DNA of 64,000 bases from Adhaeribacter arboris (GTDB lineage Bacteria; Bacteroidota; Bacteroidia; Cytophagales; Hymenobacteraceae), in contig NZ_PYFT01000001.1 in assembly GCF_003023845.1 (NCBI RefSeq), positions 1,054,001-1,118,000 on the forward strand. Reading direction: 5' to 3'. This document shows, in pieces, positions 1-64,000 of the stretch. Made by a program: the position numbers and the translations under genes. Below the pieces are notes generated by a model. The model was given only the letters and a program-made list of their open reading frames with translations. It did no database searches and was not told the origin of the DNA. Positions within the stretch are counted from its first letter, which is position 1; every line of letters begins with the position of its first letter.

Positions 1-2
1 CT

Positions 3-503
3 CAGATTGATATCCTCCATAATAACCAAGTAATTTACTCCGACTCAACCCAAGAATATGAATTTGGAAACAAACTGTTTCCTATTTTAAACCAGATCAA
101 CCCAACCGCATTTGAAATTTTACTTGAAGTTAACGATAGACCCAGTAAGAATAAATTAAAGTACCTTCAAATTCAAGGAAATAAAGTGACCAAAGAAATG
201 GAAATGCCCACTTTTATTGCTGAGGCAGCTAATTTAGATGAGGATAATATTCTGGAATCTGCTGGCTTTTGGGATTACCCGCAAATGGAAGAAAGCGGTA
301 AAAGTGTTACTACGGCGTATAATCCTATTCTTTATTATGAATGGACCAAGAATGGCTTACGCTTGGATTCAACTTTAACGATTAAAAAGAATACTCAAAT
401 ATATGGTACATTCCATGGATTTAACTTTAGGGAAGAGGTACAGATTCCGGTAAAACAAGCAGAATTACTAACGAAGGAAATAGAAAAAATAGAAAGAAAA
501 TAA
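3..503 (+). CDS. Partial protein of unknown function, 5' end outside window
   Basis: The reading frame is open from the left edge of the window to the stop at 501-503, giving 167 visible codons, so the start lies upstream. The first internal ATG is at 186, but the frame before it is open and protein-like, so that ATG is probably not the start. The visible part is rich in charged and polar residues, has no clear membrane segment or Cys motif, and ends in a lysine/glutamate-rich tail. I recognise no family and assign no function. The neighbours are other small accessory genes of unknown role. Confidence 0.55.
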   Translation, partial: QIDILHNNQVIYSDSTQEYEFGNKLFPILNQINPTAFEILLEVNDRPSKNKLKYLQIQGNKVTKEMEMPTFIAEAANLDEDNILESAGFWDYPQMEESGKSVTTAYNPILYYEWTKNGLRLDSTLTIKKNTQIYGTFHGFNFREEVQIPVKQAELLTKEIEKIERK

Positions 504-601
504 TATGCTAGTGCTTAACAGTTAGTACATTTATAAAGTAAAGCCGTTTTTCAGTTATTTTTCATACTTAAAAGCAAAAACAAAGCAAGAAGAACTCTTA
601 A

Positions 602-775
602 AATAGGATAAGGATAGATTTATACATTTTCCATGGTAAATCTACTATTCGGGGATTACAGTATGCAATGGACAATATGCTTGAACTTTTAGCTTCTGGT
701 ACTACAGTAGAAGAACTTCTGAAAGATTACCCAGATTCAGAAAAAGAAGCTTTTCTGGCTTACCTTCCATATATT
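602..775 (+). pseudogene. DUF433-type antitoxin-like remnant
   Basis: Read in the frame of the downstream ORF, this stretch matches the core of DUF433 proteins (small helix-turn-helix proteins often acting as VapB-like antitoxins). It has an HGKSTIRG motif, then LELLASGTTVEELLKDYPD at the start of the next ORF. In intact members the first motif reads HGKPTIRG. A TAA at 599-601 cuts the frame just before the family's N-terminal strand and no ATG precedes the motif, so the gene lacks a usable 5' end. The ATG at 668 falls inside the domain. The downstream half runs without a stop into a lipoprotein-like sequence. Family recognition is from motif memory only. Confidence 0.55.
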
Positions 776-1477
776 GGGCATTGCCCGTCGTTTATACCAG
801 TCCTTACAGGGTGTCTGAAGAAAATAAGGAAACAGTTAGTATACATATTGGCCTTGGTTTTAGGTTTATGGAGCTGCAATAGTCCTATAACCGAAAAAAA
901 GAAAGATAAAGTTACAGCCAGTAAGACTCAAACCCTTTCAGCTGAAAAAGAGCAAGAAAAGATGCCTAAAGTAGATAACCCTACGTACGACCAAATCTTT
1001 CTTAACGGCTTTTCGGATTATAATGAACCCTATACGCTTAGGAACAATTTCATAATTACTGGCCAGGACACAACATTATTTCCGGAAGATCTTCCGATAA
1101 ACCGGAAAACGACTTTTAAGGGAGTAGAGGATAGTAAAAGTTTCCTGCTGACCGTTACCCGTACTAACCTTACAAATTTGGCTTACACCTTTGAACTAGC
1201 AGATAAGAGCAAGAAAACGCTGGAAACCAAATCAGGCAAGGCAGTATTAAGTTCCATGTTCTTCCTAGCCTCAGAAACGGACGAAGATTCTGAAACAGGC
1301 GACAGCTATGGAAGTTCAGAGTATTGGGATAAAACAAATGACTGTTGGCTCTCTATAAGAATTGGAGTTGGTTTAGATGATAACGGGAAACAAAGGGCGA
1401 TGCTGACTTACGGTTGTGAAGATAAAAACAAGCAGACCCTAAGTTTAGATGAATGCCCTACTCTTCGAACTGAATAA
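668..1477 (+). CDS. Lipoprotein-like protein joined in frame to a DUF433 tail
   Basis: The ORF encodes 269 residues, but its first ~35 residues are the C-terminal half of a DUF433 domain whose beginning lies upstream of the ATG. From about residue 56 a second N-terminus-like segment follows: lysine/arginine-rich, then a hydrophobic stretch ending in an LWSC lipobox-like motif, then a low-complexity lysine/glutamate linker. That is the layout of a Bacteroidota lipoprotein. No ATG stands directly before this signal peptide; a CTG is the closest codon. The mature part has no family I recognise and contains an acidic patch near residue 205. Either this is a real lipoprotein with an unusual start, or a decayed chimera. 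The start coordinate is doubtful. Confidence 0.4.
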   Translation: MDNMLELLASGTTVEELLKDYPDSEKEAFLAYLPYIGHCPSFIPVLTGCLKKIRKQLVYILALVLGLWSCNSPITEKKKDKVTASKTQTLSAEKEQEKMPKVDNPTYDQIFLNGFSDYNEPYTLRNNFIITGQDTTLFPEDLPINRKTTFKGVEDSKSFLLTVTRTNLTNLAYTFELADKSKKTLETKSGKAVLSSMFFLASETDEDSETGDSYGSSEYWDKTNDCWLSIRIGVGLDDNGKQRAMLTYGCEDKNKQTLSLDECPTLRTE

Positions 1478-1568
1478 AATCTTCCTATAAATAAGATATA
1501 AACCTCCTGCTACGGCGGACGTCCTTACCTGTTATTTATATTCAAACCGGTAGCCAAAAATCAAAGAA

Positions 1569-2339
1569 ATGAAAATCACAAAATTTATCTTCCAGATTCT
1601 AACTGTTTTGCTTTTTTCATCTTTTAGCCTGTATCAAGAACCTAGTTTTATTGATTTTACTAATAAGATTCAATCGTACGACTTAGGGATAGTATTCGTT
1701 ACCGACAGCATTCATGTAGGCGACGAGCGAATAAAAGTGAACAAGCAAGAACCCTTAGGTTATATCGGCGATAACTACCAACGATTTTACATTCATTTCA
1801 CCTCGGTCAAAAAGAACCCAGAAAATCCATTACAATACTTTTTATCTGGCAAAACAAGAGTAAAAAACAATATTTGCGACTTTAAGGGAACCATTACAAT
1901 CGTGAGCGCCAAACTTAGAAAAGGAAATAGCCAGCTCGCAAACAGGCAAGGTTTTGCAATTGGTAAATACAAGTTTTATGAGAACTCCCAATTACCAGCT
2001 ACGGGCTTTTTGGAAGGTAAAGTAACTACTAATTTTTATCTGGACAAAAGGCAGAAAATGGTCTATGATGACCTAGAATCCTTTTCCGATAATTTCGCTA
2101 ATAACCAATTTCAAGGTACCTGGACAAGTTACAAAACAAGAGTAACCAAGAAATGTAACTGGGGCGACTACAGAATTCCCGCTAGTAATGATTTGGATAT
2201 GGGAGTAGCTGAGTTCATGGTTCACCAAAAGTATAGGAAAAACGGGTGGGAAAATTACCTGAATGCATGGAACGGGGAGGCTAATTTGCCTGCAACAAAA
2301 ATAGCCAGGCAGGAAGAAAATGCTAAATGGTGGAAATAA
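1569..2339 (+). CDS. Exported protein of unknown function
   Basis: A 256-residue ORF with a typical Sec signal peptide: two lysines near the N-terminus, then a hydrophobic core of about 15 residues ending near residue 23. There is no lipobox cysteine, so a periplasmic or secreted product is likely. The mature part is mixed beta-rich sequence with many aromatic residues and a tryptophan/lysine-rich C-terminus. I do not recognise a family. It lies 90 bases downstream of the lipoprotein-like ORF on the same strand and may share its transcript. Confidence 0.55.
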   Translation: MKITKFIFQILTVLLFSSFSLYQEPSFIDFTNKIQSYDLGIVFVTDSIHVGDERIKVNKQEPLGYIGDNYQRFYIHFTSVKKNPENPLQYFLSGKTRVKNNICDFKGTITIVSAKLRKGNSQLANRQGFAIGKYKFYENSQLPATGFLEGKVTTNFYLDKRQKMVYDDLESFSDNFANNQFQGTWTSYKTRVTKKCNWGDYRIPASNDLDMGVAEFMVHQKYRKNGWENYLNAWNGEANLPATKIARQEENAKWWK

Positions 2340-2448
2340 AAACTTGGGCATTAAGGCATAAACGTACTGCTACGGCCAACAAGCGGCTGCACAACCCAAA
2401 TAGTATAATCAGCAAGGCTCTAAAAATAGGAGAAGAGAATAATTACCT

Positions 2449-2631
2449 TTGCGGAACATGAAAAATGATGTATACCTAGTACCTGATTATTTAACCGGTA
2501 ATAAAAAGTTAGAATCGCATATCATTTTCTACTCCACGGATAAATCATCTTTAAAAAACAAAGTAGTTTACAACCAATATTTAATTTGCTTTTTGTTACA
2601 GGGAACCAAAGAAGTTTTTTCTTGTAATTGA
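2449..2631 (+). pseudogene. Truncated AraC-family regulator, N-terminal fragment
   Basis: A 60-codon ORF resembling only the N-terminal, cupin-like sensing part of Bacteroidota AraC-type regulators (pattern VPDYL...FYSTD...ICFLLQGTKEVF). No DNA-binding domain follows. The reading frame stops at 2629-2631, just where a transposase remnant on the other strand begins. I read it as a gene cut by an insertion event, leaving its first third. The assignment rests on a loose motif resemblance, so a short unrelated protein remains possible. Confidence 0.35.
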
Positions 2632-2673
2632 CGGCTTCTTGTATTTAGAACTGGGTAAAAGTATAAAGTTTGG

Positions 2674-2831
2674 TTAAGTTGCTACTACTGGTTCCAATTG
2701 TTTATTCTGGGCTAACTTTACAGGAGCCATTCCGCCCAAGGCATTATCGGACCGGAGATGGTTATAACCCTGCACCCAAGCGGTTGTAATTTCTCTTACT
2801 TCGTAGAGGTTTTCAAATAAGTAAGCATTCT
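2674..2831 (-). pseudogene. IS3-family transposase (OrfB) C-terminal remnant
   Basis: Translation of the minus strand gives about 50 codons ending at a TAA (plus-strand 2674-2676). They contain FENLYEVREI, YNHLRSDNALGG and MAPVKLA, the hallmark C-terminal end of IS3-group transposase OrfB, including the helix after the last catalytic Glu. In the same frame a stop occurs just upstream (near 2834), so the DDE catalytic core is absent. It is a dead fragment of an insertion sequence. It abuts the truncated AraC-like ORF, which fits a past insertion followed by deletion. Confidence 0.75.
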
Positions 2832-2890
2832 TTTAAAGCAACCGGTAATAATGAAAGCATTCCTGGTATTTTACTACAAAAGCTAAATGT

Positions 2891-3466
2891 ATGAAAACGG
2901 ACTATTTAGAAAGCGTCATCAAGCAATTTGAGTACTACAAAATGTTAGGCGAAAAAACTTTTGATCAAATTCCGGCCGAAAAGCTATTTTGGCAATACAA
3001 TACGGATAGTAACAGTATTGCTATTATTGTTAAACATTTATGGGGAAATATGCTGAGCCGCTGGACCAATTTTCTTACCACGGACGGCGAAAAAGAATGG
3101 CGCAACCGCGACGCTGAATTTGAAAATGACATTGCTTCAAAAGAAGAAATGCTGCAAAAGTGGCAGGAAGGCTGGAAAGTATTTTTAGATACCCTTTATG
3201 CCCTTTCCGAAGCAGATCTGGCGCAAACCATTTACATTCGTCACCAGGGGCATTCGGTAATGGAAGCTATCAATCGACAGTTGGCGCATTATTCTTATCA
3301 CGTTGGTCAGATAGTTTTTATTGGTAAAATGTGCGCCGAACAATGGAATTCACTTTCTATACCGAAAGGAAATTCGAAACAGTACAATGCCGACAAGTTT
3401 TCTCAACCCAAACACCAAGAGCATTTCACGGATGAATTTCTAAGAAAATCTGAGAATAACGCGTAG
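2891..3466 (+). CDS. DinB/DUF1572-family protein
   Basis: A 191-residue soluble protein with the four-helix DinB/YfiT-like fold. A first metal-ligand histidine sits in the KHLWGNM motif near residue 48, and two more in the RQLAHYSYHVGQIV segment near residues 136-141. Members bind a divalent metal, and many are thought to act as thiol-dependent transferases. The substrate here is unknown. Length and motif order fit the DUF1572 branch. There is no signal peptide. A second, unrelated-looking DinB-fold gene follows 140 bases downstream on the same strand. Confidence 0.8.
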   Translation: MKTDYLESVIKQFEYYKMLGEKTFDQIPAEKLFWQYNTDSNSIAIIVKHLWGNMLSRWTNFLTTDGEKEWRNRDAEFENDIASKEEMLQKWQEGWKVFLDTLYALSEADLAQTIYIRHQGHSVMEAINRQLAHYSYHVGQIVFIGKMCAEQWNSLSIPKGNSKQYNADKFSQPKHQEHFTDEFLRKSENNA

Positions 3467-3606
3467 CTAAAAAAGCAACTCTTTCTCAGGGGTACAGGTT
3501 GATTTACTTTGTCAGAAATATTGTACTTTCATAGAACGAATAAAACCTTTCCTCCCGGCAAAATAGATTTCATTGAATCATTCAGGATAAACTTAGAAAT
3601 AATACC

Positions 3607-4128
3607 ATGGCACAAGTAAAGTGGTTTGAAAGAGAATTCAATTTTAATAGCAACCAGAATATTTTCCCTTCTATCATAGAACGGCTAGCGGGTACCCCGG
3701 TACGCTTGGAAGAAAAGTTTAAGTTTATGCCGGAAGATATTTTATCGTTGAGAGTGGATAATACCTGGACTATAAAGCAAAATGTAGGGCATTTAACCGA
3801 TCTGGAGCCGCTCTGGCAAGGCCGCCTGGAGGATATTAAAAAGGGCGCAGTAGTATTAAGACCCACGGATTTGCAAAATACCAAAACTACCTTGGCGGGG
3901 CATGATGACCAGCCATTAGAAATTTTATTGCAGAACTTCCGGAAAATTAGAGAGCAAACCGTAAAATTGCTGGAAGTTTTAGATGAAGAAACTATCTTAA
4001 AGTCGGCGCTGCACCCGAGGCTCAAAACGCCCATGCGAACGCTGGACTTATTTTTATTCGTAGCCGACCACGACGATCATCATTTAGCCAGAATGACGGA
4101 ATTACAGAAAATTTTAAATTTTAAGTAA
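3607..4128 (+). CDS. DinB-like metal-dependent protein
   Basis: A 173-residue soluble protein of the DinB_2 superfamily. The first ligand histidine lies in TIKQNVGHLTDLE (near residue 60) and the C-terminal pair in the ADHDDHHLARM motif (near residues 156-161). This is the usual H...HxxxH layout of the fold. A role as a metal-dependent hydrolase or thiol transferase is known for some relatives; nothing here fixes a substrate. The opposite strand carries a 150-codon shadow ORF with no family signature, so the plus strand is preferred. Confidence 0.78.
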   Translation: MAQVKWFEREFNFNSNQNIFPSIIERLAGTPVRLEEKFKFMPEDILSLRVDNTWTIKQNVGHLTDLEPLWQGRLEDIKKGAVVLRPTDLQNTKTTLAGHDDQPLEILLQNFRKIREQTVKLLEVLDEETILKSALHPRLKTPMRTLDLFLFVADHDDHHLARMTELQKILNFK

Positions 4129-4409
4129 TAAAAAGCCTTTGCTACGAAGAAAATTTAAAATTTATCCCCGTCAAACAAGCTTTTCGATTTACCCAGTCTA
4201 CTAAGCTAGCCAGTAGCATTTGTTCAGGTTGAAAAATTTATTGGTAGAAGCATTATTCGTAAAAAAATAATTATAGAAATACTTATAAATTTGAAATTTT
4301 TCTAAAAACTAGTAGAAATACGGATTAGCGATATGAATCATCTAAATAAAATCTTAAATTAGAGGATACTTACTGGTTATTTTATAAAATTTTCTAGCTA
4401 ATCTACTTT

Positions 4410-5426
4410 ATGGAACTTCTGGATCGCATTGTGGAACATTCAACCGTTCCGAAATATATTCAGGTGGTAAATGCCGTTATTTCCGATATTGAGACAGGCA
4501 TTTTAAAACGCGGGCAACGGATTCCCTCCATTAACGAAACCAGCGAAATGTATTACCTGTCGCGCGATACCGTGGAAAAGGCTTATAAAGAATTACGCGA
4601 AAAAGGCATTATTACTTCGGTACGCGGCAAAGGAAATTACATCTGCCAGAGCTTCTCGACCGATAAAATCCGGGTTCTACTGTTGTTTAATAAACTAAGC
4701 GCTTATAAGAAAACCGTTTATTATTCGCTGCTTAAATCTTTTGGCGAGGATGCCATTGTAGATTTGCAGATACATCATTACGACGGTAAAATTTGCGAAA
4801 ACCTAATTCAGGAGAATTTAGGCAAGTACCACTACTACGTGGTAATGCCGCATTTTTTTGAGCATACCGAAACCATTATGCAAACCTTACAAAAAATTCC
4901 GCCGCATAAATTGGTTTTCCTCGACAAAAATTTAGCCCAGTATACCGGCGATTGTGCGGCCGTTTACCAGGATTTTGAACGCGATATTTACAGCGCTTTG
5001 CATTCGGGTATTGATTTATTATACAAGTACCAGAAACTAGTGCTGGTATTCCCGAAAGATTTAAATTACCCGCCCGAAATAGTAAAAGGTTTTCAACGTT
5101 TTTGCCAGGAAACTTCGTTCTCATACTCCATCGTAGATGGCATCGAAAGCGAATGCATTACTCCTAAAACTGCCTTTATTGTGCTGGAAGAATCGGATTT
5201 GGTAGATTTAATTAAACATAGCCGCTCCGAGAACTGGGTTTTAGGAAAAGACCTTGGCATTATTTCGTACAACGAAACGCCTTTAAAAGAAATTCTGGCG
5301 AATGGCATTACCGTTATTTCCACCGATCACGCCAAAATGGGCGAAACCGCCGCTTACATGATGCTGCACAAACGAAAAGGCAAAGTAATTAATCCATTTA
5401 CTTTAATCCGGCGCAACTCTCTGTAG
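4410..5426 (+). CDS. GntR-family regulator with sugar-binding C-terminal domain
   Basis: A 338-residue transcription factor. Residues ~10-80 form a GntR winged helix (RGQRIPSINETSEMYYLS, then DTVEKAYKELREKG and a VRGKGNY wing). Residues ~85-338 resemble a LacI/periplasmic-binding-type effector domain, as in AraR-like GntR members. Such proteins sense a sugar and control its uptake and catabolism. It is convergent with the L-rhamnose mutarotase gene and within 0.9 kb of two copies of the tandem CAGGATA repeat, making it the best local candidate to bind that repeat. GntR proteins usually bind inverted repeats, so this is an inference. No copy of the repeat lies in the 280 bases before the gene, so autoregulation through it is not seen. 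Confidence 0.88.
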   Translation: MELLDRIVEHSTVPKYIQVVNAVISDIETGILKRGQRIPSINETSEMYYLSRDTVEKAYKELREKGIITSVRGKGNYICQSFSTDKIRVLLLFNKLSAYKKTVYYSLLKSFGEDAIVDLQIHHYDGKICENLIQENLGKYHYYVVMPHFFEHTETIMQTLQKIPPHKLVFLDKNLAQYTGDCAAVYQDFERDIYSALHSGIDLLYKYQKLVLVFPKDLNYPPEIVKGFQRFCQETSFSYSIVDGIESECITPKTAFIVLEESDLVDLIKHSRSENWVLGKDLGIISYNETPLKEILANGITVISTDHAKMGETAAYMMLHKRKGKVINPFTLIRRNSL

Positions 5427-5595
5427 GGTTTTCAGAAGGATAATGCTTTTGGATTCCTAAATATTTACTTGAGAAATAAGTAAGTAATAATTTTATTTAT
5501 AAGTTCTTACGTTTTAATTTCTGTTAAAATAGTTGCGGGGTATCCGAAGGCATTAGCTCGTATCTATTGGAATAGGTTAATAGCAACGAAAGTAA

Positions 5596-5910
5596 TTACG
5601 GCAAATAAAATACTTCCTGTAAAGGCGTAGTTACCGGCGAATTATCCGGGTTGGTATCCATGATATCGGCCATGTACGCCCACCATTTTTGAACGATAGC
5701 CAGGTTGCCCAAATCCTGCGAGGATTGCCCGCTTAATTTCTGTACCGCAAATAAAGTATTTGTTTCTTCATCTAAAAAAATGGCGTAATCACTTATCCCG
5801 GCGGCTTGCAGCAATTGCTTTAATTCCGGCCAAATAGCGGCGTGGCGCTTTTGATACTCTTCTTTAAAACCAGGCTTTAATTTCATTTTAAAGGCCACTC
5901 GCTGCATCAT
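5596..5910 (-). CDS. rhaM: L-rhamnose mutarotase
   Basis: A 104-residue cytoplasmic protein of the RhaM family, which interconverts the alpha and beta anomers of L-rhamnose so that the isomerase receives its preferred form. The opening [12 protein letters not shown], the [12 protein letters not shown] segment (with the Tyr and His that correspond to the catalytic pair of the E. coli enzyme, here Y19 and H23), the WWAYMADIM motif and the PLQEVFYL tail are all present. Length is normal for the family. A copy of the tandem repeat lies 107 bases upstream of the ATG in gene orientation. The rest of the rhamnose pathway lies about 40 kb away at 44485-50831. Confidence 0.95.
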
Positions 5911-6016
5911 ACTTCTTCCATTTATTTCTGTGTACCACTTAATTTAACTGTAAAACTAACTCATTATAAACTTACTGTATTTCTTAATTAAAGCTCGACC
6001 CAAACTAAAGGAATGC

Positions 6017-6033
6017 CATCCTGCGGTATCCTG
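6017..6033 (-). promoter_or_regulatory. Tandem direct-repeat operator, site 1 (rhaM)
   Basis: The minus strand reads CAGGATACCGCAGGATG: two 7-mers with a 10-bp period. It lies 107 bases upstream of rhaM and reads toward it. It is back-to-back with site 2 in the 659-base divergent region 5911-6569, which otherwise is AT-rich and carries no gene I can support. Confidence 0.75.
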
Positions 6034-6247
6034 GGAAAGGAATAGCAGGGAAGTTAATCATTTCTTAAACTTTTTAGCTAGTTATAATTTTACCGAACAA
6101 ATGAACAAAAGATAAAAAGATTACGAATAAAAACCTTTTCATCTGCTTCCATTTGGCGAGCTGTCTTTTTTGTTCCACCGATGCAACCCCGTATTTCCTA
6201 CCCGCCTTAACGCTTCATTTCTTTTTCGATTAAAAAAGTACTCTTTA

Positions 6248-6264
6248 CAGGATAGTGCAGGATA
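6248..6264 (+). promoter_or_regulatory. Tandem direct-repeat operator, site 2
   Basis: The plus strand reads CAGGATAGTGCAGGATA, a perfect direct repeat of the 7-mer with a 3-base spacer. It lies about 305 bases upstream of the 911-aa propeller/cytochrome gene and reads toward it. The long leader between them holds no ORF that I can support. Confidence 0.78.
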
Positions 6265-6569
6265 GGTATTTTAACCAGAATGACTACATTAGATAATCCT
6301 TAGTTAAGGAGGTTTGGTTATAAAATGTTAGTTAAATTTCACTTGAATCAGTACTTTCATTTCTTCGCTTTTACTCACTTTGGTTGGCAGAATAAAGTAA
6401 CGGATCAAAAATTATCTATTCTTTAATATAAGTAAAGTAAACTTATCAGGCATCAGAACAACAGAAGAAAATATTTAACTTTAATGCTACAACTCACTTT
6501 TTATCAAACTTTTAAACGTTCACTTATTCAGCTTATTTACTAACTATACTGTTCTTCAAAATCAGTCAT

Positions 6570-9305
6570 ATGAACAAAAGTACATCTGGAATTAAATTGT
6601 TGCTCACGCTCTCGGTCTCCTTTATGGTGGGAACCTCTTGTCGAAACGCCAAAGAAGCGGAGACCCAGGCGCAGGCGGCGGCTACCACCGAAACAAAAGC
6701 TGTTCAGGTAACCAGCCCTAAAGTCGAAAAATTAAAACTGCCTACTGGTTTTCAGGCCGAACATTTATACAGCCCCTCGGAGAACAAGCAAGGCTCTTGG
6801 GTGGCCATGGCCTTCGATAATAAAGGCCGGTTAATTACCTCGGATCAATACGGCTTTTTATACCGCTTAGAATTGCCGGCTATGGGCACGGGCGGCAAAC
6901 CCAAGATAGAGCGCTTAAACGTGGGCATTGATAATACGGTTAGTGCCGATACCACCAAACCAAAAGTAGGCATGGGTTACGCGCAAGGCTTATTATACGC
7001 TTTTAACAGCCTGTACGTAATGATTAACCACAACAGCGATCAGAATTTTGAAAAAGGCAGTGGTTTGTACCGCCTGCAAGACATGGATGGCGATGATCAG
7101 TACGAAAAAATTACTTTAATAAAATCGCTAAAAGGAGAAGGAGAACACGGACCGCACAGCATAAAATTATCGCCCGACGGCAAGTCTTTGTACGTGGTGG
7201 CCGGTAATTTTACCGACATTCCGGAAATGAATGCTTACCGTTTACCAAAGGTTTGGGGCGAAGATAATATATTACCTTTAATTACGGATCCCCGCGGCCA
7301 CGCTACCGACCGGATGGCGCCGGCTGGTTGGATTGCTAAAATAAATCCGGAAGGAACGGACTGGGAACTAGTAGGCGCTGGTTTGCGCAATACCTACGAT
7401 ATTGATTTTAACGAAGCCGGCGATTTATTTGCGTACGACTCCGATATGGAATGGGATTTTGGGATGCCCTGGTACAAGCCTACCCGGATTTTGCACGTTA
7501 CCAGCGGGGCCGAATTTGGCTGGCGCACCGGTAATAGCTCTTGGTCGCCGACTTACGCCGATAATTTACCTCCGGTGTTAAACATTGGTCAAGGTTCGCC
7601 TACTAACTTTATGAGCGGTAGCAAAGCCAAATTTCCCGAGAAATACCGCCAGGCCATGTTTGCCTTCGATTGGAGCTTTGGTATTATTTACGCCGTGCAC
7701 TTAAAACCGCAAGGTGCTTCGTATACCGCTACCGCCGAAGAATTTATTTCCGGCTCGCCGCTGCCTTTAACCGATGGCACCATTGGTCCGGATGGGGCGA
7801 TGTACTTTTTAACCGGTGGCCGCCGGCTCGACTCTGATTTGTACCGGGTATATTACACCGGCAATAACGCTATTACCACTGCGGCTTCTCCTAGTTCATC
7901 GGTTGCGAACGACCCTTTGCATCAGCTTAGAAAGAAACTGGAACAATACCACGGCGAACCACAAGCCGGTGCCATAGAATTTGCCTGGTCTAATTTAAAG
8001 CACAGCGACCGGTTTATCCGTTACGCCGCCCGCATTGCCGTGGAACACCAGCCAGTAGCAGAGTGGCAGAATAAAGCTTTAAAAGAAATGGATCCGGTAA
8101 TTGCTACCCAAGCGGGTATTGCTTTGGCTCGTAACGGTGACAAATCCTTGCAAAACCGCTTGCTTACTAACTTAACGAAAGTTAATTACAACCCACTTTC
8201 CGAAACGCAACAGTTAGAATTACTGCGCGCCATCGAATTAACTTTAGCGCGGATGGGGAAACCCGATGCTTCCATGAGTGCCCGCCTGAATTCATATTTA
8301 AACGCGCATTATCCGGCCCAAAACAACGATGTAAACCGGTTGATCTGTAAAATTTTGGTTTATGTTGATTCGCCGACGGTAGTCGCTAAAACCATGGACA
8401 TGTTCGATAAAGCCAAAGATGATAATTCAAACCAAAAAACCTTTACCGAATCATCCGATTTGATTTTACGGAACCCGCAATATGGTTTGGATATCGCTAA
8501 TATGCTGGCCAAATTTCCACCGGCTCAGCAAATGTACTACGCTACCGCGCTAAGTGCTGCTAAAAAAGGCTGGACCCCGGATTCGCGGGAAAAATACTTC
8601 TCCTGGTATGCTTCCGCCTTTAAAAATTATGCGGGTGGCAGAAGTTTTGTCGGCTTTTTAGACCGGTCCCGGAAAATTGCTTTGCAAAACGTACCGCAAA
8701 ATAAAGTAGAGTACTACAATAAATTATCCGGAAGCGAATTGCTTACCAGTTCTGGCTTGGATATGGCCACTACCGGCGTGCAGCCAAAAGGACCCGGTAG
8801 AAACTGGAAATTACCGGAAGCCGCTGCTGCGGTAGAAGGTAAATTAGAAAACCGAAATTATGAGCAAGGAAAAGCCATGTTTGCCGCTAGTATGTGCATT
8901 TCCTGCCATAGCATACGGGGCGAAGGGGGGGCCGTTGGTCCGGAACTAACGCAATTAGGCACCCGCTTTTCGGTCAACGATATGCTGGTCCACATCATTG
9001 ATCCGAACAAATACGTTTCTGATCAGTATGCTTCCACCGTATTTATTTTAAAAGATGGCACTTCGGTTTTAGGCCGTTTGGTGAAAGAAGACGCCAATAA
9101 ATACTCGATTTCGCAAAACCCATTTGCCCCGGAAACCCTGCGGGATATTCCTAAATCGGAGGTTGCGCAAACCAAACTCTCTAATGTATCGATCATGATG
9201 CCGGGTTTGATCAACCGCTTAAACGAGGAAGAGTTAAAAGATTTAATTGCCTATTTGATGGCGGGCGGTAATAAAGAACATACCGTTTATGCCGCGAAAA
9301 AGTAA
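6570..9305 (+). CDS. Propeller-HEAT-cytochrome c lipoprotein (PVC-type haem-binding)
   Basis: A 911-residue exported protein. The N-terminus is a signal peptide ending in a GTSC lipobox at about residue 24, followed by an Ala/Thr/Glu linker. Residues ~55-430 resemble the six-bladed propeller of soluble sugar dehydrogenases (SPDGKSLYV, YDIDFNEAGDLF and GPDGAMYFL blades). Residues ~455-700 are HEAT-like helices. A cytochrome c domain at ~765-900 has C776-I-S-C-H780. This family occurs widely in Planctomycetes and Cytophagales; a role in periplasmic sugar oxidation is suspected, not proven. The tandem repeat upstream suggests co-regulation with rhamnose genes. The 10981-13235 pseudogene is a paralogue in layout. 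Confidence 0.85.
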   Translation: MNKSTSGIKLLLTLSVSFMVGTSCRNAKEAETQAQAAATTETKAVQVTSPKVEKLKLPTGFQAEHLYSPSENKQGSWVAMAFDNKGRLITSDQYGFLYRLELPAMGTGGKPKIERLNVGIDNTVSADTTKPKVGMGYAQGLLYAFNSLYVMINHNSDQNFEKGSGLYRLQDMDGDDQYEKITLIKSLKGEGEHGPHSIKLSPDGKSLYVVAGNFTDIPEMNAYRLPKVWGEDNILPLITDPRGHATDRMAPAGWIAKINPEGTDWELVGAGLRNTYDIDFNEAGDLFAYDSDMEWDFGMPWYKPTRILHVTSGAEFGWRTGNSSWSPTYADNLPPVLNIGQGSPTNFMSGSKAKFPEKYRQAMFAFDWSFGIIYAVHLKPQGASYTATAEEFISGSPLPLTDGTIGPDGAMYFLTGGRRLDSDLYRVYYTGNNAITTAASPSSSVANDPLHQLRKKLEQYHGEPQAGAIEFAWSNLKHSDRFIRYAARIAVEHQPVAEWQNKALKEMDPVIATQAGIALARNGDKSLQNRLLTNLTKVNYNPLSETQQLELLRAIELTLARMGKPDASMSARLNSYLNAHYPAQNNDVNRLICKILVYVDSPTVVAKTMDMFDKAKDDNSNQKTFTESSDLILRNPQYGLDIANMLAKFPPAQQMYYATALSAAKKGWTPDSREKYFSWYASAFKNYAGGRSFVGFLDRSRKIALQNVPQNKVEYYNKLSGSELLTSSGLDMATTGVQPKGPGRNWKLPEAAAAVEGKLENRNYEQGKAMFAASMCISCHSIRGEGGAVGPELTQLGTRFSVNDMLVHIIDPNKYVSDQYASTVFILKDGTSVLGRLVKEDANKYSISQNPFAPETLRDIPKSEVAQTKLSNVSIMMPGLINRLNEEELKDLIAYLMAGGNKEHTVYAAKK

Positions 9306-9355
9306 AAAATAATTGATCTGAAATAAGATCATACAAAATAGCAAACCTTGGAATT

Positions 9356-9404
9356 GGGTCAGTTGGAGGAAGGTAGTAACCTTGCCCGCTGGCCCTATTT
9401 TTTT
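9356..9404 (+). terminator. Rho-independent terminator after the 911-aa gene
   Basis: An imperfect hairpin: GGGTCAG (9356-9362) pairs with CTGGCCC (9389-9395), with an inner AAGGT/ACCTT pairing around an AGTA loop. A run of seven T follows at 9398-9404. It lies 50 bases after the stop of the upstream gene. Confidence 0.65.
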
Positions 9405-9444
9405 GTTGATTTTTTTATTATACTCCATTAAAAGGAATAAGACG

Positions 9445-9692
9445 TATGGGTAAAAGTAATAGTAGCTGTTTGTCTTGGGAGTCTTTTTAAGCCTCCAAGC
9501 ATTGGTGCGGATGCAATTGAATCGTAACCCGTTTGCCTCCTGGCCGGCGGGCCTCGTTTGGCTCTTTCGGGCCTTCTAAGCTTCCTTCTCTCCTCCGTAG
9601 AAATGCCTCGTTCCTCGGCACCGAAACCTTAGAAGGCCCTCTCTAGCCAAACGGCTGTCTTTTATTCTTAGCTACTGCTCCTTACCCATACT
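9445..9692. repeat. GC-rich intergenic palindromic repeat, copy 1
   Basis: A gene-free block between two convergent genes. The outer ends are inverted: GTATGGGTAA near 9445 and its complement near 9683-9692. Inside, 9555-9580 and 9628-9653 form a 26-bp inverted repeat with only a few mismatches at its centre. It shares GTTTGCCTCCTGGCCGG, CCTCGGCACCG and TAGCTACTGCT, in the same order, with the block near 26490-26640, and its left half with 14595-14665. The GC content is far above the flanks. It looks like a non-coding dispersed repeat; mobility is not shown. Confidence 0.65.
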
Positions 9693-9710
9693 TCTTTAAA
9701 TACCTATTCA

Positions 9711-9748
9711 AACAAAAAAGTCCACTTACCTAAGTGGACTTTTTTGTT
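9711..9748. terminator. Bidirectional terminator
   Basis: An 18-bp perfect stem (left arm 9711-9728, right arm 9731-9748) around the motif GTCCACTT/AAGTGGAC, flanked by A and T runs that give a T-tract on both strands. It sits between convergent genes and ends 23 bases after the stop of the minus-strand lipoprotein gene, which it most likely serves. Confidence 0.85.
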
Positions 9749-9770
9749 TTTCAAATTTTCTGATGATTAA

Positions 9771-10649
9771 CTATTTACAATTATAAGTTAAAGTAGAAAT
9801 TTCCGCCTGACTTCCGGTTTCGGTAGAAGTTACTTTGGTGGGATATCCATTGCTATTATATTCGTACACATTAGTGGTTGTATTGGTGGTGGCGCCGGTT
9901 TCATCCTTTTCTACCTTAGAAGTGATGTTGTTAGTCGAAATGGTAGAAGCATCTTGGAACAAGAAACCAATGGGTTTGGCCGGATTCTTTTTATCATCAA
10001 ACTGGTATTCGGTGCTGCCGGTAAGCAACATGTGGTTCATAAATTCGGCCACTGTTGGAATAGAAGCTGGGTTAATTGTTTGTAAAAACGCTGGATCAAT
10101 AGAATAGTCCATTGTCTTCGTAATGTTGCCATTTGCGGAAGTATAACTGGTATAACTAACAGGAATGGTTGCTTGAATAGGTAAACCAAGGGCTGCCAAG
10201 TTAAAATAAGTTGTTGATTTACTTAAAACTTTATTACTATACTCCGAGGTTATAGATAGAACATTAACCGGAGTAGTGCCGCCGCCTTGATTCGTAAAGA
10301 AATTAGCTCTGCCAACTAAATTATCCGCATTGTATTCGTAAGCTATATAGCCGGTAGCGGCATTATTACCATCGAACTGGTTAGCTTTGGTAATTTGATT
10401 AGAAGCGTTACGATCAAAAGTAAAGTAATTATCGTTGGCAGTACCGGCGCTATCGAAAGAAGCTTTGGTGAGTAAATCGTTGGTATACGTAAAACTGGTG
10501 GTATTGCTGCCTTCCTTTATTTCGGTAACCACGCAATCTTGGTTGCCATTTCCTCCCGGCGAAGGATCATCATCGTTGTTATTACACGCACTAACCAAAA
10601 ACAATAAGGCCAAACATAAGCCGGTAAAGGAGTTAAATTTTTTTTTCAT
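9771..10649 (-). CDS. Lipoprotein of unknown function
   Basis: A 292-residue protein with a lipoprotein signal peptide (LVSAC lipobox near residue 22) and an acidic CNNNDDDPSP linker that would place it on the cell surface by the Bacteroidota export rule. The mature part is Thr/Asn-rich with repeated short beta-hairpin-like units (FTYTNDLLTKASFD, YEYNADNLVGR, YEYNSNGYPTKV), resembling YD-type repeats. Two cysteines near the ends may pair. No enzyme motif is visible. It is followed by a strong bidirectional terminator and appears monocistronic. Confidence 0.65.
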   Translation of the reverse strand: MKKKFNSFTGLCLALLFLVSACNNNDDDPSPGGNGNQDCVVTEIKEGSNTTSFTYTNDLLTKASFDSAGTANDNYFTFDRNASNQITKANQFDGNNAATGYIAYEYNADNLVGRANFFTNQGGGTTPVNVLSITSEYSNKVLSKSTTYFNLAALGLPIQATIPVSYTSYTSANGNITKTMDYSIDPAFLQTINPASIPTVAEFMNHMLLTGSTEYQFDDKKNPAKPIGFLFQDASTISTNNITSKVEKDETGATTNTTTNVYEYNSNGYPTKVTSTETGSQAEISTLTYNCK

Positions 10650-10980
10650 GGATAATTAATTTGGTGAATGGAAGTGGTAAAGTTTGTTTATTTTAAAGTA
10701 CTAGAGTCCTAAAAAGTTATTAGAGTTGCACCGCTCCAAAAATAATTAAGGTAAAAGTATTTTATTTTTAAAATGATTTGCTGCTCTATCACCTTCTGTT
10801 ATTTTTTGGTAAAAACACTTTCGGGTATTAATCCGATATTTCTCTTTGAGAACTTATCCGGAGTCAAAAATGCTTTCATACATTTATTCCCTTTTTAACA
10901 CAGGTAAAGATAGAAAAATCTCTCTTTGTTCTGCACCATCCGTTTCATTTACATGACCTTATTATTTTATTTGATTAAAG
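10650..10980. other. Intergenic, AT-rich, no clear feature
   Basis: 331 bases between divergent genes (lipoprotein on minus, propeller/cytochrome pseudogene on plus). It is AT-rich. I found no copy of the CAGGATA tandem repeat, no long inverted repeat and no convincing ORF. It presumably held the promoters of both flanking genes. Confidence 0.5.
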
Positions 10981-13235
10981 ATGAAAAGCAAAATCTGGGC
11001 GATCAGTGCCTTTTTATTATCGCTGGTTTTTACTTGTAAAACTCCCAATCCTGTATCGCAAACCAGCCCGTCGCCCCACCGGTTAGTAAATAAAGATCCC
11101 CCGGCTGTGCCTTTATCGCCGGAAGAAAGTATGAAAAAAGTGCAGCTTCCCCCCGGTTATCACCTGGAGTTAGTGGCTTTGGAACCCATGGTGCAGGAGC
11201 CGGTAGCCATTGCCTGGGACGGCAACGGACGGATGTTTGTGGCCGAAATGAATACCTATATGCTGGACGTGTACGGCACCGATAAATACAAACCTATCAG
11301 CCGGATTAAACTACTGGAAGATATCCATAACGATGGCAAAATGGATAAAGCCACCGTGTACATTGACAGTTTAGTCCTGCTCCGCATGATTTTACCGCTG
11401 GATGACCAACTCATTGTGAACGAGACTAACACCAATCATTTGTGGAGTTACCGCGATACTAATGGCGACGGGGTGGCCGACGAGAAAAAACGGATATACG
11501 AAAATAACCTGGTGGATACCCGCAACCTGGAACACCAAAAAAGTGGTTTAATCTGGAATGTAGATAATTATATTTACGTTTCCCGCGACCGCATTCGCTT
11601 CCGGTATAAAAATGGGATGATGGAAGCCGATTCGTTAATGGAAGACCCGGGTGGACAATGGGGAGTGGCGAACGATAATTATGGCCGCTTGTTTTTCTCA
11701 GCGGGTGGCGCCGAGCGGCCGATCGTTTCTTTCCAGCAAAATCCGGCTTATGGCCGTTTAGATTTAAAAGATCAATACAACGAAGCTTTTTTATCCACCT
11801 GCCGATTATTGGTACGCTGGATGCACAGGGTGGTCCCAAGCGAATGCGGCCGGAAGATAATTCTTTAAATCATTTTACTTCTAGCGGGGGGCAATCTATT
11901 TTCCGGGGCGACCGGCTTCCCGCCGAATTGCAGGGAGACTTCTTCACTCCCGAGCCGGTTGGGCGTTTAATCCGGCGGGCTAAAGTTATTAATCAGAATG
12001 GCAAAGTTTCCTTGCAAAACGCTTACCACCAAAAAGAATTTATCGCCTCCTCTGACATGAATTTTCGGCCGGTGAATACGGCAACCGGGCCGGATGGTTT
12101 GTTGTACATTGTGGATATGTATCACGGCATTATTCAGGAAAGTGAATGGACCAAAGAAGGCAGTTACATTCGGCCGCAGATATTAGCCCGCAGATTAGAT
12201 AAAAACAATGGCCTGGGGCGCATTTACCGGGTGGTACACGATGATTTTAAACCCGATTTCCAAAAACCTCAATTACTAAATGCCCCTTCCCGTACTCTGG
12301 TTTCTTATTTAAATTACCCGAATGGTTGGTGGCGCGATAATGCTCAAAAACTTTTAATTGTACGAGGTGATAAATCAATAGTGCCCGCCTTGAAAGAAAT
12401 GCCAGTTAAGCAACCTTCTTTCTGGCAAAAACTATTTTCCCGGCCAGCTAAAACGGAACATCTAACTAAAATTCACGCATTATGGACATTGGAAGGATTA
12501 GAGGCCATTGATAAAAACACTTTATTTCAGGCTTTTAAAGATGAAAATGCCCAGGTAAGAAAAACGGCGGTGTGGATCAGCGAAAAATTCCTGAAGCAAA
12601 ACGATTCCGAAACACTCCAGCAATTGCAAACATTACAAAATGATCCAAATCCGGAAGTAAAAATTCAGTTAGCTTTATCCCTACGGGCTCTTCCGGATAA
12701 CCTAGGAAATTTGCTGGTGCAGGAAATAATCTCTAAAAATCCAACTATTCCTTTGTTAGCTGAATCGGAGAAAAGCCGGTTTAAAACCGCCGAGGCTATT
12801 GCCCGCAGAAAAGAAGAATTCCATAAATTAACTCCCCTGGACAGAGCCTTGTTAACGAAAGAATCGGTTATTTTCCAGCAGGTTTGTGTTGCTTGCTATG
12901 GCCAGGACGGCAAAGGAATTGCCTTGGGCAGCAACGATATGGTAGCACCGCCCTTATCCCGGTTAAAGCGAATTAACGGCGACAAAGCTACGGTTATTCG
13001 GATTTTATTAAACGGCTTATCCGGCCCGGTAGAAGGAAAAACATACCCGGATGTAATGCCGGCTATGGGCCACAACGACGATGAATGGATTGCCGCGGTA
13101 TTAAGTTATGTGCGTAACGACATGTACAACAAAGCTCCCATTATTCGTCCGGAAGAAGTAAAAGAAATCAGAGCCCAAACTGCCAACCGGCAAAAATACT
13201 GGACCTTAGATGATCTGGAAGCTTCGGCAAAGTGA
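10981..13235 (+). pseudogene. Frameshifted propeller-HEAT-cytochrome c gene
   Basis: Two overlapping ORFs (10981-11868 and 11844-13235) are one gene broken by a -1 type frameshift near 11800. Frame 1 reads ...YNEAFLST up to there. The coding continuation IIGTLDAQGGPKRMRPED lies in the frame beginning CCG at 11802, so one base is missing around 11800-11801. The combined product (~750 aa) has a lipoprotein-like N-terminus (FTCKTP), a dehydrogenase-like propeller, HEAT helices and a C-terminal cytochrome domain. Its haem motif is C-V-A-C-Y: codon 12897-12899 is TAT where the family has CAT, so the axial histidine is lost. A frameshift plus loss of the haem ligand argues for decay rather than sequencing error alone. 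Confidence 0.8.
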
Positions 13236-13258
13236 TGGTCTTACCAAGCGTTACATAT

Positions 13259-13287
13259 GCATCAGGGTAAAACCTGATGCTTTTTTA
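13259..13287 (+). terminator. Rho-independent terminator
   Basis: A perfect 8-bp stem GCATCAGG/CCTGATGC (13259-13266 and 13273-13280) with a GTAAAA loop, followed by a run of six T. It lies 23 bases after the end of the frameshifted gene, which suggests that the gene was recently functional. Confidence 0.8.
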
Positions 13288-13304
13288 TTTTAATAAACCT
13301 CAAA

Positions 13305-13408
13305 TATAGCGCGGAAGTTACTTCCATGCCTTTCGCGCTCACTCCTTAGAAATATTTAAAATAATTGGTACTATGCAGATAAGGCACGGAAGTAACTTCC
13401 GCGCCATA
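13305..13408. repeat. 104-bp element with 28-bp terminal inverted repeats
   Basis: Positions 13305-13332 and 13381-13408 are inverted copies with two mismatches over 28 bp. Each arm contains the 13-bp palindrome GGAAGTTACTTCC or its complement. The 48-base interior is AT-rich and non-coding. It resembles a small non-autonomous inverted-repeat element or a genomic repeat unit; I see no clear target-site duplication. Confidence 0.6.
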
Positions 13409-13438
13409 GTGCCTTTCTCTCCAGAAAGAATTATAAAT

Positions 13439-14503
13439 CTAAACCCGTTCTAATTTTATGGGATAGGTTTTCTTTGAAGCCCATTGGGGCACGTATATGT
13501 TCTCATCGGAATCCACGCATACATCGTGGGGGTGCATAAAGCCCATGAACGAACGGTCTTTTTGCTGTTCCTGTAAAACATTCTGCACGTACTTGGGTTC
13601 CGTGCCGCCCGGCGTAGATATTACCCGGTCTTTCTCATCGAAAATAGTGATGTATCCGGAATTGGGATATTCCTGGGAAGTACTGCGATAAACGGCGGCG
13701 TACAAATTTTTTCCTTTTAAAACCGGCCGGCAAATAAAGGAGCCCGGTACCGGAATGGTACTGATGTATTTGCCATCCAGCGTGAATCGTTTCAAACTCA
13801 TGTGCGACCGGTCGGTTATGAGTAGAGTAGGATTTTTAGAATTTCGATTATCGAATAATACGCCATGGCAGCAATCAAAGGTTTCGTTGGCGGTACCTTT
13901 ACCGCCGAAGTGCCGGATGTATTCGCCTTTGGAATTATATTGCGTGATAAAATTTAATCCGTAACCATCCGCCACGTAAATATCGCCATTGTTAGGGTTA
14001 ACGGTAGTTTCGGTGGGTTTAAACTCGCCCGGGTGGTTGTAAGATTTATTTTGTCTCGGATAGTCAATTTTAAAAATTTCCCGGCCTTTCAAGTCCGTTT
14101 TAATTACTTGGTTCCGGTCGGTATCGGTAATAAATAAAAATTGTTGCCCGCCTTCGTTGCTTAGAGTTAAACCGTGCGCCCCAGGATAGCTGGTACCCCA
14201 GGCATCTAAAAGCTTCCCGGATTTATCGTAAATCAAAACGTTGTTCTTGGTTTCGTTGGTGAGTAATAGTAACCTTCCCTGCGCATCTTCTACCATTTCG
14301 TGGCAATCGTTCACCGGATTTTTTCCGGCATCTAAAACTCCCCAGCCTTCCACTACCCGGTAGCGGTGCGAATTATGGCCTAAGGTAGTAACGTTAGTTT
14401 GAGCCATACCTTTTTTAATCCAGATGTTCGGGAACACAGAACTGACTACTAAGGCGGTGCCAGTTTTTTTTAGAAAATCGCGTCGGGAAGTATTATCAAT
14501 CAT
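13439..14503 (-). CDS. TAT-exported NHL-type beta-propeller protein
   Basis: The start is placed at the ATG of MIDNTSRRDFLKKTG (plus 14501-14503), because the longer frame up to 14680 runs through a GC-rich repeat and lacks protein character. The product has 354 residues. The N-terminus has a twin-arginine signal (SRRDFLKK). The body has NHL/6-bladed propeller repeats (GRLLLLTNET, FLFITDTDRNQVIKTD, NGDIYVADGYG, LLITDRSHMSLKRF, ENIYVPQW). Such proteins bind ligands or form part of redox complexes; no catalytic motif is clear. It is the last gene of a minus-strand series after DUF1501, the DUF1549/1553 cytochrome, SusD and SusC. Confidence 0.75.
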   Translation of the reverse strand: MIDNTSRRDFLKKTGTALVVSSVFPNIWIKKGMAQTNVTTLGHNSHRYRVVEGWGVLDAGKNPVNDCHEMVEDAQGRLLLLTNETKNNVLIYDKSGKLLDAWGTSYPGAHGLTLSNEGGQQFLFITDTDRNQVIKTDLKGREIFKIDYPRQNKSYNHPGEFKPTETTVNPNNGDIYVADGYGLNFITQYNSKGEYIRHFGGKGTANETFDCCHGVLFDNRNSKNPTLLITDRSHMSLKRFTLDGKYISTIPVPGSFICRPVLKGKNLYAAVYRSTSQEYPNSGYITIFDEKDRVISTPGGTEPKYVQNVLQEQQKDRSFMGFMHPHDVCVDSDENIYVPQWASKKTYPIKLERV

Positions 14504-14594
14504 TTTAAATATTTTTTGCGTAGTTGTTTTTCGAGATAATGGTTGAAGCCTTTTAAGTCTCCAGGTGGCACTGCTAACTATTTTACGAGTTCGT

Positions 14595-14665
14595 GTTTGC
14601 CTCAAGCCCTGTAGGGCCCGTTTGGCTCTTTTAGGCTGGTTTAAGCTTCCTTTTTCTCCTGGGGT
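14595..14665. repeat. GC-rich intergenic repeat, partial copy 3
   Basis: This aligns with the left half of copy 1: GTTTGCCTC, then a GGGCCCGTTTGGCTCTTTT block and a TAAGCTTCCTTTTTCTCCT block in the same order. The right half and the matching inverted arm are missing. It lies in the 226-base gap between the DUF1501 and NHL genes and artificially extends the NHL reading frame. Confidence 0.55.
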
Positions 14666-14729
14666 CGGAATAGCTAACAAGTTTTACTTGCCCGATAAAT
14701 AGCCCAATAAATTACTAAATAGCTCCGCA

Positions 14730-16196
14730 TTAAGCAAATAATTCCATTACCGGTTTTCCTAAACCATCGGGAGTAGTGTAAAAAGGTCGTTCTTCAATGA
14801 TGGCGTGAGCGTCTTCGGCGATGCCTAAAGCATGATAAATGGTCTGGTGAATTTGGTCGATTTTAATGGGTTTTTCTACTGTCTTGCAAGGCCTTTCATC
14901 CGCCGTTCGGCCGTAAACGTTACCTTTTTTCAAACCACCCCCAAACATCAAAATAGAGCAACCATCGGTGAAATGCCGGTGCATGCCGTAGTTTTTAATG
15001 TCGTTGATAATGGTGGGTTGATCTACCTGGTGCTTTACTTCCGCTCCGGGGCGACCTTCCAGCATCATATCGCGGCTAAATTCGCTGGCTAAAATAACAA
15101 TGGTCCGATCTAAGTGGCCGGTTTTATCTAAATCTTTAATCAGTTGAGCTACCGGACCATCAATATGCTTCTTCATATCCGCAGCCCGGGTATGGCCGTT
15201 TTCGTGGGTATCCCAACCTAAAAAAGGCACGTATTCGGTAGTAACACTTATAAAACGGGCACCTTTTTCCGTAAGCCGACGCGCCAATAAACAGCCTAAA
15301 CCAAACTTGCCGGTATTATAAATAGCATAACTTTCTTTAGGTTCGGTGCTCAAGTCAAAGGCTTTGGCTTCCGGCGAATTGAGCAGCCTATACGATTGCT
15401 CCATCGCCCGTTTCAGCGATTCTTTTTGGTAATCACTCCCGAATTCCCCGAATGCGCTTTGGCTAATTAGTTCGTTGTATAATTGGTTGCGTCGCTCGAA
15501 TCTTTTATACGACATGCCTACCGGTGGTTTCACGCTATCTAAACCGCTGGTCGGGTCCGCAATCATGAAAGGTCCGAATTCATTACCCAAAAAGCCGGAA
15601 GTATGAAATGCCTTTAATTCTTCGCCTTCGCCTAAAGTTAAACGTTGTCCGATATCAATAAAAGCGGGAATAACCGGATTTTTAGGTCCTAGTTCTTTGG
15701 CAATCCAGGCGCCAATATGCGGGGCGGCTACCGATTGGGGTGGTTCGTAACAGGTGTGCCAATGGTATTGATGCCGGGAATGCAGAATAAAACCCAAATC
15801 GGCGGCCACGTACGACCGGATTAAAGTACCTTTGTTCATTACCTTCCCAATCGATTCTAAACCTTCAGAAAAGTGAATGCCATCTAAAACGGTAGGTACG
15901 GCTTTAAAGGTGCTCAGTACCCGGTTGGAATCCATGCCTTTTTCAAAGGGAGTGTATCGTTTGGGGTCAAAAGTATCCGTATGCGCCATGCCGCCCGCCA
16001 TCCACAATAATATAACGGTATCTGCTTTTGTTTGCGCGATTTTGTTTTTAACCGCTGCTGATTCCAACACTTTTTGGTTTTTATCCCGGCTGCAAGAAGT
16101 TAATAAACCACTCAAAGGAGCACCAGCTGCCAAAGCAGATAAGGTAGCAGCACTCGCGTTTTTTAAAAATTCTCGTCTATCCCATTTGGTTTTCAT
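14730..16196 (-). CDS. DUF1501 family exported protein
   Basis: An ~488-residue product from the start MKTKWDRREFLKNAS, with a twin-arginine signal (DRREFLK). DUF1501 proteins share the alkaline-phosphatase/sulfatase-like fold and are almost always encoded next to DUF1549/DUF1553 cytochromes. Family motifs seen are LLWMAGGMAHTDTFDPK near the N-terminus, FLGWDTHENGH in the middle and ILASEFSRD later. The usual GEFGR reads SEFSR, so the family is recognisable but a little divergent here. A biochemical role is not established; periplasmic location is expected. The upstream gene in the same direction is the DUF1549/DUF1553 partner. A second such pair is at 26944-30717. Confidence 0.85.
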   Translation of the reverse strand: MKTKWDRREFLKNASAATLSALAAGAPLSGLLTSCSRDKNQKVLESAAVKNKIAQTKADTVILLWMAGGMAHTDTFDPKRYTPFEKGMDSNRVLSTFKAVPTVLDGIHFSEGLESIGKVMNKGTLIRSYVAADLGFILHSRHQYHWHTCYEPPQSVAAPHIGAWIAKELGPKNPVIPAFIDIGQRLTLGEGEELKAFHTSGFLGNEFGPFMIADPTSGLDSVKPPVGMSYKRFERRNQLYNELISQSAFGEFGSDYQKESLKRAMEQSYRLLNSPEAKAFDLSTEPKESYAIYNTGKFGLGCLLARRLTEKGARFISVTTEYVPFLGWDTHENGHTRAADMKKHIDGPVAQLIKDLDKTGHLDRTIVILASEFSRDMMLEGRPGAEVKHQVDQPTIINDIKNYGMHRHFTDGCSILMFGGGLKKGNVYGRTADERPCKTVEKPIKIDQIHQTIYHALGIAEDAHAIIEERPFYTTPDGLGKPVMELFA

Positions 16197-16433
16197 CATG
16201 GTTATTAGTTGCAAGTTATAGATTGCAATTTATAAGTTACAAGTTTGTAAATTATTCTATTTTAGTAATCTAAGTGTTCCTAATTAAAGAATATCTTTCT
16301 CATTATTAGCTTCAGTACACTACTATCAAATTTTCCAAATAAAGCTGGAAGTAATTTGAAATCTGAGTTACCCTTGGCTTTAACAAGGGAATTGAAAGCT
16401 ATGGTCTATAGACCATGGACTATCGTCTGACAT

Positions 16434-18938
16434 CTAAAATATAAACTGAAATTCCGGCAATAATACAATGGCCCACAAGAAATCCTGAACCGACTCGGAT
16501 TGGGGTGTAGGACCTAGCATTTTTTTGGCTACCATGATTTCCCGGGGAAGTGGGTCCCTCCCAAAGGCTTTCCGGTAAACTTCCCGGATGATAATTTCTG
16601 ATTCTTTGTACTGCGAAATCCAATTATCTGCCCCTTTTTTTAAAACCTCGTTAAATTTTTTGCCATTGGTAAGTTCCATGGCTTGCAGCAAGTTCGCCTG
16701 CGACTCGCGACCCGTAATTACGGTTTCGCGGTTAGGCCGGCCTAAGGCCGTTAAAAAACCATCATTTTTCACCAGGGAAGCCCGGACGAAAGGCGTTTTT
16801 AAAGGATTTGGTTTTTCTTTACCGGCCGGATTGTATTGCAGCGACGAATCGGCGTACACGGGTTGAATGGTACGGCTAACCGCATCCGCAAATTGTTCCG
16901 CGGACAAGCGCCGCCGCAACATACCCGTAAATTTGTAATCGGTAGTATTTAATTTATTTACATCTTTGATGCCTACCGACGGCAATTGGTAGGTTTTAGA
17001 AGTGGTAATCAGGTAAATTAATTCTTTTACGTCGTAACCGCGGGCTACAAAATCCGAAGCCAGCCAATCGAGTAAATCCTGGCTCCAGGGTTCGTTGTCC
17101 ATGGCATCTACCGGAGCTACCATGCCGCGGCCCATTAATTGGCCCCAAACCCGGTTCACTAAAGTCCGGTACAAACGGCCATTTTGCGGCTTCGCCATGT
17201 TTTCCGCCAATTGCTTCAATTTTACTTCTACCGGTGCATTTTTATCAATCGTACCCAGTTCTTTCCATAAGATTTTTGTGTCGGCCATTTTACCGGTAGG
17301 CACATCGCAACGATTAATTTCCAGGGTAGTATCGGCAAATACATTGGCAAAGGCATACGCATCGGCTAGTTTCCAATCGCTCACGAAACTGTCGTGGCAA
17401 GAGGCACATTTTAAGTTTAATCCTAAAAATACCTGCGATACATTTTGCGCCGCCTGCATTTCCACTCTTTGACTGGCGTTCACCACCCCCCGCCATTGAA
17501 TACCGCTGATAAAGCCTTTCGATTCTTCGGTAGGATTTAATAGTTCTTTTACAAACTGATTATAGGGTTTATTGCTTTCTAAAGATTTATAGAGCCAATC
17601 CGAAATATTATAGCGTCCGTTGGTAATATAACCGGTGCCGGAATAATCGTTCCGCAGGGCATCGTTCCAAAACGTAAGCCAATTCAGGGCATAATCTTCT
17701 TTGCGGTTCAATAACTGTCGTACCCAAATAGCTCTTTTATCCGGCCGGGTATCCTTGATAAAAGCTTCCAGTTCTTCCGGGGAAGGCACAATGCCGATGA
17801 TATCCATGTAAATCCGGCGCAGGTAAGTGCGATCGCCCACTACTTTCGGCCAAACTATTTTATTTTTGGTAAAATATTGGTTTACCCACAAATCCACCGG
17901 ATTTTGCAGTTCTTTGGTAACAGGTGGTAAGGCAGGTAAACGGGGTTTTAGCTCGGCTACCCGGTAAATACTTTTCTGTCCTTTGTCCGGCCACGGGGCG
18001 CCTTTTTTAATCCAGTACGTAATCAAAGCAATATCCTCGGTACTTAAAGCCTTTCCTTTGCCCGGCATCGATTCTTTGTGACTGCGGGGTAGAGTAATAC
18101 GCCGGATCAGCTCACTTTTTTCCGGTTGTCCCGGAATAATAATAGGCCCTGACTTGCCACCTTTAAATACTAAATCTTTCTGATCAAGTCGTAGTTCGCC
18201 TTTAATTTTGTCGGAACTGTGGCATTTGTAGCAACTATGGGCAAAAATAGCTCTTACCTGAACGCTTAATTCTACTTCTTTGGCAGGGTCTAGTTTACCA
18301 CCTTCCTGCAACGAAACTAAGGTGAATTTTTTCTCACCCGCCGGCGTGTTTTCGTAATCGTCGGTCCAGGGCATAACGCTGGTTAAGTAAACATCGCCGT
18401 GGGTTAAAGAAGCACCATAATGGCCGGCGGCGGTAACCCCAACCGCCGTAAAAATTAAAACTCCGCGGTAGACTTTAATTAATTTCCAGCGCTCCTTTTT
18501 TTCAACGATGTACAAAACAAAAGCGGTGAGTACACTCAGAACTGCCGTGGCTACACCGGTCCAGCGATGAAGCGCTAATAGGTCACCGGAATAATCTTCC
18601 TGACCGGCCAGCAATAAACCCAAAATAGCTGCTATAACTGCACCGCCCGCACCAATGAGCACGAGTAAATCAATGCCTGGCCGGAGACGGGAAGTAAAAT
18701 TTCGGAGAGTGGCGACTTCCAGGATGGCGGCCAAACAAAGTAAGGTTACCGGAAAATGGACGGCTAAAGGATGTAAGCGACCGAGCAATTTCCAGAGCCA
18801 GAAGCCACCGTTGCCGCTAGTTGTAGCCACTATTGGTTCGGCAAACCCGTACGCTAAACAATCGGGTAAAAAGTAACAAATTAGAATGAAAATACTAATT
18901 TTAAAGAGCTCGGTTCTGGGAAAAAGATTCTGCTTCAT
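16434..18938 (-). CDS. Membrane-anchored DUF1549/DUF1553 cytochrome protein
   Basis: An 834-residue protein. Residues ~1-200 have a signal or first membrane helix, then about four more helices with an RLHPLAVHFP motif typical of DUF2231-like membrane modules. A planctomycete-type cytochrome motif follows, C236-Y-K-C-H240, with the downstream KIKGELRLD and IIPGQPEKSELIRRI signature. DUF1549 (YLRRIYMDIIGIVPSPEELEAF, LNRKEDYALNWLTFWNDALR) and DUF1553 (NRVWGQLMGRGMVAPVDAMDNEPW) then follow. A second CxxCH (CASCHD) occurs inside the DUF1549 part. The protein is probably a periplasmic redox subunit for the adjacent DUF1501 protein. The function of the pair is not known from experiment. Confidence 0.88.
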   Translation of the reverse strand: MKQNLFPRTELFKISIFILICYFLPDCLAYGFAEPIVATTSGNGGFWLWKLLGRLHPLAVHFPVTLLCLAAILEVATLRNFTSRLRPGIDLLVLIGAGGAVIAAILGLLLAGQEDYSGDLLALHRWTGVATAVLSVLTAFVLYIVEKKERWKLIKVYRGVLIFTAVGVTAAGHYGASLTHGDVYLTSVMPWTDDYENTPAGEKKFTLVSLQEGGKLDPAKEVELSVQVRAIFAHSCYKCHSSDKIKGELRLDQKDLVFKGGKSGPIIIPGQPEKSELIRRITLPRSHKESMPGKGKALSTEDIALITYWIKKGAPWPDKGQKSIYRVAELKPRLPALPPVTKELQNPVDLWVNQYFTKNKIVWPKVVGDRTYLRRIYMDIIGIVPSPEELEAFIKDTRPDKRAIWVRQLLNRKEDYALNWLTFWNDALRNDYSGTGYITNGRYNISDWLYKSLESNKPYNQFVKELLNPTEESKGFISGIQWRGVVNASQRVEMQAAQNVSQVFLGLNLKCASCHDSFVSDWKLADAYAFANVFADTTLEINRCDVPTGKMADTKILWKELGTIDKNAPVEVKLKQLAENMAKPQNGRLYRTLVNRVWGQLMGRGMVAPVDAMDNEPWSQDLLDWLASDFVARGYDVKELIYLITTSKTYQLPSVGIKDVNKLNTTDYKFTGMLRRRLSAEQFADAVSRTIQPVYADSSLQYNPAGKEKPNPLKTPFVRASLVKNDGFLTALGRPNRETVITGRESQANLLQAMELTNGKKFNEVLKKGADNWISQYKESEIIIREVYRKAFGRDPLPREIMVAKKMLGPTPQSESVQDFLWAIVLLPEFQFIF

Positions 18939-19028
18939 AAACTAAATTGGTAATAATTGCCGAAACCAGAGAACTAGAAAGGAATTATCCTTTTCATAAT
19001 CAACTAATTAAGGTACCTAATCATTCCA

Positions 19029-20534
19029 TTAATAACCAGGATTCTGGGTTAATTTATCATTAATCAGAATTTGTGGCGCCGGAATGGGTAAAACATATTC
19101 ATTATCGGTGTATACATAATCCAGGGCATTAAAGGCCACGCCGCCTCGGTCCACAGTTGGGCTGGCTTTTTCTTTGGCGGCATACTCGTTCATAAACTGG
19201 GCAAGTTCGGCGGGAGTTTTCGTTCTTTTTAAATCAAACCAACGGTGGTTCTCAAAAGCCAGTTCCACTCTTCTTTCCTGCAAAACTTTTTCCCGGAAAG
19301 TTTCTTTGTTTAATCCGTTTAACTCCGCCAGTCCGGCCCGTCTCCGTACTTGGTTCAAATAATCATAGGCTTCGACCGTTGGACCGGATTGTTCATTCAG
19401 CGCTTCGGCCAGCATTAACAATACATCGGAATAGCGGAGAACCGGCCAGTTATTATCCGTACGGCCGGCAATTGTATGCGGGTAATGGTACTTGTTTACA
19501 TAGGGTATCGCTACGAATTCTCCTTTCGCATTGGTATAGCCGGTTTTTAAAGAAATATCTTTCCGTAAATCACCCGTTTCGTAGGCGGCAATCATATCGT
19601 TGGTAGGTATGTTACGGCCAGCTGGAGCAACGCTAGCAAACCCGGTAATAACCCCCTGAGATAAACGGGGAGCAAAAGTGTACATAAAACTGCTCCACTC
19701 GCCTAAGTCGTTACCACCCTGGTATTGTACTTCAAAAATTGATTCCATGCCGTTTTTTTTCTGCGGATCAAAGTTGTCGGCGTAATTGGCGTATAAAGCA
19801 TAACCCAGCGGTAGTACCTGCTGGAGGGTTGAAATGGCTTCCGGATATTGTTTTTTAGTCAGGTACACTTTGCCTAATAAACTTAAAGCTGCTCCTTTCG
19901 TCACTCGTCCGGCATTAGCCGCATCGTAGCTATTGGGCAGAGCAGTTACTGCCTCTTTCAGGTCAGTTTCTATCTGCGTATAAATTTCGGCTTCCGGCGA
20001 CCTTACCAAATCAAAGGCTTCGTCGGGTTTTTCCAAAGTGGTGGTAACTAAAACCACATCCCCGAAGTAGCGCACCAGATTAAAGTAATAATAAGCCCTA
20101 ATAAATTTAAGTTGACCTTCGATAACAGTTTTAGCGGCTGGATCGATGGTAGTGCTGGCAGCTAGTTTTTCAAGGGTAAAATTAATATTATATAGACCGG
20201 CGTAGTACGTGTTCCATAAATTGGATATTTCGCCGTTGCCGGAATTTACCGTCGAAAACTCAAAAGCTTCCCAGCCAGCGGCTCCCCCCCGGTCCAGCGG
20301 GTTAAAATCCAGGGTAGTATTATCGGAAGTAAACTCCTGGAAAATATACGCATTATTAGAAATCGTCTGAAGTTGGCCGTAAACTCCGTTCAAGGCTTGT
20401 TCCACCTGTTTCTGGTCTTTGTAAAAAAGGTCGGTGCCAATGCGGGTAGGATCGGTGGTTACCAAAAAGTCGTCGTCGCAGGAAACTTGAATTAGGCTGA
20501 GCAGAATAATACTGATAGCAGTTATTTTTTTCAT
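19029..20534 (-). CDS. SusD/RagB outer-membrane glycan-binding lipoprotein 1
   Basis: A 501-residue surface lipoprotein (IQVSC lipobox near residue 19, CDDDF following) of the SusD/RagB family. The TPR-like N-terminal half has FIRAYYYFNLVRYFGDV and GAALSLLGKVYLTKKQYPEAISTLQ. The C-terminal SusD core has RYSDVLLMLAEALNE, LNQVRRRAGL and ERRVELAFENHRWFDLKR. It forms a lid over its SusC partner, encoded 11 bases upstream, and delivers oligosaccharides for TonB-dependent import. The ligand cannot be read from sequence. Confidence 0.95.
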   Translation of the reverse strand: MKKITAISIILLSLIQVSCDDDFLVTTDPTRIGTDLFYKDQKQVEQALNGVYGQLQTISNNAYIFQEFTSDNTTLDFNPLDRGGAAGWEAFEFSTVNSGNGEISNLWNTYYAGLYNINFTLEKLAASTTIDPAAKTVIEGQLKFIRAYYYFNLVRYFGDVVLVTTTLEKPDEAFDLVRSPEAEIYTQIETDLKEAVTALPNSYDAANAGRVTKGAALSLLGKVYLTKKQYPEAISTLQQVLPLGYALYANYADNFDPQKKNGMESIFEVQYQGGNDLGEWSSFMYTFAPRLSQGVITGFASVAPAGRNIPTNDMIAAYETGDLRKDISLKTGYTNAKGEFVAIPYVNKYHYPHTIAGRTDNNWPVLRYSDVLLMLAEALNEQSGPTVEAYDYLNQVRRRAGLAELNGLNKETFREKVLQERRVELAFENHRWFDLKRTKTPAELAQFMNEYAAKEKASPTVDRGGVAFNALDYVYTDNEYVLPIPAPQILINDKLTQNPGY

Positions 20535-20545
20535 CTTGCTTAGAT

Positions 20546-23500
20546 TTAGAAGTTAAGACTAGCACCTACGGAGAAAGTTCTTGGCACCGGATAAGATTCA
20601 TCGTCATTATTTAGTTCGGTGCCGCCCCGCACACCGGCATCGGGGTTATTGCCCGGATAGTCCGTAATCAAAAACATGTTGGAGGCATTGATAAATATCC
20701 GGGCGTTAGTTAAGACAGATTTTATTTGCGGTAGAGTATAACCCAGAGTAATATTTTTCACCCAGATATGGCTGGCATCGTACACATAGCGTTCGCTGCT
20801 TTCCCGCGACCATTTAAAGTAGTTGGTGCCGCCCTGCGAATTTTTAGCATTGGGGTTAGATCCCGGATTTTCGGGGGAGCGCCAGCGGTCTTTGGCTTTA
20901 TCTAACACATTAAATACGCCATCCATATTCATGGTAGAAGCCTCAATGTTCCGGTAAACATCGTAGTTCTGAGCGCCGGTAAATAAAATATTAAAATCGA
21001 AGCGCTTGTAATCGGCGGCAAAGGTCCAGGCCCAGGTAAAAGCCGGATTAGGATTGCCAATCTCCACCATGTCTTTGGTATCGTAAGAAATTACCCCGTC
21101 ACCGTTGGCATCAAAAAACTTCATCCCCCCCGGAATAACCCCGTCTTGTTTAGGTGCCGCATCAATTTCGGCCTGGGTATTAAAAATGCCTAATTTTTTA
21201 TAACCGTATATCATCCCAATCGGGCGACCCACTTTCTGCACGTTGTAGCCGCCGTAAAAGCCGCCGTACCAGAGCATATCATTGGCTCCTTTTATGGCCA
21301 ATATTTTACTCCGGTTAAAGGTTATATTCGGGCTGGTACGGAAATTAACGGGGCCAATAGCAGTTTTAAATTCCAGTCCAAATTCAAAGCCTTTGTTCTG
21401 CACCTTTCCAATGTTGGCTAAGCTGGTAGTAAACCCGGAAACCGCCGGAATGGAAATAGGCAGTAACATATCGTTGGTAATCTTTTTGTAATACTCGGCC
21501 GTTAAGACTATTTTATTATTCAGCAACGCTAAATCCAGACCCAGGTCTAACTGATTCGATTTTTCCCAGCCCAACTCCGTATTAGCAAAAGAACTTACTA
21601 TTTTACCCGGGGCAAAAGCGTTCCCCAATATGTAATTATTGGCATTCATAAAAGCTAGGTGCGAATAATTACCAATATTGTTATTACCGGTCATCCCCCA
21701 ACTAGCCCGCAGTTTTAAATCGTTTAACCAGGTAAATTTGGGCATAAAAAGTTCTTCGGAAACGCGCCAGCCCAAAGAGGCCGCCGGGAAATTACCGTAT
21801 TTATTTTTCTCCCCGAACCGCGAGCTTCCTTCCCGCCGCATGGAAGCCGAAAATAAGTATTTATCTCTAAAGGAATAATTTACCCGGCTCAGGTAAGCCA
21901 GTAAGTTCCAGCCGTATTCGTAGGAATTAGACGAGCGGATAGAAGCCGCCCCCAGATAAGGCACTAAATCATCGGGAAAAGTATTGCCCGAACCATCCAC
22001 TCCCCGCACTTTTTCTTCCTGGGCTGTAAAACCAACCAATACATCCAAATGGTGATTAGCGCCTAATTCGGGTGCGTAGGTAAGCAGTTGATCCGTAGAA
22101 AGATTGTACAATTGTTCGGTAATTTCCCGGGCCGTAGCGGTTTTAGGTGGCGCACCTGCCGTTCCGGAACCCAGAGCCGAGCCAATGGTAGACGGAATAT
22201 ACTCGTTGTAGTTATTATAATTTAATTTCGCGTTTACGGAGGAACGGAATTTCAAACCCTTGAACAAGGAGAGCTCTACGTACCCGTTCGATAAAACATC
22301 GGCAATGTTTCTTCGACGGGTAATATTTTTTAAGGCAAATACGGGATTAGGATAGCCAAAAACACCGTCGGCGCCGCCAATGTAAGGCCTTAAAGAACCG
22401 TCTTCGTTATACATGGGCTCCCGGGGGTCCATAATCAAGGTAGAACCCACCAGGGCATCTCGGCCATCGGTATTGGCTACATTTTGTTTGGAGTAGCTGC
22501 CATTAATATTAAAGCCAATGGCGATAAATTTATTTACTTCACCAGCCAAATTAGCCCGCGCCGAAATCCGGTCGTAATTGGTTTCAATAATAGAACCTTG
22601 CTCTTTAAAATAACCCACTGACAGAACCGATTTTATGGGTCCTTTGCCGGACGAAAGCGTTAGGTTATAATCTTGATAAGGAGCATTATTATTTAGAATT
22701 TCGTCGAACCAGTTGGTGGAGTATTTGGTTTGTTCCGGAAAACGGAATCCAATCGGCACTTCGGAAATATCCGGTTCGCGTTTTTGAAAATACCGGATAT
22801 TATCCATGAAAACTTCTTTCTTGAATTGAGCAAATTCTACTCCGTTCAGCACCGATACTTTCCGGGAATCCGGAATATTCTGAATGCCGTAATCGGCAGT
22901 AAAGGTTAAGCCAACTTTGCCTTCCTTCGCGCTTTTAGTCGTAATTAAAACTACGCCGTTAGATCCTCGGGCACCATAAATAGCCGTTGAGGCGGCATCT
23001 TTCAGAATGGTAATACTTTCAATATCGTTGGGGTTTAAATTTTGCCCCACATTGGTTCCTACCGCAAAACCATCTATTACGTACAAGGGGTCGCTGCCGG
23101 CCCCCAAGGAACTAATGCCCCGTACCCGTACTTCAAACTGACTACCGGGCGTACCATTTTTTTGTTTTACCGCTACTCCGGGTGCCTGGCCCTGAATTAA
23201 TCGGGTGACGTTAGAGGCCGGAACTTCCCCGATATCGCCCATATTTATATTAGATACCGCCGAAGTAATATCCCGTTTCCGTTGCGTGCCGTAGCCTACT
23301 ACTACCACTTCTTCCAAAGCCTTCACATCGGCACCCAGCGTAATGTTAATAGAGTTGCGGTTATTAATGGCAACTTCCTGGGTATTATAACCAATAAAAG
23401 AAATTACTAAGGTGCCTTCGCCATTGGGTACAGTTAAACTATAATTACCCGATGGGTCGGTTGAGGTACCGTTGGTGGTTCCTTTGAGCAACACGGTAAC

Positions 23501-23638
23501 GCCAGGTAGGCCTTCGCCTTTATCTCCCGTGACCTTACCGGTAACCGCGATATTTTGCGCCCAGGCTTCGGTCGTGGCCATTAGCAACAGCAGAAATAGA
23601 AGCATATACTTCCGCTTTTTTGGTAAATAGTCTTTCAT
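20546..23638 (-). CDS. SusC/RagA TonB-dependent transporter 1
   Basis: About 1,030 residues; the start is taken at MKDYLPKKRKY, four codons inside the longest frame, because it gives a compact signal peptide ending in AWAQ. A carboxypeptidase-D-like domain follows (GKVTGDKGEGLPGVTV). Then come a TonB box region (EEVVVVGYGTQRKRD), a plug with the DPLYVIDG and ILKDAASTAIYGARGSNGVV motifs, and a beta barrel ending in aromatic FSVGASLNF. It imports oligosaccharides with its SusD partner. A perfect copy of the tandem repeat lies 362 bases upstream. The genes behind SusD, a DUF1549/DUF1553 cytochrome, DUF1501 and NHL, may share its transcript. Confidence 0.95.
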   Translation of the reverse strand: MKDYLPKKRKYMLLFLLLLMATTEAWAQNIAVTGKVTGDKGEGLPGVTVLLKGTTNGTSTDPSGNYSLTVPNGEGTLVISFIGYNTQEVAINNRNSINITLGADVKALEEVVVVGYGTQRKRDITSAVSNINMGDIGEVPASNVTRLIQGQAPGVAVKQKNGTPGSQFEVRVRGISSLGAGSDPLYVIDGFAVGTNVGQNLNPNDIESITILKDAASTAIYGARGSNGVVLITTKSAKEGKVGLTFTADYGIQNIPDSRKVSVLNGVEFAQFKKEVFMDNIRYFQKREPDISEVPIGFRFPEQTKYSTNWFDEILNNNAPYQDYNLTLSSGKGPIKSVLSVGYFKEQGSIIETNYDRISARANLAGEVNKFIAIGFNINGSYSKQNVANTDGRDALVGSTLIMDPREPMYNEDGSLRPYIGGADGVFGYPNPVFALKNITRRRNIADVLSNGYVELSLFKGLKFRSSVNAKLNYNNYNEYIPSTIGSALGSGTAGAPPKTATAREITEQLYNLSTDQLLTYAPELGANHHLDVLVGFTAQEEKVRGVDGSGNTFPDDLVPYLGAASIRSSNSYEYGWNLLAYLSRVNYSFRDKYLFSASMRREGSSRFGEKNKYGNFPAASLGWRVSEELFMPKFTWLNDLKLRASWGMTGNNNIGNYSHLAFMNANNYILGNAFAPGKIVSSFANTELGWEKSNQLDLGLDLALLNNKIVLTAEYYKKITNDMLLPISIPAVSGFTTSLANIGKVQNKGFEFGLEFKTAIGPVNFRTSPNITFNRSKILAIKGANDMLWYGGFYGGYNVQKVGRPIGMIYGYKKLGIFNTQAEIDAAPKQDGVIPGGMKFFDANGDGVISYDTKDMVEIGNPNPAFTWAWTFAADYKRFDFNILFTGAQNYDVYRNIEASTMNMDGVFNVLDKAKDRWRSPENPGSNPNAKNSQGGTNYFKWSRESSERYVYDASHIWVKNITLGYTLPQIKSVLTNARIFINASNMFLITDYPGNNPDAGVRGGTELNNDDESYPVPRTFSVGASLNF

Positions 23639-23999
23639 AAATAACATCATTTAGCTGTAGATGAAATAATTAGAACCTGTATAAAGAGTAAGCAGATAAA
23701 ATTTTTAAAATAGTCTGGCCCATACTAGTAGTAATATACCCAGGATAAAACCAAGGCAGAATACCTGTTATAGGTTGACAGAAATGAATGTACTTTACAT
23801 GAAAACTTACCTATTAATATGTCTAGAGATACCTCTATATAATTAAGACTCGTCCGGTTCAGCTGGAAGCTTATTTAGCCGTACGTGCGGCTTTACACCT
23901 GTGTGATTTTTTCTGAAAGCATATACTTTATCTTTCAGCCTTATAAATTTTGCAGGTATATTTTATAAGGTAAAATTTATTGAATTAAATAAAGGGAAC

Positions 24000-24016
24000 T
24001 ATCCTGTTGTATCCTG
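24000..24016 (-). promoter_or_regulatory. Tandem direct-repeat operator, site 3 (SusC 1)
   Basis: The minus strand reads CAGGATACAACAGGATA, perfect 7-mers with a 10-bp period, oriented toward SusC 1. The rest of the 509-base gap 23639-24147 is AT-rich. It contains an ORF-like frame at 24063-24269 that overlaps the end of the neighbouring gene and looks spurious. Confidence 0.78.
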
Positions 24017-24147
24017 TGCTGGAAAGAATTATGTAAAATTTCCAATATTGCTACCTATTTAATTGAAAATTTATGGAGAATCCAGATTTAAGCTGCAGGT
24101 ATTTCTAAAAATGCAAGGAAAATTAAATCTATTAGCTGAGAAGCGTT

Positions 24148-26322
24148 TTAATTTAAAAATACCTCATCGATTAAGAGCAAAGCGGGGCTTCCTTTACTCT
24201 TGTGCCAACCAGGTAATTGTTTTACGGGCTTCGCGACAATTTTTAGATAAGAAACCGGGTGGGGCTTAAATTTACTCTCCAATAATTGAATAACGGGTTT
24301 GTTCACCTGGGTGGGTTGTTTTGGTTTTAAGGTGGCTAATAGCTGTAAATGGTCTTTAGTAGTACCGCCCCAAACTTCTACGGTACTTGGCGGGAATATA
24401 TTATTTTCAGATTCAATCAAGGTATTCAGGGCGACTGCCGAAAGCAGAATGGGTTGCTTAAATTCCGAAACGAGTTCCATTTCATTTTTATAAAAACCGG
24501 CCCAATTATTTGCCCAAGCCGGACTGTTCGCGTTAAAGGTACCTAATTCACCGTCGAAGAAAGTTTTAGCGCCGCTGGCCTGGTGTACCCGGTTCAGAGG
24601 ATAAACCAATCGAACGCTATCCGGTTTATAATTACTACGGTACAGGTTGAAAACGGCTACTTCACTGCCCAGCCAACCGGTTTTGTAGGCTCTCGCTTTT
24701 AGAGTCGTCATTCCGGCTAATATCGTTCCGCTCTTAAAAATTAATGATTTGCTACTATCGGGCTCGCTGCCATTTAAGGTATACCGGATCGTAACGCCTT
24801 TAATGGGATGAAATAATTGCAAAGGCAAAGTTTCCCGGAAAATGGGGGAGCTGTTTTTAAGCTGCGGCGGGTTTAGTTTGATCAGGCGGGTACCATCGTC
24901 TTTAAAACCAGCGATAAAATTTATGTTCTTATAGGTACGCTGTAATTGTTGTATTTCCGTATCCGTTAAACCGGTATTCCACAAAGTAAGCGTATGCAAA
25001 TTTTTAAAACCAGGTAATTGTTTTTGTAAATCTTGGTAATGCAAATTAGTACCGGATAGGGATAAGTTTTCCAGGTGTGGCAATGGCGATAATTCCGTTA
25101 GTCCTTTCCCGGTGATATCCGTGAAATTCAGATTTAAGCGGCGCAGATTTTGAAACTGGCTCACTGTTTTTAAATCCGCATCTTTCACCGGTAACTTGTT
25201 AAGCTCCAAAGAAACAATTTGTTGCTTAACCTCTTTTAAATCGGCTAATGTTTTAGCGGTAAAGGCTTGCTTATTATAAATGTTTACGGCCAATGCCGGG
25301 GATTCTTTAGCAAGGGGGGTAACTACGCGGTAATTTGTATTTAGCTTTTCAATAGTCTTTTCGTCAGCTGCCGCAAAATTATATTCTGGTGGAGCATCGG
25401 AATCAGGCTTTAAAAAAGTTGTGGCTAATAACCGCAACGAATCATTAGCTGGTAAGTCTATTACTTTTTCACTAAAATCAGCATTTGCTTTCACCCACAG
25501 GTATAATAACGCAGATTCATTAGGAGTAAGCTGCGTTTTACCAGCGGGCGGCATGTGCTTTTTATCTTCTACTGGCAAATGAATGCGTTGGAGCAATAAA
25601 CTTTTTTCTGGCTTACCCGCCACGAATAACTTACCAGTTTTGCCTCCTTTCTGAATGGAGGCGGAATCCGTTAGAATTAATTTGCCTTTAATTTTATCGG
25701 GATTATGACAGTTACTGCATTTTTTTTCAAAAATTGGTTGTACTACGTGTTCGAATACTACGGCCTGCTCCAACGGAATAGCAGGAACTTCCGCAATGGT
25801 AATGGGTTCCAGAATAAAATTTTCGCCGTGCGTTAATATTGCGCCATAATGCCCGACAAATATGAGGGTGAATGTGGTAACCAACGCACCAAATTTAGCC
25901 GTACGGTCGTTGTACCACTTAGTCTGTTGAATCCAGTAAAAGATGGAAGTAAAGAATAAAATACTTACGCCTAACCATTTGTGCCATTGTAAAATAGAAC
26001 CATCATAACCCTCTTCTTTCGATAAAAACAAACCCATTAAAATCGTTACCGCCGAAGTTAAAATACCGGCTAGAAATAAATTAGACGTAAAGCTTTGGTA
26101 AAATTCCTGAGTGCGGTACTTAGAGTTAAACCTAAAAAACTCCAGTACCATAGCCAACAGCAAAATGACGATGGGAAAGTGCAAAAGTACCGGGTGCATT
26201 CTGCCGAGGGGTTGCAGCCAGAATGGAACGGATAGGTATTTTTCAAAAACCAGAAAAAAAAGGATGAATACGTTAAAAGCAAAAACAAGATTTTCGGCGT
26301 AACCTTTCAGGTTGCTTTTCAT
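24148..26322 (-). CDS. Membrane cytochrome c protein with LRR and chitobiase-like C-terminus
   Basis: About 724 residues from the preferred start MKSNLKGYAENLVF; an alternative start lies 19 codons upstream. Residues ~1-160 contain about five membrane helices with a GRMHPVLLHFPIV motif (DUF2231-like). A planctomycete-type cytochrome with CSNCH (Cys near residue 202), the IKGKLILTD sequence and HMPPAGK follows. Then come leucine-rich-repeat-like units (LRRLNLNFTDITGKGL, LENLSLSGTNLHY, LHTLTLWNTGLTD), and a C-terminal beta part including VTIRYTLNGSEPD, typical of the chitobiase/beta-hexosaminidase C-terminal domain. It appears to tie a membrane redox module to a carbohydrate-binding tail. It follows DUF1501 in the same direction. 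Confidence 0.8.
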   Translation of the reverse strand: MKSNLKGYAENLVFAFNVFILFFLVFEKYLSVPFWLQPLGRMHPVLLHFPIVILLLAMVLEFFRFNSKYRTQEFYQSFTSNLFLAGILTSAVTILMGLFLSKEEGYDGSILQWHKWLGVSILFFTSIFYWIQQTKWYNDRTAKFGALVTTFTLIFVGHYGAILTHGENFILEPITIAEVPAIPLEQAVVFEHVVQPIFEKKCSNCHNPDKIKGKLILTDSASIQKGGKTGKLFVAGKPEKSLLLQRIHLPVEDKKHMPPAGKTQLTPNESALLYLWVKANADFSEKVIDLPANDSLRLLATTFLKPDSDAPPEYNFAAADEKTIEKLNTNYRVVTPLAKESPALAVNIYNKQAFTAKTLADLKEVKQQIVSLELNKLPVKDADLKTVSQFQNLRRLNLNFTDITGKGLTELSPLPHLENLSLSGTNLHYQDLQKQLPGFKNLHTLTLWNTGLTDTEIQQLQRTYKNINFIAGFKDDGTRLIKLNPPQLKNSSPIFRETLPLQLFHPIKGVTIRYTLNGSEPDSSKSLIFKSGTILAGMTTLKARAYKTGWLGSEVAVFNLYRSNYKPDSVRLVYPLNRVHQASGAKTFFDGELGTFNANSPAWANNWAGFYKNEMELVSEFKQPILLSAVALNTLIESENNIFPPSTVEVWGGTTKDHLQLLATLKPKQPTQVNKPVIQLLESKFKPHPVSYLKIVAKPVKQLPGWHKSKGSPALLLIDEVFLN

Positions 26323-26429
26323 GGTTGAGGGAGAAGGATTATTTAAATTTTTTCTTGTTTTACCTCGCTTAATAAGCATTATTATCTCGGTTTATTAGAA
26401 TTTAGGCATGACAAAGGATATTGTTTAAT

Positions 26430-26660
26430 CTAGCGTTGTTCATTGGAGCCGGTTCCCGTCTCTGGTGCTGATGCGGTAGAACCATACCCTGTTTGCCTCC
26501 TGGCCGGCGGGCCCCGTCGGGACGCTCGGTCGGGCTGCTCTTCCTTTGCTCCTGACGTCGCAATTCCTCGTACCTCGGCACCGGAAAACCAACGCCCGCC
26601 CTCGCTGCCCCGACTGCGATATCTTCCAATAGCTACTGCTTGCCGGCCAGTAACTTTTCC
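26430..26660. repeat. GC-rich intergenic repeat, copy 2
   Basis: Gene-free GC-rich block in an otherwise AT-rich 620-base gap. It shares GTTTGCCTCCTGGCCGG (26491 on), CCTCGGCACCG (26573 on) and TAGCTACTGCT (26630 on) with copy 1 at 9445-9692 in the same order. The stretches around 26516-26536 and 26594-26618 are imperfect inverted copies, as in copy 1, but with different sequence. That suggests the arms changed together to keep pairing. ORFs called through it on both strands look like composition artefacts. Confidence 0.6.
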
Positions 26661-26943
26661 CATAAGTTATTTCTCAACAGGAGTGCCATAATCATAGCCT
26701 TAACTAAGCAAGGAAGCCTTTACATACATTTGTATCAACCAACTATGCAACAAGCAGCCTAAGGTCAGTGCAGAGCCCGACGATTTTGTGTTTGAGCGCA
26801 GCGAGTTAAAAATTGTCCTGACTTTTTTGGTTCTAGGGGTAGGGGCCCTCTTACTTTGTGTCAAGACAAAAAGGACAAAGACTTAAGCAATGAAACAACT
26901 CAACCAGAAATCATAAAGAAAGTCATCTATGCGAACAATATAT

Positions 26944-28398
26944 TTATATCAAAATATCTTTTACTACTTTCCCCGCTACATCCGTTAACCGATACCGGCG
27001 ACCTAAATGTTTGAAAATCAGCTTTTCGTGGTCCAGCCCTAACTGGTGCAGAACGGTGGCTTGAAAATCGTGGACGTGGACCGGGTCTTTAATAACGTTG
27101 TAACCAAAATCATCGGTATCGCCGTACACGATGCCAGGTTTAACCCCGCCACCCGCCATCCAGATACTAAAGCAACGCGGATGATGATCGCGGCCGTAAT
27201 TATCTTTAGTTAGTTTGCCCTGGCTGTAACTGGTACGGCCAAACTCACCGCCCCAGATGACCAAGGTTTCGTCGAGTAAGCCCCGCTGTTTTAAATCGGT
27301 AACTAAAGCCGCCGAAGCTTGGTCTACATCTTTTGCCTGACTGGTAATCTCGTAAGGTAAGTTGCCGTGTTGGTCCCAGCCCTGGTGATATAGTTGCACA
27401 AACCGGACGCCATTTTCCGATAATTTACGCGCCAGCAAACAATTAGCGGCAAAAGTGCCCGGCACTAAACATTCCGGACCGTATAATTTTATTACATCGT
27501 CGGGTTCTTTGGAAAGGTCCATCACTTCGGGCACGGCGGTTTGCATGCGGTACGCCATCTCGTATTGCTGCACTTTAGTGGTTATCTCGGGGTCGCCAAA
27601 TTCGTCGTAAGCCAGTTGATTGAGGGCCGATAAGTTATCCAGCATTTTGCGGCGCGCCTGCCGGTCCATTCCTTCCGGGTCTCTTATATAAAGTACTGGG
27701 TCTTCGCCTTTACTAAACTGTACCCCTTGGTGAATAGAATCCAAAAAACCATTCGTCCAAAGTTTGGAATAAACCCCTTGCCCGTTACCAATGCCCCGGG
27801 AAAGCAACACCGTAAAAGCCGGCAAATTTTTGTTTTCGCTACCTAATCCATAACTCAGCCAGGCACCCATGCTGGGGCGGTTACCCTGCTGCGAACCGGT
27901 TTGTACAAAAGTTAGGGCCGGATCGTGGTTAATGGCTTCGGTAAACATCGATTTCACAATGCAGATATCATCCACAATTTTGGCCGTATGCGGAAATAAA
28001 TCGCTCACCCAGGCCCGCGACTCACCGTATTGTTTGAAATCTATAAATGAACCGGCCAAAGGAAAAGAATCCTGGTTGGCCGTCATGCCGGTTAAGCGTT
28101 GGTTGCCCCGCACCGAAGTGGGCAATTCCTTGCCGTTCATTTCTCGTAGTTTGGGCTTATAGTCGAAAGATTCCAGTTGCGAAGGGGCGCCGTTCTGAAA
28201 CAGGTAAATAACCCGCTTGGCTTTGGGCGCAAAATGAGGAATACCCGCATTCAAACCAGACTCATCCAAACCACTACCTTTAAACAGGTCCGGTATCAAT
28301 AAAGAGCCTAAAGCTACGCTGCCCAATCCTAAACTTAACTTAGATAAGAAGTGGCGGCGGTTAAAACTAAAGCCGTGTTCCAGAATCTCTTTTTCCAT
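26944..28398 (-). CDS. DUF1501 family exported protein
   Basis: A 484-residue protein. The N-terminus NRRHFLSKLSLGLG is a twin-arginine signal. The body matches DUF1501: VIYLFQNGAPSQLESFDYKP, FVQLYHQGWDQHGNLPYE, TLVIWGGEFGRTSYSQGK (with the usual GEFGR motif), GRDHHPRCFSIWMAGGGVKPG and VHDFQATVLHQLGLDHEKL. All landmarks of the larger family branch are present. It starts three bases after the stop of the DUF1549/DUF1553 gene, so the two are surely co-transcribed. The function is not established; the sulfatase-like fold suggests hydrolysis or binding in the periplasm. Confidence 0.9.
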   Translation of the reverse strand: MEKEILEHGFSFNRRHFLSKLSLGLGSVALGSLLIPDLFKGSGLDESGLNAGIPHFAPKAKRVIYLFQNGAPSQLESFDYKPKLREMNGKELPTSVRGNQRLTGMTANQDSFPLAGSFIDFKQYGESRAWVSDLFPHTAKIVDDICIVKSMFTEAINHDPALTFVQTGSQQGNRPSMGAWLSYGLGSENKNLPAFTVLLSRGIGNGQGVYSKLWTNGFLDSIHQGVQFSKGEDPVLYIRDPEGMDRQARRKMLDNLSALNQLAYDEFGDPEITTKVQQYEMAYRMQTAVPEVMDLSKEPDDVIKLYGPECLVPGTFAANCLLARKLSENGVRFVQLYHQGWDQHGNLPYEITSQAKDVDQASAALVTDLKQRGLLDETLVIWGGEFGRTSYSQGKLTKDNYGRDHHPRCFSIWMAGGGVKPGIVYGDTDDFGYNVIKDPVHVHDFQATVLHQLGLDHEKLIFKHLGRRYRLTDVAGKVVKDILI

Positions 28399-28401
28399 GA
28401 T

Positions 28402-30717
28402 TTAAGTTTTTGAAAGGGTTTCTTCTAAATTATAAATAGTGGTTACTACCTGCATCAAGGCGGCGAGCTTTATTTTATCGGTTTTTGCTGGTAAGGGGTA
28501 CTCGCCTACCGACAACCTTTTTTCTGCTATTGGCTTGTTTAAGGTTTTAAGCTCGTCCTGGTAGTAATTGCTTAGGAGTTGCATTTCCTTTTTATTAGGC
28601 TGGCGGCAAACTATTGTCCGGAAAGCCTTTTGGATTTTATCATTGGCCGGGCTGTTTTCCTGCAACAGTTTGGCGGCTAATACTCGCGAGGCTTCCAGTA
28701 CGGTTGGGTCGTTCATCATAATTAAGGCCTGCAAAGGGGTATTAGTATTTAGTCTTTTGACTTCGCACTGGTCGCGGTTGCTGGCATCGAAAATACTCAT
28801 GCTAGGCGGAGGAACAGTTCTTTTTATTAAAGTATACATACCCCGCCGGTAGAGGCTGGTGCCATGGTCTTGCTTATATACCGATAGCAAACCACGGCCA
28901 GAGGTGGCACCTTCCCATAAACCCGGCGGTTGATAAGGCTTTACGCTGGGTCCGCCAATGGTTTTATTTAACAAGCCACTGCTTGCCAAAACTAAATCCC
29001 GGACAAACTCAGCCGGAATCCGGTACCGGGGAGCGCGGGCGAGTAAAATATTATTGGGGTCAGTTTTTAATTTTTCGGGAGTTATTACCGCCGACTGCCG
29101 GTAGGTAGCGGAAGTAACCAGTTGCTTTACGAGTCGTTTGGTATCCCAACTGTGTTCCCGGAAATCTACCGCCAGCCAATCAAGCAAGGCCGGGTGGGAG
29201 GGAAGTTCGCCCTGCATACCAAAATCGCCGGAAGTTTTAACAATGCCTTTCCCGAAAAACTCCTGCCATACCCGGTTTACATAGACCCGGGCCGTAAGGG
29301 GGTTGCGTTCATCAAATAACCATTGCGCCAAACCTAAGCGGTTCTTAGGATATTTTTTATTGAAGGGCAAAATGGCTTTGGGCGTACCCGGTTGTACTTC
29401 CTTGCCCGGTGCATCGTAAGCGCCCCGGTTCAGGATATGGGTTTTCCGTAAGGTATCTAAATCGCCCATTACGGATACAATAAGCCGGCTGGTATCTTGT
29501 TTATTGATAAAAGTGAGAATATTCTTTACTTCTTCGTTACTGATAGTTATCAGCGGTTTCTTCGCGTAGGTTTCCGGGCCACCAATTACCGATTCTATTC
29601 CCACTTCTTTTACGTTATTAAAAAAGGAGTAGAGCTGATAATATTCTTTCTGCGAAAAAGGATCGTATTTATGATCGTGGCAACGGGCGCATTCGGTAGT
29701 AACGCCTAATAAAGCTTTGCCAAAGGTATCGCTGCGGTCGGTTACGTACATTACCCGGTATTCTTCGTCCACCACGCCGCCTTCTTCGGTAATTTTATGA
29801 TTACGGTTAAAACCGGTAGCCAATAACTGTTCTTTAGTGGCATTTGGCATTAAATCGCCGGCTAACTGCCAGGTAATAAAATCTTTATAAGACATGTTCC
29901 GGTTCAGGGCGTGGATTACCCAATCGCGCCAGGGCCACTGGGTACGGTAACCATCGTCCTGAAAACCGTGCGAATCGGCGTAACGGGCGACATCTAGCCA
30001 ATGGACGGCCATTTTTTCACCGTAAGCCGGATTTCGCAGCAGCTCATCCACTATTTTTTCGTAAGCGTTAGCGCTGGTATCAGCCAGAAAACGATCCATT
30101 AGCTGCAGGCTGGGCGGCAAGCCAATCAGATCCAGACTAACCCGCTTTAACAAACGCTCTTTATCCGCTTCGGGGTTAGGGGATAGACCTTTTTGCTCTT
30201 GTTTCTCCAGAATAAAATAATCAATTTGGTTTCGAGCCCAGTCTTTTTGTTTTATTAAAGGCAAGGCGGGTTTTTTAGGAGCGACAAAAGCCCAGTGAGG
30301 TTCGTATTTAGCTCCTTGTTTAATCCATTTTTGAATGAGTTGTATTTCGCGGGTAGTTAATTTAAGGTTAGAGCCCGCTGGCGGCATCACCATGGCGGTG
30401 TCCGGACTGGAAATGCGCTGGTATACGACCGATAATTCGGGTTTTCCCGGTACCAGAGCGTGGGCAGTAGGATTTTCTTCGAGGGCTTTATAGGCTTCTT
30501 CGGCAATATCCAAACGTAGTCCAGCTTCCCGTTTGTTCGCATCCGGACCGTGGCAGGCATAACAATTATCCGAAAGTATAGGCCGGATATCAAAATTATA
30601 ACTCACCTGATCGGGCAATGACCCGGCCGAAGAGTTAGAGTCAGACCCAGAAGTGCAAGCTTGCAGGAAACCGGCAGCGGTTATAAATGCCATCCATAGA
30701 ATTTGTTTCTGGGTCAT
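28402..30717 (-). CDS. DUF1549/DUF1553 cytochrome lipoprotein
   Basis: A 771-residue protein with a lipoprotein signal (LQACTSGSD, lipobox Cys near residue 21). The planctomycete cytochrome motif is C52-Y-A-C-H56, with GPDANKREAGLRLD and VMPPAGSNLKLT. DUF1549 (RVSLDLIGLPPSLQLMDRFL, YGEKMAVHWLDVARYADSHGFQ) and DUF1553 (RVYVNRVWQEFFGKGIVKTSGDFG, NDPTVLEASRVLA) follow. A second haem-like CARCHD motif lies in DUF1549. Unlike the 16434 paralogue it has no membrane module; the membrane-cytochrome protein at 24148 may supply one. It heads a three-gene minus-strand operon with DUF1501 and the LRR protein. Confidence 0.9.
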   Translation of the reverse strand: MTQKQILWMAFITAAGFLQACTSGSDSNSSAGSLPDQVSYNFDIRPILSDNCYACHGPDANKREAGLRLDIAEEAYKALEENPTAHALVPGKPELSVVYQRISSPDTAMVMPPAGSNLKLTTREIQLIQKWIKQGAKYEPHWAFVAPKKPALPLIKQKDWARNQIDYFILEKQEQKGLSPNPEADKERLLKRVSLDLIGLPPSLQLMDRFLADTSANAYEKIVDELLRNPAYGEKMAVHWLDVARYADSHGFQDDGYRTQWPWRDWVIHALNRNMSYKDFITWQLAGDLMPNATKEQLLATGFNRNHKITEEGGVVDEEYRVMYVTDRSDTFGKALLGVTTECARCHDHKYDPFSQKEYYQLYSFFNNVKEVGIESVIGGPETYAKKPLITISNEEVKNILTFINKQDTSRLIVSVMGDLDTLRKTHILNRGAYDAPGKEVQPGTPKAILPFNKKYPKNRLGLAQWLFDERNPLTARVYVNRVWQEFFGKGIVKTSGDFGMQGELPSHPALLDWLAVDFREHSWDTKRLVKQLVTSATYRQSAVITPEKLKTDPNNILLARAPRYRIPAEFVRDLVLASSGLLNKTIGGPSVKPYQPPGLWEGATSGRGLLSVYKQDHGTSLYRRGMYTLIKRTVPPPSMSIFDASNRDQCEVKRLNTNTPLQALIMMNDPTVLEASRVLAAKLLQENSPANDKIQKAFRTIVCRQPNKKEMQLLSNYYQDELKTLNKPIAEKRLSVGEYPLPAKTDKIKLAALMQVVTTIYNLEETLSKT

Positions 30718-31084
30718 AGAAATCTTAATTTAATAAAGTAAGAGCAGTTGAGCAATACCAAATACAAGGGTTAAACTTTAATATAAAAGGCAATCATTTA
30801 AATACTTTCAACTGCTAATTTTCTTTGATAACCAAAAAGATACGAAATTTGTAGCGCATTTTTACTAACCGATGCAAACAGAATTTTTGGAATGATAAAT
30901 TTGCTTGTCCGGATTTAATAACTGCAGGTTAACAGAAAAATAACGAGGAATAAAGTTTCGGTCAATTTGGAAATCAAGATCAGGGTAATTTTCCTTATAT
31001 CCCGATAATCCGGGCTGAATAAACCTTAAATTATTATGTTACCAGTATCTATTTGCCTAATTTTTTATCATTTTGCTATCTTTT
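30718..31084. other. Intergenic, possible degenerate operator
   Basis: 367 AT-rich bases upstream of the DUF1549/DUF1553 operon. No ORF. The only structure of note is TATCCCGATAATCCGGG at 30998-31014, which resembles the tandem repeat but has a 9-bp period and mismatches, so I do not count it as a site. Confidence 0.4.
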
Positions 31085-32266
31085 TTACTCACTCCCTTGA
31101 TTAAAAAATACATAAAGCCCGTCTTTCCCGGCTACAATAATATCTTTTCTTCCCGAACCGGTCAGGTCGGTAACGCTGAAATAAATGCCCGCGCCTTTGC
31201 CTTCACCGAATGGCCCATAACTCACAATTTGTTTCGTGAATGATTCGCCGTTCCATTTGTAATAATAAATTCCTAAAGGATCAAATTCGCCAGGGTCGTT
31301 GCCGTTATGGGCGCGATAACGTTTGCCGGTTATTAATTCTTCCTGCCCATCGCCATCTAAATCGAGCCAATGCATGGTATGAAACTGCGAGTTGTTTAAG
31401 TCGATGGCGTGTTTTAGCCAAGTAGATTTTTTTGATTTTTTATCTTTTTTCTGCTCGTACCAGTGCAAACCGTAACCGTGCCCCTGGCCTACAATCAGGT
31501 CATTTAAACCATCTTTATTGACATCGGCCACCAGAATCGGTACACTGGAAGTTCCCAGTTTAAAATCTTCGTGGAAATTCCAGGTTTGTTTAAACGGCTG
31601 AGCCGGCGCTTCGAGCCAGCCATTCTCTACCAGTAAGTCGCCCCGGCCGTCGTTGTTTACATCCCCAAAACCTAAGCCGTGGCCGTGTTTCCCCATTATC
31701 CGGTGCGGCTCAAAGCGACCGGTTCCTTTGCCCTGGCTATTTTTAACTAAGCGGTAAATAACCAAAGAATCATTGGGGGTATTCGGAATAATTTCGGGTA
31801 CACCGTCGCCATCTACGTCCCAGGCGCGGGTAGTTTCTATGTTACCAGCTTCGGCAATTCGGTGTTCCGGCCATTCTTGTCCGTTACCCGGATTTTCGCG
31901 CCAGGTTAAAGTTTTACCGAACCAGCCGCCGGTAACAAAATCTATTTTGTGGTCGCCGTTTACATCTAAGGGTACCGTCGAAAAATCGTCCCAGTATTCG
32001 CCAAAGCGTTTTACTTCGCCAATGTAATGCCGGTTTAAAAACTTCGGACCTTCGTACCAATAAGAACCCGATACAAGGTCGGGTATTTTATCGTTATTCA
32101 CGTCAAACACATCCACCGATTCAAAGCTTTCGGCCGCAATTTGCTGTTTAACAAATTTCAGCGGTTTGCTGCCTGGCGGCGCTTTTTCTTTAGACTGACC
32201 CGAACAGATATTTACCAGTAAAACCAGCGCTAAGGCAGGAACGAAAACTTTTGGCATGAGGCGCAT
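31085..32266 (-). CDS. Secreted FG-GAP/VCBS repeat protein
   Basis: About 393 residues from the start MRLMPKVFVPALALV, the first Met directly before the signal peptide (LLVNICSGQ); an in-frame ATG 12 codons upstream is less likely. The mature protein has six calcium-binding-like FG-GAP repeats (DVNNDKIPDLV, DVNGDHKIDFV, DVDGDGVPEII, DVNNDGRGDLLV, DVNKDGLNDLIV, DLDGDGQEELI), which form a seven-bladed propeller. There is no catalytic motif. A tandem repeat copy lies about 120 bases upstream and reads toward it, back-to-back with the one for DUF1080. Confidence 0.85.
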   Translation of the reverse strand: MRLMPKVFVPALALVLLVNICSGQSKEKAPPGSKPLKFVKQQIAAESFESVDVFDVNNDKIPDLVSGSYWYEGPKFLNRHYIGEVKRFGEYWDDFSTVPLDVNGDHKIDFVTGGWFGKTLTWRENPGNGQEWPEHRIAEAGNIETTRAWDVDGDGVPEIIPNTPNDSLVIYRLVKNSQGKGTGRFEPHRIMGKHGHGLGFGDVNNDGRGDLLVENGWLEAPAQPFKQTWNFHEDFKLGTSSVPILVADVNKDGLNDLIVGQGHGYGLHWYEQKKDKKSKKSTWLKHAIDLNNSQFHTMHWLDLDGDGQEELITGKRYRAHNGNDPGEFDPLGIYYYKWNGESFTKQIVSYGPFGEGKGAGIYFSVTDLTGSGRKDIIVAGKDGLYVFFNQGSE

Positions 32267-32387
32267 TTTAGGTATTTCTTCACTCTTTCTGAGTAACCGC
32301 AAAGTATTTATAGTAATTTCCGGCTGGTAAGCCGAATGGTTCTACAATTGGAACTAGCTCTTAAATTATTTTCTTTTTATGTTTTAT

Positions 32388-32404
32388 TATCCTGCCGTGT
32401 CCTG
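32388..32404 (-). promoter_or_regulatory. Tandem direct-repeat operator, site 4 (FG-GAP gene)
   Basis: The minus strand reads CAGGACACGGCAGGATA: one mismatch in the first 7-mer, 10-bp period kept. It is oriented toward the FG-GAP gene and sits in the 479-base divergent region shared with site 5. The rest of that region is AT-rich and holds no gene. Confidence 0.7.
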
Positions 32405-32571
32405 TTTTAAATTAAGAGCAAAAAAGCCAATTGTTATTTGCCGGTAATTTCAGGAGAGATTATTTATTTTAAAATGTAAACTGCCGCAGGAAGAAGAAAA
32501 TTATATTAAAAAATTTAATCAGATTCGAGGGAATTTTATTTTAAACTTTTAAACTTTTTAATGAATTCAGA

Positions 32572-32588
32572 CAGGATACGACAGGATA
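32572..32588 (+). promoter_or_regulatory. Tandem direct-repeat operator, site 5 (DUF1080 gene)
   Basis: The plus strand reads CAGGATACGACAGGATA, preceded by another A so that ACAGGATA is repeated exactly. It lies 157 bases before the ATG of the DUF1080 gene and reads toward it. Confidence 0.78.
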
Positions 32589-32745
32589 GAAAGCCCTTTC
32601 GCATTAAATAAATTAGCCATTACTAAACGGTCTTCACATTCCGGAAACCAGGGTAAATTGTGGGATTATTCGCTACATTTACTAGCTAAATACCTGATTA
32701 CCGGGGAGTTTTATCTTACTAAATCGTTCCTAAACCAACAGCAAA

Positions 32746-33531
32746 ATGCATAAAAAATCGTTTTTTTCCTGTATCCCGGTGGCTATCCTGTGTGTGGGCT
32801 TATTAACCGGTAATTGCCAGAATAAAAATATAAACAAGAGCCAACGCGACAAGGAAGGGTTTACTTCCATATTTGATGGCAAAACTTTAAAAGGCTGGGA
32901 AGGGGACCCGAAATACTGGCGCGTAGAAAAGGGCACTTTGGTGGGCGAAATTACTCCCACTACGCTCTTAAAAACCAATTCGTTTATTATCTGGCGCGGC
33001 GGTACTCCGGCTGATTTTGAATTAAAAGGTTCGTTCAAAATAACTACCGACGGCAACACCGGCGTCAATTACCGCAGCGAACAACTAACCGATATTCCTT
33101 TTGCCTTAAAAGGGTACCAAGCCGATATTGACGGAAAAATCCGGTATACGGGGCAAAATTACGAAGAGCGCGGCCGCACCACTCTGGCTTACCGCGGCGA
33201 AATTGTTACTGTAAATACCCAGGAAAATGCAGAAAACCCGGAGTCGTTCCGGGCCAACGTTAAAAATAATGCCTGGCAGGCGCGCCAGGTTACCGGCTCT
33301 TTGGGCAAAAGCGATTCACTGCAAACCTTGATAAAAAGCGACGACTGGAACGACTTTCACCTCGTGGTAAAAGGCAACCGGTTGCAGCATTACGTAAACG
33401 GGGTTTTAATGAGCGATGTAACCGATAATGATACCGCTAACCGTAAAATGAGCGGTTTACTGGGCGTGCAAGTACACGTAGGCCCACCCATGAAAGTACA
33501 GTATCGTAACTTACGCTTGAAGCAGTTATAA
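32746..33531 (+). CDS. DUF1080 lipoprotein (3-keto-glycoside hydrolase family)
   Basis: A 261-residue lipoprotein (LLTGNC lipobox near residue 26). The mature part is a concanavalin-like DUF1080 domain: FTSIFDGKTLKGWEGD, YWRVEKGTLVGEI, DFELKGSFKI, GNTGVNYRSEQ, WNDFHLVVKGNRLQHYVNGVLMSDVTD and GLLGVQVHVGPPMKVQYRNLRLK. DUF1080 members have been characterised as hydrolases of 3-keto-disaccharides, acting after a dehydrogenase oxidises a sugar at C3. The Gfo/Idh/MocA gene at 34042 could be such a dehydrogenase, but compartments would have to match. It has its own tandem-repeat operator and a strong terminator. Confidence 0.88.
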   Translation: MHKKSFFSCIPVAILCVGLLTGNCQNKNINKSQRDKEGFTSIFDGKTLKGWEGDPKYWRVEKGTLVGEITPTTLLKTNSFIIWRGGTPADFELKGSFKITTDGNTGVNYRSEQLTDIPFALKGYQADIDGKIRYTGQNYEERGRTTLAYRGEIVTVNTQENAENPESFRANVKNNAWQARQVTGSLGKSDSLQTLIKSDDWNDFHLVVKGNRLQHYVNGVLMSDVTDNDTANRKMSGLLGVQVHVGPPMKVQYRNLRLKQL

Positions 33532-33567
33532 GCGACTAGTATTCTTTATTATCAAGGGGAACATAAA

Positions 33568-33653
33568 GGAACCTTAATTATTTTACTTGTTGCTTTTACC
33601 AGCACTCTCGTAAGCTGGCTTAAAGGTAAGTAAGGTAATTAAGGTTCTTTTTT
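33568..33653 (+). terminator. Long-stem terminator after DUF1080 gene
   Basis: GAACCTTAATTA (33569-33580) pairs perfectly with 33636-33647, with further imperfect pairing inside (ACCAGC with GCTGGC), followed by six T. It lies 37 bases after the stop of the DUF1080 gene. Confidence 0.8.
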
Positions 33654-33758
33654 CAAGACAGATTCTTTGGTTTATCTTTACCCAGTCCTGAATAGATTGT
33701 TTGCAATGCCTTTTAATGATGAAGCCTATTCTACCATGCTTTTGCCATACTCTAAGAT

Positions 33759-33890
33759 TTAATTCCTTATTTGTACATTTTCCAGCAGCACTTCTACGCG
33801 AATACAGCTAACTCTGAATTTTTTGGCCGTATAATTTATGAGTTCCTGCACAATCCGGTAAACAGCAGTATAAAGAATTGGCCAATATTA
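33759..33890 (-). pseudogene. Sensor histidine kinase remnant (N-box region)
   Basis: Minus-strand translation gives about 43 codons between stops, including YRIVQELINYTAKKF and IRVEVLLEN. This is the start of the HATPase N-box of NarX/DegS-type sensor kinases (family form YRIVQELINNxxKHA). The Asn of the N-box is replaced by Tyr, no ATP lid follows, and there is no start. It sits in the 510-base gap 33532-34041, which otherwise holds only the terminator and AT-rich DNA. Confidence 0.5.
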
Positions 33891-34041
33891 TTTTTTAAGG
33901 ATACAGACGATTTTATTTGCTAATTCTAGTACTAATCGTTTAGCAAGCCGTATTTCTTTAGATTAAAAATAAAAGTGGCCAGAATAAAGATTACGGATTA
34001 GGTAAACTGTACTCTGACCACCCTAAAAAACTTAATTTAAC

Positions 34042-35205
34042 TTACTTAACCAATTCGCCGATTCCGGTACTTTTCCAGCTACGGGTTGCTGCCGATTCAA
34101 GTACGGCTTCGCAAACTTTTTGGGTTTCCAAGGCTTCCTGGAAGGTAGGGGAGCAAGGTTCGCCAGTCTCCAGGGCTTTCAAAAAGTCAGCTACCTGATG
34201 AATAAAGGAATGCTCGTACCCAATAGATAAGCCAGGCACCCACCATTTATCCATGTACGGTTGGTCCCCATCGGTAACGTGAATAGAACGCCAGCCCCGC
34301 ACAATCGATTCATCGCGGTGATCAAAATACTCCAGCCGGTTTAAATCGTGCAAATCCCAGCGGATGGAGGCATGCTCGCCGTTGATTTCAAAGGTATACA
34401 AGGCCTTATGACCGCGGGCATAGCGGGTTGATTCAAACAAACCCAGAGAACCGTTTTCGAAATGACAATGGAAAATACAAGCATCATCAATACCTACTTG
34501 TTGTTTCTGACCGGTAAGAGCATGGGTTCGTTCTTTAACAAACGTTTCCGTAACCGCCGATACATCGGTAATGCCTCCATTCAGCCATAAGGCCGTATCA
34601 ATGCAATGCGCCAGCAAATCGCCGGTTACGCCGGAACCAGCTGCTTCTACATCCAGCCGCCAGGTACCGGCTCCTCCTTGGGGAACATCGGCACTAATGG
34701 TCCAATCCTGCAAAAAATTTGCCCGGTAATGAAATATACGGCCTAGTTTACCTGAATCAATAATATTTTTAGCCAGGGTTACGGCCGGTAAACGGCGGTA
34801 ATTGTACCAAACCGTATTTGGTACGCCAGCTTTTTCAATGGCATCTACCATTTCTTGCGATTCGGCCAGAGTACGAGCCAAAGGTTTTTCGCAAAGTACC
34901 ATTTTACCGGCTTTAGCCGCCGCAATGGCAATTTCAGCGTGGGTATCGTTAGGCGTACAAATATCTACAGCATCAATATCGTCGCGGGCAATTACCTGGC
35001 GCCAATCTGTTTCGTACGATTCATAACCCCATTGCTCGGCAAAGGCTTTTACTTTGGCTTCGTTGCGGGTACACACAGCCTTTAAAACGGGCCGGTGCGT
35101 TAATTCCGGGAAAAAGTCGCTCACGCGTTTATAGCCGTTCGTGTGCGTGCGTCCCATAAAACCACCGCCAATTAATCCAATTCTTAGTTCTTTTTTATTG
35201 CTCAT
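34042..35205 (-). CDS. Gfo/Idh/MocA family oxidoreductase
   Basis: A 387-residue cytoplasmic NAD(P)-dependent dehydrogenase. A Rossmann motif [12 protein letters not shown] (residues ~9-20) comes first. Then come the family's catalytic-lysine motif CEKPLA near residue 104 and a [15 protein letters not shown] segment near residue 198, with Asp and His in catalytic positions. Members oxidise or reduce sugars and inositols. No signal peptide is seen. Its start is six bases after the stop of the TIM-barrel isomerase, so these two form an operon. Together with DUF4432, the cupin and the isomerase this suggests a pathway for an unusual sugar imported by SusCD 2. Confidence 0.9.
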
Positions 35206-35211
35206 AAAGGT

Positions 35212-36288
35212 TTAACCGATTAAGGATTCTTCGTTTACTTGTACCGGTTCGTGCCACCCGTGGGCTTGCCGCACTTTAATCATGGTAGCCAGAATGTCGT
35301 TCCAGGTTTGCTGGTTCATCATGACATCGTTCGGGAACATGCACCCATCCCAGCAGATATGTTGCACCGCTTTAGTTAATTCCCCATTTTCGTCGCGCAA
35401 CCAGAAACCGGCATCTTGAACGATGTCGAGTTTGCCGTTAGGATCGGTAGCCAAACAATGCCGGCCGGTTTTGTCATGAGAACCGGAGCCAAATACGGTG
35501 CTGTCGTTTTGCGCTACGTGGAAGTCGATGGTCCAGGGCCGCAAGGCATTGGTGATAGTTTTTAAGCCTTCGGTTAAGACGGAACGGTCGCTCCAGTCGT
35601 AATTTTCCGGTAAAATACGGTCTTCCGGGTGATTGTAGCCTAAAAGGTAAAGTAAGGTGTGCGCCATATCCGCCTGAAAACCCATGTTAGGGCGATTAAC
35701 GGCTTCTAAGGTTTGTACCATCGTGCGCCAGCTATGCATCCCACCCCAGCATATTTCGCCTTCCGCGGCTAAACGTTCACCGTATTCGGCCGCTACATCG
35801 CAAGCTTCCTGGAAAGTTTGGGCAATCAGTTTCGAATTGTTGACCGGGTCTTGTTCCCAGGATTCCGGCGAACTGGCAGAGTCGATGCGGATAACGCCGT
35901 AAGGCCGAACGCCGCGCTCCCGCAAAACTTTACCAAACTCGCAGGACCGACGAACCATATCCACGAAAGTGGCCCGTTCTGCCGCGCTGCCCATGGCCGG
36001 ACCACCCCAGATTGGAGCGACCAAGCTACCTACATTTAAATTATATGCCGCAACTTTATCGGCTACCTCTTCGGCTGCCCGCCGAATATCTTCCAGACTG
36101 CCTTCCAAATTAATGTGCGGGTTAAACAAACCAAGGTCCACTCCGTCGAATTTAATACCATCCATTTCAGCGGCGGCGGTCATTTGGAGCATGGTGTCGA
36201 AAGGAATTACTGGCTCCGAATCGGGACCTTTTCCCACAATGCCCGGCCAGGTGGCATTATGGATTTTAGGATAATTATTTTCAGGCAT
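35212..36288 (-). CDS. TIM-barrel sugar isomerase/epimerase family
   Basis: A 358-residue member of the xylose-isomerase-like TIM-barrel superfamily. Likely metal ligands are the Glu in AAEGEICWGGMH (near residue 177), the Asp in GFQADMAHTLLYLLG, the His in TIDFHVAQND and the Glu/Asp late in the barrel. There is no signal peptide. Substrates of this superfamily range from sugar phosphates to hydroxypyruvate and inosose. The neighbours, an oxidoreductase, an epimerase-like protein and a cupin, suggest keto-sugar interconversion. The exact reaction cannot be set. Confidence 0.85.
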   Translation of the reverse strand: MPENNYPKIHNATWPGIVGKGPDSEPVIPFDTMLQMTAAAEMDGIKFDGVDLGLFNPHINLEGSLEDIRRAAEEVADKVAAYNLNVGSLVAPIWGGPAMGSAAERATFVDMVRRSCEFGKVLRERGVRPYGVIRIDSASSPESWEQDPVNNSKLIAQTFQEACDVAAEYGERLAAEGEICWGGMHSWRTMVQTLEAVNRPNMGFQADMAHTLLYLLGYNHPEDRILPENYDWSDRSVLTEGLKTITNALRPWTIDFHVAQNDSTVFGSGSHDKTGRHCLATDPNGKLDIVQDAGFWLRDENGELTKAVQHICWDGCMFPNDVMMNQQTWNDILATMIKVRQAHGWHEPVQVNEESLIG

Positions 36289-36453
36289 AGCAATTAAATT
36301 TAGTAGCTAATTTATATTAAGTAGTTGTTTGTTATTGGTTATTAGTTGTTTATTAAGCGACTAATAAATTTCTAAAATGGAAAAAATAACTTGTACTTTA
36401 AACTAATTTCGTCTAAGTGCTTAAATGGTAAGAGGGTATTACTTAAAATTGTG

Positions 36454-37677
36454 TTACAGTACCAAATCCGGATTTCCCGGTCCGAAATGTTTTAGCATTA
36501 CAATAGGGTCGGAGGTAGATGGATTACTGATGGTAATACCTTCGGAGGCAGCTTTTTCGCTGACAAAAAATTCGTCGTTGGTTAATTGCCCGTAACGAAT
36601 TAAAGCGGGAGTTTCAATATCCCATACGCCCATTTTGCCGTGGCCCTGCATGACAATTAACCCGTAAGCGGCGCTGTCCTTAATGGTAACGGTTTGACCC
36701 GGCAGTACGGTTAATTCTTTCGCGCTATACGCTTCGTTTTTGTAGCAAATCCAGTTTTCAACGTAGCCTTCGGCCTGCATCTCGGCTAAATCCCTTACCG
36801 GTTTAGGCCGCATAAAATGATTCTGCATAAAATTAGGATCCACGTTGGCTTCCCAATCAATCACCTCCACTAACAAATCATAATCACCTTTACGGTCTTC
36901 GGGAGTACCATTCCAAAGTAACTCCTCCGGTATAATGGCTTCATTTACCAGAGATTGGTACATGGCAAAAATATCAGAAGCTTTTTGGGGCTCATACGTA
37001 CATAAACTGCCGGGGGCGTGTAATATTCCGGGCGGCACATCCCAACCCGTACCTGGCTCTAAGCGGTAAGCCGAAGAGTAGTTCGTTATTTTATTATCGC
37101 CTTTGGTAAAGTTTTCCAGGCATTCTTTAATTTGTTCTTTGGTAGTACCCGGGGCAATACCGAAGAAGGTATAAGGAAAATCGCCGCCGTGGTTGTTGAG
37201 TTGCGGCGGGAAATAATAGGCTTCTGGTTTCCCTAACTGGCCCACCATAGCCGCGTACTCATCGCTGTGATGAATGTGGTGGGGCAAGGGTCCCATATTA
37301 TCAAAAAACTTGGAATACATGGGCCAGGCCTGGTACTCGTTCCACAGACGCTCGCCAATTATTTCTCCTTTTAATTCGCTAATCGCGTCTTTCAACAGAA
37401 TTTGCTGGTCCTTGGCACCATCATTAAACACAACGGCGCTAAGGCCCTCGTTTTCGCCGGTAAGCGGACCGTTTTTAGCCGGGGTAGTAGAGGATAACCA
37501 CCTTTCATCAATTCCTCCCCGTTCGCCGCCGAGCACATAATAATCATCGGGGTGCAACTTAATTCTGCGGCCGGGTACGCAAAAAGAACGAGGCACCCAG
37601 GTGGGGGCTAACCGTAATATACCTTTACCTTGTTCTAATGCTTTTGCCGCTAAACTTAATTTTTCCTTAGTTTCCAT
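36454..37677 (-). CDS. Phosphomannose isomerase-like cupin protein
   Basis: A 407-residue soluble protein. The middle has a metal-site-like segment, MGPLPHHIHHSDEYAA (near residue 130), and later AYRLEPGTGWDVPPGILHAPGSLCTYE, resembling the type I phosphomannose isomerase cupin with its His/Glu ligands. The C-terminal ~110 residues (LTVLPGQTVTIKDSAAYGLIVMQGHGKMG) look like a second cupin. It may isomerise or bind a sugar or keto-acid; the substrate is unknown. It lies 15 bases after the DUF4432 gene and 165 bases before the isomerase, same strand. Confidence 0.65.
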   Translation of the reverse strand: METKEKLSLAAKALEQGKGILRLAPTWVPRSFCVPGRRIKLHPDDYYVLGGERGGIDERWLSSTTPAKNGPLTGENEGLSAVVFNDGAKDQQILLKDAISELKGEIIGERLWNEYQAWPMYSKFFDNMGPLPHHIHHSDEYAAMVGQLGKPEAYYFPPQLNNHGGDFPYTFFGIAPGTTKEQIKECLENFTKGDNKITNYSSAYRLEPGTGWDVPPGILHAPGSLCTYEPQKASDIFAMYQSLVNEAIIPEELLWNGTPEDRKGDYDLLVEVIDWEANVDPNFMQNHFMRPKPVRDLAEMQAEGYVENWICYKNEAYSAKELTVLPGQTVTIKDSAAYGLIVMQGHGKMGVWDIETPALIRYGQLTNDEFFVSEKAASEGITISNPSTSDPIVMLKHFGPGNPDLVL

Positions 37678-37692
37678 AAAAAATTGGGTAGG

Positions 37693-38763
37693 TTAATCCG
37701 CTGAGATATTATTTTGTAAAAATTTTAGAATGCTGTCGGGGCTGGTAAATACTTCTATCTCCAGCTCGTAATGCCGGCTTTCGCCGGGGTTGATAAATAG
37801 GAGTTGTTGCTGTTCCCGAGCTTTGGCTTGTCCGATAGGAGGATGGGTGCCCGGTTCGAGGCCGGTAACGTATTCGTTTTTTCCCCAGTGTTGCCAGTTA
37901 GTAAACCAGGGAAGCTGCGCTTTTTGAAATCGTAAAGCAACCGCTAAATTTAAACGGGCATTATGTAAACCGGTAGTACACCATCCAGCGGCATCCGGCG
38001 TAACCTGAATAAAGGCTACTTCTTCGCCGCTACCCGCGTGGGTGTCTAAAGGCGGGGAGCACTTCCGGAAATTATTTCCTTCTCTGAATATTTTGGTACT
38101 CGTTACCTCACCCGGCGATTGCCACTCACCATTCCAGATTATATCGGTGCCTTCGTCTACTAAAGGCCAGCCAAAATTACAGTGGTAGAGCAGCATGTGC
38201 GGCGCGGGCGTATTGCCCCGGTTGATAACTTCATCTTTTATCCGGATGCTTGCTCGACCAAGAGTGCTGGATAGGTTTCGTTTCAATTCTAAGCTCGGCC
38301 CCAATACCTGGGTTTGTTTCATGCGACCGGTAATACTCATTTCCATTTGGCCGGTAAATGGATCGGGTTGAATAATAGATTCTATTTCAGCCGGGATATT
38401 ACTGATTTGGCCGTGTAAGCCGCGTTCGCCGGTAGCATCTTGCTCGGGTCCACCCACGTGCGATAAGCCACAAGTGGTAATTAAACCGCCGCCGAAAGTT
38501 CGTAGCCATTCCAGGCCATGGTTCGAAAAAGGTTCCGGGGCCGTAATACCACCGTGACTGATCCAAGCCAGGCTATGTTGGTTGTAAAAGGCATCGGCAA
38601 TATCCATGGCCCGGTCCAGCACTACTTTATACCGGAGACCGGTGCCGGTATTGATCCAGGCAATCCGGGTTCCTTTACCGGGACCATTGTCCAACACGGC
38701 GGTTTCAATGCCACCCAGTTGAGTTGGGTGAGAAATTTTATCTTGCCAAGGTTGTGGTATCAA
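37693..38763 (-). CDS. DUF4432 (aldose 1-epimerase-like) protein
   Basis: A 356-residue cytoplasmic protein of the DUF4432 branch of galactose-mutarotase-like folds. Motifs are YKVVLDRAMDIADAFYNQHSLAWIS, LRTFGGGLITTCGLSHVGGP, a GERGLHGQISNIPAE turn, MLLYHCNFGWPLVDEG and FTNWQHWGKNEYVTGLEPGTHPP. These carry the His and Glu used in sugar-ring opening in the fold. Family members are thought to convert anomers of sugars or sugar acids. It heads the four-gene set after SusCD 2; no copy of the tandem repeat lies in the 360 bases in front. Confidence 0.85.
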   Translation of the reverse strand: MIPQPWQDKISHPTQLGGIETAVLDNGPGKGTRIAWINTGTGLRYKVVLDRAMDIADAFYNQHSLAWISHGGITAPEPFSNHGLEWLRTFGGGLITTCGLSHVGGPEQDATGERGLHGQISNIPAEIESIIQPDPFTGQMEMSITGRMKQTQVLGPSLELKRNLSSTLGRASIRIKDEVINRGNTPAPHMLLYHCNFGWPLVDEGTDIIWNGEWQSPGEVTSTKIFREGNNFRKCSPPLDTHAGSGEEVAFIQVTPDAAGWCTTGLHNARLNLAVALRFQKAQLPWFTNWQHWGKNEYVTGLEPGTHPPIGQAKAREQQQLLFINPGESRHYELEIEVFTSPDSILKFLQNNISAD

Positions 38764-39123
38764 GTTGTTCTTTTTACAAATAGGCTTAAAAACTAGAAAG
38801 AAAAATGATTAAATAAAAACGAATTAACTACTTAACAGATCTAAAAACCCACTGGAACGTCAATAAAAGTTAATTTTTAAAACAGATATTTTGAATTTTA
38901 GATAGTTTCCTTAATTACTCATTCAGCAAAACTTAGTAGTATTTGCTAAATTTTTATTTTTTAGATTTCATTCTTTCAAAAAGTAAAAATGTACTCTTAG
39001 CTAATAGCTACGAGGCCGAAGCCTCGCCAACCTGTTTCTATATCATAGTTTCATTCTAAGCTATCAGCAGCATGAAACAAAGCAGCACCGGTTCTTTGTG
39101 GAAGCCAGCGCTGCTGGCAAATT
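38764..39123. other. Intergenic, AT-rich with a GC hairpin
   Basis: 360 bases between SusD 2 and DUF4432. Mostly AT-rich; 39010-39027 is the hairpin ACGAGGCCGAAGCCTCGC (6-bp stem, CGAA loop), identical to 47320-47337. There is no operator of the tandem type. The four downstream genes may therefore depend on the SusC 2 promoter or have a separate one that I could not identify. Confidence 0.5.
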
Positions 39124-40620
39124 TTAAAAATAAGGGCTTAAAGCCGCTTCATCGGCCGGTAAAGCATAGGTTAAAGTAATATTGCTAAAAGCGTGGCTAC
39201 GAGGCTGACTGCCTTCCGGATAATAATAAGCTACCGGATTAGCTTTAACCCGTTGGCCATACGCCGTAATGACATCTATGGCCCGACCGGTCCGTACCAA
39301 GTCGAACCAGCGTTTATTTTCAAAGGCTAATTCTACGCGACGTTCCTGGTAAATAGCTTCGCGCAAGTCGCCCTGAGCTTCGCCTAAACCTGCCCGGCTG
39401 CGGACCTGGTTCAGAAAAGTAGCGGCATCCCCGGTTTTTCCTTGTTCGTTTAAAGCTTCGGCTAAGAATAGTAAAACTTCGGAGTAACGATACACGGGCC
39501 AGTTGGTACCGGTATTGTTATGCAGCGCGTGCGGTTTAGCAAATTTTTTAATATACGGATATACCTTGTTACTGCGGGCGCTACCACTTAACGTAATGTA
39601 GCCAATAGAAGCATCTTTACGAATATCACCGGTTTCATAGGCCGCAATAATATCCGGAGTAGGAATGTTGTTGCCTTCGGCATCCAAGGGTTGCGGATTA
39701 GAAGTGCCCATAATCGTTACTACTTCGGTAGCGGCCATGGGGCGCGGCATAAATTGGTAAATAAAATTACCGTTTAACCCGGCCGATCCTTCCAGGAATT
39801 GCACTTCAAAAACCGACTCCTTATTATTCTTGTTACTGGTGGAGGTAGAGAACACATCGGCGTAATTGGGAATTAACGCGTACTCGTTGCTGGTAACTAC
39901 TTCCCGTAACAGCGTTTCGGCTTCGGCCCATTTCTTTTGATTAATGTATACATTCGCTAATAAAGTCCGGGCGGCTCCGGAGGTAACCCGGCCAGCTTCT
40001 TGTTTGGATTTTGCGGGCAGCATCGGAATGGCCTCGGTGAGATCTTTTACAATCTGAGTGTATAATTCTTCCTCCGAAGACAGAGGCAAAGCCGCTTCTT
40101 CCCGGTTGGTAACCGGCGTTAAATGCAAAGGCACTTTGCCAAAATAGCGCACCAATTCAAAATAGGCAAAAGCTCTTAAAAATAGGGCCTGACCTTTTAA
40201 ATTATTCTTCGATTCGGCCGCAAAATCTACCTTATCAATCGTAGACAAAACTTGATTGGTCCGGGCAATAATTAAATAATCCTGGCGATACTGGTTCAAA
40301 ACGTGCGTATTGGAAGTAACTCCATTTGCCGTTGGTATAGCAAAATCGGCAATATCTTCCTGTTGCTCCGTGGCGCCAAAAAGCGGGTTACGAGCATAAT
40401 AGGTGTTATCCGAATGCATTTCTCCCAAGAGCCAGGCCCGGTCGTTAAAAATAGTGCGCAACGGAACGTAAGCTGCGTTAACCGCCTGTTGAAAATCAGC
40501 CTCTTTGGTGAAGAAAGTTGCCGAACTTAATTGCGTTTCCGGCACAATGGTTAAAAAATCATCCTTGCAGCTGCTAAGCATCGAACCTACCAGGAAGGTG
40601 AATAGGATTGTTTTTTTCAT
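39124..40620 (-). CDS. SusD/RagB outer-membrane glycan-binding lipoprotein 2
   Basis: About 498 residues, with the start at MKKTILFTFLVGS, which gives a compact lipoprotein signal (LSSC, then KDDFL). TPR-like elements include LKGQALFLRAFAYFELVRYFGKV and RTLLANVYINQKKWAEAE. The SusD C-terminal core has RYSEVLLFLAEALNEQG, LNQVRSRAGL and ERRVELAFENKRWFDLVR. It lies 55 bases after the SusC 2 stop. It is close in layout to SusD 1, matching the similarity of the two SusC N-termini; the pair probably arose by duplication. Confidence 0.95.
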   Translation of the reverse strand: MKKTILFTFLVGSMLSSCKDDFLTIVPETQLSSATFFTKEADFQQAVNAAYVPLRTIFNDRAWLLGEMHSDNTYYARNPLFGATEQQEDIADFAIPTANGVTSNTHVLNQYRQDYLIIARTNQVLSTIDKVDFAAESKNNLKGQALFLRAFAYFELVRYFGKVPLHLTPVTNREEAALPLSSEEELYTQIVKDLTEAIPMLPAKSKQEAGRVTSGAARTLLANVYINQKKWAEAETLLREVVTSNEYALIPNYADVFSTSTSNKNNKESVFEVQFLEGSAGLNGNFIYQFMPRPMAATEVVTIMGTSNPQPLDAEGNNIPTPDIIAAYETGDIRKDASIGYITLSGSARSNKVYPYIKKFAKPHALHNNTGTNWPVYRYSEVLLFLAEALNEQGKTGDAATFLNQVRSRAGLGEAQGDLREAIYQERRVELAFENKRWFDLVRTGRAIDVITAYGQRVKANPVAYYYPEGSQPRSHAFSNITLTYALPADEAALSPYF

Positions 40621-40675
40621 TCTATTTATCAATTAAGAATTTTAAAATTGGACCATTTAAGCTTTCCGGAACGGC

Positions 40676-43600
40676 TTAGAAATTGACGTTAATACCCAAG
40701 GTATAGGTGCGCGGAACCGGGTAATTAGAAAGGTCGATACCCTGACTTAAATTACCGCCGTTGCCGTTTCCATCGCCTTGAGCGCTGGTTTCCGGATTAG
40801 GACCGCCTTTGTATTTGGTAAATACATAAGCTTGTTGTATTGCAGCGTAAATCCGGGCCGAACGGAATACATTTTTAACTTCGCCGAGGGTGTAACCCAG
40901 GGTAATGTTTTTAATGGTAAAGTAAGAAGCATCGGCAATAAAATGGGTGCTCATCCAATCTCTTTCAATACCGGTAACATTACCCCCGCCAACGGTAGTA
41001 CCAAACATGCCTTTACCGGGATTTTCGGGCGAACGGAAGCGGTCTTTTACGCCACTCACCATGTTAAATACCCCATCCAGGTTAGCGGTACTGTATAAGT
41101 GGCGCATTAACAATTGATTTCCGTAAGAACCAGAACCCACAATGGAGAAGTCGAACTTGCCGTAGCTTAAGTTATTAGTAATACCGTAAATAAAGTCCGG
41201 GAAGGGATTACCGATAATGGTCCGGTCATCGTTATCGCCGCCGTTGGTAATAATACCATCGCCATTGATATCTTTTAATTTAATACTCCCTACGGTAGAG
41301 CGGCCGGGAACCTGGGGTGAATTATTCAGGTCTTCTTCATTCATGTAAAGTCCTTCCTTAATCAAACCATAGAATTGACCGAAGGGCTCCCCTACTTTGG
41401 TAATGTGGAAAGTGCCGTAAACGCGGTCAATACCTTCGGCTAAAGAAATTACTTTATTGCGGTTGAAGGAAATGTTGGCATTAGTAGTCCAAATTAATTT
41501 ACCTTCGGTATTACGGGTATTTACCGCAAATTCATGACCCCAAAAGTCTACTTGGCCAATGTTATCGTTAAAGTTGGTAAAACCAGATTCCTGCGCTATT
41601 TGTACGTTGTATAACAAGTTGGTCGTTTTCTTTTTATAGAAATCGTACATGAAGGTAATGCGGTCGTTGAATAAACCTAAATCCAAACCGGCATCAAATT
41701 GCTTGGTAGTTTCCCAGCTTAAATTAGGGTTAGCGAGGGAAACAACTGCTGAACCAGGCGCCACATTATTACCAAAAGCGGCATTAACCGTGTTGTTAAT
41801 GAGAGCGTAAGGAGTATAATTACCAATATTATTGTTACCGGTTACCCCAAAGCTGGCTCTAACTTTAGCAAAAGAAATTTTAGGAATACTCCGCATGAAT
41901 TCTTCGTCGGATACTACCCAGCCCACGGAAGCGGAGGGGAAAGTACCCCAGCGATTTGCCGAGCCAAAGCGGGAAGAACCATCGCTCCGCACCGCAGCGG
42001 TAAATAAATACTTGCCTTTGTAATTATAAGTTAACCGGGATAATAAGGAGGTTAAGCTCCATTCCTGTACATCGCTGCTGGTTTGGCCGCGGTTGATATT
42101 TAAACCACCCTGGATAGTGGGTAGGCGGTCGTCGGCATAGGTATCGGCTTGAATGCGACTGCCATCAAATTGAAAACGTTGGTTCGTATAACCGCCTAAG
42201 AGCTCAAAATGATGATCGTTGAAACTCTTGCTGTAGGTAGCCAAATTTTCGTTCAGCCAGGTGAAAACCTGGGTGTTGTTCCGGATAGATACCGCTGTGG
42301 TAGGGATAGGAGTATTTATAGCGCTGGTAGCGGTAGAAGGATTAAAGAAAAAGAATTTGTTATTATACAGTTCGGCGTTAAAGGTTGTTTTGAGTACTAA
42401 ATCTTTAATCGGCCGGAATTCCAGGAAGGTATTACCAAGAATGTTTACGCTTTTATTTTCGTTCACCAACTCTTTCGCGGAACGCACCCAGTTCGGATAA
42501 TCGAAAATATTACCCGTATTGGCCGGGAAGCGGTTAAACTTGGTTAACTCGCCATTTTCATCGTAAATAGGCATAACCGGCCAGGTATGCAAGGCATTGA
42601 ATAAAATACCGGTTCCCCGGTCGCCATCGGTACGCGGGGTATTATCAAATATATAAGAAGGAGCTAGGTTAAAACCAAGCCGGAATTTATCGGATGCATC
42701 GTACGTAGTATTTAACCGTAGCGAATATCTTTTGTATTCGTTATTCAAAACGACTCCTTGCTGATTGAAAACCCCGGCTACTACGGCGGTATTTACTTTT
42801 TCTTTGTTGGAGGTAATGGTTAAGTTATAGCTTTGCATAGGGGCGGTACGCAGCAAAGCGTCGTACCAATCGTTGTTTTTACCCCGGTACTGCGCGGGGT
42901 TCTGAAAAGCTTCCGGTACCGGTTGACCGGCATCTTCGTAATATTCTTTTTTGAATTGCGCAAATTCTTCGGCGTTCAACATTTCAATCCGGCCCCTTTC
43001 TGGTACTTTCTGGATGCCCACGAAAGAACTAAAGCTTACGTTAGTTTGCCCGCTTTTTCCTCTTTTGGTGGTGATTAATACTACCCCATTGGCGGCCCGT
43101 GAACCGTATAAAGAAGTAGAAGCCGCATCTTTTAGAATAGAAATATCTTCGATTTCGTCGGGGTTTAGGGTGCTGATACTACCGGTAATCGGGAAACCAT
43201 CCACCACGTACAAGGGATCGCTGCCGCCTAATACGGATAATTGCCCCCGGATACGAACCGAAATACCCTGACCCGGTTTACCGGTAGCTTGGGTAATTTG
43301 CACGCCGGCTAACCGGCCTTGTAGTTTTTGGGTTACTTGGGAAACGGGAATGTCCTTAATTTCTTTGGCCGTAACGGTTTGTACGGCGCCGGTTACTTCT
43401 TTTTTAAGCTGGCTGCCGTAGCCTACTACTACCACTTCGTCTAAGGCTTTGGTATCGGGTACCAAAGTTACGTTAATGGACGCGCGGTTATTAATGGCAA
43501 CTTCCTGGGTGGTGTAGCCGATAAAAGAAACTACCAAAGTACCGGTGCCATTGGGGGCATTTAACGAAAAAGCGCCCGTGCCATCCGTAGCAGTACCATT

Positions 43601-43765
43601 CGTGGTGCCTTTTACCAGAATAGTTACCCCCGGTAAACCTTCGCCTTTATCGCCGGATACTTTACCCGTAATAGTTAAACCCTGGGCATTGGCGTGGCTC
43701 CAGGAAAGGAAAATCAACGGCAGCAGACAGGCATACTGCATCATTTTAAGTAATCTGTGCTTCAT
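40676..43765 (-). CDS. SusC/RagA TonB-dependent transporter 2
   Basis: A 1,029-residue outer-membrane transporter. It has a signal peptide (ending in NAQG), the regulatory-like domain GKVSGDKGEGLPGVTILVKG, TonB-box context DEVVVVGYGSQLKKE, plug motifs DPLYVVDGFP and ILKDAASTSLYGSRAANGVVL, and a barrel ending in an aromatic residue (TYTLGINVNF). The first ~110 residues are nearly the same as in SusC 1. A tandem repeat with one changed 7-mer lies about 157 bases upstream and reads toward the gene. Confidence 0.95.
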   Translation of the reverse strand: MKHRLLKMMQYACLLPLIFLSWSHANAQGLTITGKVSGDKGEGLPGVTILVKGTTNGTATDGTGAFSLNAPNGTGTLVVSFIGYTTQEVAINNRASINVTLVPDTKALDEVVVVGYGSQLKKEVTGAVQTVTAKEIKDIPVSQVTQKLQGRLAGVQITQATGKPGQGISVRIRGQLSVLGGSDPLYVVDGFPITGSISTLNPDEIEDISILKDAASTSLYGSRAANGVVLITTKRGKSGQTNVSFSSFVGIQKVPERGRIEMLNAEEFAQFKKEYYEDAGQPVPEAFQNPAQYRGKNNDWYDALLRTAPMQSYNLTITSNKEKVNTAVVAGVFNQQGVVLNNEYKRYSLRLNTTYDASDKFRLGFNLAPSYIFDNTPRTDGDRGTGILFNALHTWPVMPIYDENGELTKFNRFPANTGNIFDYPNWVRSAKELVNENKSVNILGNTFLEFRPIKDLVLKTTFNAELYNNKFFFFNPSTATSAINTPIPTTAVSIRNNTQVFTWLNENLATYSKSFNDHHFELLGGYTNQRFQFDGSRIQADTYADDRLPTIQGGLNINRGQTSSDVQEWSLTSLLSRLTYNYKGKYLFTAAVRSDGSSRFGSANRWGTFPSASVGWVVSDEEFMRSIPKISFAKVRASFGVTGNNNIGNYTPYALINNTVNAAFGNNVAPGSAVVSLANPNLSWETTKQFDAGLDLGLFNDRITFMYDFYKKKTTNLLYNVQIAQESGFTNFNDNIGQVDFWGHEFAVNTRNTEGKLIWTTNANISFNRNKVISLAEGIDRVYGTFHITKVGEPFGQFYGLIKEGLYMNEEDLNNSPQVPGRSTVGSIKLKDINGDGIITNGGDNDDRTIIGNPFPDFIYGITNNLSYGKFDFSIVGSGSYGNQLLMRHLYSTANLDGVFNMVSGVKDRFRSPENPGKGMFGTTVGGGNVTGIERDWMSTHFIADASYFTIKNITLGYTLGEVKNVFRSARIYAAIQQAYVFTKYKGGPNPETSAQGDGNGNGGNLSQGIDLSNYPVPRTYTLGINVNF

Positions 43766-43921
43766 AAGTTTGAATGTTAGAAATATGAGATTTAAAAGTC
43801 CATTCCAAGTTTGAATACCAGCTCGGTGGAGGAGCTTTCATTCTTAATCACTGGTTCCGGGGAAGCGTACTGCGTTCATTCTTTTTATTATTTTAAATTT
43901 ACCGGCAAAAAAATAGCAGAC

Positions 43922-43938
43922 TATCCTGCACTATCCGG
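43922..43938 (-). promoter_or_regulatory. Tandem direct-repeat operator, site 6 (SusC 2)
   Basis: The minus strand reads CCGGATAGTGCAGGATA. The first 7-mer has CCGG in place of CAGG, the same variant as at site 8. It reads toward SusC 2. The 719-base gap 43766-44484 also contains site 7 and an ORF-like frame (44124-44429) with no protein family character. Confidence 0.72.
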
Positions 43939-44326
43939 GCAGGTAAGTTTATATTTTAAAAATTTCATAAAATTTACTTAATCGGTTAAGCTACCAGCTA
44001 AATGCCAAACGTTTGTTTCTGAATTTTAAATAGAACTGGATAATTTTTCGATTTTATTTAATCCGAAGAAGCGGATTAACAATTAACCCTAAAGTAAATT
44101 CTCAAACTTTACTTAAGTGGTGCGTGCTCCTAAGAGAAAGCAGGCAAGTATTGCAGGTTATAGAAACCTGCGGGTGGGAGGTAAATAATTCAAAATTGGT
44201 TTTTTTACTAAAAAAAACGTTAAAGTCAAAAATTTACTGTGCTGTAGCAGGCAAGAGTTGTATAAAAGAACGGATTATTGAGAAAAGTAAAATCAAACGA
44301 GTTGAAATTGGTATAAGTAACTTTTG

Positions 44327-44343
44327 CAGGACGGAGCAGGATA
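44327..44343 (+). promoter_or_regulatory. Tandem direct-repeat, orphan site 7
   Basis: The plus strand reads CAGGACGGAGCAGGATA: the second 7-mer is exact, the first has two mismatches. It points to the right, where the next gene is the 3' end of the minus-strand kinase. No plus-strand gene downstream is supported, so it may act on SusC 2 from a distance or as a remnant. Confidence 0.55.
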
Positions 44344-44484
44344 GCCAAATATTTCATCTACCTACTAATATTAAGGTAAAACAAGGAAGAAGGCGATGCA
44401 CTTCTTTTACCAAATACCAGCATTTATAGTTTAAGTAAAAATTACAGGTTTCACTGACGATCTGCTTTTTCGTATAATTCGTAG

Positions 44485-45804
44485 TTACCAGATATTCAGT
44501 ATCATGGCGGCACCCAGCGCCGTACCTTGAGAATTCTCCGAAACTATTAGTTGTAAGTTAGGAAAAGCCTTTTGTAGTAAACGCATGAATACTTTGTTTT
44601 TACAAAAACCACCGTCTACCAGCAAATTTTTAAAAGTATTTAATCTGTATTCACCGGCCAGGTGAATGGCTTTAATTTGAGGTTCCGTAATGTTTACCAG
44701 TAAAGCATGGTACGCTTCCTCGTAGGACGTATACAAACTGCAATCTAAGGCAATGCCCAGTTGAGGATTAACTTGCGTGGAAGTAGGATTGGAAGGGCTT
44801 TGGTTAACTTCCGCTATCGTTGGCCGAACCAATTTAGGATTATAAACAACGGTCTTGTAATAATCATCCGGTTTGTTAAAATAGGAAGCTAGTTTCTTGG
44901 TTTGAACTTCGTGTTCGTTGCCGATAAATACCCGGGAAGCCCGGACGGGTTTTCCATCGTAAGTAAAATAGTTCAGGCAATCCTGCTGCAACATTTCTTC
45001 CGTTAATGGCTCCTGCGCAAAGGGGTTTAAGGTAATTCCCCAGGTACCCGTAGAAAGCAGCAAAAAAGGTTCGGTATATTTTTTTAAATACGGAATTAAA
45101 GCGGCGGAACTGTCGTGTAATCCAATACCGGCCGGAATTCTTTTTTCCCGAAAACGAACATCGAAAGTGGTCTGGTGTTCGGTAATTTGGGGCAATAAGC
45201 GAATAATATCTTCCTGGTATACCCAGCGGTGGTAATGGTTACTCGTAAAATCCCATAAACCGGTGTGGCAACCTATACTGGTGTATTCCGATACTTTATG
45301 ACCCGTAAACAAAGAAGCACAAAACTGGGGTAAGTGCAAGGAGGTTTGGATCTGTTTAAATAATTCCGGCTTTTTATATTTAAGCCAATACAATTGCAAC
45401 CCCGAATTCAGCATACCTAAGGGCGGTGAAGCAGTTTGGGCGGCAAAAGCCAGCACCGAACCATATTGTTGGTGAAATTGCTCGTGCAAGTCTTCTGGGT
45501 ACGGCTTTAAGTAAGAATATAACGGCGTAGCCGGTTTATTTTGCGCGTTTAGGTGCACGAAACTGGCTCCGTAGGTAGTAAAATTAAGCCCGACAATGTT
45601 AAAACGCGTATCGGCTTCGAGGTTTTGCCAGGTAATTTTGAGCCAATTAATCAAAGAGGTCAAATCCTCGGCCGGTTCACCATCATCGTCTAAAATCTCC
45701 GGAAAGCGGGTTTCAATTTCGTGTACAATTTGATAGGAAGAATCAAAAAGAACGCATTTCTTGTTCGTTTTACCAATATCAAAAATTGCTACACAAGGCA
45801 CCAT
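44485..45804 (-). CDS. FGGY-family carbohydrate kinase, likely L-rhamnulokinase
   Basis: A 439-residue cytoplasmic kinase. It has the N-terminal ATP-binding phosphate-1 motif AIFDIGKTNKKCVLFD, the mid-domain GIGLHDSSAALIPYL with the catalytic Asp of FGGY enzymes, LLLSTGTWGITLNPF, and LLVDGGFCKNKVFMRLL followed by GTALGAAM near the end. L-rhamnulokinase phosphorylates L-rhamnulose at O1. The assignment to rhamnulose comes from its place after the L-rhamnose isomerase and the aldolase. The sequence diverges from E. coli RhaB, so another keto-sugar (e.g. L-fuculose) is possible. It lies 60 bases behind the isomerase gene. Confidence 0.82.
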   Translation of the reverse strand: MVPCVAIFDIGKTNKKCVLFDSSYQIVHEIETRFPEILDDDGEPAEDLTSLINWLKITWQNLEADTRFNIVGLNFTTYGASFVHLNAQNKPATPLYSYLKPYPEDLHEQFHQQYGSVLAFAAQTASPPLGMLNSGLQLYWLKYKKPELFKQIQTSLHLPQFCASLFTGHKVSEYTSIGCHTGLWDFTSNHYHRWVYQEDIIRLLPQITEHQTTFDVRFREKRIPAGIGLHDSSAALIPYLKKYTEPFLLLSTGTWGITLNPFAQEPLTEEMLQQDCLNYFTYDGKPVRASRVFIGNEHEVQTKKLASYFNKPDDYYKTVVYNPKLVRPTIAEVNQSPSNPTSTQVNPQLGIALDCSLYTSYEEAYHALLVNITEPQIKAIHLAGEYRLNTFKNLLVDGGFCKNKVFMRLLQKAFPNLQLIVSENSQGTALGAAMILNIW

Positions 45805-45864
45805 TGCTTTTTAGTTGAGAGTTATGAGTTAAGAGTTATAAGTGGTAAATGGTACTTGGTAAAT

Positions 45865-47148
45865 CTACAGCCCGGTAGAATAAGTTTTTACTCCTCTTTG
45901 ATTAATCAACTCTTGCCGGATTTTGTTTTGCCGGTAAAAAGCAAGAGGATCAATGGCGGCTCCACTTTCCAGCCGGGCTTGCGCCAACAAAGGCCGCACA
46001 TCGGTCCGGAATGCGTGCTGTAAAATTTCCTGGGCTGTAGTGGTATCGTTTTGTTCTTGAGCGTTTTCTAATTTTTTGCGGTCAACAATAAGGGCCTGAG
46101 CTAAGGCTATTTTAATGGCTTCTATGGATTGCAGTAAATCTTCTAAAGGATCTTTCACGTTATGGCTCGCATCTATCATCCAACTTAAGGCCGGATTTTG
46201 CACTTCCTGGCTGGCCATTCCTTCGACTAATTCGTTAAAAATTAAAAATAGCTGAAACGGCTGCATGGCGCCTACGGTCAAATCATCGTCGCCGTACTTG
46301 GAATCGTTAAAGTGGAATCCGCCCAGTTTGCCTTCCATTAAAAATCTCGAAACAATCTGCTCAATGTTGGTATTCGGTAAATGGTGACCCAAATCCACTA
46401 AACCCAGCGCTTTTTCGCCCAATTTTTGGCAGAATAGGAGGGAAGTGCCCCAATCAGCTACCACGGTAGAATAAAAATGCGGTTCGTAAGGTTTGTACTC
46501 AATAAATACTTTCCAATCTTCGGGTAAAGCATCATAAATCTGCTGAAAAGAATCTAAGGTACGCTGAAAGGAACGACGGAAATTTTGCTGGCCCGGAAAA
46601 TCGGTACCATCCGATAACCAAATGGTTAAAGCTTTAGAACCTAAATCAATTCCGTGTTTAATTACTTCTACGTTATGCGCAATGGCTTGGTCGCGAACCT
46701 GCTTATCGGTGTGCGACAAAGAACCAAACTTATAAGAATAATTCTGATCGTTTTGGTCCTGGAAGGTATTCGAATTTACCGCATCAAACTGTAATTCAAA
46801 AGAAGCGGCTAGTTGTTTTATAGCCGTTGCATTCTGGGGAATATCCCAGGGAATGTGCAACGAAATGGCTCCACTCGATTGATTAAGAGCGTGCAATAAA
46901 CCTACATCTTCCATTTTCTCTTCTAAGCTACGCGGTTCGCCACCACCCGAAAACCGGCCAAAGCGCGTGCCGCCGGTACCCAAAGCCCAACTTGGTATGG
47001 CAATCTGAAAAGCCGCTAATTGCTCCAGCAGGGCGGTTACATCGTGCCCCTCATCTTGCAAAGTAGCCTTCAGAAAGTTAAATTTCTTTTGCTGAGTAGC
47101 CGCTAGCTGCTCGTTATATTGCTGAATCAGAGATTTATCTAAAATCAT
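45865..47148 (-). CDS. rhaI: L-rhamnose isomerase, RhaI type
   Basis: A 427-residue cytoplasmic TIM-barrel enzyme of the RhaI branch, which converts L-rhamnose to L-rhamnulose. Motifs include PSWALGTGGTRFGRF near residue 53, VFIEYKPYEPHFYSTVVADWG (Glu ligand), LGLVDLGHHLPNTNIEQIV (Asp and His ligands) and LGGFHFNDSKYGDDDLTVGA (Asn/Asp ligands). Length is right for the family. It sits between the kinase and the aldolase/dehydrogenase on one strand. No tandem operator lies in the 229 bases in front, so it probably relies on the promoter before the aldolase gene. Confidence 0.92.
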   Translation of the reverse strand: MILDKSLIQQYNEQLAATQQKKFNFLKATLQDEGHDVTALLEQLAAFQIAIPSWALGTGGTRFGRFSGGGEPRSLEEKMEDVGLLHALNQSSGAISLHIPWDIPQNATAIKQLAASFELQFDAVNSNTFQDQNDQNYSYKFGSLSHTDKQVRDQAIAHNVEVIKHGIDLGSKALTIWLSDGTDFPGQQNFRRSFQRTLDSFQQIYDALPEDWKVFIEYKPYEPHFYSTVVADWGTSLLFCQKLGEKALGLVDLGHHLPNTNIEQIVSRFLMEGKLGGFHFNDSKYGDDDLTVGAMQPFQLFLIFNELVEGMASQEVQNPALSWMIDASHNVKDPLEDLLQSIEAIKIALAQALIVDRKKLENAQEQNDTTTAQEILQHAFRTDVRPLLAQARLESGAAIDPLAFYRQNKIRQELINQRGVKTYSTGL

Positions 47149-47234
47149 TTTCTTTTGTTAAGCATTTGATAAAGAAGGGATAAATAGCAGAATGTTCTAT
47201 CGCGAGCGTCCACGATCGTGATGCGTATCTTCCC

Positions 47235-47337
47235 GCCTCTGGCCGGTAGGTACTTAACTGCAATGGCTTATAGGAAAGTAAATCGGCTCGCCCGGCCAGA
47301 GGCCTACCCGCTAGTAGACACGAGGCCGAAGCCTCGC
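47235..47337. repeat. Intergenic inverted repeat plus shared hairpin
   Basis: GCCTCTGGCCGG at 47235-47246 and its complement at 47292-47303 form a 12-bp perfect inverted repeat. ACGAGGCCGAAGCCTCGC at 47320-47337 is identical to 39010-39027 and forms a small hairpin. It lies between the rhaI and aldolase genes and may be a processing site or a genomic repeat unit. Confidence 0.55.
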
Positions 47338-47377
47338 GGCATAAAATATTGTTTTACCTAAGAGTAAGTTTCAGAAA

Positions 47378-49510
47378 CTACCGTACGAAAGCGGCCGGAA
47401 CACCCCCATCCACGTTCAGCACGTTACCGGTACTTTTATTCAGCAAGCCCCCCACGTATAAAAATACCGCATTCGCCATGTCTTCGGCCAGTAGTTCTTC
47501 GTTCAGCACGGTACGTTTGGCGTAATAAGCCGGCAATTCAGCAACGGTAATACCGTAAGCCTTCGCGCGGCCTTCGGCCCAACCGCTTTCCCAGATTTTA
47601 CTGCCCCGGATTACCGCATCCGGGTTTACCACGTTCACCCGTATTTTATCCGGACCTAACTCGGCTGCCATTAACCGCGACATGTGTAATTGAGCGGCTT
47701 TGGCGGTACCGTAGGCCACATTGTTGGGTCCGGAAACCAAGGCGTTTTTACTCACAATATTTACAATGTCGCCGCCCAATTGCTGCTTGCGCATAATGCG
47801 AATACCCTGCTGGGATACTAAGAACTGACCTTTTACCAGTACATCCTGTAAAATATCGTAATCGGTCTCGGTGGTTTCCAAAATAGGTTTGGAGATGGAT
47901 AAACCTGCGCAATTCACCACAATATCTACTCCTCCGAAATTTAAATTAGCGGTCCGGAAAGCATTACTAATCGCTTGGGAACTGGTAACATCTACCACGG
48001 AGGTTGCCGCCGTATCACGGCCAAACTTTTTCTTAAATTCGGTATGGGCTTCCTGCAAATCATTTTCCCGCATATCCACCATTACCACACACGCGCCTTC
48101 TTGCGCCAGCTTATCAGCAATGGCTTTTCCAATACCACCGCTACCACCCGTAATTAAGGCAACCTTGCGCGATAAGGGTTTTTCTTTGGGCATACGCTGT
48201 AATTTTGCTTCTTCTAAAAGCCAGTATTCAATATCAAAGGCTTCCTGCTCCGGTAAACCCCGGTATTCCGAAATGGCTTCGGCGCCGCGCATGACATTAA
48301 TAGCATTGATGTAGAACTCGCTGGCTACCCGGGCGGTTTGTTTATCTTTAGCGAAAGAAAACATACCTACTCCTGGGTAGATTATAATTACCGGGTTGGC
48401 ATCGCGCACGGCGGGGCTGTTGGGGTGTTTACTTCTTTCGTAATAAGCCGTGTAATCGGCGCGATACGCTTCAAACTGTTCGGTTAATTGTGCTTTTAGC
48501 TTTTCCGGTTCGGAAATGTCGGCATCCGGCGATAGATTAAGTACTAAAGGCCGGATTTTGGTGCGTAGAAAATGGTCCGGGCAACTGGTTCCTAAAGGCG
48601 CTAAAGTTGCTAAATCGTTGCTGTTGATATATTCCAGTACGCGCTCATCGTCGGTAAAATGCCCAATCATGCGGTTTTGGCTCGAACACAAGCCCCGCAA
48701 TACCGGTATTATTTCACTAGCTTTATTTAATCTTTCTTCAGCGGGTAAAGGGGTAAGTTTGGCGCCGCCAAAAATTGCCCGTTTTTTACCGTAATTTTGC
48801 TGCAAGAATTCCGATGCTTTTTCAATAGTTTCCAGGGTATTCATATAGCTTTCGTAAGCGGTATCGCCCCAGGTAAATAAACCGTGACTGCCCAGAATAA
48901 TACCCGTAATGCCGGGATTGTCTTGTACCGCTTTTTCCATTTGCAGTCCTAAATCAAAACCGGGCCGTTGCCAAGGCACCCAGGCTATTTTGCCGCCGAA
49001 TAATTCTTTCGTGATTTGCTCTCCCTCTTTGGCCGCCGCGATGGCAATAATAGCATCCGGGTGCAAGTGGTCGATGTGTTTAAACGGTAGAAAAGCGTGT
49101 AAAGGAGTATCAATGGAAGGAGCTTTCGAATCTAAATCGTAAATACAGTGGTTAAACAGCGCCACCATTTCGTCTTCATGGGCCAAACCCCGGTACCGGT
49201 TTTTCAGGCTGTGCAGTTTATCGACGTACAAAGCGGCTAAACCGCTTTTCTTTAAGGTTCCCAGGTCACCGCCGGAACCTTTTACCCACATTACTTCTAC
49301 ATCTTGCCCGGTTAAGGGGTCCGGTTGATACACCTTGCAACTGGTATTGCCCCCGGCGTAATTAGTTAAACGGAGGTCAGCCCCTAGTAAATTAGACCGA
49401 TAAATTAATAAAGCTACCTCGTCGTTCTTTAAAGCGCTTGCTTCTTGCTCGTCCCAAAGATAACTTACGTATTTAAAAGTGGTAGTTGCGGCCGCATTAT
49501 CCATATTCAT
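47378..49510 (-). CDS. Bifunctional rhamnulose-1-phosphate aldolase / short-chain dehydrogenase
   Basis: A 710-residue fusion. Residues ~1-420 are a class II aldolase domain: TNYAGGNTSCK, VMWVKGSGGDLGTLKKSG, the GLAHEDEMVALFNHC segment, LHAFLPFKHIDHLHPDAI and GITGIILGSHGLFTWG with metal-site histidines. Residues ~440-700 are an SDR dehydrogenase: VALITGGSGGIGKAIA, VVNCAGLS and the active-site YGTAK motif. The aldolase splits L-rhamnulose-1-phosphate into DHAP and L-lactaldehyde, which the SDR half oxidises to L-lactate. This fusion is known from Bacteroidota and Proteobacteria as the RhaD-like alternative. A tandem operator lies 166 bases upstream. Confidence 0.93.
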   Translation of the reverse strand: MNMDNAAATTTFKYVSYLWDEQEASALKNDEVALLIYRSNLLGADLRLTNYAGGNTSCKVYQPDPLTGQDVEVMWVKGSGGDLGTLKKSGLAALYVDKLHSLKNRYRGLAHEDEMVALFNHCIYDLDSKAPSIDTPLHAFLPFKHIDHLHPDAIIAIAAAKEGEQITKELFGGKIAWVPWQRPGFDLGLQMEKAVQDNPGITGIILGSHGLFTWGDTAYESYMNTLETIEKASEFLQQNYGKKRAIFGGAKLTPLPAEERLNKASEIIPVLRGLCSSQNRMIGHFTDDERVLEYINSNDLATLAPLGTSCPDHFLRTKIRPLVLNLSPDADISEPEKLKAQLTEQFEAYRADYTAYYERSKHPNSPAVRDANPVIIIYPGVGMFSFAKDKQTARVASEFYINAINVMRGAEAISEYRGLPEQEAFDIEYWLLEEAKLQRMPKEKPLSRKVALITGGSGGIGKAIADKLAQEGACVVMVDMRENDLQEAHTEFKKKFGRDTAATSVVDVTSSQAISNAFRTANLNFGGVDIVVNCAGLSISKPILETTETDYDILQDVLVKGQFLVSQQGIRIMRKQQLGGDIVNIVSKNALVSGPNNVAYGTAKAAQLHMSRLMAAELGPDKIRVNVVNPDAVIRGSKIWESGWAEGRAKAYGITVAELPAYYAKRTVLNEELLAEDMANAVFLYVGGLLNKSTGNVLNVDGGVPAAFVR

Positions 49511-49675
49511 AGGTGTTTTTAGTGTGAATGCAAAAGATGGGTTACTTGGTAAGTATTACGTAAATAATATTAGAAGTAAAAAGTACCTTGTTGGAAGCAA
49601 TTTGTTTCAAAAATTTAAATAAACAAGCCACTGGAACAAGGAATAGGTGAATTTAACCAGAGCTAGTAACATAGC

Positions 49676-49692
49676 CATCCTGTACTATCCGG
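49676..49692 (-). promoter_or_regulatory. Tandem direct-repeat operator, site 8 (aldolase/dehydrogenase)
   Basis: The minus strand reads CCGGATAGTACAGGATG, with the CCGG variant and a final G. It reads toward the fused aldolase gene and probably controls the aldolase, isomerase and kinase genes behind it. Confidence 0.7.
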
Positions 49693-49760
49693 AAAAACCA
49701 GCTAATTAGTTTAAAATTTTATAAATATATTAGGTTTTATAAAATCTTAAAATCAACGGA

Positions 49761-50831
49761 CTACGAAGCAAGGTAATTGCCGTATCCTACAACCATGGTG
49801 GAGGCAATTACGGTTACTATTCCTAAAATAATTACCCGCATGGTTCGGGGACTGGCGCCTTTCCATTCGTTAAAGTAAATGCCCCAAACATTGCTCACGA
49901 TGATAATAAAAGCCATGTGCAAAGTCCAGCTAGAAAAACCCAGACCGTTGGCCGAGAATAAGCTTTCGCCCATGCCGTAAAAAAAGAATTGTAAATACCA
50001 GGTAGTGCCCGCAATGGCCGAAAACAAATAATTACGAGCCAAGGGAGTACCGGAATTTATATAATCGCCTCCTGTTTTATTCCGGATATTTAAGTACAAA
50101 CACCAGATAAAATTAGTAGTTAAACCTCCTAATAAAATTACGACTAAAGTGGGATTGTTTTGCCAAAGCGGGTCGATGCCGCGGGCCACGGTAGCCTCGG
50201 CAATCGGTTTGCCGGTTTCGTAACCAAACGACATAAAAGCACTTAGCACTCCCGAAAAAATGGCCACAATCAATCCTTTCGGAAAGTTAAATTCTTTAAT
50301 ATTGGCAGTTTTTTGTTCGGCGGATAGCTCTTTTTCTTTTAAAGTACCGGCTTTGCCGCAAATAGCAATTCCCGCTAAACACAATAAAACGCCCGCAAAA
50401 ATGACTAGTCCGGAAGTAGTGCTCAATAACTCGGTTATGGTTTTCGCGTTACCGGACCTTCCAAAAAATTCGTAAAAAATGGGCGGAATAAGCGTACCGA
50501 AAGCCGCGCAAAAACCCAGTACAATCGCCATCCCTAACGACAGCCCCAAATAACGCATGGTTAAACCAAAGGTTAAACCGCCAATACCCCACAATAAGCC
50601 CATTAGGTAGGTGTAGAACAAAGTAGAACTCTCGGTATTGGCTAAGGTTATAAAATAACCGGGAGCAGTAAGCGCGGCCCCGAGCGGCGGCACAATTAAC
50701 CAGGAAAAAACGCCCCCCACTAACCAATAACTTTCCCAGGCCCATTTTTTTACTTTACTAAAAGGAATATAGAAACTACCTGAAGCAAAACCACCGATAA
50801 AATGATAGAGGAGTCCGAGAATAACCTGCAT
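49761..50831 (-). CDS. rhaT: L-rhamnose/H+ symporter
   Basis: A 356-residue inner-membrane protein with ten predicted helices, of the RhaT (drug/metabolite-type) family. Motifs are the opening LLYHFIGGFASGSFYIPF, KKWAWESYWLVGGVFSWLIVP, GLTFGLTMRYLGLSLGMAIVLGF, SFGYETGKPIAEATVARG and the late GTTWYLQFFFYGMGES. It imports L-rhamnose with protons. It is a single gene with its own tandem-repeat operator (51100-51116) and a Bacteroidota-type promoter between them. Its presence fixes L-rhamnose as the substrate of the region. Confidence 0.95.
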   Translation of the reverse strand: MQVILGLLYHFIGGFASGSFYIPFSKVKKWAWESYWLVGGVFSWLIVPPLGAALTAPGYFITLANTESSTLFYTYLMGLLWGIGGLTFGLTMRYLGLSLGMAIVLGFCAAFGTLIPPIFYEFFGRSGNAKTITELLSTTSGLVIFAGVLLCLAGIAICGKAGTLKEKELSAEQKTANIKEFNFPKGLIVAIFSGVLSAFMSFGYETGKPIAEATVARGIDPLWQNNPTLVVILLGGLTTNFIWCLYLNIRNKTGGDYINSGTPLARNYLFSAIAGTTWYLQFFFYGMGESLFSANGLGFSSWTLHMAFIIIVSNVWGIYFNEWKGASPRTMRVIILGIVTVIASTMVVGYGNYLAS

Positions 50832-51040
50832 GTGGGAGCGCGTTATAAGAAATGTTGATTAAAGAGTTATAAAATTATGTTGTAAGTAAATTTAAAATAA
50901 TAGAACATTCGTTAAACCTGCTCTCGGTAAACCAACTTTGTTCAGCCTGCCCTATTTTTCCACCCCAGTCCTTAGCCTGTTGTAACTTTAATAAATAGTA
51001 TAAACTTATTTTTAAAATGGAAGCTTACTTGAATCAAGTT

Positions 51041-51070
51041 CAAAAGTAAATTACTAAATCAGCTTAGCAA
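51041..51070 (-). promoter_or_regulatory. Bacteroidota-type promoter of rhaT
   Basis: On the minus strand a TTG (plus 51068-51070) is followed after 19 bases by TACTTTTG (plus 51041-51048), matching the -33 TTG and -7 TAnnTTTG consensus of Bacteroidota. Transcription would start near 51035, about 200 bases before the ATG. The tandem repeat is then centred near -73. Confidence 0.5.
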
Positions 51071-51099
51071 TGAAAAGTAGATGATTTGCTATCGGAAAC

Positions 51100-51116
51100 T
51101 ATCCTGCTCCATCCTG
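51100..51116 (-). promoter_or_regulatory. Tandem direct-repeat operator, site 9 (rhaT)
   Basis: The minus strand reads CAGGATGGAGCAGGATA; one mismatch. It lies upstream of the predicted rhaT promoter, reading toward the gene, a place more typical for an activator than a repressor. The rest of the 513-base gap 50832-51344 is AT-rich without an ORF. Confidence 0.75.
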
Positions 51117-51344
51117 TTTTAACTTTGTAGGAAATAAAGCCCGATGGGCCTAAAATAGATTTTTATAGTTGATGCATGTTTACTATTAGTGCCTTCTTGT
51201 AAACTTTTGCTTACCGTTTTGCTTTGGTTGCGTATAGCCAAATTAACATTCTGAAGAAAACTTATTATTCACACCAACAGGTTTAAAAAAAGTAAATCTT
51301 GTTAGCGAACTTTAACGAACTATACCTAAACGCAAATTAAAACT

Positions 51345-51905
51345 ATGAAGCTACCTGTTACCGCCGCTCTTTTTAGCTTACTATTTTTTGGTTGCACGCC
51401 ACAATTTTTAACCAGTAACCAATATAAGAATGAGGAATTACCTTTATCGATTATGTTGCCGGAAAGCAAAAATCCTTTGCCGCATAAAAAAAGTCTGCAA
51501 CGGTTTACGAATAAAAAGTTTAAGCAATACGCCGCTATGTTAACGGAGCAGCCGCCGCAAAAAATTCTGTTTTACAGTGGAGGAAATGATAATCCGGACC
51601 AGATACCTTATGCGGCTATTGGTAGCGTAGTGAGTTTAGCGGATACCACCAAAGTTAAAAATGCGGGGTTTGCCAACCGTAAAGCAAAAGACCAACTTTA
51701 TCTGCATAAAAGTACCATCGACAAAACAAACCGGGTGGTGTCTTCGGAATTCCTCGTGAAAATGCCCACGGATTATTTTTATCTTTTTGCTTCGGCTCCG
51801 ATTAATAAAACCATTATTCAAAACGAAGAAGCCATGATTATTTTACAGGATAGTTTAAACCGCAAATACTCAGCAGCCATCGGCACCATAAAGTTTGAGA
51901 AGTAA
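51345..51905 (+). CDS. Small lipoprotein of unknown function
   Basis: A 186-residue ORF with a signal peptide ending in a FFGC lipobox (Cys near residue 17). The mature part is lysine/asparagine-rich with no cysteine or enzyme motif: YSGGNDNPDQIPYAAIGSVVSLAD in the middle and LQDSLNRKYSAAIGTIKFEK at the end. I do not recognise a family. It lies divergent from rhaT with a 513-base gap and no tandem repeat pointing at it, and appears unlinked to sugar use. Confidence 0.6.
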   Translation: MKLPVTAALFSLLFFGCTPQFLTSNQYKNEELPLSIMLPESKNPLPHKKSLQRFTNKKFKQYAAMLTEQPPQKILFYSGGNDNPDQIPYAAIGSVVSLADTTKVKNAGFANRKAKDQLYLHKSTIDKTNRVVSSEFLVKMPTDYFYLFASAPINKTIIQNEEAMIILQDSLNRKYSAAIGTIKFEK

Positions 51906-52292
51906 TTCTAGTGTTTCGTCCCTAGTCTATATTCGACAGACGATAGTCCATAGGTGTTGATGGTATGGTAACAGGTTTTAGGGGGAGCAACCCGCCATTT
52001 TACAGTTGACGGAATACTAAGTACATTCAAGAAAAGCGACATCCTCTATATTAGTCGGTACCGCTGCTATCTTGAGTGAGAGATAAAAATAAGGTTTCTG
52101 CTGGGTATACGTCCAACAAAACTTACTGGTTTGTACTGAGCAAAAACTTATTAAAATAATAACTCATCTGGCGCTTGGCAGCAAAATTAGTAGATGTTAA
52201 AATTTAAAACCGAATAAGCTTTACTTTTTAGCGCCGAAAATGCCTCGTCTCGCTTGGCCGCTTAACGGCCGAAGGATAATAAAAAGCAAAAC
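51906..52292. other. Intergenic, repeat fragment and weak hairpin
   Basis: 387 bases between convergent genes. 51937-51951 is the inverse of the 15-mer ATGGACTATCGTCTG at 16415-16429. GGCCG/CGGCC around CTTAA (52256-52270) is a short hairpin without a T-tract close to the LacI gene's 3' end; it may be a weak terminator. No ORF. Confidence 0.45.
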
Positions 52293-53366
52293 TTAAAAAT
52301 GAGGCACTGCCGATCGTAAGTAGGAGCATAGATTTTCGCGGGTAATTATTTCGAGGGGCAGGAAATTATGTGCCAGCGGTTCTTTTCTTAAAAATAAATA
52401 ATTGGCTAATTGCTGAATACCTAAAAAAGTCTGGTGTTTGGCGTTTTGATTAATCAAAAAACGGATGGTGCCCGCTTCCAGGTATTTAATATTTTCCGGC
52501 AGTAAATCGTAGCCAATTAGCCTTAAATCCACGCGGTTTAGTTTTTGAAGCAATGCGGCAATAAAAGAAACCCCTTTAGAAGTGGTAACGTACACTCCCT
52601 GCAGTGTTTCATCCTCCAAAAGTTCTAAAATACGTTTTACTTCTTTTCCGTTTTCACTATCCTTAATATTAAGAACTTTTATTTTAACTCCGGTTAAGTC
52701 TTTCTCTTTTATATACTGCTGAAAGCCTCTTTGCTTATCTAAAAGGTGGATGGAGTTGACACTGTCTTCGTTGATATGCAACACCGCCAAAGTACCAGTC
52801 TTTTGATGCCCTAAACACATTAATTCGGCGGCAACCCGCCCGCTTTCGTACAAATTCTGACCAATAAAGCTTAAAGGTCGGACTTCCCGGATGTCGGTAT
52901 TAAAAATGGTAAACGGAATTTTATAGGATTGGCATTGCTGCAAAAAGGGTAAAGCTTCGTGGTAAAAAATAGGCGCTATTACTATTCCATCGGGTCTAGC
53001 TTGAAGAACAGCGTGGGTTACTCGCAAAAAAGAATCTTTATGATATAGGTCGAAAAAGTAAGTTTTAATTTGAACGTCGTATTGATGCCAGTCATTAATG
53101 GCTTGTTTTATTCCTACTTCGGATTGAGCCCAGTACTCGTCCTGCGAAGGGTCCGGAATAAGAACGGCAATCCGGAAAGTTTTTTTAGTGCCTAAAGTCC
53201 GAGCAATTAAATTGGGTTTATAATCGATTTCTTTTAGGGTTTGAAGAACCTTCCGCAACGCTTCTTCCGAAACTTTACCCCGGTTGTGCAATACCCGGTC
53301 CACTGTGCCGCTGGAAACGCCGGCTAATTGCGCAATATCTTTAATTCGAATATTCTTCTTTTCCAT
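52293..53366 (-). CDS. LacI-family transcriptional regulator
   Basis: About 357 residues from MEKKNIRIKDIAQLAGVSS, the Met next to the DNA-binding domain; the longest frame starts 10 codons earlier. Residues ~6-55 are the LacI helix-turn-helix and hinge (IKDIAQLAGVSSGTVDRVLHNRG, YKPNLIARTLG). Residues ~60-340 are a periplasmic-binding-like sugar sensor. It follows SusCD 3 on the same strand but is separated from it by a strong terminator. Its likely operators are the two TGTG-N6-CACA sites near 58593-58638 between SusC 3 and the fucosidase gene. Its effector is probably a sugar from that locus; this is inference. Confidence 0.85.
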   Translation of the reverse strand: MEKKNIRIKDIAQLAGVSSGTVDRVLHNRGKVSEEALRKVLQTLKEIDYKPNLIARTLGTKKTFRIAVLIPDPSQDEYWAQSEVGIKQAINDWHQYDVQIKTYFFDLYHKDSFLRVTHAVLQARPDGIVIAPIFYHEALPFLQQCQSYKIPFTIFNTDIREVRPLSFIGQNLYESGRVAAELMCLGHQKTGTLAVLHINEDSVNSIHLLDKQRGFQQYIKEKDLTGVKIKVLNIKDSENGKEVKRILELLEDETLQGVYVTTSKGVSFIAALLQKLNRVDLRLIGYDLLPENIKYLEAGTIRFLINQNAKHQTFLGIQQLANYLFLRKEPLAHNFLPLEIITRENLCSYLRSAVPHF

Positions 53367-53487
53367 GTAAAATTTATTAGACAGTTTGCCGGACAATATA
53401 AATAATCTGCATTAAAAATGAATTAAATATTTGCTATAAGCTATACAATTGCTCATAAACTTTTTAAAGTTACTTTCAAATGCCCTA

Positions 53488-53529
53488 TAATAAAACAAGA
53501 CTACTGTAAGGAGTAGTCTTGTTTTATTA
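53488..53529. terminator. Strong bidirectional terminator after SusD 3
   Basis: A perfect 18-bp stem (53488-53505 with 53512-53529), loop GTAAGG, with A/T-rich outer arms that give a T-tract on either strand. It lies 20 bases after the SusD 3 stop, between it and the LacI gene, so the regulator probably has its own promoter. Confidence 0.88.
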
Positions 53530-53549
53530 ATCAGAGGGAAAGAAATGTA

Positions 53550-55142
53550 TTATTTATCCCACCATACCCGCGAGGTAAGTAAATCGCCGCCTTGCAAGCT
53601 GGCAATTCCTGATTGTAAACCACTCGGGTTATTAGAAATTTCGGAGGCCGGGTAAATCATCCGGCGCGGAATGGTAGCGTTGGTAACATTGCCCGGATAA
53701 TTTACCGGTACCAACTCGGGGTAGCCCGACCGCCGCCAGTTAAACCAACCTTCAATAAAGTTAAAAGTAGTAGCGGTCTCGGCCCAGTACTGTTCGTTGA
53801 TTTGTTTCTGCGGATTAGCCGGGCTCAACGGATTGGCGGTAACGTAAGCGGCAAGGCTGGCTTCGTCGATGGCAGCTGCAGCATCGATTTGAGAAAGCGA
53901 TTGTAAAGCGCCCCGTAAACCATTCGCAAAATGCTGAGCGGCACTAGCGCCCACGTTCCAACCGCGTGATGCAGCTTCGGCGAGTAAAAACTCGGTTTGG
54001 GCGTAAGTCAAAATAAAATTCGGCGCATTCCGTTTCATGTAAACGTTTACTCTGGGCCGGGAATAATTACCTAAGGGAGCCATATCGGTACCAGTACCCG
54101 TCCCGCCCGGATATTGTGGGTGTTTCCGGATATCGAATGCTCCACCGGATAAATCATAACCATTAGGCATGCCCACCTGAACCGCGGCCGAAGTATTACC
54201 GGTTAAAGATTGGTTGGCATTATTTACGGCGCCGGGTTGCGGAATTTCCCCGATAACGCCTAAGCGAGGATCGTTCTGTGCGCGCAAGAAATCAATTAAA
54301 GTTTTGCTCCATCTTACCTCCCGGAAATCGTCGGGAGTAAGTAAGGCGCCGGTGGTGCTGTTTTGCGTATCACCGTTAGCGGCATCGGTCTTAACCAAAG
54401 CATTATCGGTATAACTGGCCAACGTACCTCCCGCGGCCGCTTTCTCCGTCCAGGATTGGGCAGTGGCTGGGTCTACTTTCGTTAAGCGCATGGCTAACCG
54501 AACCATTAGGGAATAACCGAATTTTTTCCATTGCGCTACATCGCCCGCGTAAAGTATGTCGCCGGTAGCTTTAGGGGCTGCTGCATCTAAGCTGTTAATG
54601 GCTGCTTCCAACTTAGGCAGTAAATCGCTGTAGATAGCCTGCTGCTTGTCGTATTTAGGTGCCGTTATACCTTCCGCTGCTTTTAAAGCTTCGGTATAAG
54701 GTACGTCGCCGTAGGTGTCGGTGATGCGCTGAAAAATAAGGACTCGCATAATGTTGCTGATAGCAATAACATTTTTAAAACGAGTAGGGTCCTGAGTATT
54801 CGCAATTAATTCAGCCTGCTGCAAGCGGCTTAGGGCGGTATAACCGTCGTTAAAAATACGACCTTGGTAATCGGTAAAGTTACCGGCGTTCACGTATTTA
54901 TCGCCGTTGCCGTAATAATTATACGTGCTGGCCAAAGCCTGAATTCCCGTTGCCTGATACAGTAATTGCGCATAGCCCGTATTAGAAAAACTCAACTGAG
55001 CATCGGTCAATAAAAAGTTGGGATTAAACTGGGAAGCATTCGCCGCATTCGGGTTGGTATTTACTTCATCTAAATGGTCCTCGGAGCAGGCCGGGGCCAA
55101 AAGAACCGAGGCAAGTGCTATATATATAAAAGTCTTTTTCAT
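53550..55142 (-). CDS. SusD-like lipoprotein 3 (SusD_2 branch)
   Basis: A 530-residue lipoprotein (LAPAC lipobox near residue 19). The sequence matches the SusD-like branch with the N-terminal EVNTNPNAANA and NFLLTDAQLSF motifs, IFQRITDTYGDVPYTEAL, a tetratricopeptide-like centre and FILTYAQTEFLLAEAASRGW, then EQYWAETATTFNFIEGWFNWRRSGYPEL. It differs in type from SusD 1 and SusD 2. It partners the SusC 3 transporter encoded seven bases upstream. The downstream glycan is unknown; the fucosidase locus suggests a fucosylated glycan. Confidence 0.92.
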   Translation of the reverse strand: MKKTFIYIALASVLLAPACSEDHLDEVNTNPNAANASQFNPNFLLTDAQLSFSNTGYAQLLYQATGIQALASTYNYYGNGDKYVNAGNFTDYQGRIFNDGYTALSRLQQAELIANTQDPTRFKNVIAISNIMRVLIFQRITDTYGDVPYTEALKAAEGITAPKYDKQQAIYSDLLPKLEAAINSLDAAAPKATGDILYAGDVAQWKKFGYSLMVRLAMRLTKVDPATAQSWTEKAAAGGTLASYTDNALVKTDAANGDTQNSTTGALLTPDDFREVRWSKTLIDFLRAQNDPRLGVIGEIPQPGAVNNANQSLTGNTSAAVQVGMPNGYDLSGGAFDIRKHPQYPGGTGTGTDMAPLGNYSRPRVNVYMKRNAPNFILTYAQTEFLLAEAASRGWNVGASAAQHFANGLRGALQSLSQIDAAAAIDEASLAAYVTANPLSPANPQKQINEQYWAETATTFNFIEGWFNWRRSGYPELVPVNYPGNVTNATIPRRMIYPASEISNNPSGLQSGIASLQGGDLLTSRVWWDK

Positions 55143-55149
55143 CAGAAAA

Positions 55150-58100
55150 TTATTTGAATTTAACGTTTACAGTAAAGCCGTACGTTCTGGCAAATGGCAA
55201 GGAACCACCCTCTACCCCCGCGTAAGTAACTAAGGAAGAAATCGTGTTTTCCGGGTCAATGTTATCGGTATGCTTCATGATCGTAAATAAGTTACGACCT
55301 ACTAACGACAGACCAATGGACTGGAAAGGAGTTCGGCTTAACAAAGTGGGCGTAAAGGTATAACCCAAAGTTAACTGACGGAACTTAATAAAGCTACCAT
55401 CCAGCACCGAAACCGCCGAAACGTTATTGGCTAATTGCGGATAATAGATGTAAGCCGGTACTACCGTTTCATTCACCGAACCATCTTCTTTTACGCCGGC
55501 TGCTACCACGCCGGTCTCCCGACCCACTAAAGTTGCTTTATTTAAGCCCCGAACGTAAGAATAATGTTCGGTTGCCGAAAGCACCTTGTTGTTGTATTTA
55601 AAATCGATTAAAAACGATAGGTTGAAGTTTTTATATGCGAAATCGTTATTCCAGCCGCCGTATAAATTAGGTAAACCTGAACCCATTGGTTTTAAATCGC
55701 CGCGTAAGGGTACGCCGTTAGCCCCAATAATTACGTTGCCGTTCGCATCACGCTTGTAATCGTAAGCCATCACCTGCGCAATTGCCATTCCTTTTACAAT
55801 CGAGATATTGCCGTTTAACGGACGGTACGTACCGGTTTGCAGTGGGGAAGGATTTGCGGATTGGTCAATATCTAAGACTTCGTTGTGCAGTTTGGTAAAG
55901 TTAAACGAAGTATTCCAGTTAAAAGCCGACCGGATGGGCGTACCCGATACCATTAATTCAACCCCCCGGTTTAATGTAGAACCTAAATTAACCGAACGGC
56001 TGGTAAAACCAGTAGAGGAAGACAAGCTAGCGGAAACAATTTCTCCTTCCGTTTTGCGGTTAAAGTACGTAACATCTAAACCTAAACGGTTATCTAAAAA
56101 CTTCATTTCCGTTCCAACTTCAAATTCGTTCAAGCTGAATGGTTTTAGATTAGCGTTCGGCAACTTCGCATCAAAGGAACCGCGGGCGGTGCCGTTAATC
56201 GGGTTGTTTACGTTATAGTAGAACGCCGTTTGGTAAGGCTGAGCCGGCTCACCGCTGGTTTCCGCGTAGGACACCCGCAATTTACCGTAGTTCAAAGCCG
56301 GAGAATTCAGCAAATCAGAAAATACAAAGCTTGCGGATACCGATGGCGTGAACAAGCTCCGGTTGCCCCGTGGTAACGAAGAAAAAGTATCGTAGCGACC
56401 AGTGGTGCTCAGAGTTACATATTTGTAGCTAAAATCAGCAGTATAGTATACGGACGGGGTTTCTAAAGCCGTGTACAAATACTCGGAGTTCCGGGTACGC
56501 GTGTTGGTTGGGGTATACAAATAAGGCACAATAAACTGACCACCGTATAAACGGGTACTTTCGGTATTGTTGCGGCGGAAGTTACCCCCTACGCTGGCAT
56601 CAATCGAAAAATCCTCGTTAATGTTTTTGCTGAACGACAATAAGGCATCGGTGTTTAATTCTAAACGGGTTCCTTGGTACAAAGCTTCCAGAGATCCTTC
56701 GCCGTTAGAAGAGAACAAGGTGCCGTACGGGTTAACAGTAAAGCGCCGGTCGCTGGAGAAATCATAACCAATCCGGGCTTGTAAGGAAAGAAAATCAAAG
56801 AATTGATAACGGGCCGATATAGCCGAAATTATACGACGACGGGAGATATCATTTTTAAACTGATTCACCACAAACCAAGGGTTAGTCGCGTAAATATCAT
56901 CGCTCCAAGCTCTTTCTAAACCATTGTTGGCCGCATCGAAACCAGGAGCCAGGCTCGCCTGATCGACGTTGGTAGCTAAGAACACAATGTTATTGGCGTT
57001 CATGGGGGCATCGCTCAAATACGGACGGTTTTTATCTTTTTGGTCGATGTAATTAGCCATTAAGTTAAAGCTTAACTTTTTGGTAAGTTCGTAAGAGGTA
57101 TTAAAGTTGACGGTTTTCCGGTCCAGGCCGCTGTTGCGTAATATTGACTGACCATCCAAATTAGAAAGCGATAAGCGGTAAGTACCTTTATCGCCACCAC
57201 CCGAAATAGCTACGGTGTTAGTCCAGGAGGCCGCGGTGCGGTAAAAGTCTTCGATATTATTTTTTACGGCGGAGTAAGGATGCAATTGGCCATCAGATTG
57301 AATGGTGGGTACGCCATCTAAACGCTCCCCCCAAGAGTTACGTCCGGATAAAGCGGCGGAAGCCACATCCACGGGTCTTTTGCCTTGCGTACCTTGGCCG
57401 TATTCGTATTGCCAATCGGTGTTATCAACGGCTCTATCAAATTGCAAGTTGGTATTGTATTCAATGGTAGTTTTTCCTTTTATCCCGCTTTTGGTGGTAA
57501 TCTGAATAACCCCGTTCGCCGCCCGGGAGCCGTACAAAGCCGAAGCCGTAGAACCTTTTAAAACCGTCATGGTTTCCACATCGTCCGGATTAATGTTGCC
57601 GATACCATCTCCTTGGTCGGCGCCTCCCCATTCGCCGGAGCTACCCCGGTTGCTGTTATCCATTGGTACGCCATTAATTACAATTAAAGGAGAAGAACTA
57701 CCCGAAAACGAAGTTACCCCCCGTATATTAATCCGGGCGGAAGAACCAGGTCCGCCGCTGGTACCGGCCACGTTTAAACCGGAAACCCGCCCCGATAAAG
57801 AATTGGCTACATTGCTCTCACGCGCTACGTTTAACACTTCGCCACCTACTTTTGATACGGAGTAACCTAGTTTACGCTCTTCTTTTTTAATACCCAAAGC
57901 CGTAACCACCACTTCTTGCAAAGCTGTTGCATCCGATTCTAGGGTTACATTTACGACGGTGCGGTTATTAACCGGAACCGTCTGGTTTTTATAACCGATA
58001 TAGGAAAAAATAAGCGTACCGTTGCCGGGTACCTCGAGGGCGTAGTTGCCCTCCACGTCTGAAATAGCACCTTGCGTGGTTCCGTCGATCTGAATACTTA

Positions 58101-58224
58101 CGCCCACCAAAGGACTATTATCCGATCCGGTTACCTTGCCGGTTACTTTAGTACCCTGGGCAAAGCCATACCCATAGCTTAGCAGCAGCAGTAGTACAAA
58201 CAAGTGTAAGGTTTTTTTCATCAT
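55150..58224 (-). CDS. SusC/RagA TonB-dependent transporter 3
   Basis: A 1,024-residue outer-membrane transporter: signal peptide ending in FAQG, carboxypeptidase-like GKVTGSDNSPLVGVSIQID, TonB-box region LQEVVVTALGIKKEERKLGY, plug motifs SPLIVINGVPMDNSNRG and VLKGSTASALYGSRAANGVIQ, and a barrel ending in an aromatic/lysine tail. The EVVVTALGIKKEERKLGYSV motif marks a different SusC branch from SusC 1 and SusC 2. It is divergent from the fucosidase gene, sharing 736 bases of regulatory DNA. Confidence 0.95.
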   Translation of the reverse strand: MMKKTLHLFVLLLLLSYGYGFAQGTKVTGKVTGSDNSPLVGVSIQIDGTTQGAISDVEGNYALEVPGNGTLIFSYIGYKNQTVPVNNRTVVNVTLESDATALQEVVVTALGIKKEERKLGYSVSKVGGEVLNVARESNVANSLSGRVSGLNVAGTSGGPGSSARINIRGVTSFSGSSSPLIVINGVPMDNSNRGSSGEWGGADQGDGIGNINPDDVETMTVLKGSTASALYGSRAANGVIQITTKSGIKGKTTIEYNTNLQFDRAVDNTDWQYEYGQGTQGKRPVDVASAALSGRNSWGERLDGVPTIQSDGQLHPYSAVKNNIEDFYRTAASWTNTVAISGGGDKGTYRLSLSNLDGQSILRNSGLDRKTVNFNTSYELTKKLSFNLMANYIDQKDKNRPYLSDAPMNANNIVFLATNVDQASLAPGFDAANNGLERAWSDDIYATNPWFVVNQFKNDISRRRIISAISARYQFFDFLSLQARIGYDFSSDRRFTVNPYGTLFSSNGEGSLEALYQGTRLELNTDALLSFSKNINEDFSIDASVGGNFRRNNTESTRLYGGQFIVPYLYTPTNTRTRNSEYLYTALETPSVYYTADFSYKYVTLSTTGRYDTFSSLPRGNRSLFTPSVSASFVFSDLLNSPALNYGKLRVSYAETSGEPAQPYQTAFYYNVNNPINGTARGSFDAKLPNANLKPFSLNEFEVGTEMKFLDNRLGLDVTYFNRKTEGEIVSASLSSSTGFTSRSVNLGSTLNRGVELMVSGTPIRSAFNWNTSFNFTKLHNEVLDIDQSANPSPLQTGTYRPLNGNISIVKGMAIAQVMAYDYKRDANGNVIIGANGVPLRGDLKPMGSGLPNLYGGWNNDFAYKNFNLSFLIDFKYNNKVLSATEHYSYVRGLNKATLVGRETGVVAAGVKEDGSVNETVVPAYIYYPQLANNVSAVSVLDGSFIKFRQLTLGYTFTPTLLSRTPFQSIGLSLVGRNLFTIMKHTDNIDPENTISSLVTYAGVEGGSLPFARTYGFTVNVKFK

Positions 58225-58592
58225 AAATTAAAGTTTAAAAAGTGGAATAAAACATTGGGTAAGCTTAGCTTTTTTCGGCCAAACGGTAGGGTCAAATTAA
58301 TCTGCGTGAATGAACGGGACATTTTAAACTTTCAAGTAGAAAGCCTAGTGAACAGTTCCTTAAATTAAGCGGGAGTTAAGTACAGAATTTCGGTTTTTTC
58401 TATTATATCACTTAAAATTTAATCTAACTATTGATGATTTTAGCTGATTTTACTAAAAACTACTTTTGAATAAAGCTGCTTTAACAAAAGACAAATAAAA
58501 TGATATTTTATATATCAAAAAATAATTTTTAAAGAAAAAATTATAATATTCAGTAAAACGCTTGTTTTTAGGTCATTAAGAATTACTCTATT

Positions 58593-58638
58593 TGTGTACG
58601 GGCACATTTATTTATTGTTCAGTATGTGCCCGTACACA
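58593..58638. promoter_or_regulatory. Pair of LacI-type operators forming an inverted repeat
   Basis: TGTGTACGGGCACAT (58593-58607) and its exact complement at 58624-58638 are separated by 16 bases. Each arm contains TGTG-N6-CACA with a central CG, the usual form of LacI-family operators. The centre-to-centre distance is about 31 bp, roughly three helix turns. It lies in the 736-base divergent region 58225-58960 (SusC 3 on minus, fucosidase on plus), which is otherwise AT-rich without an ORF. The LacI protein at 52293 is the likely binder. Confidence 0.75.
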
Positions 58639-58960
58639 CAATGAAATTTAAAAATTTTTTTTTGAATTTCTTTTTTCTATGTTTGATCATTAATCAAAAT
58701 AATGTAGTTTAAGTACAATAAACCTATTTCTTTCTAAATAGGGTAGAATTGGCTAGTGCGGGTTAATCTATATTTTAGATATAGTGGCAGAATAAATAAA
58801 TATAAATGAGGGTTTACCAACTGGCATTTTTATGACTATCTTATTCGTAAATCTATTCTTAATCAAAAGCTTTATTCTTTATTAATGGCCATTTAGCCGG
58901 TTGTTGAATCATTCACGAAACTCTAGTATAAATTAAATTATAAATCGCACGTTAACTGAA

Positions 58961-60400
58961 ATGAGAAAACTTTTTACCGCCTTGCTTTTCTTCGGTTACC
59001 TGTTGACTAGTTGGGCCCAGCAACATAACACTTCTACCAAGTACGTGGCGCCTACCGACCCCAAAGTACGGGCCAAGTTGGCGGCCTGGCAAGATTTAAA
59101 ATTCGGCATTTTCATGCATTGGGGCACTTACAGCCAATGGGGAATAGTGGAAAGCTGGAGTATTTGCCCGGAAGACGAAGGCTGGACCCAACGAAAAGGA
59201 CCTTACGCAGCTGATTATAATACTTATAAAAAAGCTTACGAAAATATTCGGACCGAATTTAACCCGGTAAAATTTAATCCGGAAAAATGGGTAGCAGCTG
59301 CCAAAACCGCCGGAATGAAATACATGGTTTTTACCACCAAACACCACGATGGCTTTGCGATGTTCGATACGAAACAAAGCGATTATAAAATCACCGATTC
59401 CAAATCAGCTTTTGCTGCTAACCCCCGCAGTAACATTACCAAAGAAGTTTTTAACGCTTTCCGGAAAGAAAGCTTTTTAATCGGAACGTATTTTTCGAAA
59501 CCCGACTGGCATTCGGAGGATTACTGGTGGCCTTATTTTCCGCCGAAGGACCGTAACGTAAACTATGACCCAACTAAATACCCCGACCGCTGGCAAAAAT
59601 TCAAAGATTTCACGTACAACCAAATCAGCGAGTTAATGACCGACTACGGTTCGGTAGATATCTTGTGGTTAGATGGAGGTTGGGTTCGGCCCAAAAACAC
59701 CATTGACCCCACGGTAGATTGGCAAAAGGCTATTACATTTGAGCAAAATATTGATATGGCTCGCATTGCCGGCATGGCCCGCGCAAAACAACCTGGTTTA
59801 ATTGTAGTAGACCGGACGGTGGCCGGCGAGTTTGAAAATTATACTACGCCTGAACATACCGTGCCGGATACTCCTTTATCTTACCCCTGGGAAACGTGCA
59901 TGACGATGGGTGATTCGTGGAGTTACGTACCCAACGATAAATACAAGTCCACGAACCAGCTCATTCAACTACTGGTAAAAATTGTAGCGCGGGGTGGTAA
60001 CTTTTTACTTAATATTGGCCCAAGCCCCGCAGGAGATTGGGCACCCGAGGCGTATGATCGCCTGCAGCACATCGGGGAATGGATAAAAGTAAACGGCGAA
60101 GGAATATATGCTTCTCGTTCGGTAGCGCCCTACGAACACCAGAATATTTACTACACCCAAGCAAAAAACCACTCTATCATTTACGCTTTTTGGTTATCGG
60201 ATAAAGATGAGGTTACTTTACCAGCCACGGTGCAAATTCCTTTAACTAAAGTAGCTCAAGTAAAAAATGTTCGTTTACTCGGCCGGTCCGAAAAACTTAC
60301 CTGGCGTTATCAAGGCAATACCTTGCACATTCAAGTGCCGGCTAAGCTGCAAAAAAATAATGGATTACAGCAGGCAGCTACTTTTAAAATTGAATATTAA
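58961..60400 (+). CDS. GH29 alpha-L-fucosidase
   Basis: A 479-residue secreted enzyme (signal peptide ending LTSWAQ). GH29 motifs are KFGIFMHWGTYSQWG, YMVFTTKHHDGFAMFDTKQSDY, VDILWLDGGW with the nucleophile D238, and ARGGNFLLNIGPSPAGDW. A beta-sandwich C-terminal domain of about 90 residues follows, with normal length for a GH29 enzyme. It removes alpha-L-fucose from glycans, in the periplasm or outside. The ROK kinase follows 92 bases later; the next genes suggest glycoprotein glycan use. Expression is probably controlled by the LacI operators upstream. Confidence 0.95.
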   Translation: MRKLFTALLFFGYLLTSWAQQHNTSTKYVAPTDPKVRAKLAAWQDLKFGIFMHWGTYSQWGIVESWSICPEDEGWTQRKGPYAADYNTYKKAYENIRTEFNPVKFNPEKWVAAAKTAGMKYMVFTTKHHDGFAMFDTKQSDYKITDSKSAFAANPRSNITKEVFNAFRKESFLIGTYFSKPDWHSEDYWWPYFPPKDRNVNYDPTKYPDRWQKFKDFTYNQISELMTDYGSVDILWLDGGWVRPKNTIDPTVDWQKAITFEQNIDMARIAGMARAKQPGLIVVDRTVAGEFENYTTPEHTVPDTPLSYPWETCMTMGDSWSYVPNDKYKSTNQLIQLLVKIVARGGNFLLNIGPSPAGDWAPEAYDRLQHIGEWIKVNGEGIYASRSVAPYEHQNIYYTQAKNHSIIYAFWLSDKDEVTLPATVQIPLTKVAQVKNVRLLGRSEKLTWRYQGNTLHIQVPAKLQKNNGLQQAATFKIEY

Positions 60401-60492
60401 TTTGGAAAAGCGTTTTCGTTTACATAAAAAGATTAGCAGCACGCAAAGTATTTCAATCTTCATCAGCTCCTAAAGCTCGAATTGTACTTTAT

Positions 60493-61365
60493 ATGAACTT
60501 GGAACATAAAATAATAGGCTTAGATATTGGCGGTACCAAAATTCACATGGGCTTAGTGGAAGCAGGAAAAATTACCAAGGAAGTTAAATTACCTACGGCA
60601 GCGCAGTCTTCCAAAGACCAAATACTCCGCCAACTTATTCAGGGCATTGAACAACTAATAGAGCCTGATATTATGGGCATTGGAGTAGGAGTTCCGGGTT
60701 TGGTAGACGAGGAAAAAGGAATAGTTTGCGACGTACAGAATATTCCGGACTTTACCGAGATTCCTTTAAAAAAATACCTCGAAGAATACTTTCGGAAACC
60801 CGTTTACCTGACCAACGACGCTAATAGTTTTATATTAGGCGAAAAATTATACGGTCGTGCCCAGCCTTTTAAAAATGTAGTAGGTTTAACTTTAGGCACC
60901 GGCTTTGGCGGCGGCATTATCTTAAACGACCAGCCTTATTCCGGCGCTTTTTCTAGTGCGGGCGAGTTTGGGGGTATTCCTTACCTGGATAAAACTTTGG
61001 AAGATTATTGCAGTGGTAAATTCTTCCGGGATAAATTTAATTTATCCGGTCAAGAGGTTCATTCTGCCGCGGTAAAAGGTGATGATCAGGCTTTGGAAAG
61101 ACTGCAGCAATTTGGCGAGCACCTCGGGGAAGCCATTAAAATGATTTTATACGCGTTAGCGCCGGAAGCTATTTTTTTAGGTGGTTCCGTGAGTAATAGT
61201 TATTCTTTTTTTAAAGAAGCCATGCACCAGCGAGTAGAGCAGTTTCCTTTCGAACGGGTGAAAAAGCAATTACTAATTGAAAAATCGCGTATGCGCAACG
61301 GAGCCATTTTAGGCGCCGCCGCTTTGGTTCAGATGAAAAGTAAAGTATTATCGCCGTCACTTTAA
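60493..61365 (+). CDS. ROK-family sugar kinase/regulator-like protein
   Basis: A 290-residue cytoplasmic protein with the ATP-binding GLDIGGTKIHMGLV motif, the GIGVGVPGLVDEEKG segment, a catalytic-Asp region LTNDANSFILGE and LTLGTGFGGGIILNDQPY. The usual ROK zinc motif (CxCGxxGCxE) is absent; the place reads GGIPYLDKTLEDYCSGKF. It therefore resembles Bacteroidota ROK kinases without that zinc site. It may phosphorylate glucose, N-acetylglucosamine or another hexose. The locus context favours a sugar from glycoproteins. Confidence 0.85.
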   Translation: MNLEHKIIGLDIGGTKIHMGLVEAGKITKEVKLPTAAQSSKDQILRQLIQGIEQLIEPDIMGIGVGVPGLVDEEKGIVCDVQNIPDFTEIPLKKYLEEYFRKPVYLTNDANSFILGEKLYGRAQPFKNVVGLTLGTGFGGGIILNDQPYSGAFSSAGEFGGIPYLDKTLEDYCSGKFFRDKFNLSGQEVHSAAVKGDDQALERLQQFGEHLGEAIKMILYALAPEAIFLGGSVSNSYSFFKEAMHQRVEQFPFERVKKQLLIEKSRMRNGAILGAAALVQMKSKVLSPSL

Positions 61366-61445
61366 AATTATTTCCGGATAATTACCCTTTTTAAAGAATA
61401 TTTTGGCAAAATCTTTTATTTAACGGTAGCTTTCTCGTCCAAATA

Positions 61446-62588
61446 TTGAATCATTTTCATAAGAATTTTAATTACGTGCGATTTACTAAAATTAAGGGTA
61501 TTTATTTATTCAGTTATTTTTTATTGCGGCAAGTTTTGGTTTGCGCTCAACCATCGCCATTGAACATGGAAAGCCTTTTTACTCCGCCGCAACAGTATAT
61601 CACACCCTTTACCTCCGAAGCGCCCAAGATCGACGGAAACGTAAACGAAGAAATATGGCAATCTGCTGCTTGGACGAATTATTTCATGGATATTGAAGGA
61701 ACTACCCACGCCAAACCTACCTGGAATACACGGGTTAAAATGTTGTGGAATGACACCTGTTTGTTTGTTGCCGCCGAACTGCAGGAGCCGCACGTATGGG
61801 CCACCCTAAAAAAGCACGATGCCATAATTTACCACGACAATGATTTTGAAATATTTATTGATCCGGACAATGACACCCACCATTACTACGAGATTGAAGT
61901 AAACGCCTATAACACCATTTTTGATTTGTTTATGACCAAGCCGTACCGCAATAATGGCCGGGCTCTGATCTCCTGGCAGGTGGCTAGATTGCGTTCGGGG
62001 GTGCAAGTGCAGGGAACTCTCAATAACCCGAATGATACCGATAAAGGCTGGACCGTGGAAATGGCTATTCCTCTGCGGATGCTTGCTATCAACAGTAAAC
62101 CTATTCCTCCGGCAGAAGGCACTACCTGGCGCATTAACTTTTCGCGGGTACAATGGGACGTAGCCATTCAACAAGGAAAATACGTCAAGAAAACCGGCGC
62201 CAACGGAAAACCTCTACCGGAACACAACTGGGTTTGGTCGCCGCAAGGCCTCATAAACATGCATTATCCCGAACGCTGGGGCTACCTATATTTTACCCGT
62301 AAAGCTGCCCTTCAGGATTCAGCTTTTTCTTTGCCCTACGCTGAAAAACAAAAACAACAGCTGTGGCGTCTTTATTACCGCCAAAAAGAATACTTTCAAA
62401 AACACGGGCAGTACGCCAAAGATTTAACGGATTTAGGAGTTAATAATAACCAAGTTAAAATTGAGAATCAGGTAAATCAATTAAAGTTAGAAGCCAATAC
62501 ACATCAGTTTATGGCTTTTATTCAAGAAGCCGATAAAATAATCTATTGCATAAACCAAGATGGTCTTATTCAAACTTGTAAAAATTAA
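61446..62588 (+). CDS. CBM9-like carbohydrate-binding exported protein
   Basis: A 380-residue protein with a longer N-terminal region and a hydrophobic signal segment (LFSYFLLRQVLVCAQP). The domain at ~50-250 matches the carbohydrate-binding family 9-like fold: APKIDGNVNEEIWQSAAW, TRVKMLWNDTCLFVAAELQEPHVWAT, HDNDFEIFIDPDNDTHHYYEIEVNAYNT and GWTVEMAIPLRML. A helical C-terminal part follows, with a Lys/Gln-rich segment. It binds glycans in relatives; catalytic activity is not known. It lies between the ROK and asparaginase genes in the same direction. Confidence 0.85.
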   Translation: MNHFHKNFNYVRFTKIKGIYLFSYFLLRQVLVCAQPSPLNMESLFTPPQQYITPFTSEAPKIDGNVNEEIWQSAAWTNYFMDIEGTTHAKPTWNTRVKMLWNDTCLFVAAELQEPHVWATLKKHDAIIYHDNDFEIFIDPDNDTHHYYEIEVNAYNTIFDLFMTKPYRNNGRALISWQVARLRSGVQVQGTLNNPNDTDKGWTVEMAIPLRMLAINSKPIPPAEGTTWRINFSRVQWDVAIQQGKYVKKTGANGKPLPEHNWVWSPQGLINMHYPERWGYLYFTRKAALQDSAFSLPYAEKQKQQLWRLYYRQKEYFQKHGQYAKDLTDLGVNNNQVKIENQVNQLKLEANTHQFMAFIQEADKIIYCINQDGLIQTCKN

Positions 62589-62870
62589 GGAGACAAAATT
62601 TCTTAGAATCTAATATTTGAAAACTTTATCTATTTTTTAAGTCATCGAAACAAAGAGAAAAAAGAAGGTAACACCCTGACTATTCTAAGACAATCTAGAT
62701 TCATAATACTTTTTAGCTTTAAACAATAATGATCTGCAAACAAGTGACAGAGGCAGGTAGTCTAATGATTTTACTATTCAGGGAAACCTAAGGTATAGTA
62801 AGCAGTTGCTGTTTAAAATTTAACATTAAATTACTCTTCCAGTTCTCTTTGTCATTTTAAAATTGAAAAT

Positions 62871-63899
62871 ATGTCTTTACTCGGCCGTCGTAAATTTATC
62901 AAAGCTTCTTCACTAGGAATGTCCCTGTTGGCTTTTGATCGTTCTGTTTTTGCCTCAGCTTTGCCCGAAAATAAATTTGCTCCTCTGGCACCCATTGTAA
63001 TTTCTACCTGGGATTTCGGTATTCCCGCCAATCAAGCCGCCTGGAAAATTTTAAGTCAGGGCGGCCGGGCCTTAGATGCGGTTGAAGCCGGGGCCCGGAT
63101 TCCGGAAGCAGATTTAAATAATCACAGTGTGGGTCGCGCCGGCTATCCGGACCGGGATGGCTACGTAACCTTAGACGCTTGCATAATGGATGAACAAGGA
63201 AATTGCGGGGCGGTAGCCGCCCTGGAAAATATTGATCATCCCATTTCCGTGGCCCGGCTGGTAATGGAAAAAACGCCGCACGTTTTTTTAGTAGGCACGG
63301 GTGCCACCCAATTTGCCCTAGAAAACGGCTTTAAAAAAATGAAATTACTTACGCCCGAGTCAGAGAAAGCCTGGCGCGAATGGTTAAAAGAAGCGAAGTA
63401 TAAACCAACCATAAACGTCGAAAACAAATTGTACCGGCCGGATAAATTACCCGGCAATAAATTCAACCACGATACCATTGGCATGTTGGCCCTGGATGCA
63501 AAAGGTAATTTATCGGGCGCTTGTACTACAAGCGGAATGGCTTTTAAAATGCACGGCCGGGTAGGAGATAGCCCCATTATTGGCGCCGGATTGTACATCG
63601 ACAACGAGGTGGGTGGCGCTACTTCTACGGGGGTAGGAGAAGAAGTAATCCGGAACGTAGGCAGCTTTTTAGTAGTAGAATTAATGCGGCAAGGTTACTC
63701 TCCCGAAAAAGCTTGCCAAACCGCGGTGCAGCGAATCATTAACAAAAAACCGGAGAAAGCGAAGGATCTGCAGGTAGGATTTCTGGCGTTGAACAAAAAA
63801 GGAGAATACGGGGCTTATGCCATTCAAAAAGGATTTTCTTACGCGGTTTGCACTTCCGAAAAACAAGATTTGCTGCTGCCAAGTAAAAGTAATTTTTAA
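62871..63899 (+). CDS. N4-(beta-N-acetylglucosaminyl)-L-asparaginase (glycosylasparaginase)
   Basis: A 342-residue Ntn-hydrolase with a twin-arginine-like export signal (GRRKFIKASSLG). The autocleavage and catalytic site is the HDTIGMLALD motif, where Thr202 becomes the N-terminal nucleophile. Family motifs before it are LDAVEAGARIPEADLNNHSVGRAG and GCGAVA-like (NCGAVAALENIDHP). After it come GACTTSGMAFKMHGRVGDSPIIGAGLYIDNEVGGATSTGVGE with substrate-binding residues. It cleaves the GlcNAc-Asn bond of N-glycans. This fits the fucosidase and kinase in the same block; 282 AT-rich bases separate it from CBM9. Confidence 0.93.
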   Translation: MSLLGRRKFIKASSLGMSLLAFDRSVFASALPENKFAPLAPIVISTWDFGIPANQAAWKILSQGGRALDAVEAGARIPEADLNNHSVGRAGYPDRDGYVTLDACIMDEQGNCGAVAALENIDHPISVARLVMEKTPHVFLVGTGATQFALENGFKKMKLLTPESEKAWREWLKEAKYKPTINVENKLYRPDKLPGNKFNHDTIGMLALDAKGNLSGACTTSGMAFKMHGRVGDSPIIGAGLYIDNEVGGATSTGVGEEVIRNVGSFLVVELMRQGYSPEKACQTAVQRIINKKPEKAKDLQVGFLALNKKGEYGAYAIQKGFSYAVCTSEKQDLLLPSKSNF

Positions 63900-64000
63900 A
63901 TATCGAACAAGAACGTAATGTTGTATTAGAATAAGGTTAAAGTGGATTAATAAGGTTTAAATAGTCGTAATATATTGTTATTCTATATTGTAAATACTAT

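Follow-up and report, generated by a model that had tools for sequence, protein, structure and literature searches.

A tandem direct repeat as candidate operator of a GntR-type L-rhamnose regulator in Adhaeribacter arboris and its relatives

The regulators of L-rhamnose use (RhaR) treated by Rodionova et al. 2013 are of the AraC, DeoR or LacI type, that of Bacteroides being of the AraC type (PMC3870299), whereas the candidate considered here is of the GntR type; the term GntR does not occur in the main text of that paper. For GntR proteins, the original prediction on this locus had held direct repeats to be unusual. They are indeed uncommon, but exceptions exist, namely FarR, NagQ, NanR, GabR and TauR (PMC4494728, PMC5320631), and a title cited in PMC9452892 names GabR both autorepressor and activator.

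The stretch of A. arboris DNA analysed here, 64,000 nucleotides long and called the window below, carries repeated copies of CAGGATA-N3-CAGGATA. Very probably, a sugar-sensing regulator binds this repeat and thereby activates the genes for growth on L-rhamnose, together with unusual cytochrome genes and, in relatives, genes for the use of rhamnose-containing pectin.

Tandem repeat and predicted target genes

Nine intergenic copies with a strict 10-bp period, none inside genes, had been described in the window, and this description is borne out. All nine positions carry the repeat, exactly at 6248, 24000 and 32572, with one mismatch at 6017, 32388, 43922 and 51100, and with two at 44327 and 49676. 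The nine matches with at most two mismatches are all intergenic, although intergenic DNA makes up 16% of the window; of the seven with three mismatches, five are genic and represent background. Altogether 16 matches are found at up to three mismatches, whereas 100 dinucleotide shuffles average 3.3 and never exceed 10. With at most one mismatch in each half-site, eight same-strand pairs occur at distance 10, and none of the other distances between 7 and 44 has more than three; opposite-strand pairs in the window number at most two at every spacing, with no enrichment of inverted repeats. The motif is also clustered rather than scattered, since nine of the 11 matches to CMGGAYRN3CAGGATR in the 7.25-Mb genome lie inside the window, compared with a single match for the reversed pattern. 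The other two precede a SusC gene (C1:37641) and a gene whose orthologue in genome G024 encodes a xylose-isomerase-like TIM barrel (C1:1934712). Among 146 sites in regions sampled from several genomes, 10 lie within called genes and 12 have no called target.

As predicted, eight of the nine window sites read toward the gene that follows them; the -7 boxes mentioned with them lie at +38, that is 38 bp after the site start. The site at 6017..6033 (minus strand) precedes rhaM, the L-rhamnose mutarotase gene (5596..5910, minus; Pfam rhaM), with an imperfect, only partial box at 5996-5989 (GAGCTTTA). Its divergent partner at 6248..6264 (plus), with TACATTAG at +38 (6285-6292), precedes the gene of a 911-aa PVC-type heme-binding CxxCH protein (6570..9305, plus; Pfam Cytochrom_C; NCBIfam TIGR02603 above and TIGR02604 below cut-off). 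This pair is also present in G009, G003 and G024, with weaker rhaM-side sites in the last two. The site at 24000..24016 (minus; TAAATTTT at +38, 23979-23972) precedes SusC 1 (20546..23650), which gene order and strand suggest to be the first gene of an operon with SusD 1 (19029-20534) and a PSCyt protein (16434-18938), all three on the minus strand and assigned by Pfam. Before the FG-GAP gene (31085..32302, minus; Pfam FG-GAP_3), whose orthologue is preceded by a site in four genomes including this one, the site at 32388..32404 (minus) has a poor box at +38 (AATTTAAG), and TAATTTAA is seen by eye one base earlier. The site at 32572..32588 (plus; TAAATTAG at +38, 32609-32616) precedes a DUF1080 gene of the 3-keto-disaccharide hydrolase family (32746..33531, plus; Pfam), as it does in six of six clade-A genomes of the genus. 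In the same way, the site at 43922..43938 (minus; TAAATTTA at +38, 43901-43894) precedes SusC 2 (40676..43765, minus; Pfam), a putative operon with the downstream genes for SusD 2, a DUF4432 protein, a 407-aa protein, a TIM-barrel protein and a Gfo/Idh protein (34042-40632; Pfam).

The catabolic genes come next. RhaEW, the bifunctional rhamnulose-1-phosphate aldolase/dehydrogenase (47378..49510, minus; NCBIfam NF006191 and TIGR02632 above cut-off), is preceded by the site at 49676..49692 (minus; TAAATTCA at +38, 49655-49648), and the L-rhamnose transporter RhaT (49761..50831, minus; Pfam RhaT) by that at 51100..51116 (minus; TACTTTTC at +38, 51079-51072). L-rhamnose isomerase, RhaI (45865..47148, minus), matches NCBIfam TIGR02629 with an E of 5.9e-154, below the cut-off of that model, and an FGGY sugar kinase (44485..45804, minus; Pfam FGGY) is by context a proposed rhamnulokinase (RhaB), its NCBIfam rhamnulo_kin score being far below cut-off. 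The exception in polarity is the site at 44327..44343 (plus), between the FGGY-kinase stop and SusC 2, which faces the 3' end of the oppositely oriented kinase gene and has no called target on its strand. G003, G009 and G024 have a site in the corresponding position. For a small gene or RNA that the 44327 site might drive, there is no -7 box, and by eye its flanks do not look conserved.

In 12 genomes sampled by regions, RhaT is preceded by a site in eight and RhaEW in seven. Conserved sites before rhamnose transport and catabolic genes, found before rhaEW also in 54 of 57 genomes of a second GntR group (see below), are as expected of an L-rhamnose regulon. The shared regulon of rhamnose and cytochrome/keto-glycoside-type genes that had been proposed is supported, since in related genomes too the sites stand before rhaT, rhaM and cytochrome genes, as well as before rhaEW, DUF1080 and SusC. 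The predicted regulon is wider than first thought and includes rhamnogalacturonan-degrading enzymes in Rufibacter and Pontibacter; some predicted targets have no evident sugar role, for example a helicase-associated-domain protein.

The proposed GntR-type regulator and its co-occurrence with the repeat

The proposed RhaR (338 aa; 4410..5426, plus strand) combines an N-terminal GntR winged helix with a C-terminal LacI/PurR-type sugar-sensor domain (Pfam GntR and Peripla_BP_3). Its Pfam GntR match (41.8 bits, cut-off 27) places it in the GntR family, and its AlphaFold2 model (pLDDT 90) has the winged-helix helices and strands in matching order. The best Foldseek matches of this model are LacI and PurR (E about 1e-11), as for a LacI-type sensor. 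It is thus a member of none of the known RhaR families (AraC, DeoR, LacI), its DNA-binding domain being GntR and only its sensor LacI-like. A palindromic operator is typical of GntR proteins, although not universal, and here the operator candidate is a direct repeat. The sensor domains of NanR, NagQ and FarR are other than LacI-type. No tandem site was found before gntR in the window.

In a survey of 200 genomes of the family Hymenobacteraceae, in which a close GntR orthologue was defined by at least 65% identity, the 21 genomes with such an orthologue have 4-14 sites each and the other 179 have 0-3. At least four sites are therefore found in 21/21 genomes with the close GntR versus 0/179 without it, counts whose Fisher values overstate independence since the genomes are related by descent, and in 0/67 of those that bear rhaEW but lack the close GntR. 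By these figures, the motif tracks the GntR gene and not rha genes alone. This co-occurrence counts for the GntR protein as the regulator, and supports the choice of the protein at 4410 as the best candidate for binding the repeat. Across 291 genomes of the order, the composite pattern (repeat plus -7 box) occurs 5-16 times in each of the six known clade-A genomes and at most twice in any of the other 285.

Some cases depart from this picture. In G045 there are three sites, but at the cut-offs used neither rhaEW nor GntR is matched. Of the 14 loci whose GntR reaches at least 65% identity, L014 and L015 have no site within the 20 kb fetched; they apparently correspond to G096 and G128, with seven and eight sites elsewhere in the genome. 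No site was found in the region fetched around the L025 paralogue. In Siphonobacter, there is none near GntR at up to two mismatches; with the composite matrix, L027 shows a single weak site, roughly 470 bp upstream of rhaEW (CCTGACGGAACAGGATA with GACTTTTG, 21 bits), and L026 none at 12 bits or more. For the distant GntR relatives L029-L039 (33-45%), matches with at most two mismatches occur only in L029, L033 and L036, all within genes, and no motif of their own was identified.

In 57 genomes, the GntR gene within 3 kb of rhaEW belongs to a second group, 48-55% identical to that of the window. The tree, from which second-group row L126 was left out because of a wrong reading frame, separates this second group (100/99, 14 sampled members) from the group of the window (99/99), and in the alignment the two differ in helix 2, the wing and the start of the recognition helix, where S51 is replaced by A. 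Its sites keep the 10-bp period with the half-site CAGGAGA instead of CAGGATA: CAGGAGAN3CAGGANR occurs less than 500 bp upstream of rhaEW in 54/57 second-group genomes versus 1/31 other rhaEW genomes. A copy faces rhaEW in 48 genomes, at 75-108 bp, and faces away in 40, both being present in 34. In the misses, the repeat is present with a different last base (G151, G189) or as a variant on the far-reading side (G172). Another pattern, CMGGAGRN3CAGGAGA, gave at most two matches in each of 25/200 genomes and was replaced by CAGGAGAN3CAGGANR after the upstream regions had been read.

Promoter geometry and probable mode of action

The spacing between repeat and promoter is a new finding: the Bacteroidetes -7 box TAnnTT begins precisely at +38, counted from the site start, in 100/124 sites and in 13/16 held-out sites, compared with 0/19 sites outside the clade (negative control), although five of these agree in three of the four -7 letters. 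All 33 sites from 19 second-group genomes have T43 and T44, and 29 of them have TTTG at +42 to +45; the TA part is weak (11/33) and shifted one base later. No TTG is enriched at the -33 place, where no position in the interval from the repeat to the -7 box has it in more than 6/124 sites, so that these promoters look activator-dependent. Because the -7 box is fixed at +38, the repeat, relative to a start deduced from this box, would span about -49 to -33 and be centred near -41, as for a class II activator, which sits over -33/-35 with fixed distance and polarity to the -7/-10 box. It is activation, not repression, that the fixed spacing suggests; this idea goes beyond the original prediction, which had proposed no activator.

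The site, its polarity and spacing, its co-occurrence with GntR, the change of half-site between GntR groups and the targets can be read directly in the sequences. They make it probable that the repeat is the operator of a GntR/LacI-sensor RhaR, likely a class II activator of the rhamnose regulon. RhaR (4410-5426) would bind the repeat with two winged-helix domains head to tail on one helix face, one turn apart. The repeat would point at the promoter, with its second half-site at the -33 place, 20 bp before the TAnnTTTG-type -7 box. With L-rhamnose or a product of it as effector, RhaR, centred near -41, would most likely act as a class II activator and recruit the housekeeping RNA polymerase. 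Under its control would come the uptake and catabolism of rhamnose, SusC/D glycan importers, DUF1080/Gfo-Idh-type sugar genes and PVC-type cytochromes, with rhamnogalacturonan-degrading enzymes added in Rufibacter and Pontibacter. For a fuller reading, the chances appear about even: an obligate class II activator with a sensor dimer and head-to-tail winged helices, whose direct repeat replaces the -33 element, in which changes at S51 (to A) and at a few neighbouring recognition residues would switch the half-site from CAGGATA to CAGGAGA, and which in the Adhaeribacter group would couple the use of rhamnose with an envelope cytochrome and 3-keto-sugar oxidation module.

The GntR protein could instead act as a repressor, obstructing RNA polymerase at the -33 region until rhamnose releases the protein. 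The site does overlap this region, and AraR, a relative with the same domain plan (DNA-binding domain 4egy, phmmer), is named arabinose metabolism repressor. Repressor operators usually tolerate varied positions, whereas here the spacing is fixed to the base and the polarity kept, and the promoters look activator-dependent, which makes repression unlikely. That the GntR protein is a passenger and the repeat is bound by another regulator travelling with the rha genes (a DeoR-, AraC- or LacI-type RhaR) is less likely still, even though DeoR-type RhaR motifs are direct repeats with a period of 10-11 bp and those of the AraC type repeat with a period of 21 bp (PMC3870299): in 57 second-group genomes GntR is found no more than 3 kb from rhaEW, and the half-site changes with the GntR group. 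Furthermore, the LacI protein at 52293, the sole other DNA-binding regulator among the Pfam-profiled ORFs of the window, is ruled out by its distribution, being present in only 7/21 clade-A genomes.

The fixed spacing to the -7 box would also suit a -35-type element of an alternative sigma factor, but a pair of like half-sites separated by one turn is unexpected in such an element; the half-site moreover tracks the GntR groups. The -7 box itself is of the primary-sigma TAnnTTTG type (PMC9723704), and this explanation is highly improbable. Nothing was found in favour of a mobile or generic repeat without regulatory role: the sites cluster at target genes genome-wide, the window copies are all intergenic, and in the site alignment the flanks are unconserved except for the repeat-unit edges and the -7 box, which leaves it almost no credit.

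Comparison with known systems

If this reading is true, a GntR type joins the known non-orthologous kinds of rhamnose regulator, and the substrates of the PVC-type cytochromes and DUF1080 proteins under rhamnose control become testable. The promoter grammar (repeat, 20 bp, -7 box) predicts targets and transcription starts in Hymenobacteraceae, a Bacteroidetes family on which, to our knowledge, there is little experimental work. The half-site change between the two GntR groups would be a natural specificity switch for GntR recognition.

AraR-type regulators share the plan of GntR winged helix and LacI-type sensor, and phmmer matches the candidate to the AraR DNA-binding domain. AraR acts on palindromic operators in arabinose metabolism, whereas the candidate RhaR has direct repeats, rhamnose genes and activator geometry. 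NanR, NagQ, FarR, GabR and TauR likewise place a GntR winged helix on direct repeats, of different sequence, but the sensor of the MocR-type GabR and TauR is aminotransferase-like, unlike the LacI-type sensor here (PMC4494728, PMC5320631); nothing in what these two papers say on direct-repeat GntR regulators describes half-sites one turn apart at a fixed distance from a -7 box. Among the Bacteroidetes, Bacteroides also has sugar regulators of the GntR family, FucR and ManR, of which FucR serves the parallel pathway of fucose; the workflow that described them sought palindromic motifs, unlike the direct repeat here (PMC3878776). Finally, the RhaR/RhaS regulons of AraC, DeoR and LacI type are likewise local rhamnose regulons with RhaEW-type genes, including rhamnoside enzymes in some lineages, comparable to this regulon, and the DeoR-type motifs resemble the present repeat in their period (PMC3870299).

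Tandem sites and their link to the GntR gene

The nine copies of CAGGATA-N3-CAGGATA that the original prediction placed at 6017, 6248, 24000, 32388, 32572, 43922, 44327, 49676 and 51100 were all recovered there (three without a mismatch, four with a single one and two with two). As claimed, none lies inside a gene, all nine being intergenic though intergenic DNA makes up 16% of the window; of the spacings between same-strand half-sites in the window, only 10 bp is clearly enriched. The repeat itself holds; its proposed width does not, the unit being wider: each half-site is preceded by R and followed by G or C (R-CAGGAYA-S-N). Across the 7.25-Mb genome, the loosened pattern CMGGAYRN3CAGGATR occurs 11 times, nine of them in the window; of the other two, one lies ahead of a SusC gene and one ahead of a gene with a xylose-isomerase-like TIM barrel orthologue in genome G024. 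Run over the window, a composite matrix at 14 bits or more retrieved nothing beyond the nine sites, eight of which it had been trained on; 10 shuffles gave no hit. Three tandem half-sites at the 10-bp period, that is two overlapping sites, occur at L147:4803-4829 and L167:5010-5036 in fetched loci; weaker third half-sites were also seen at 32378 and 51090 in the window.

The candidate regulator, encoded at 4410..5426 (+), combines a GntR winged helix (Pfam) with a LacI/PurR-like sensor (model pLDDT 90; Foldseek). Among the window ORFs profiled, which left out the third SusC/D pair, Pfam detected only one further DNA-binding regulator, the LacI protein at 52293. The latter is a poor candidate: of 200 genomes surveyed in the family, 10 carry its gene, and just 7 of these are among the 21 with a close GntR. 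In that survey, sites were expected to follow the GntR gene, and indeed each of the 21 genomes with a full-length orthologue of at least 65% identity holds 4-14 sites, against 0-3 in the other 179. RhaEW is present in 88 genomes, including all 21; as the remaining 67 hold at most 2 sites each, the sites track the GntR gene and not rha genes generally. Genome G045 has 3 motif matches, although neither GntR nor rhaEW was matched there at the cut-offs applied.

A search with the GntR protein yielded 28 loci, 14 of them with at least 65% identity (from Adhaeribacter, Pontibacter, Rufibacter and Botryobacter). Twelve of these 14 have a tandem-site match (at most 2 mismatches) inside the fetched 20 kb; L014 and L015, which have none there, correspond to G096 and G128, which carry sites elsewhere. 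SusC, rhaM or rhaEW genes adjoin the sites at GntR loci. Extra GntR paralogues of 59-62% identity, with altered helix 2 and wing, occur at L025, L130 and L132 (Pontibacter-group and Botryobacter genomes).

Promoter geometry and mode of action

From 12 genomes with a close GntR (clade A), chosen for holding pattern matches, 146 sites with at most 2 mismatches were gathered; 124 that face a gene start no more than 900 bp away were used, 10 lie inside called genes and 12 without a called target were omitted. Outside the R-CAGGAYA-S-N units, the flanks are unconserved save for TAnnTT at position 38 from the site start, complete in 100 of the 124 sites; the next-best offset, 16 (n=13), starts inside the site itself. 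The full box is present in 5/11 readable sites without a called target and in 1/10 sites inside genes. In three previously unused genomes it was found at 13 of 16 sites, the misses being two sites with 3 of 4 letters and one, at L187, that may be a chance match. By comparison, none of 19 motif matches from fetched loci of genomes without a close GntR has it (five have 3 of 4 letters). In the order sample, each of the 6 known clade-A genomes has 5-16 occurrences of the composite pattern and none of the remaining 285 has more than 2; the GntR search covered the genomes of the window's family, 246 of the sample coming from other families.

Judged by its sequence, this element is the -7 box (TAnnTTTG) used by the primary sigma factor of Bacteroidetes, which PMC9723704 places at -12 to -5 in Flavobacterium; the repeat would thus span about -49 to -33, with its centre at -41. 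No TTG enrichment appears at the expected place of a -33 element in the sampled clade-A sites. In the window, the full box accompanies six of the nine sites; it is imperfect at 6017 and 32388 and absent downstream of the reverse-oriented site at 44327-44343, near the FGGY-kinase stop. A site occupies the equivalent place in G003, G009 and G024 with seemingly unconserved flanks; the one at 44327 is perhaps an auxiliary operator.

The direct repeat, its constant polarity and spacing to the -7 box and the lack of a visible -33 element are the features that a class II activator requires. If the protein were instead a repressor, they would exceed what it needs; given that GntR binds, activation is quite probable. 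For its sensor dimer, presumably two-fold symmetric, to bind the tandem site head to tail, flexible linkers would be required. In the predicted structure, confidence drops at residues 81-90 (mean 74), which allows such binding without demonstrating it.

A second GntR group with a changed half-site

A GntR of 48-55% identity is encoded no more than 3 kb from rhaEW in 57 genomes, which most probably belong to Hymenobacter and a neighbouring genus. Upstream regions of rhaEW were fetched from 19 of these and from G002. CAGGAGA is present in 20/20, in 19 as CAGGAGAGTGCAGGA; G002 has CATGACACTACAGGAGA, with TATTTTAG at +38. CAGGAGAN3CAGGANR lies within 500 bp upstream of rhaEW in 54 of the 57 genomes, and the three missed carry near versions. 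One copy points toward rhaEW in 48 genomes (at 75-108 bp) and one away from it in 40 (at 155-398 bp), both being present in 34; the gene on the away side is rhaT, detected in 18/20 fetched regions. Among the other rhaEW genomes, 1/31 has this pattern (G197, a draft with GntR on a different contig). The half-site, CAGGATA or CAGGAGA, goes with the GntR group, so sites and protein change together.

The geometry equals that of clade A in the TTTG part of the box, T43 and T44 being found in 33/33 sites and TTTG at 42-45 in 29/33; the TA part is found in just 11/33, one base later. The tree separates the window's group (19 rows, 99/99) from 14 sampled members of the second (100/99), the two being not necessarily sisters. 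The second group differs by S51 to A, NET to SEL in helix 2 and also in the wing; these differences may point to the residue that reads base 6, the two groups amounting to few independent events.

Regulon content and comparison with known systems

Of 12 sampled genomes, 11 have sites ahead of SusC-type genes, 8 ahead of RhaT, 7 ahead of RhaEW and 6 ahead of DUF1080; FG-GAP, the cytochrome gene, DUF7133-cytochrome and other genes are also preceded by sites. The expected sites before rhaT and cytochrome genes are present in relatives, the orthologue of the 911-aa cytochrome gene having one in 6/6 clade-A genomes of the window's genus. Rufibacter-group and Pontibacter targets include PL11 rhamnogalacturonan lyase, GH88, GH28, GH106 alpha-L-rhamnosidase, GH2, GH43, GH115, sulfatase and fasciclin proteins, suggestive of rhamnogalacturonan or pectin use. 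With both rha genes and rhamnogalacturonan enzymes as targets, the regulon makes sense as one serving rhamnose together with glycans that contain it; what the window's own genus is seen to add are the cytochrome and 3-keto-sugar genes. For a few predicted targets, Pfam gave no hit or a role in sugar use is not evident.

The window encodes rhaM, RhaT, RhaEW (this last one above the NCBIfam cut-off), a L-rhamnose isomerase-like protein with a strong NCBIfam match yet below cut-off, and a FGGY kinase that we take, from its place, as rhamnulokinase. SusC/D pairs, DUF1080, DUF4432, Gfo/Idh and PSCyt/DUF1501 proteins are also encoded. The 911-aa product, which scores above cut-off for TIGR02603 and below it for TIGR02604, is a heme protein of the PVC type. 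At 10981-13235, DUF7133 is divided between overlapping ORFs, one with Pfam positions 1-211 and the other with 260-385; either a frameshift or the presence of two genes may account for this. The region 52293-61365, where tandem sites are absent, holds the LacI regulator beside the third SusC/D pair, an alpha-L-fucosidase and a ROK kinase, and is a separate sugar locus.

Among the literature matches listed, with most subscription journals outside coverage, which covered rhamnose in Adhaeribacter, Hymenobacter and Pontibacter, GntR activators and rhamnogalacturonan with GntR, no title concerns a regulator of this kind. Head-to-tail half-sites had been called unusual for GntR proteins; the direct repeat is real here, but the family has known exceptions, GntR proteins on direct repeats being described in PMC4494728 and PMC5320631. 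A rhamnose-regulon survey (PMC3870299) describes regulators of the AraC, DeoR and LacI types; the name GntR, the family of the window's candidate, is absent from its main text.
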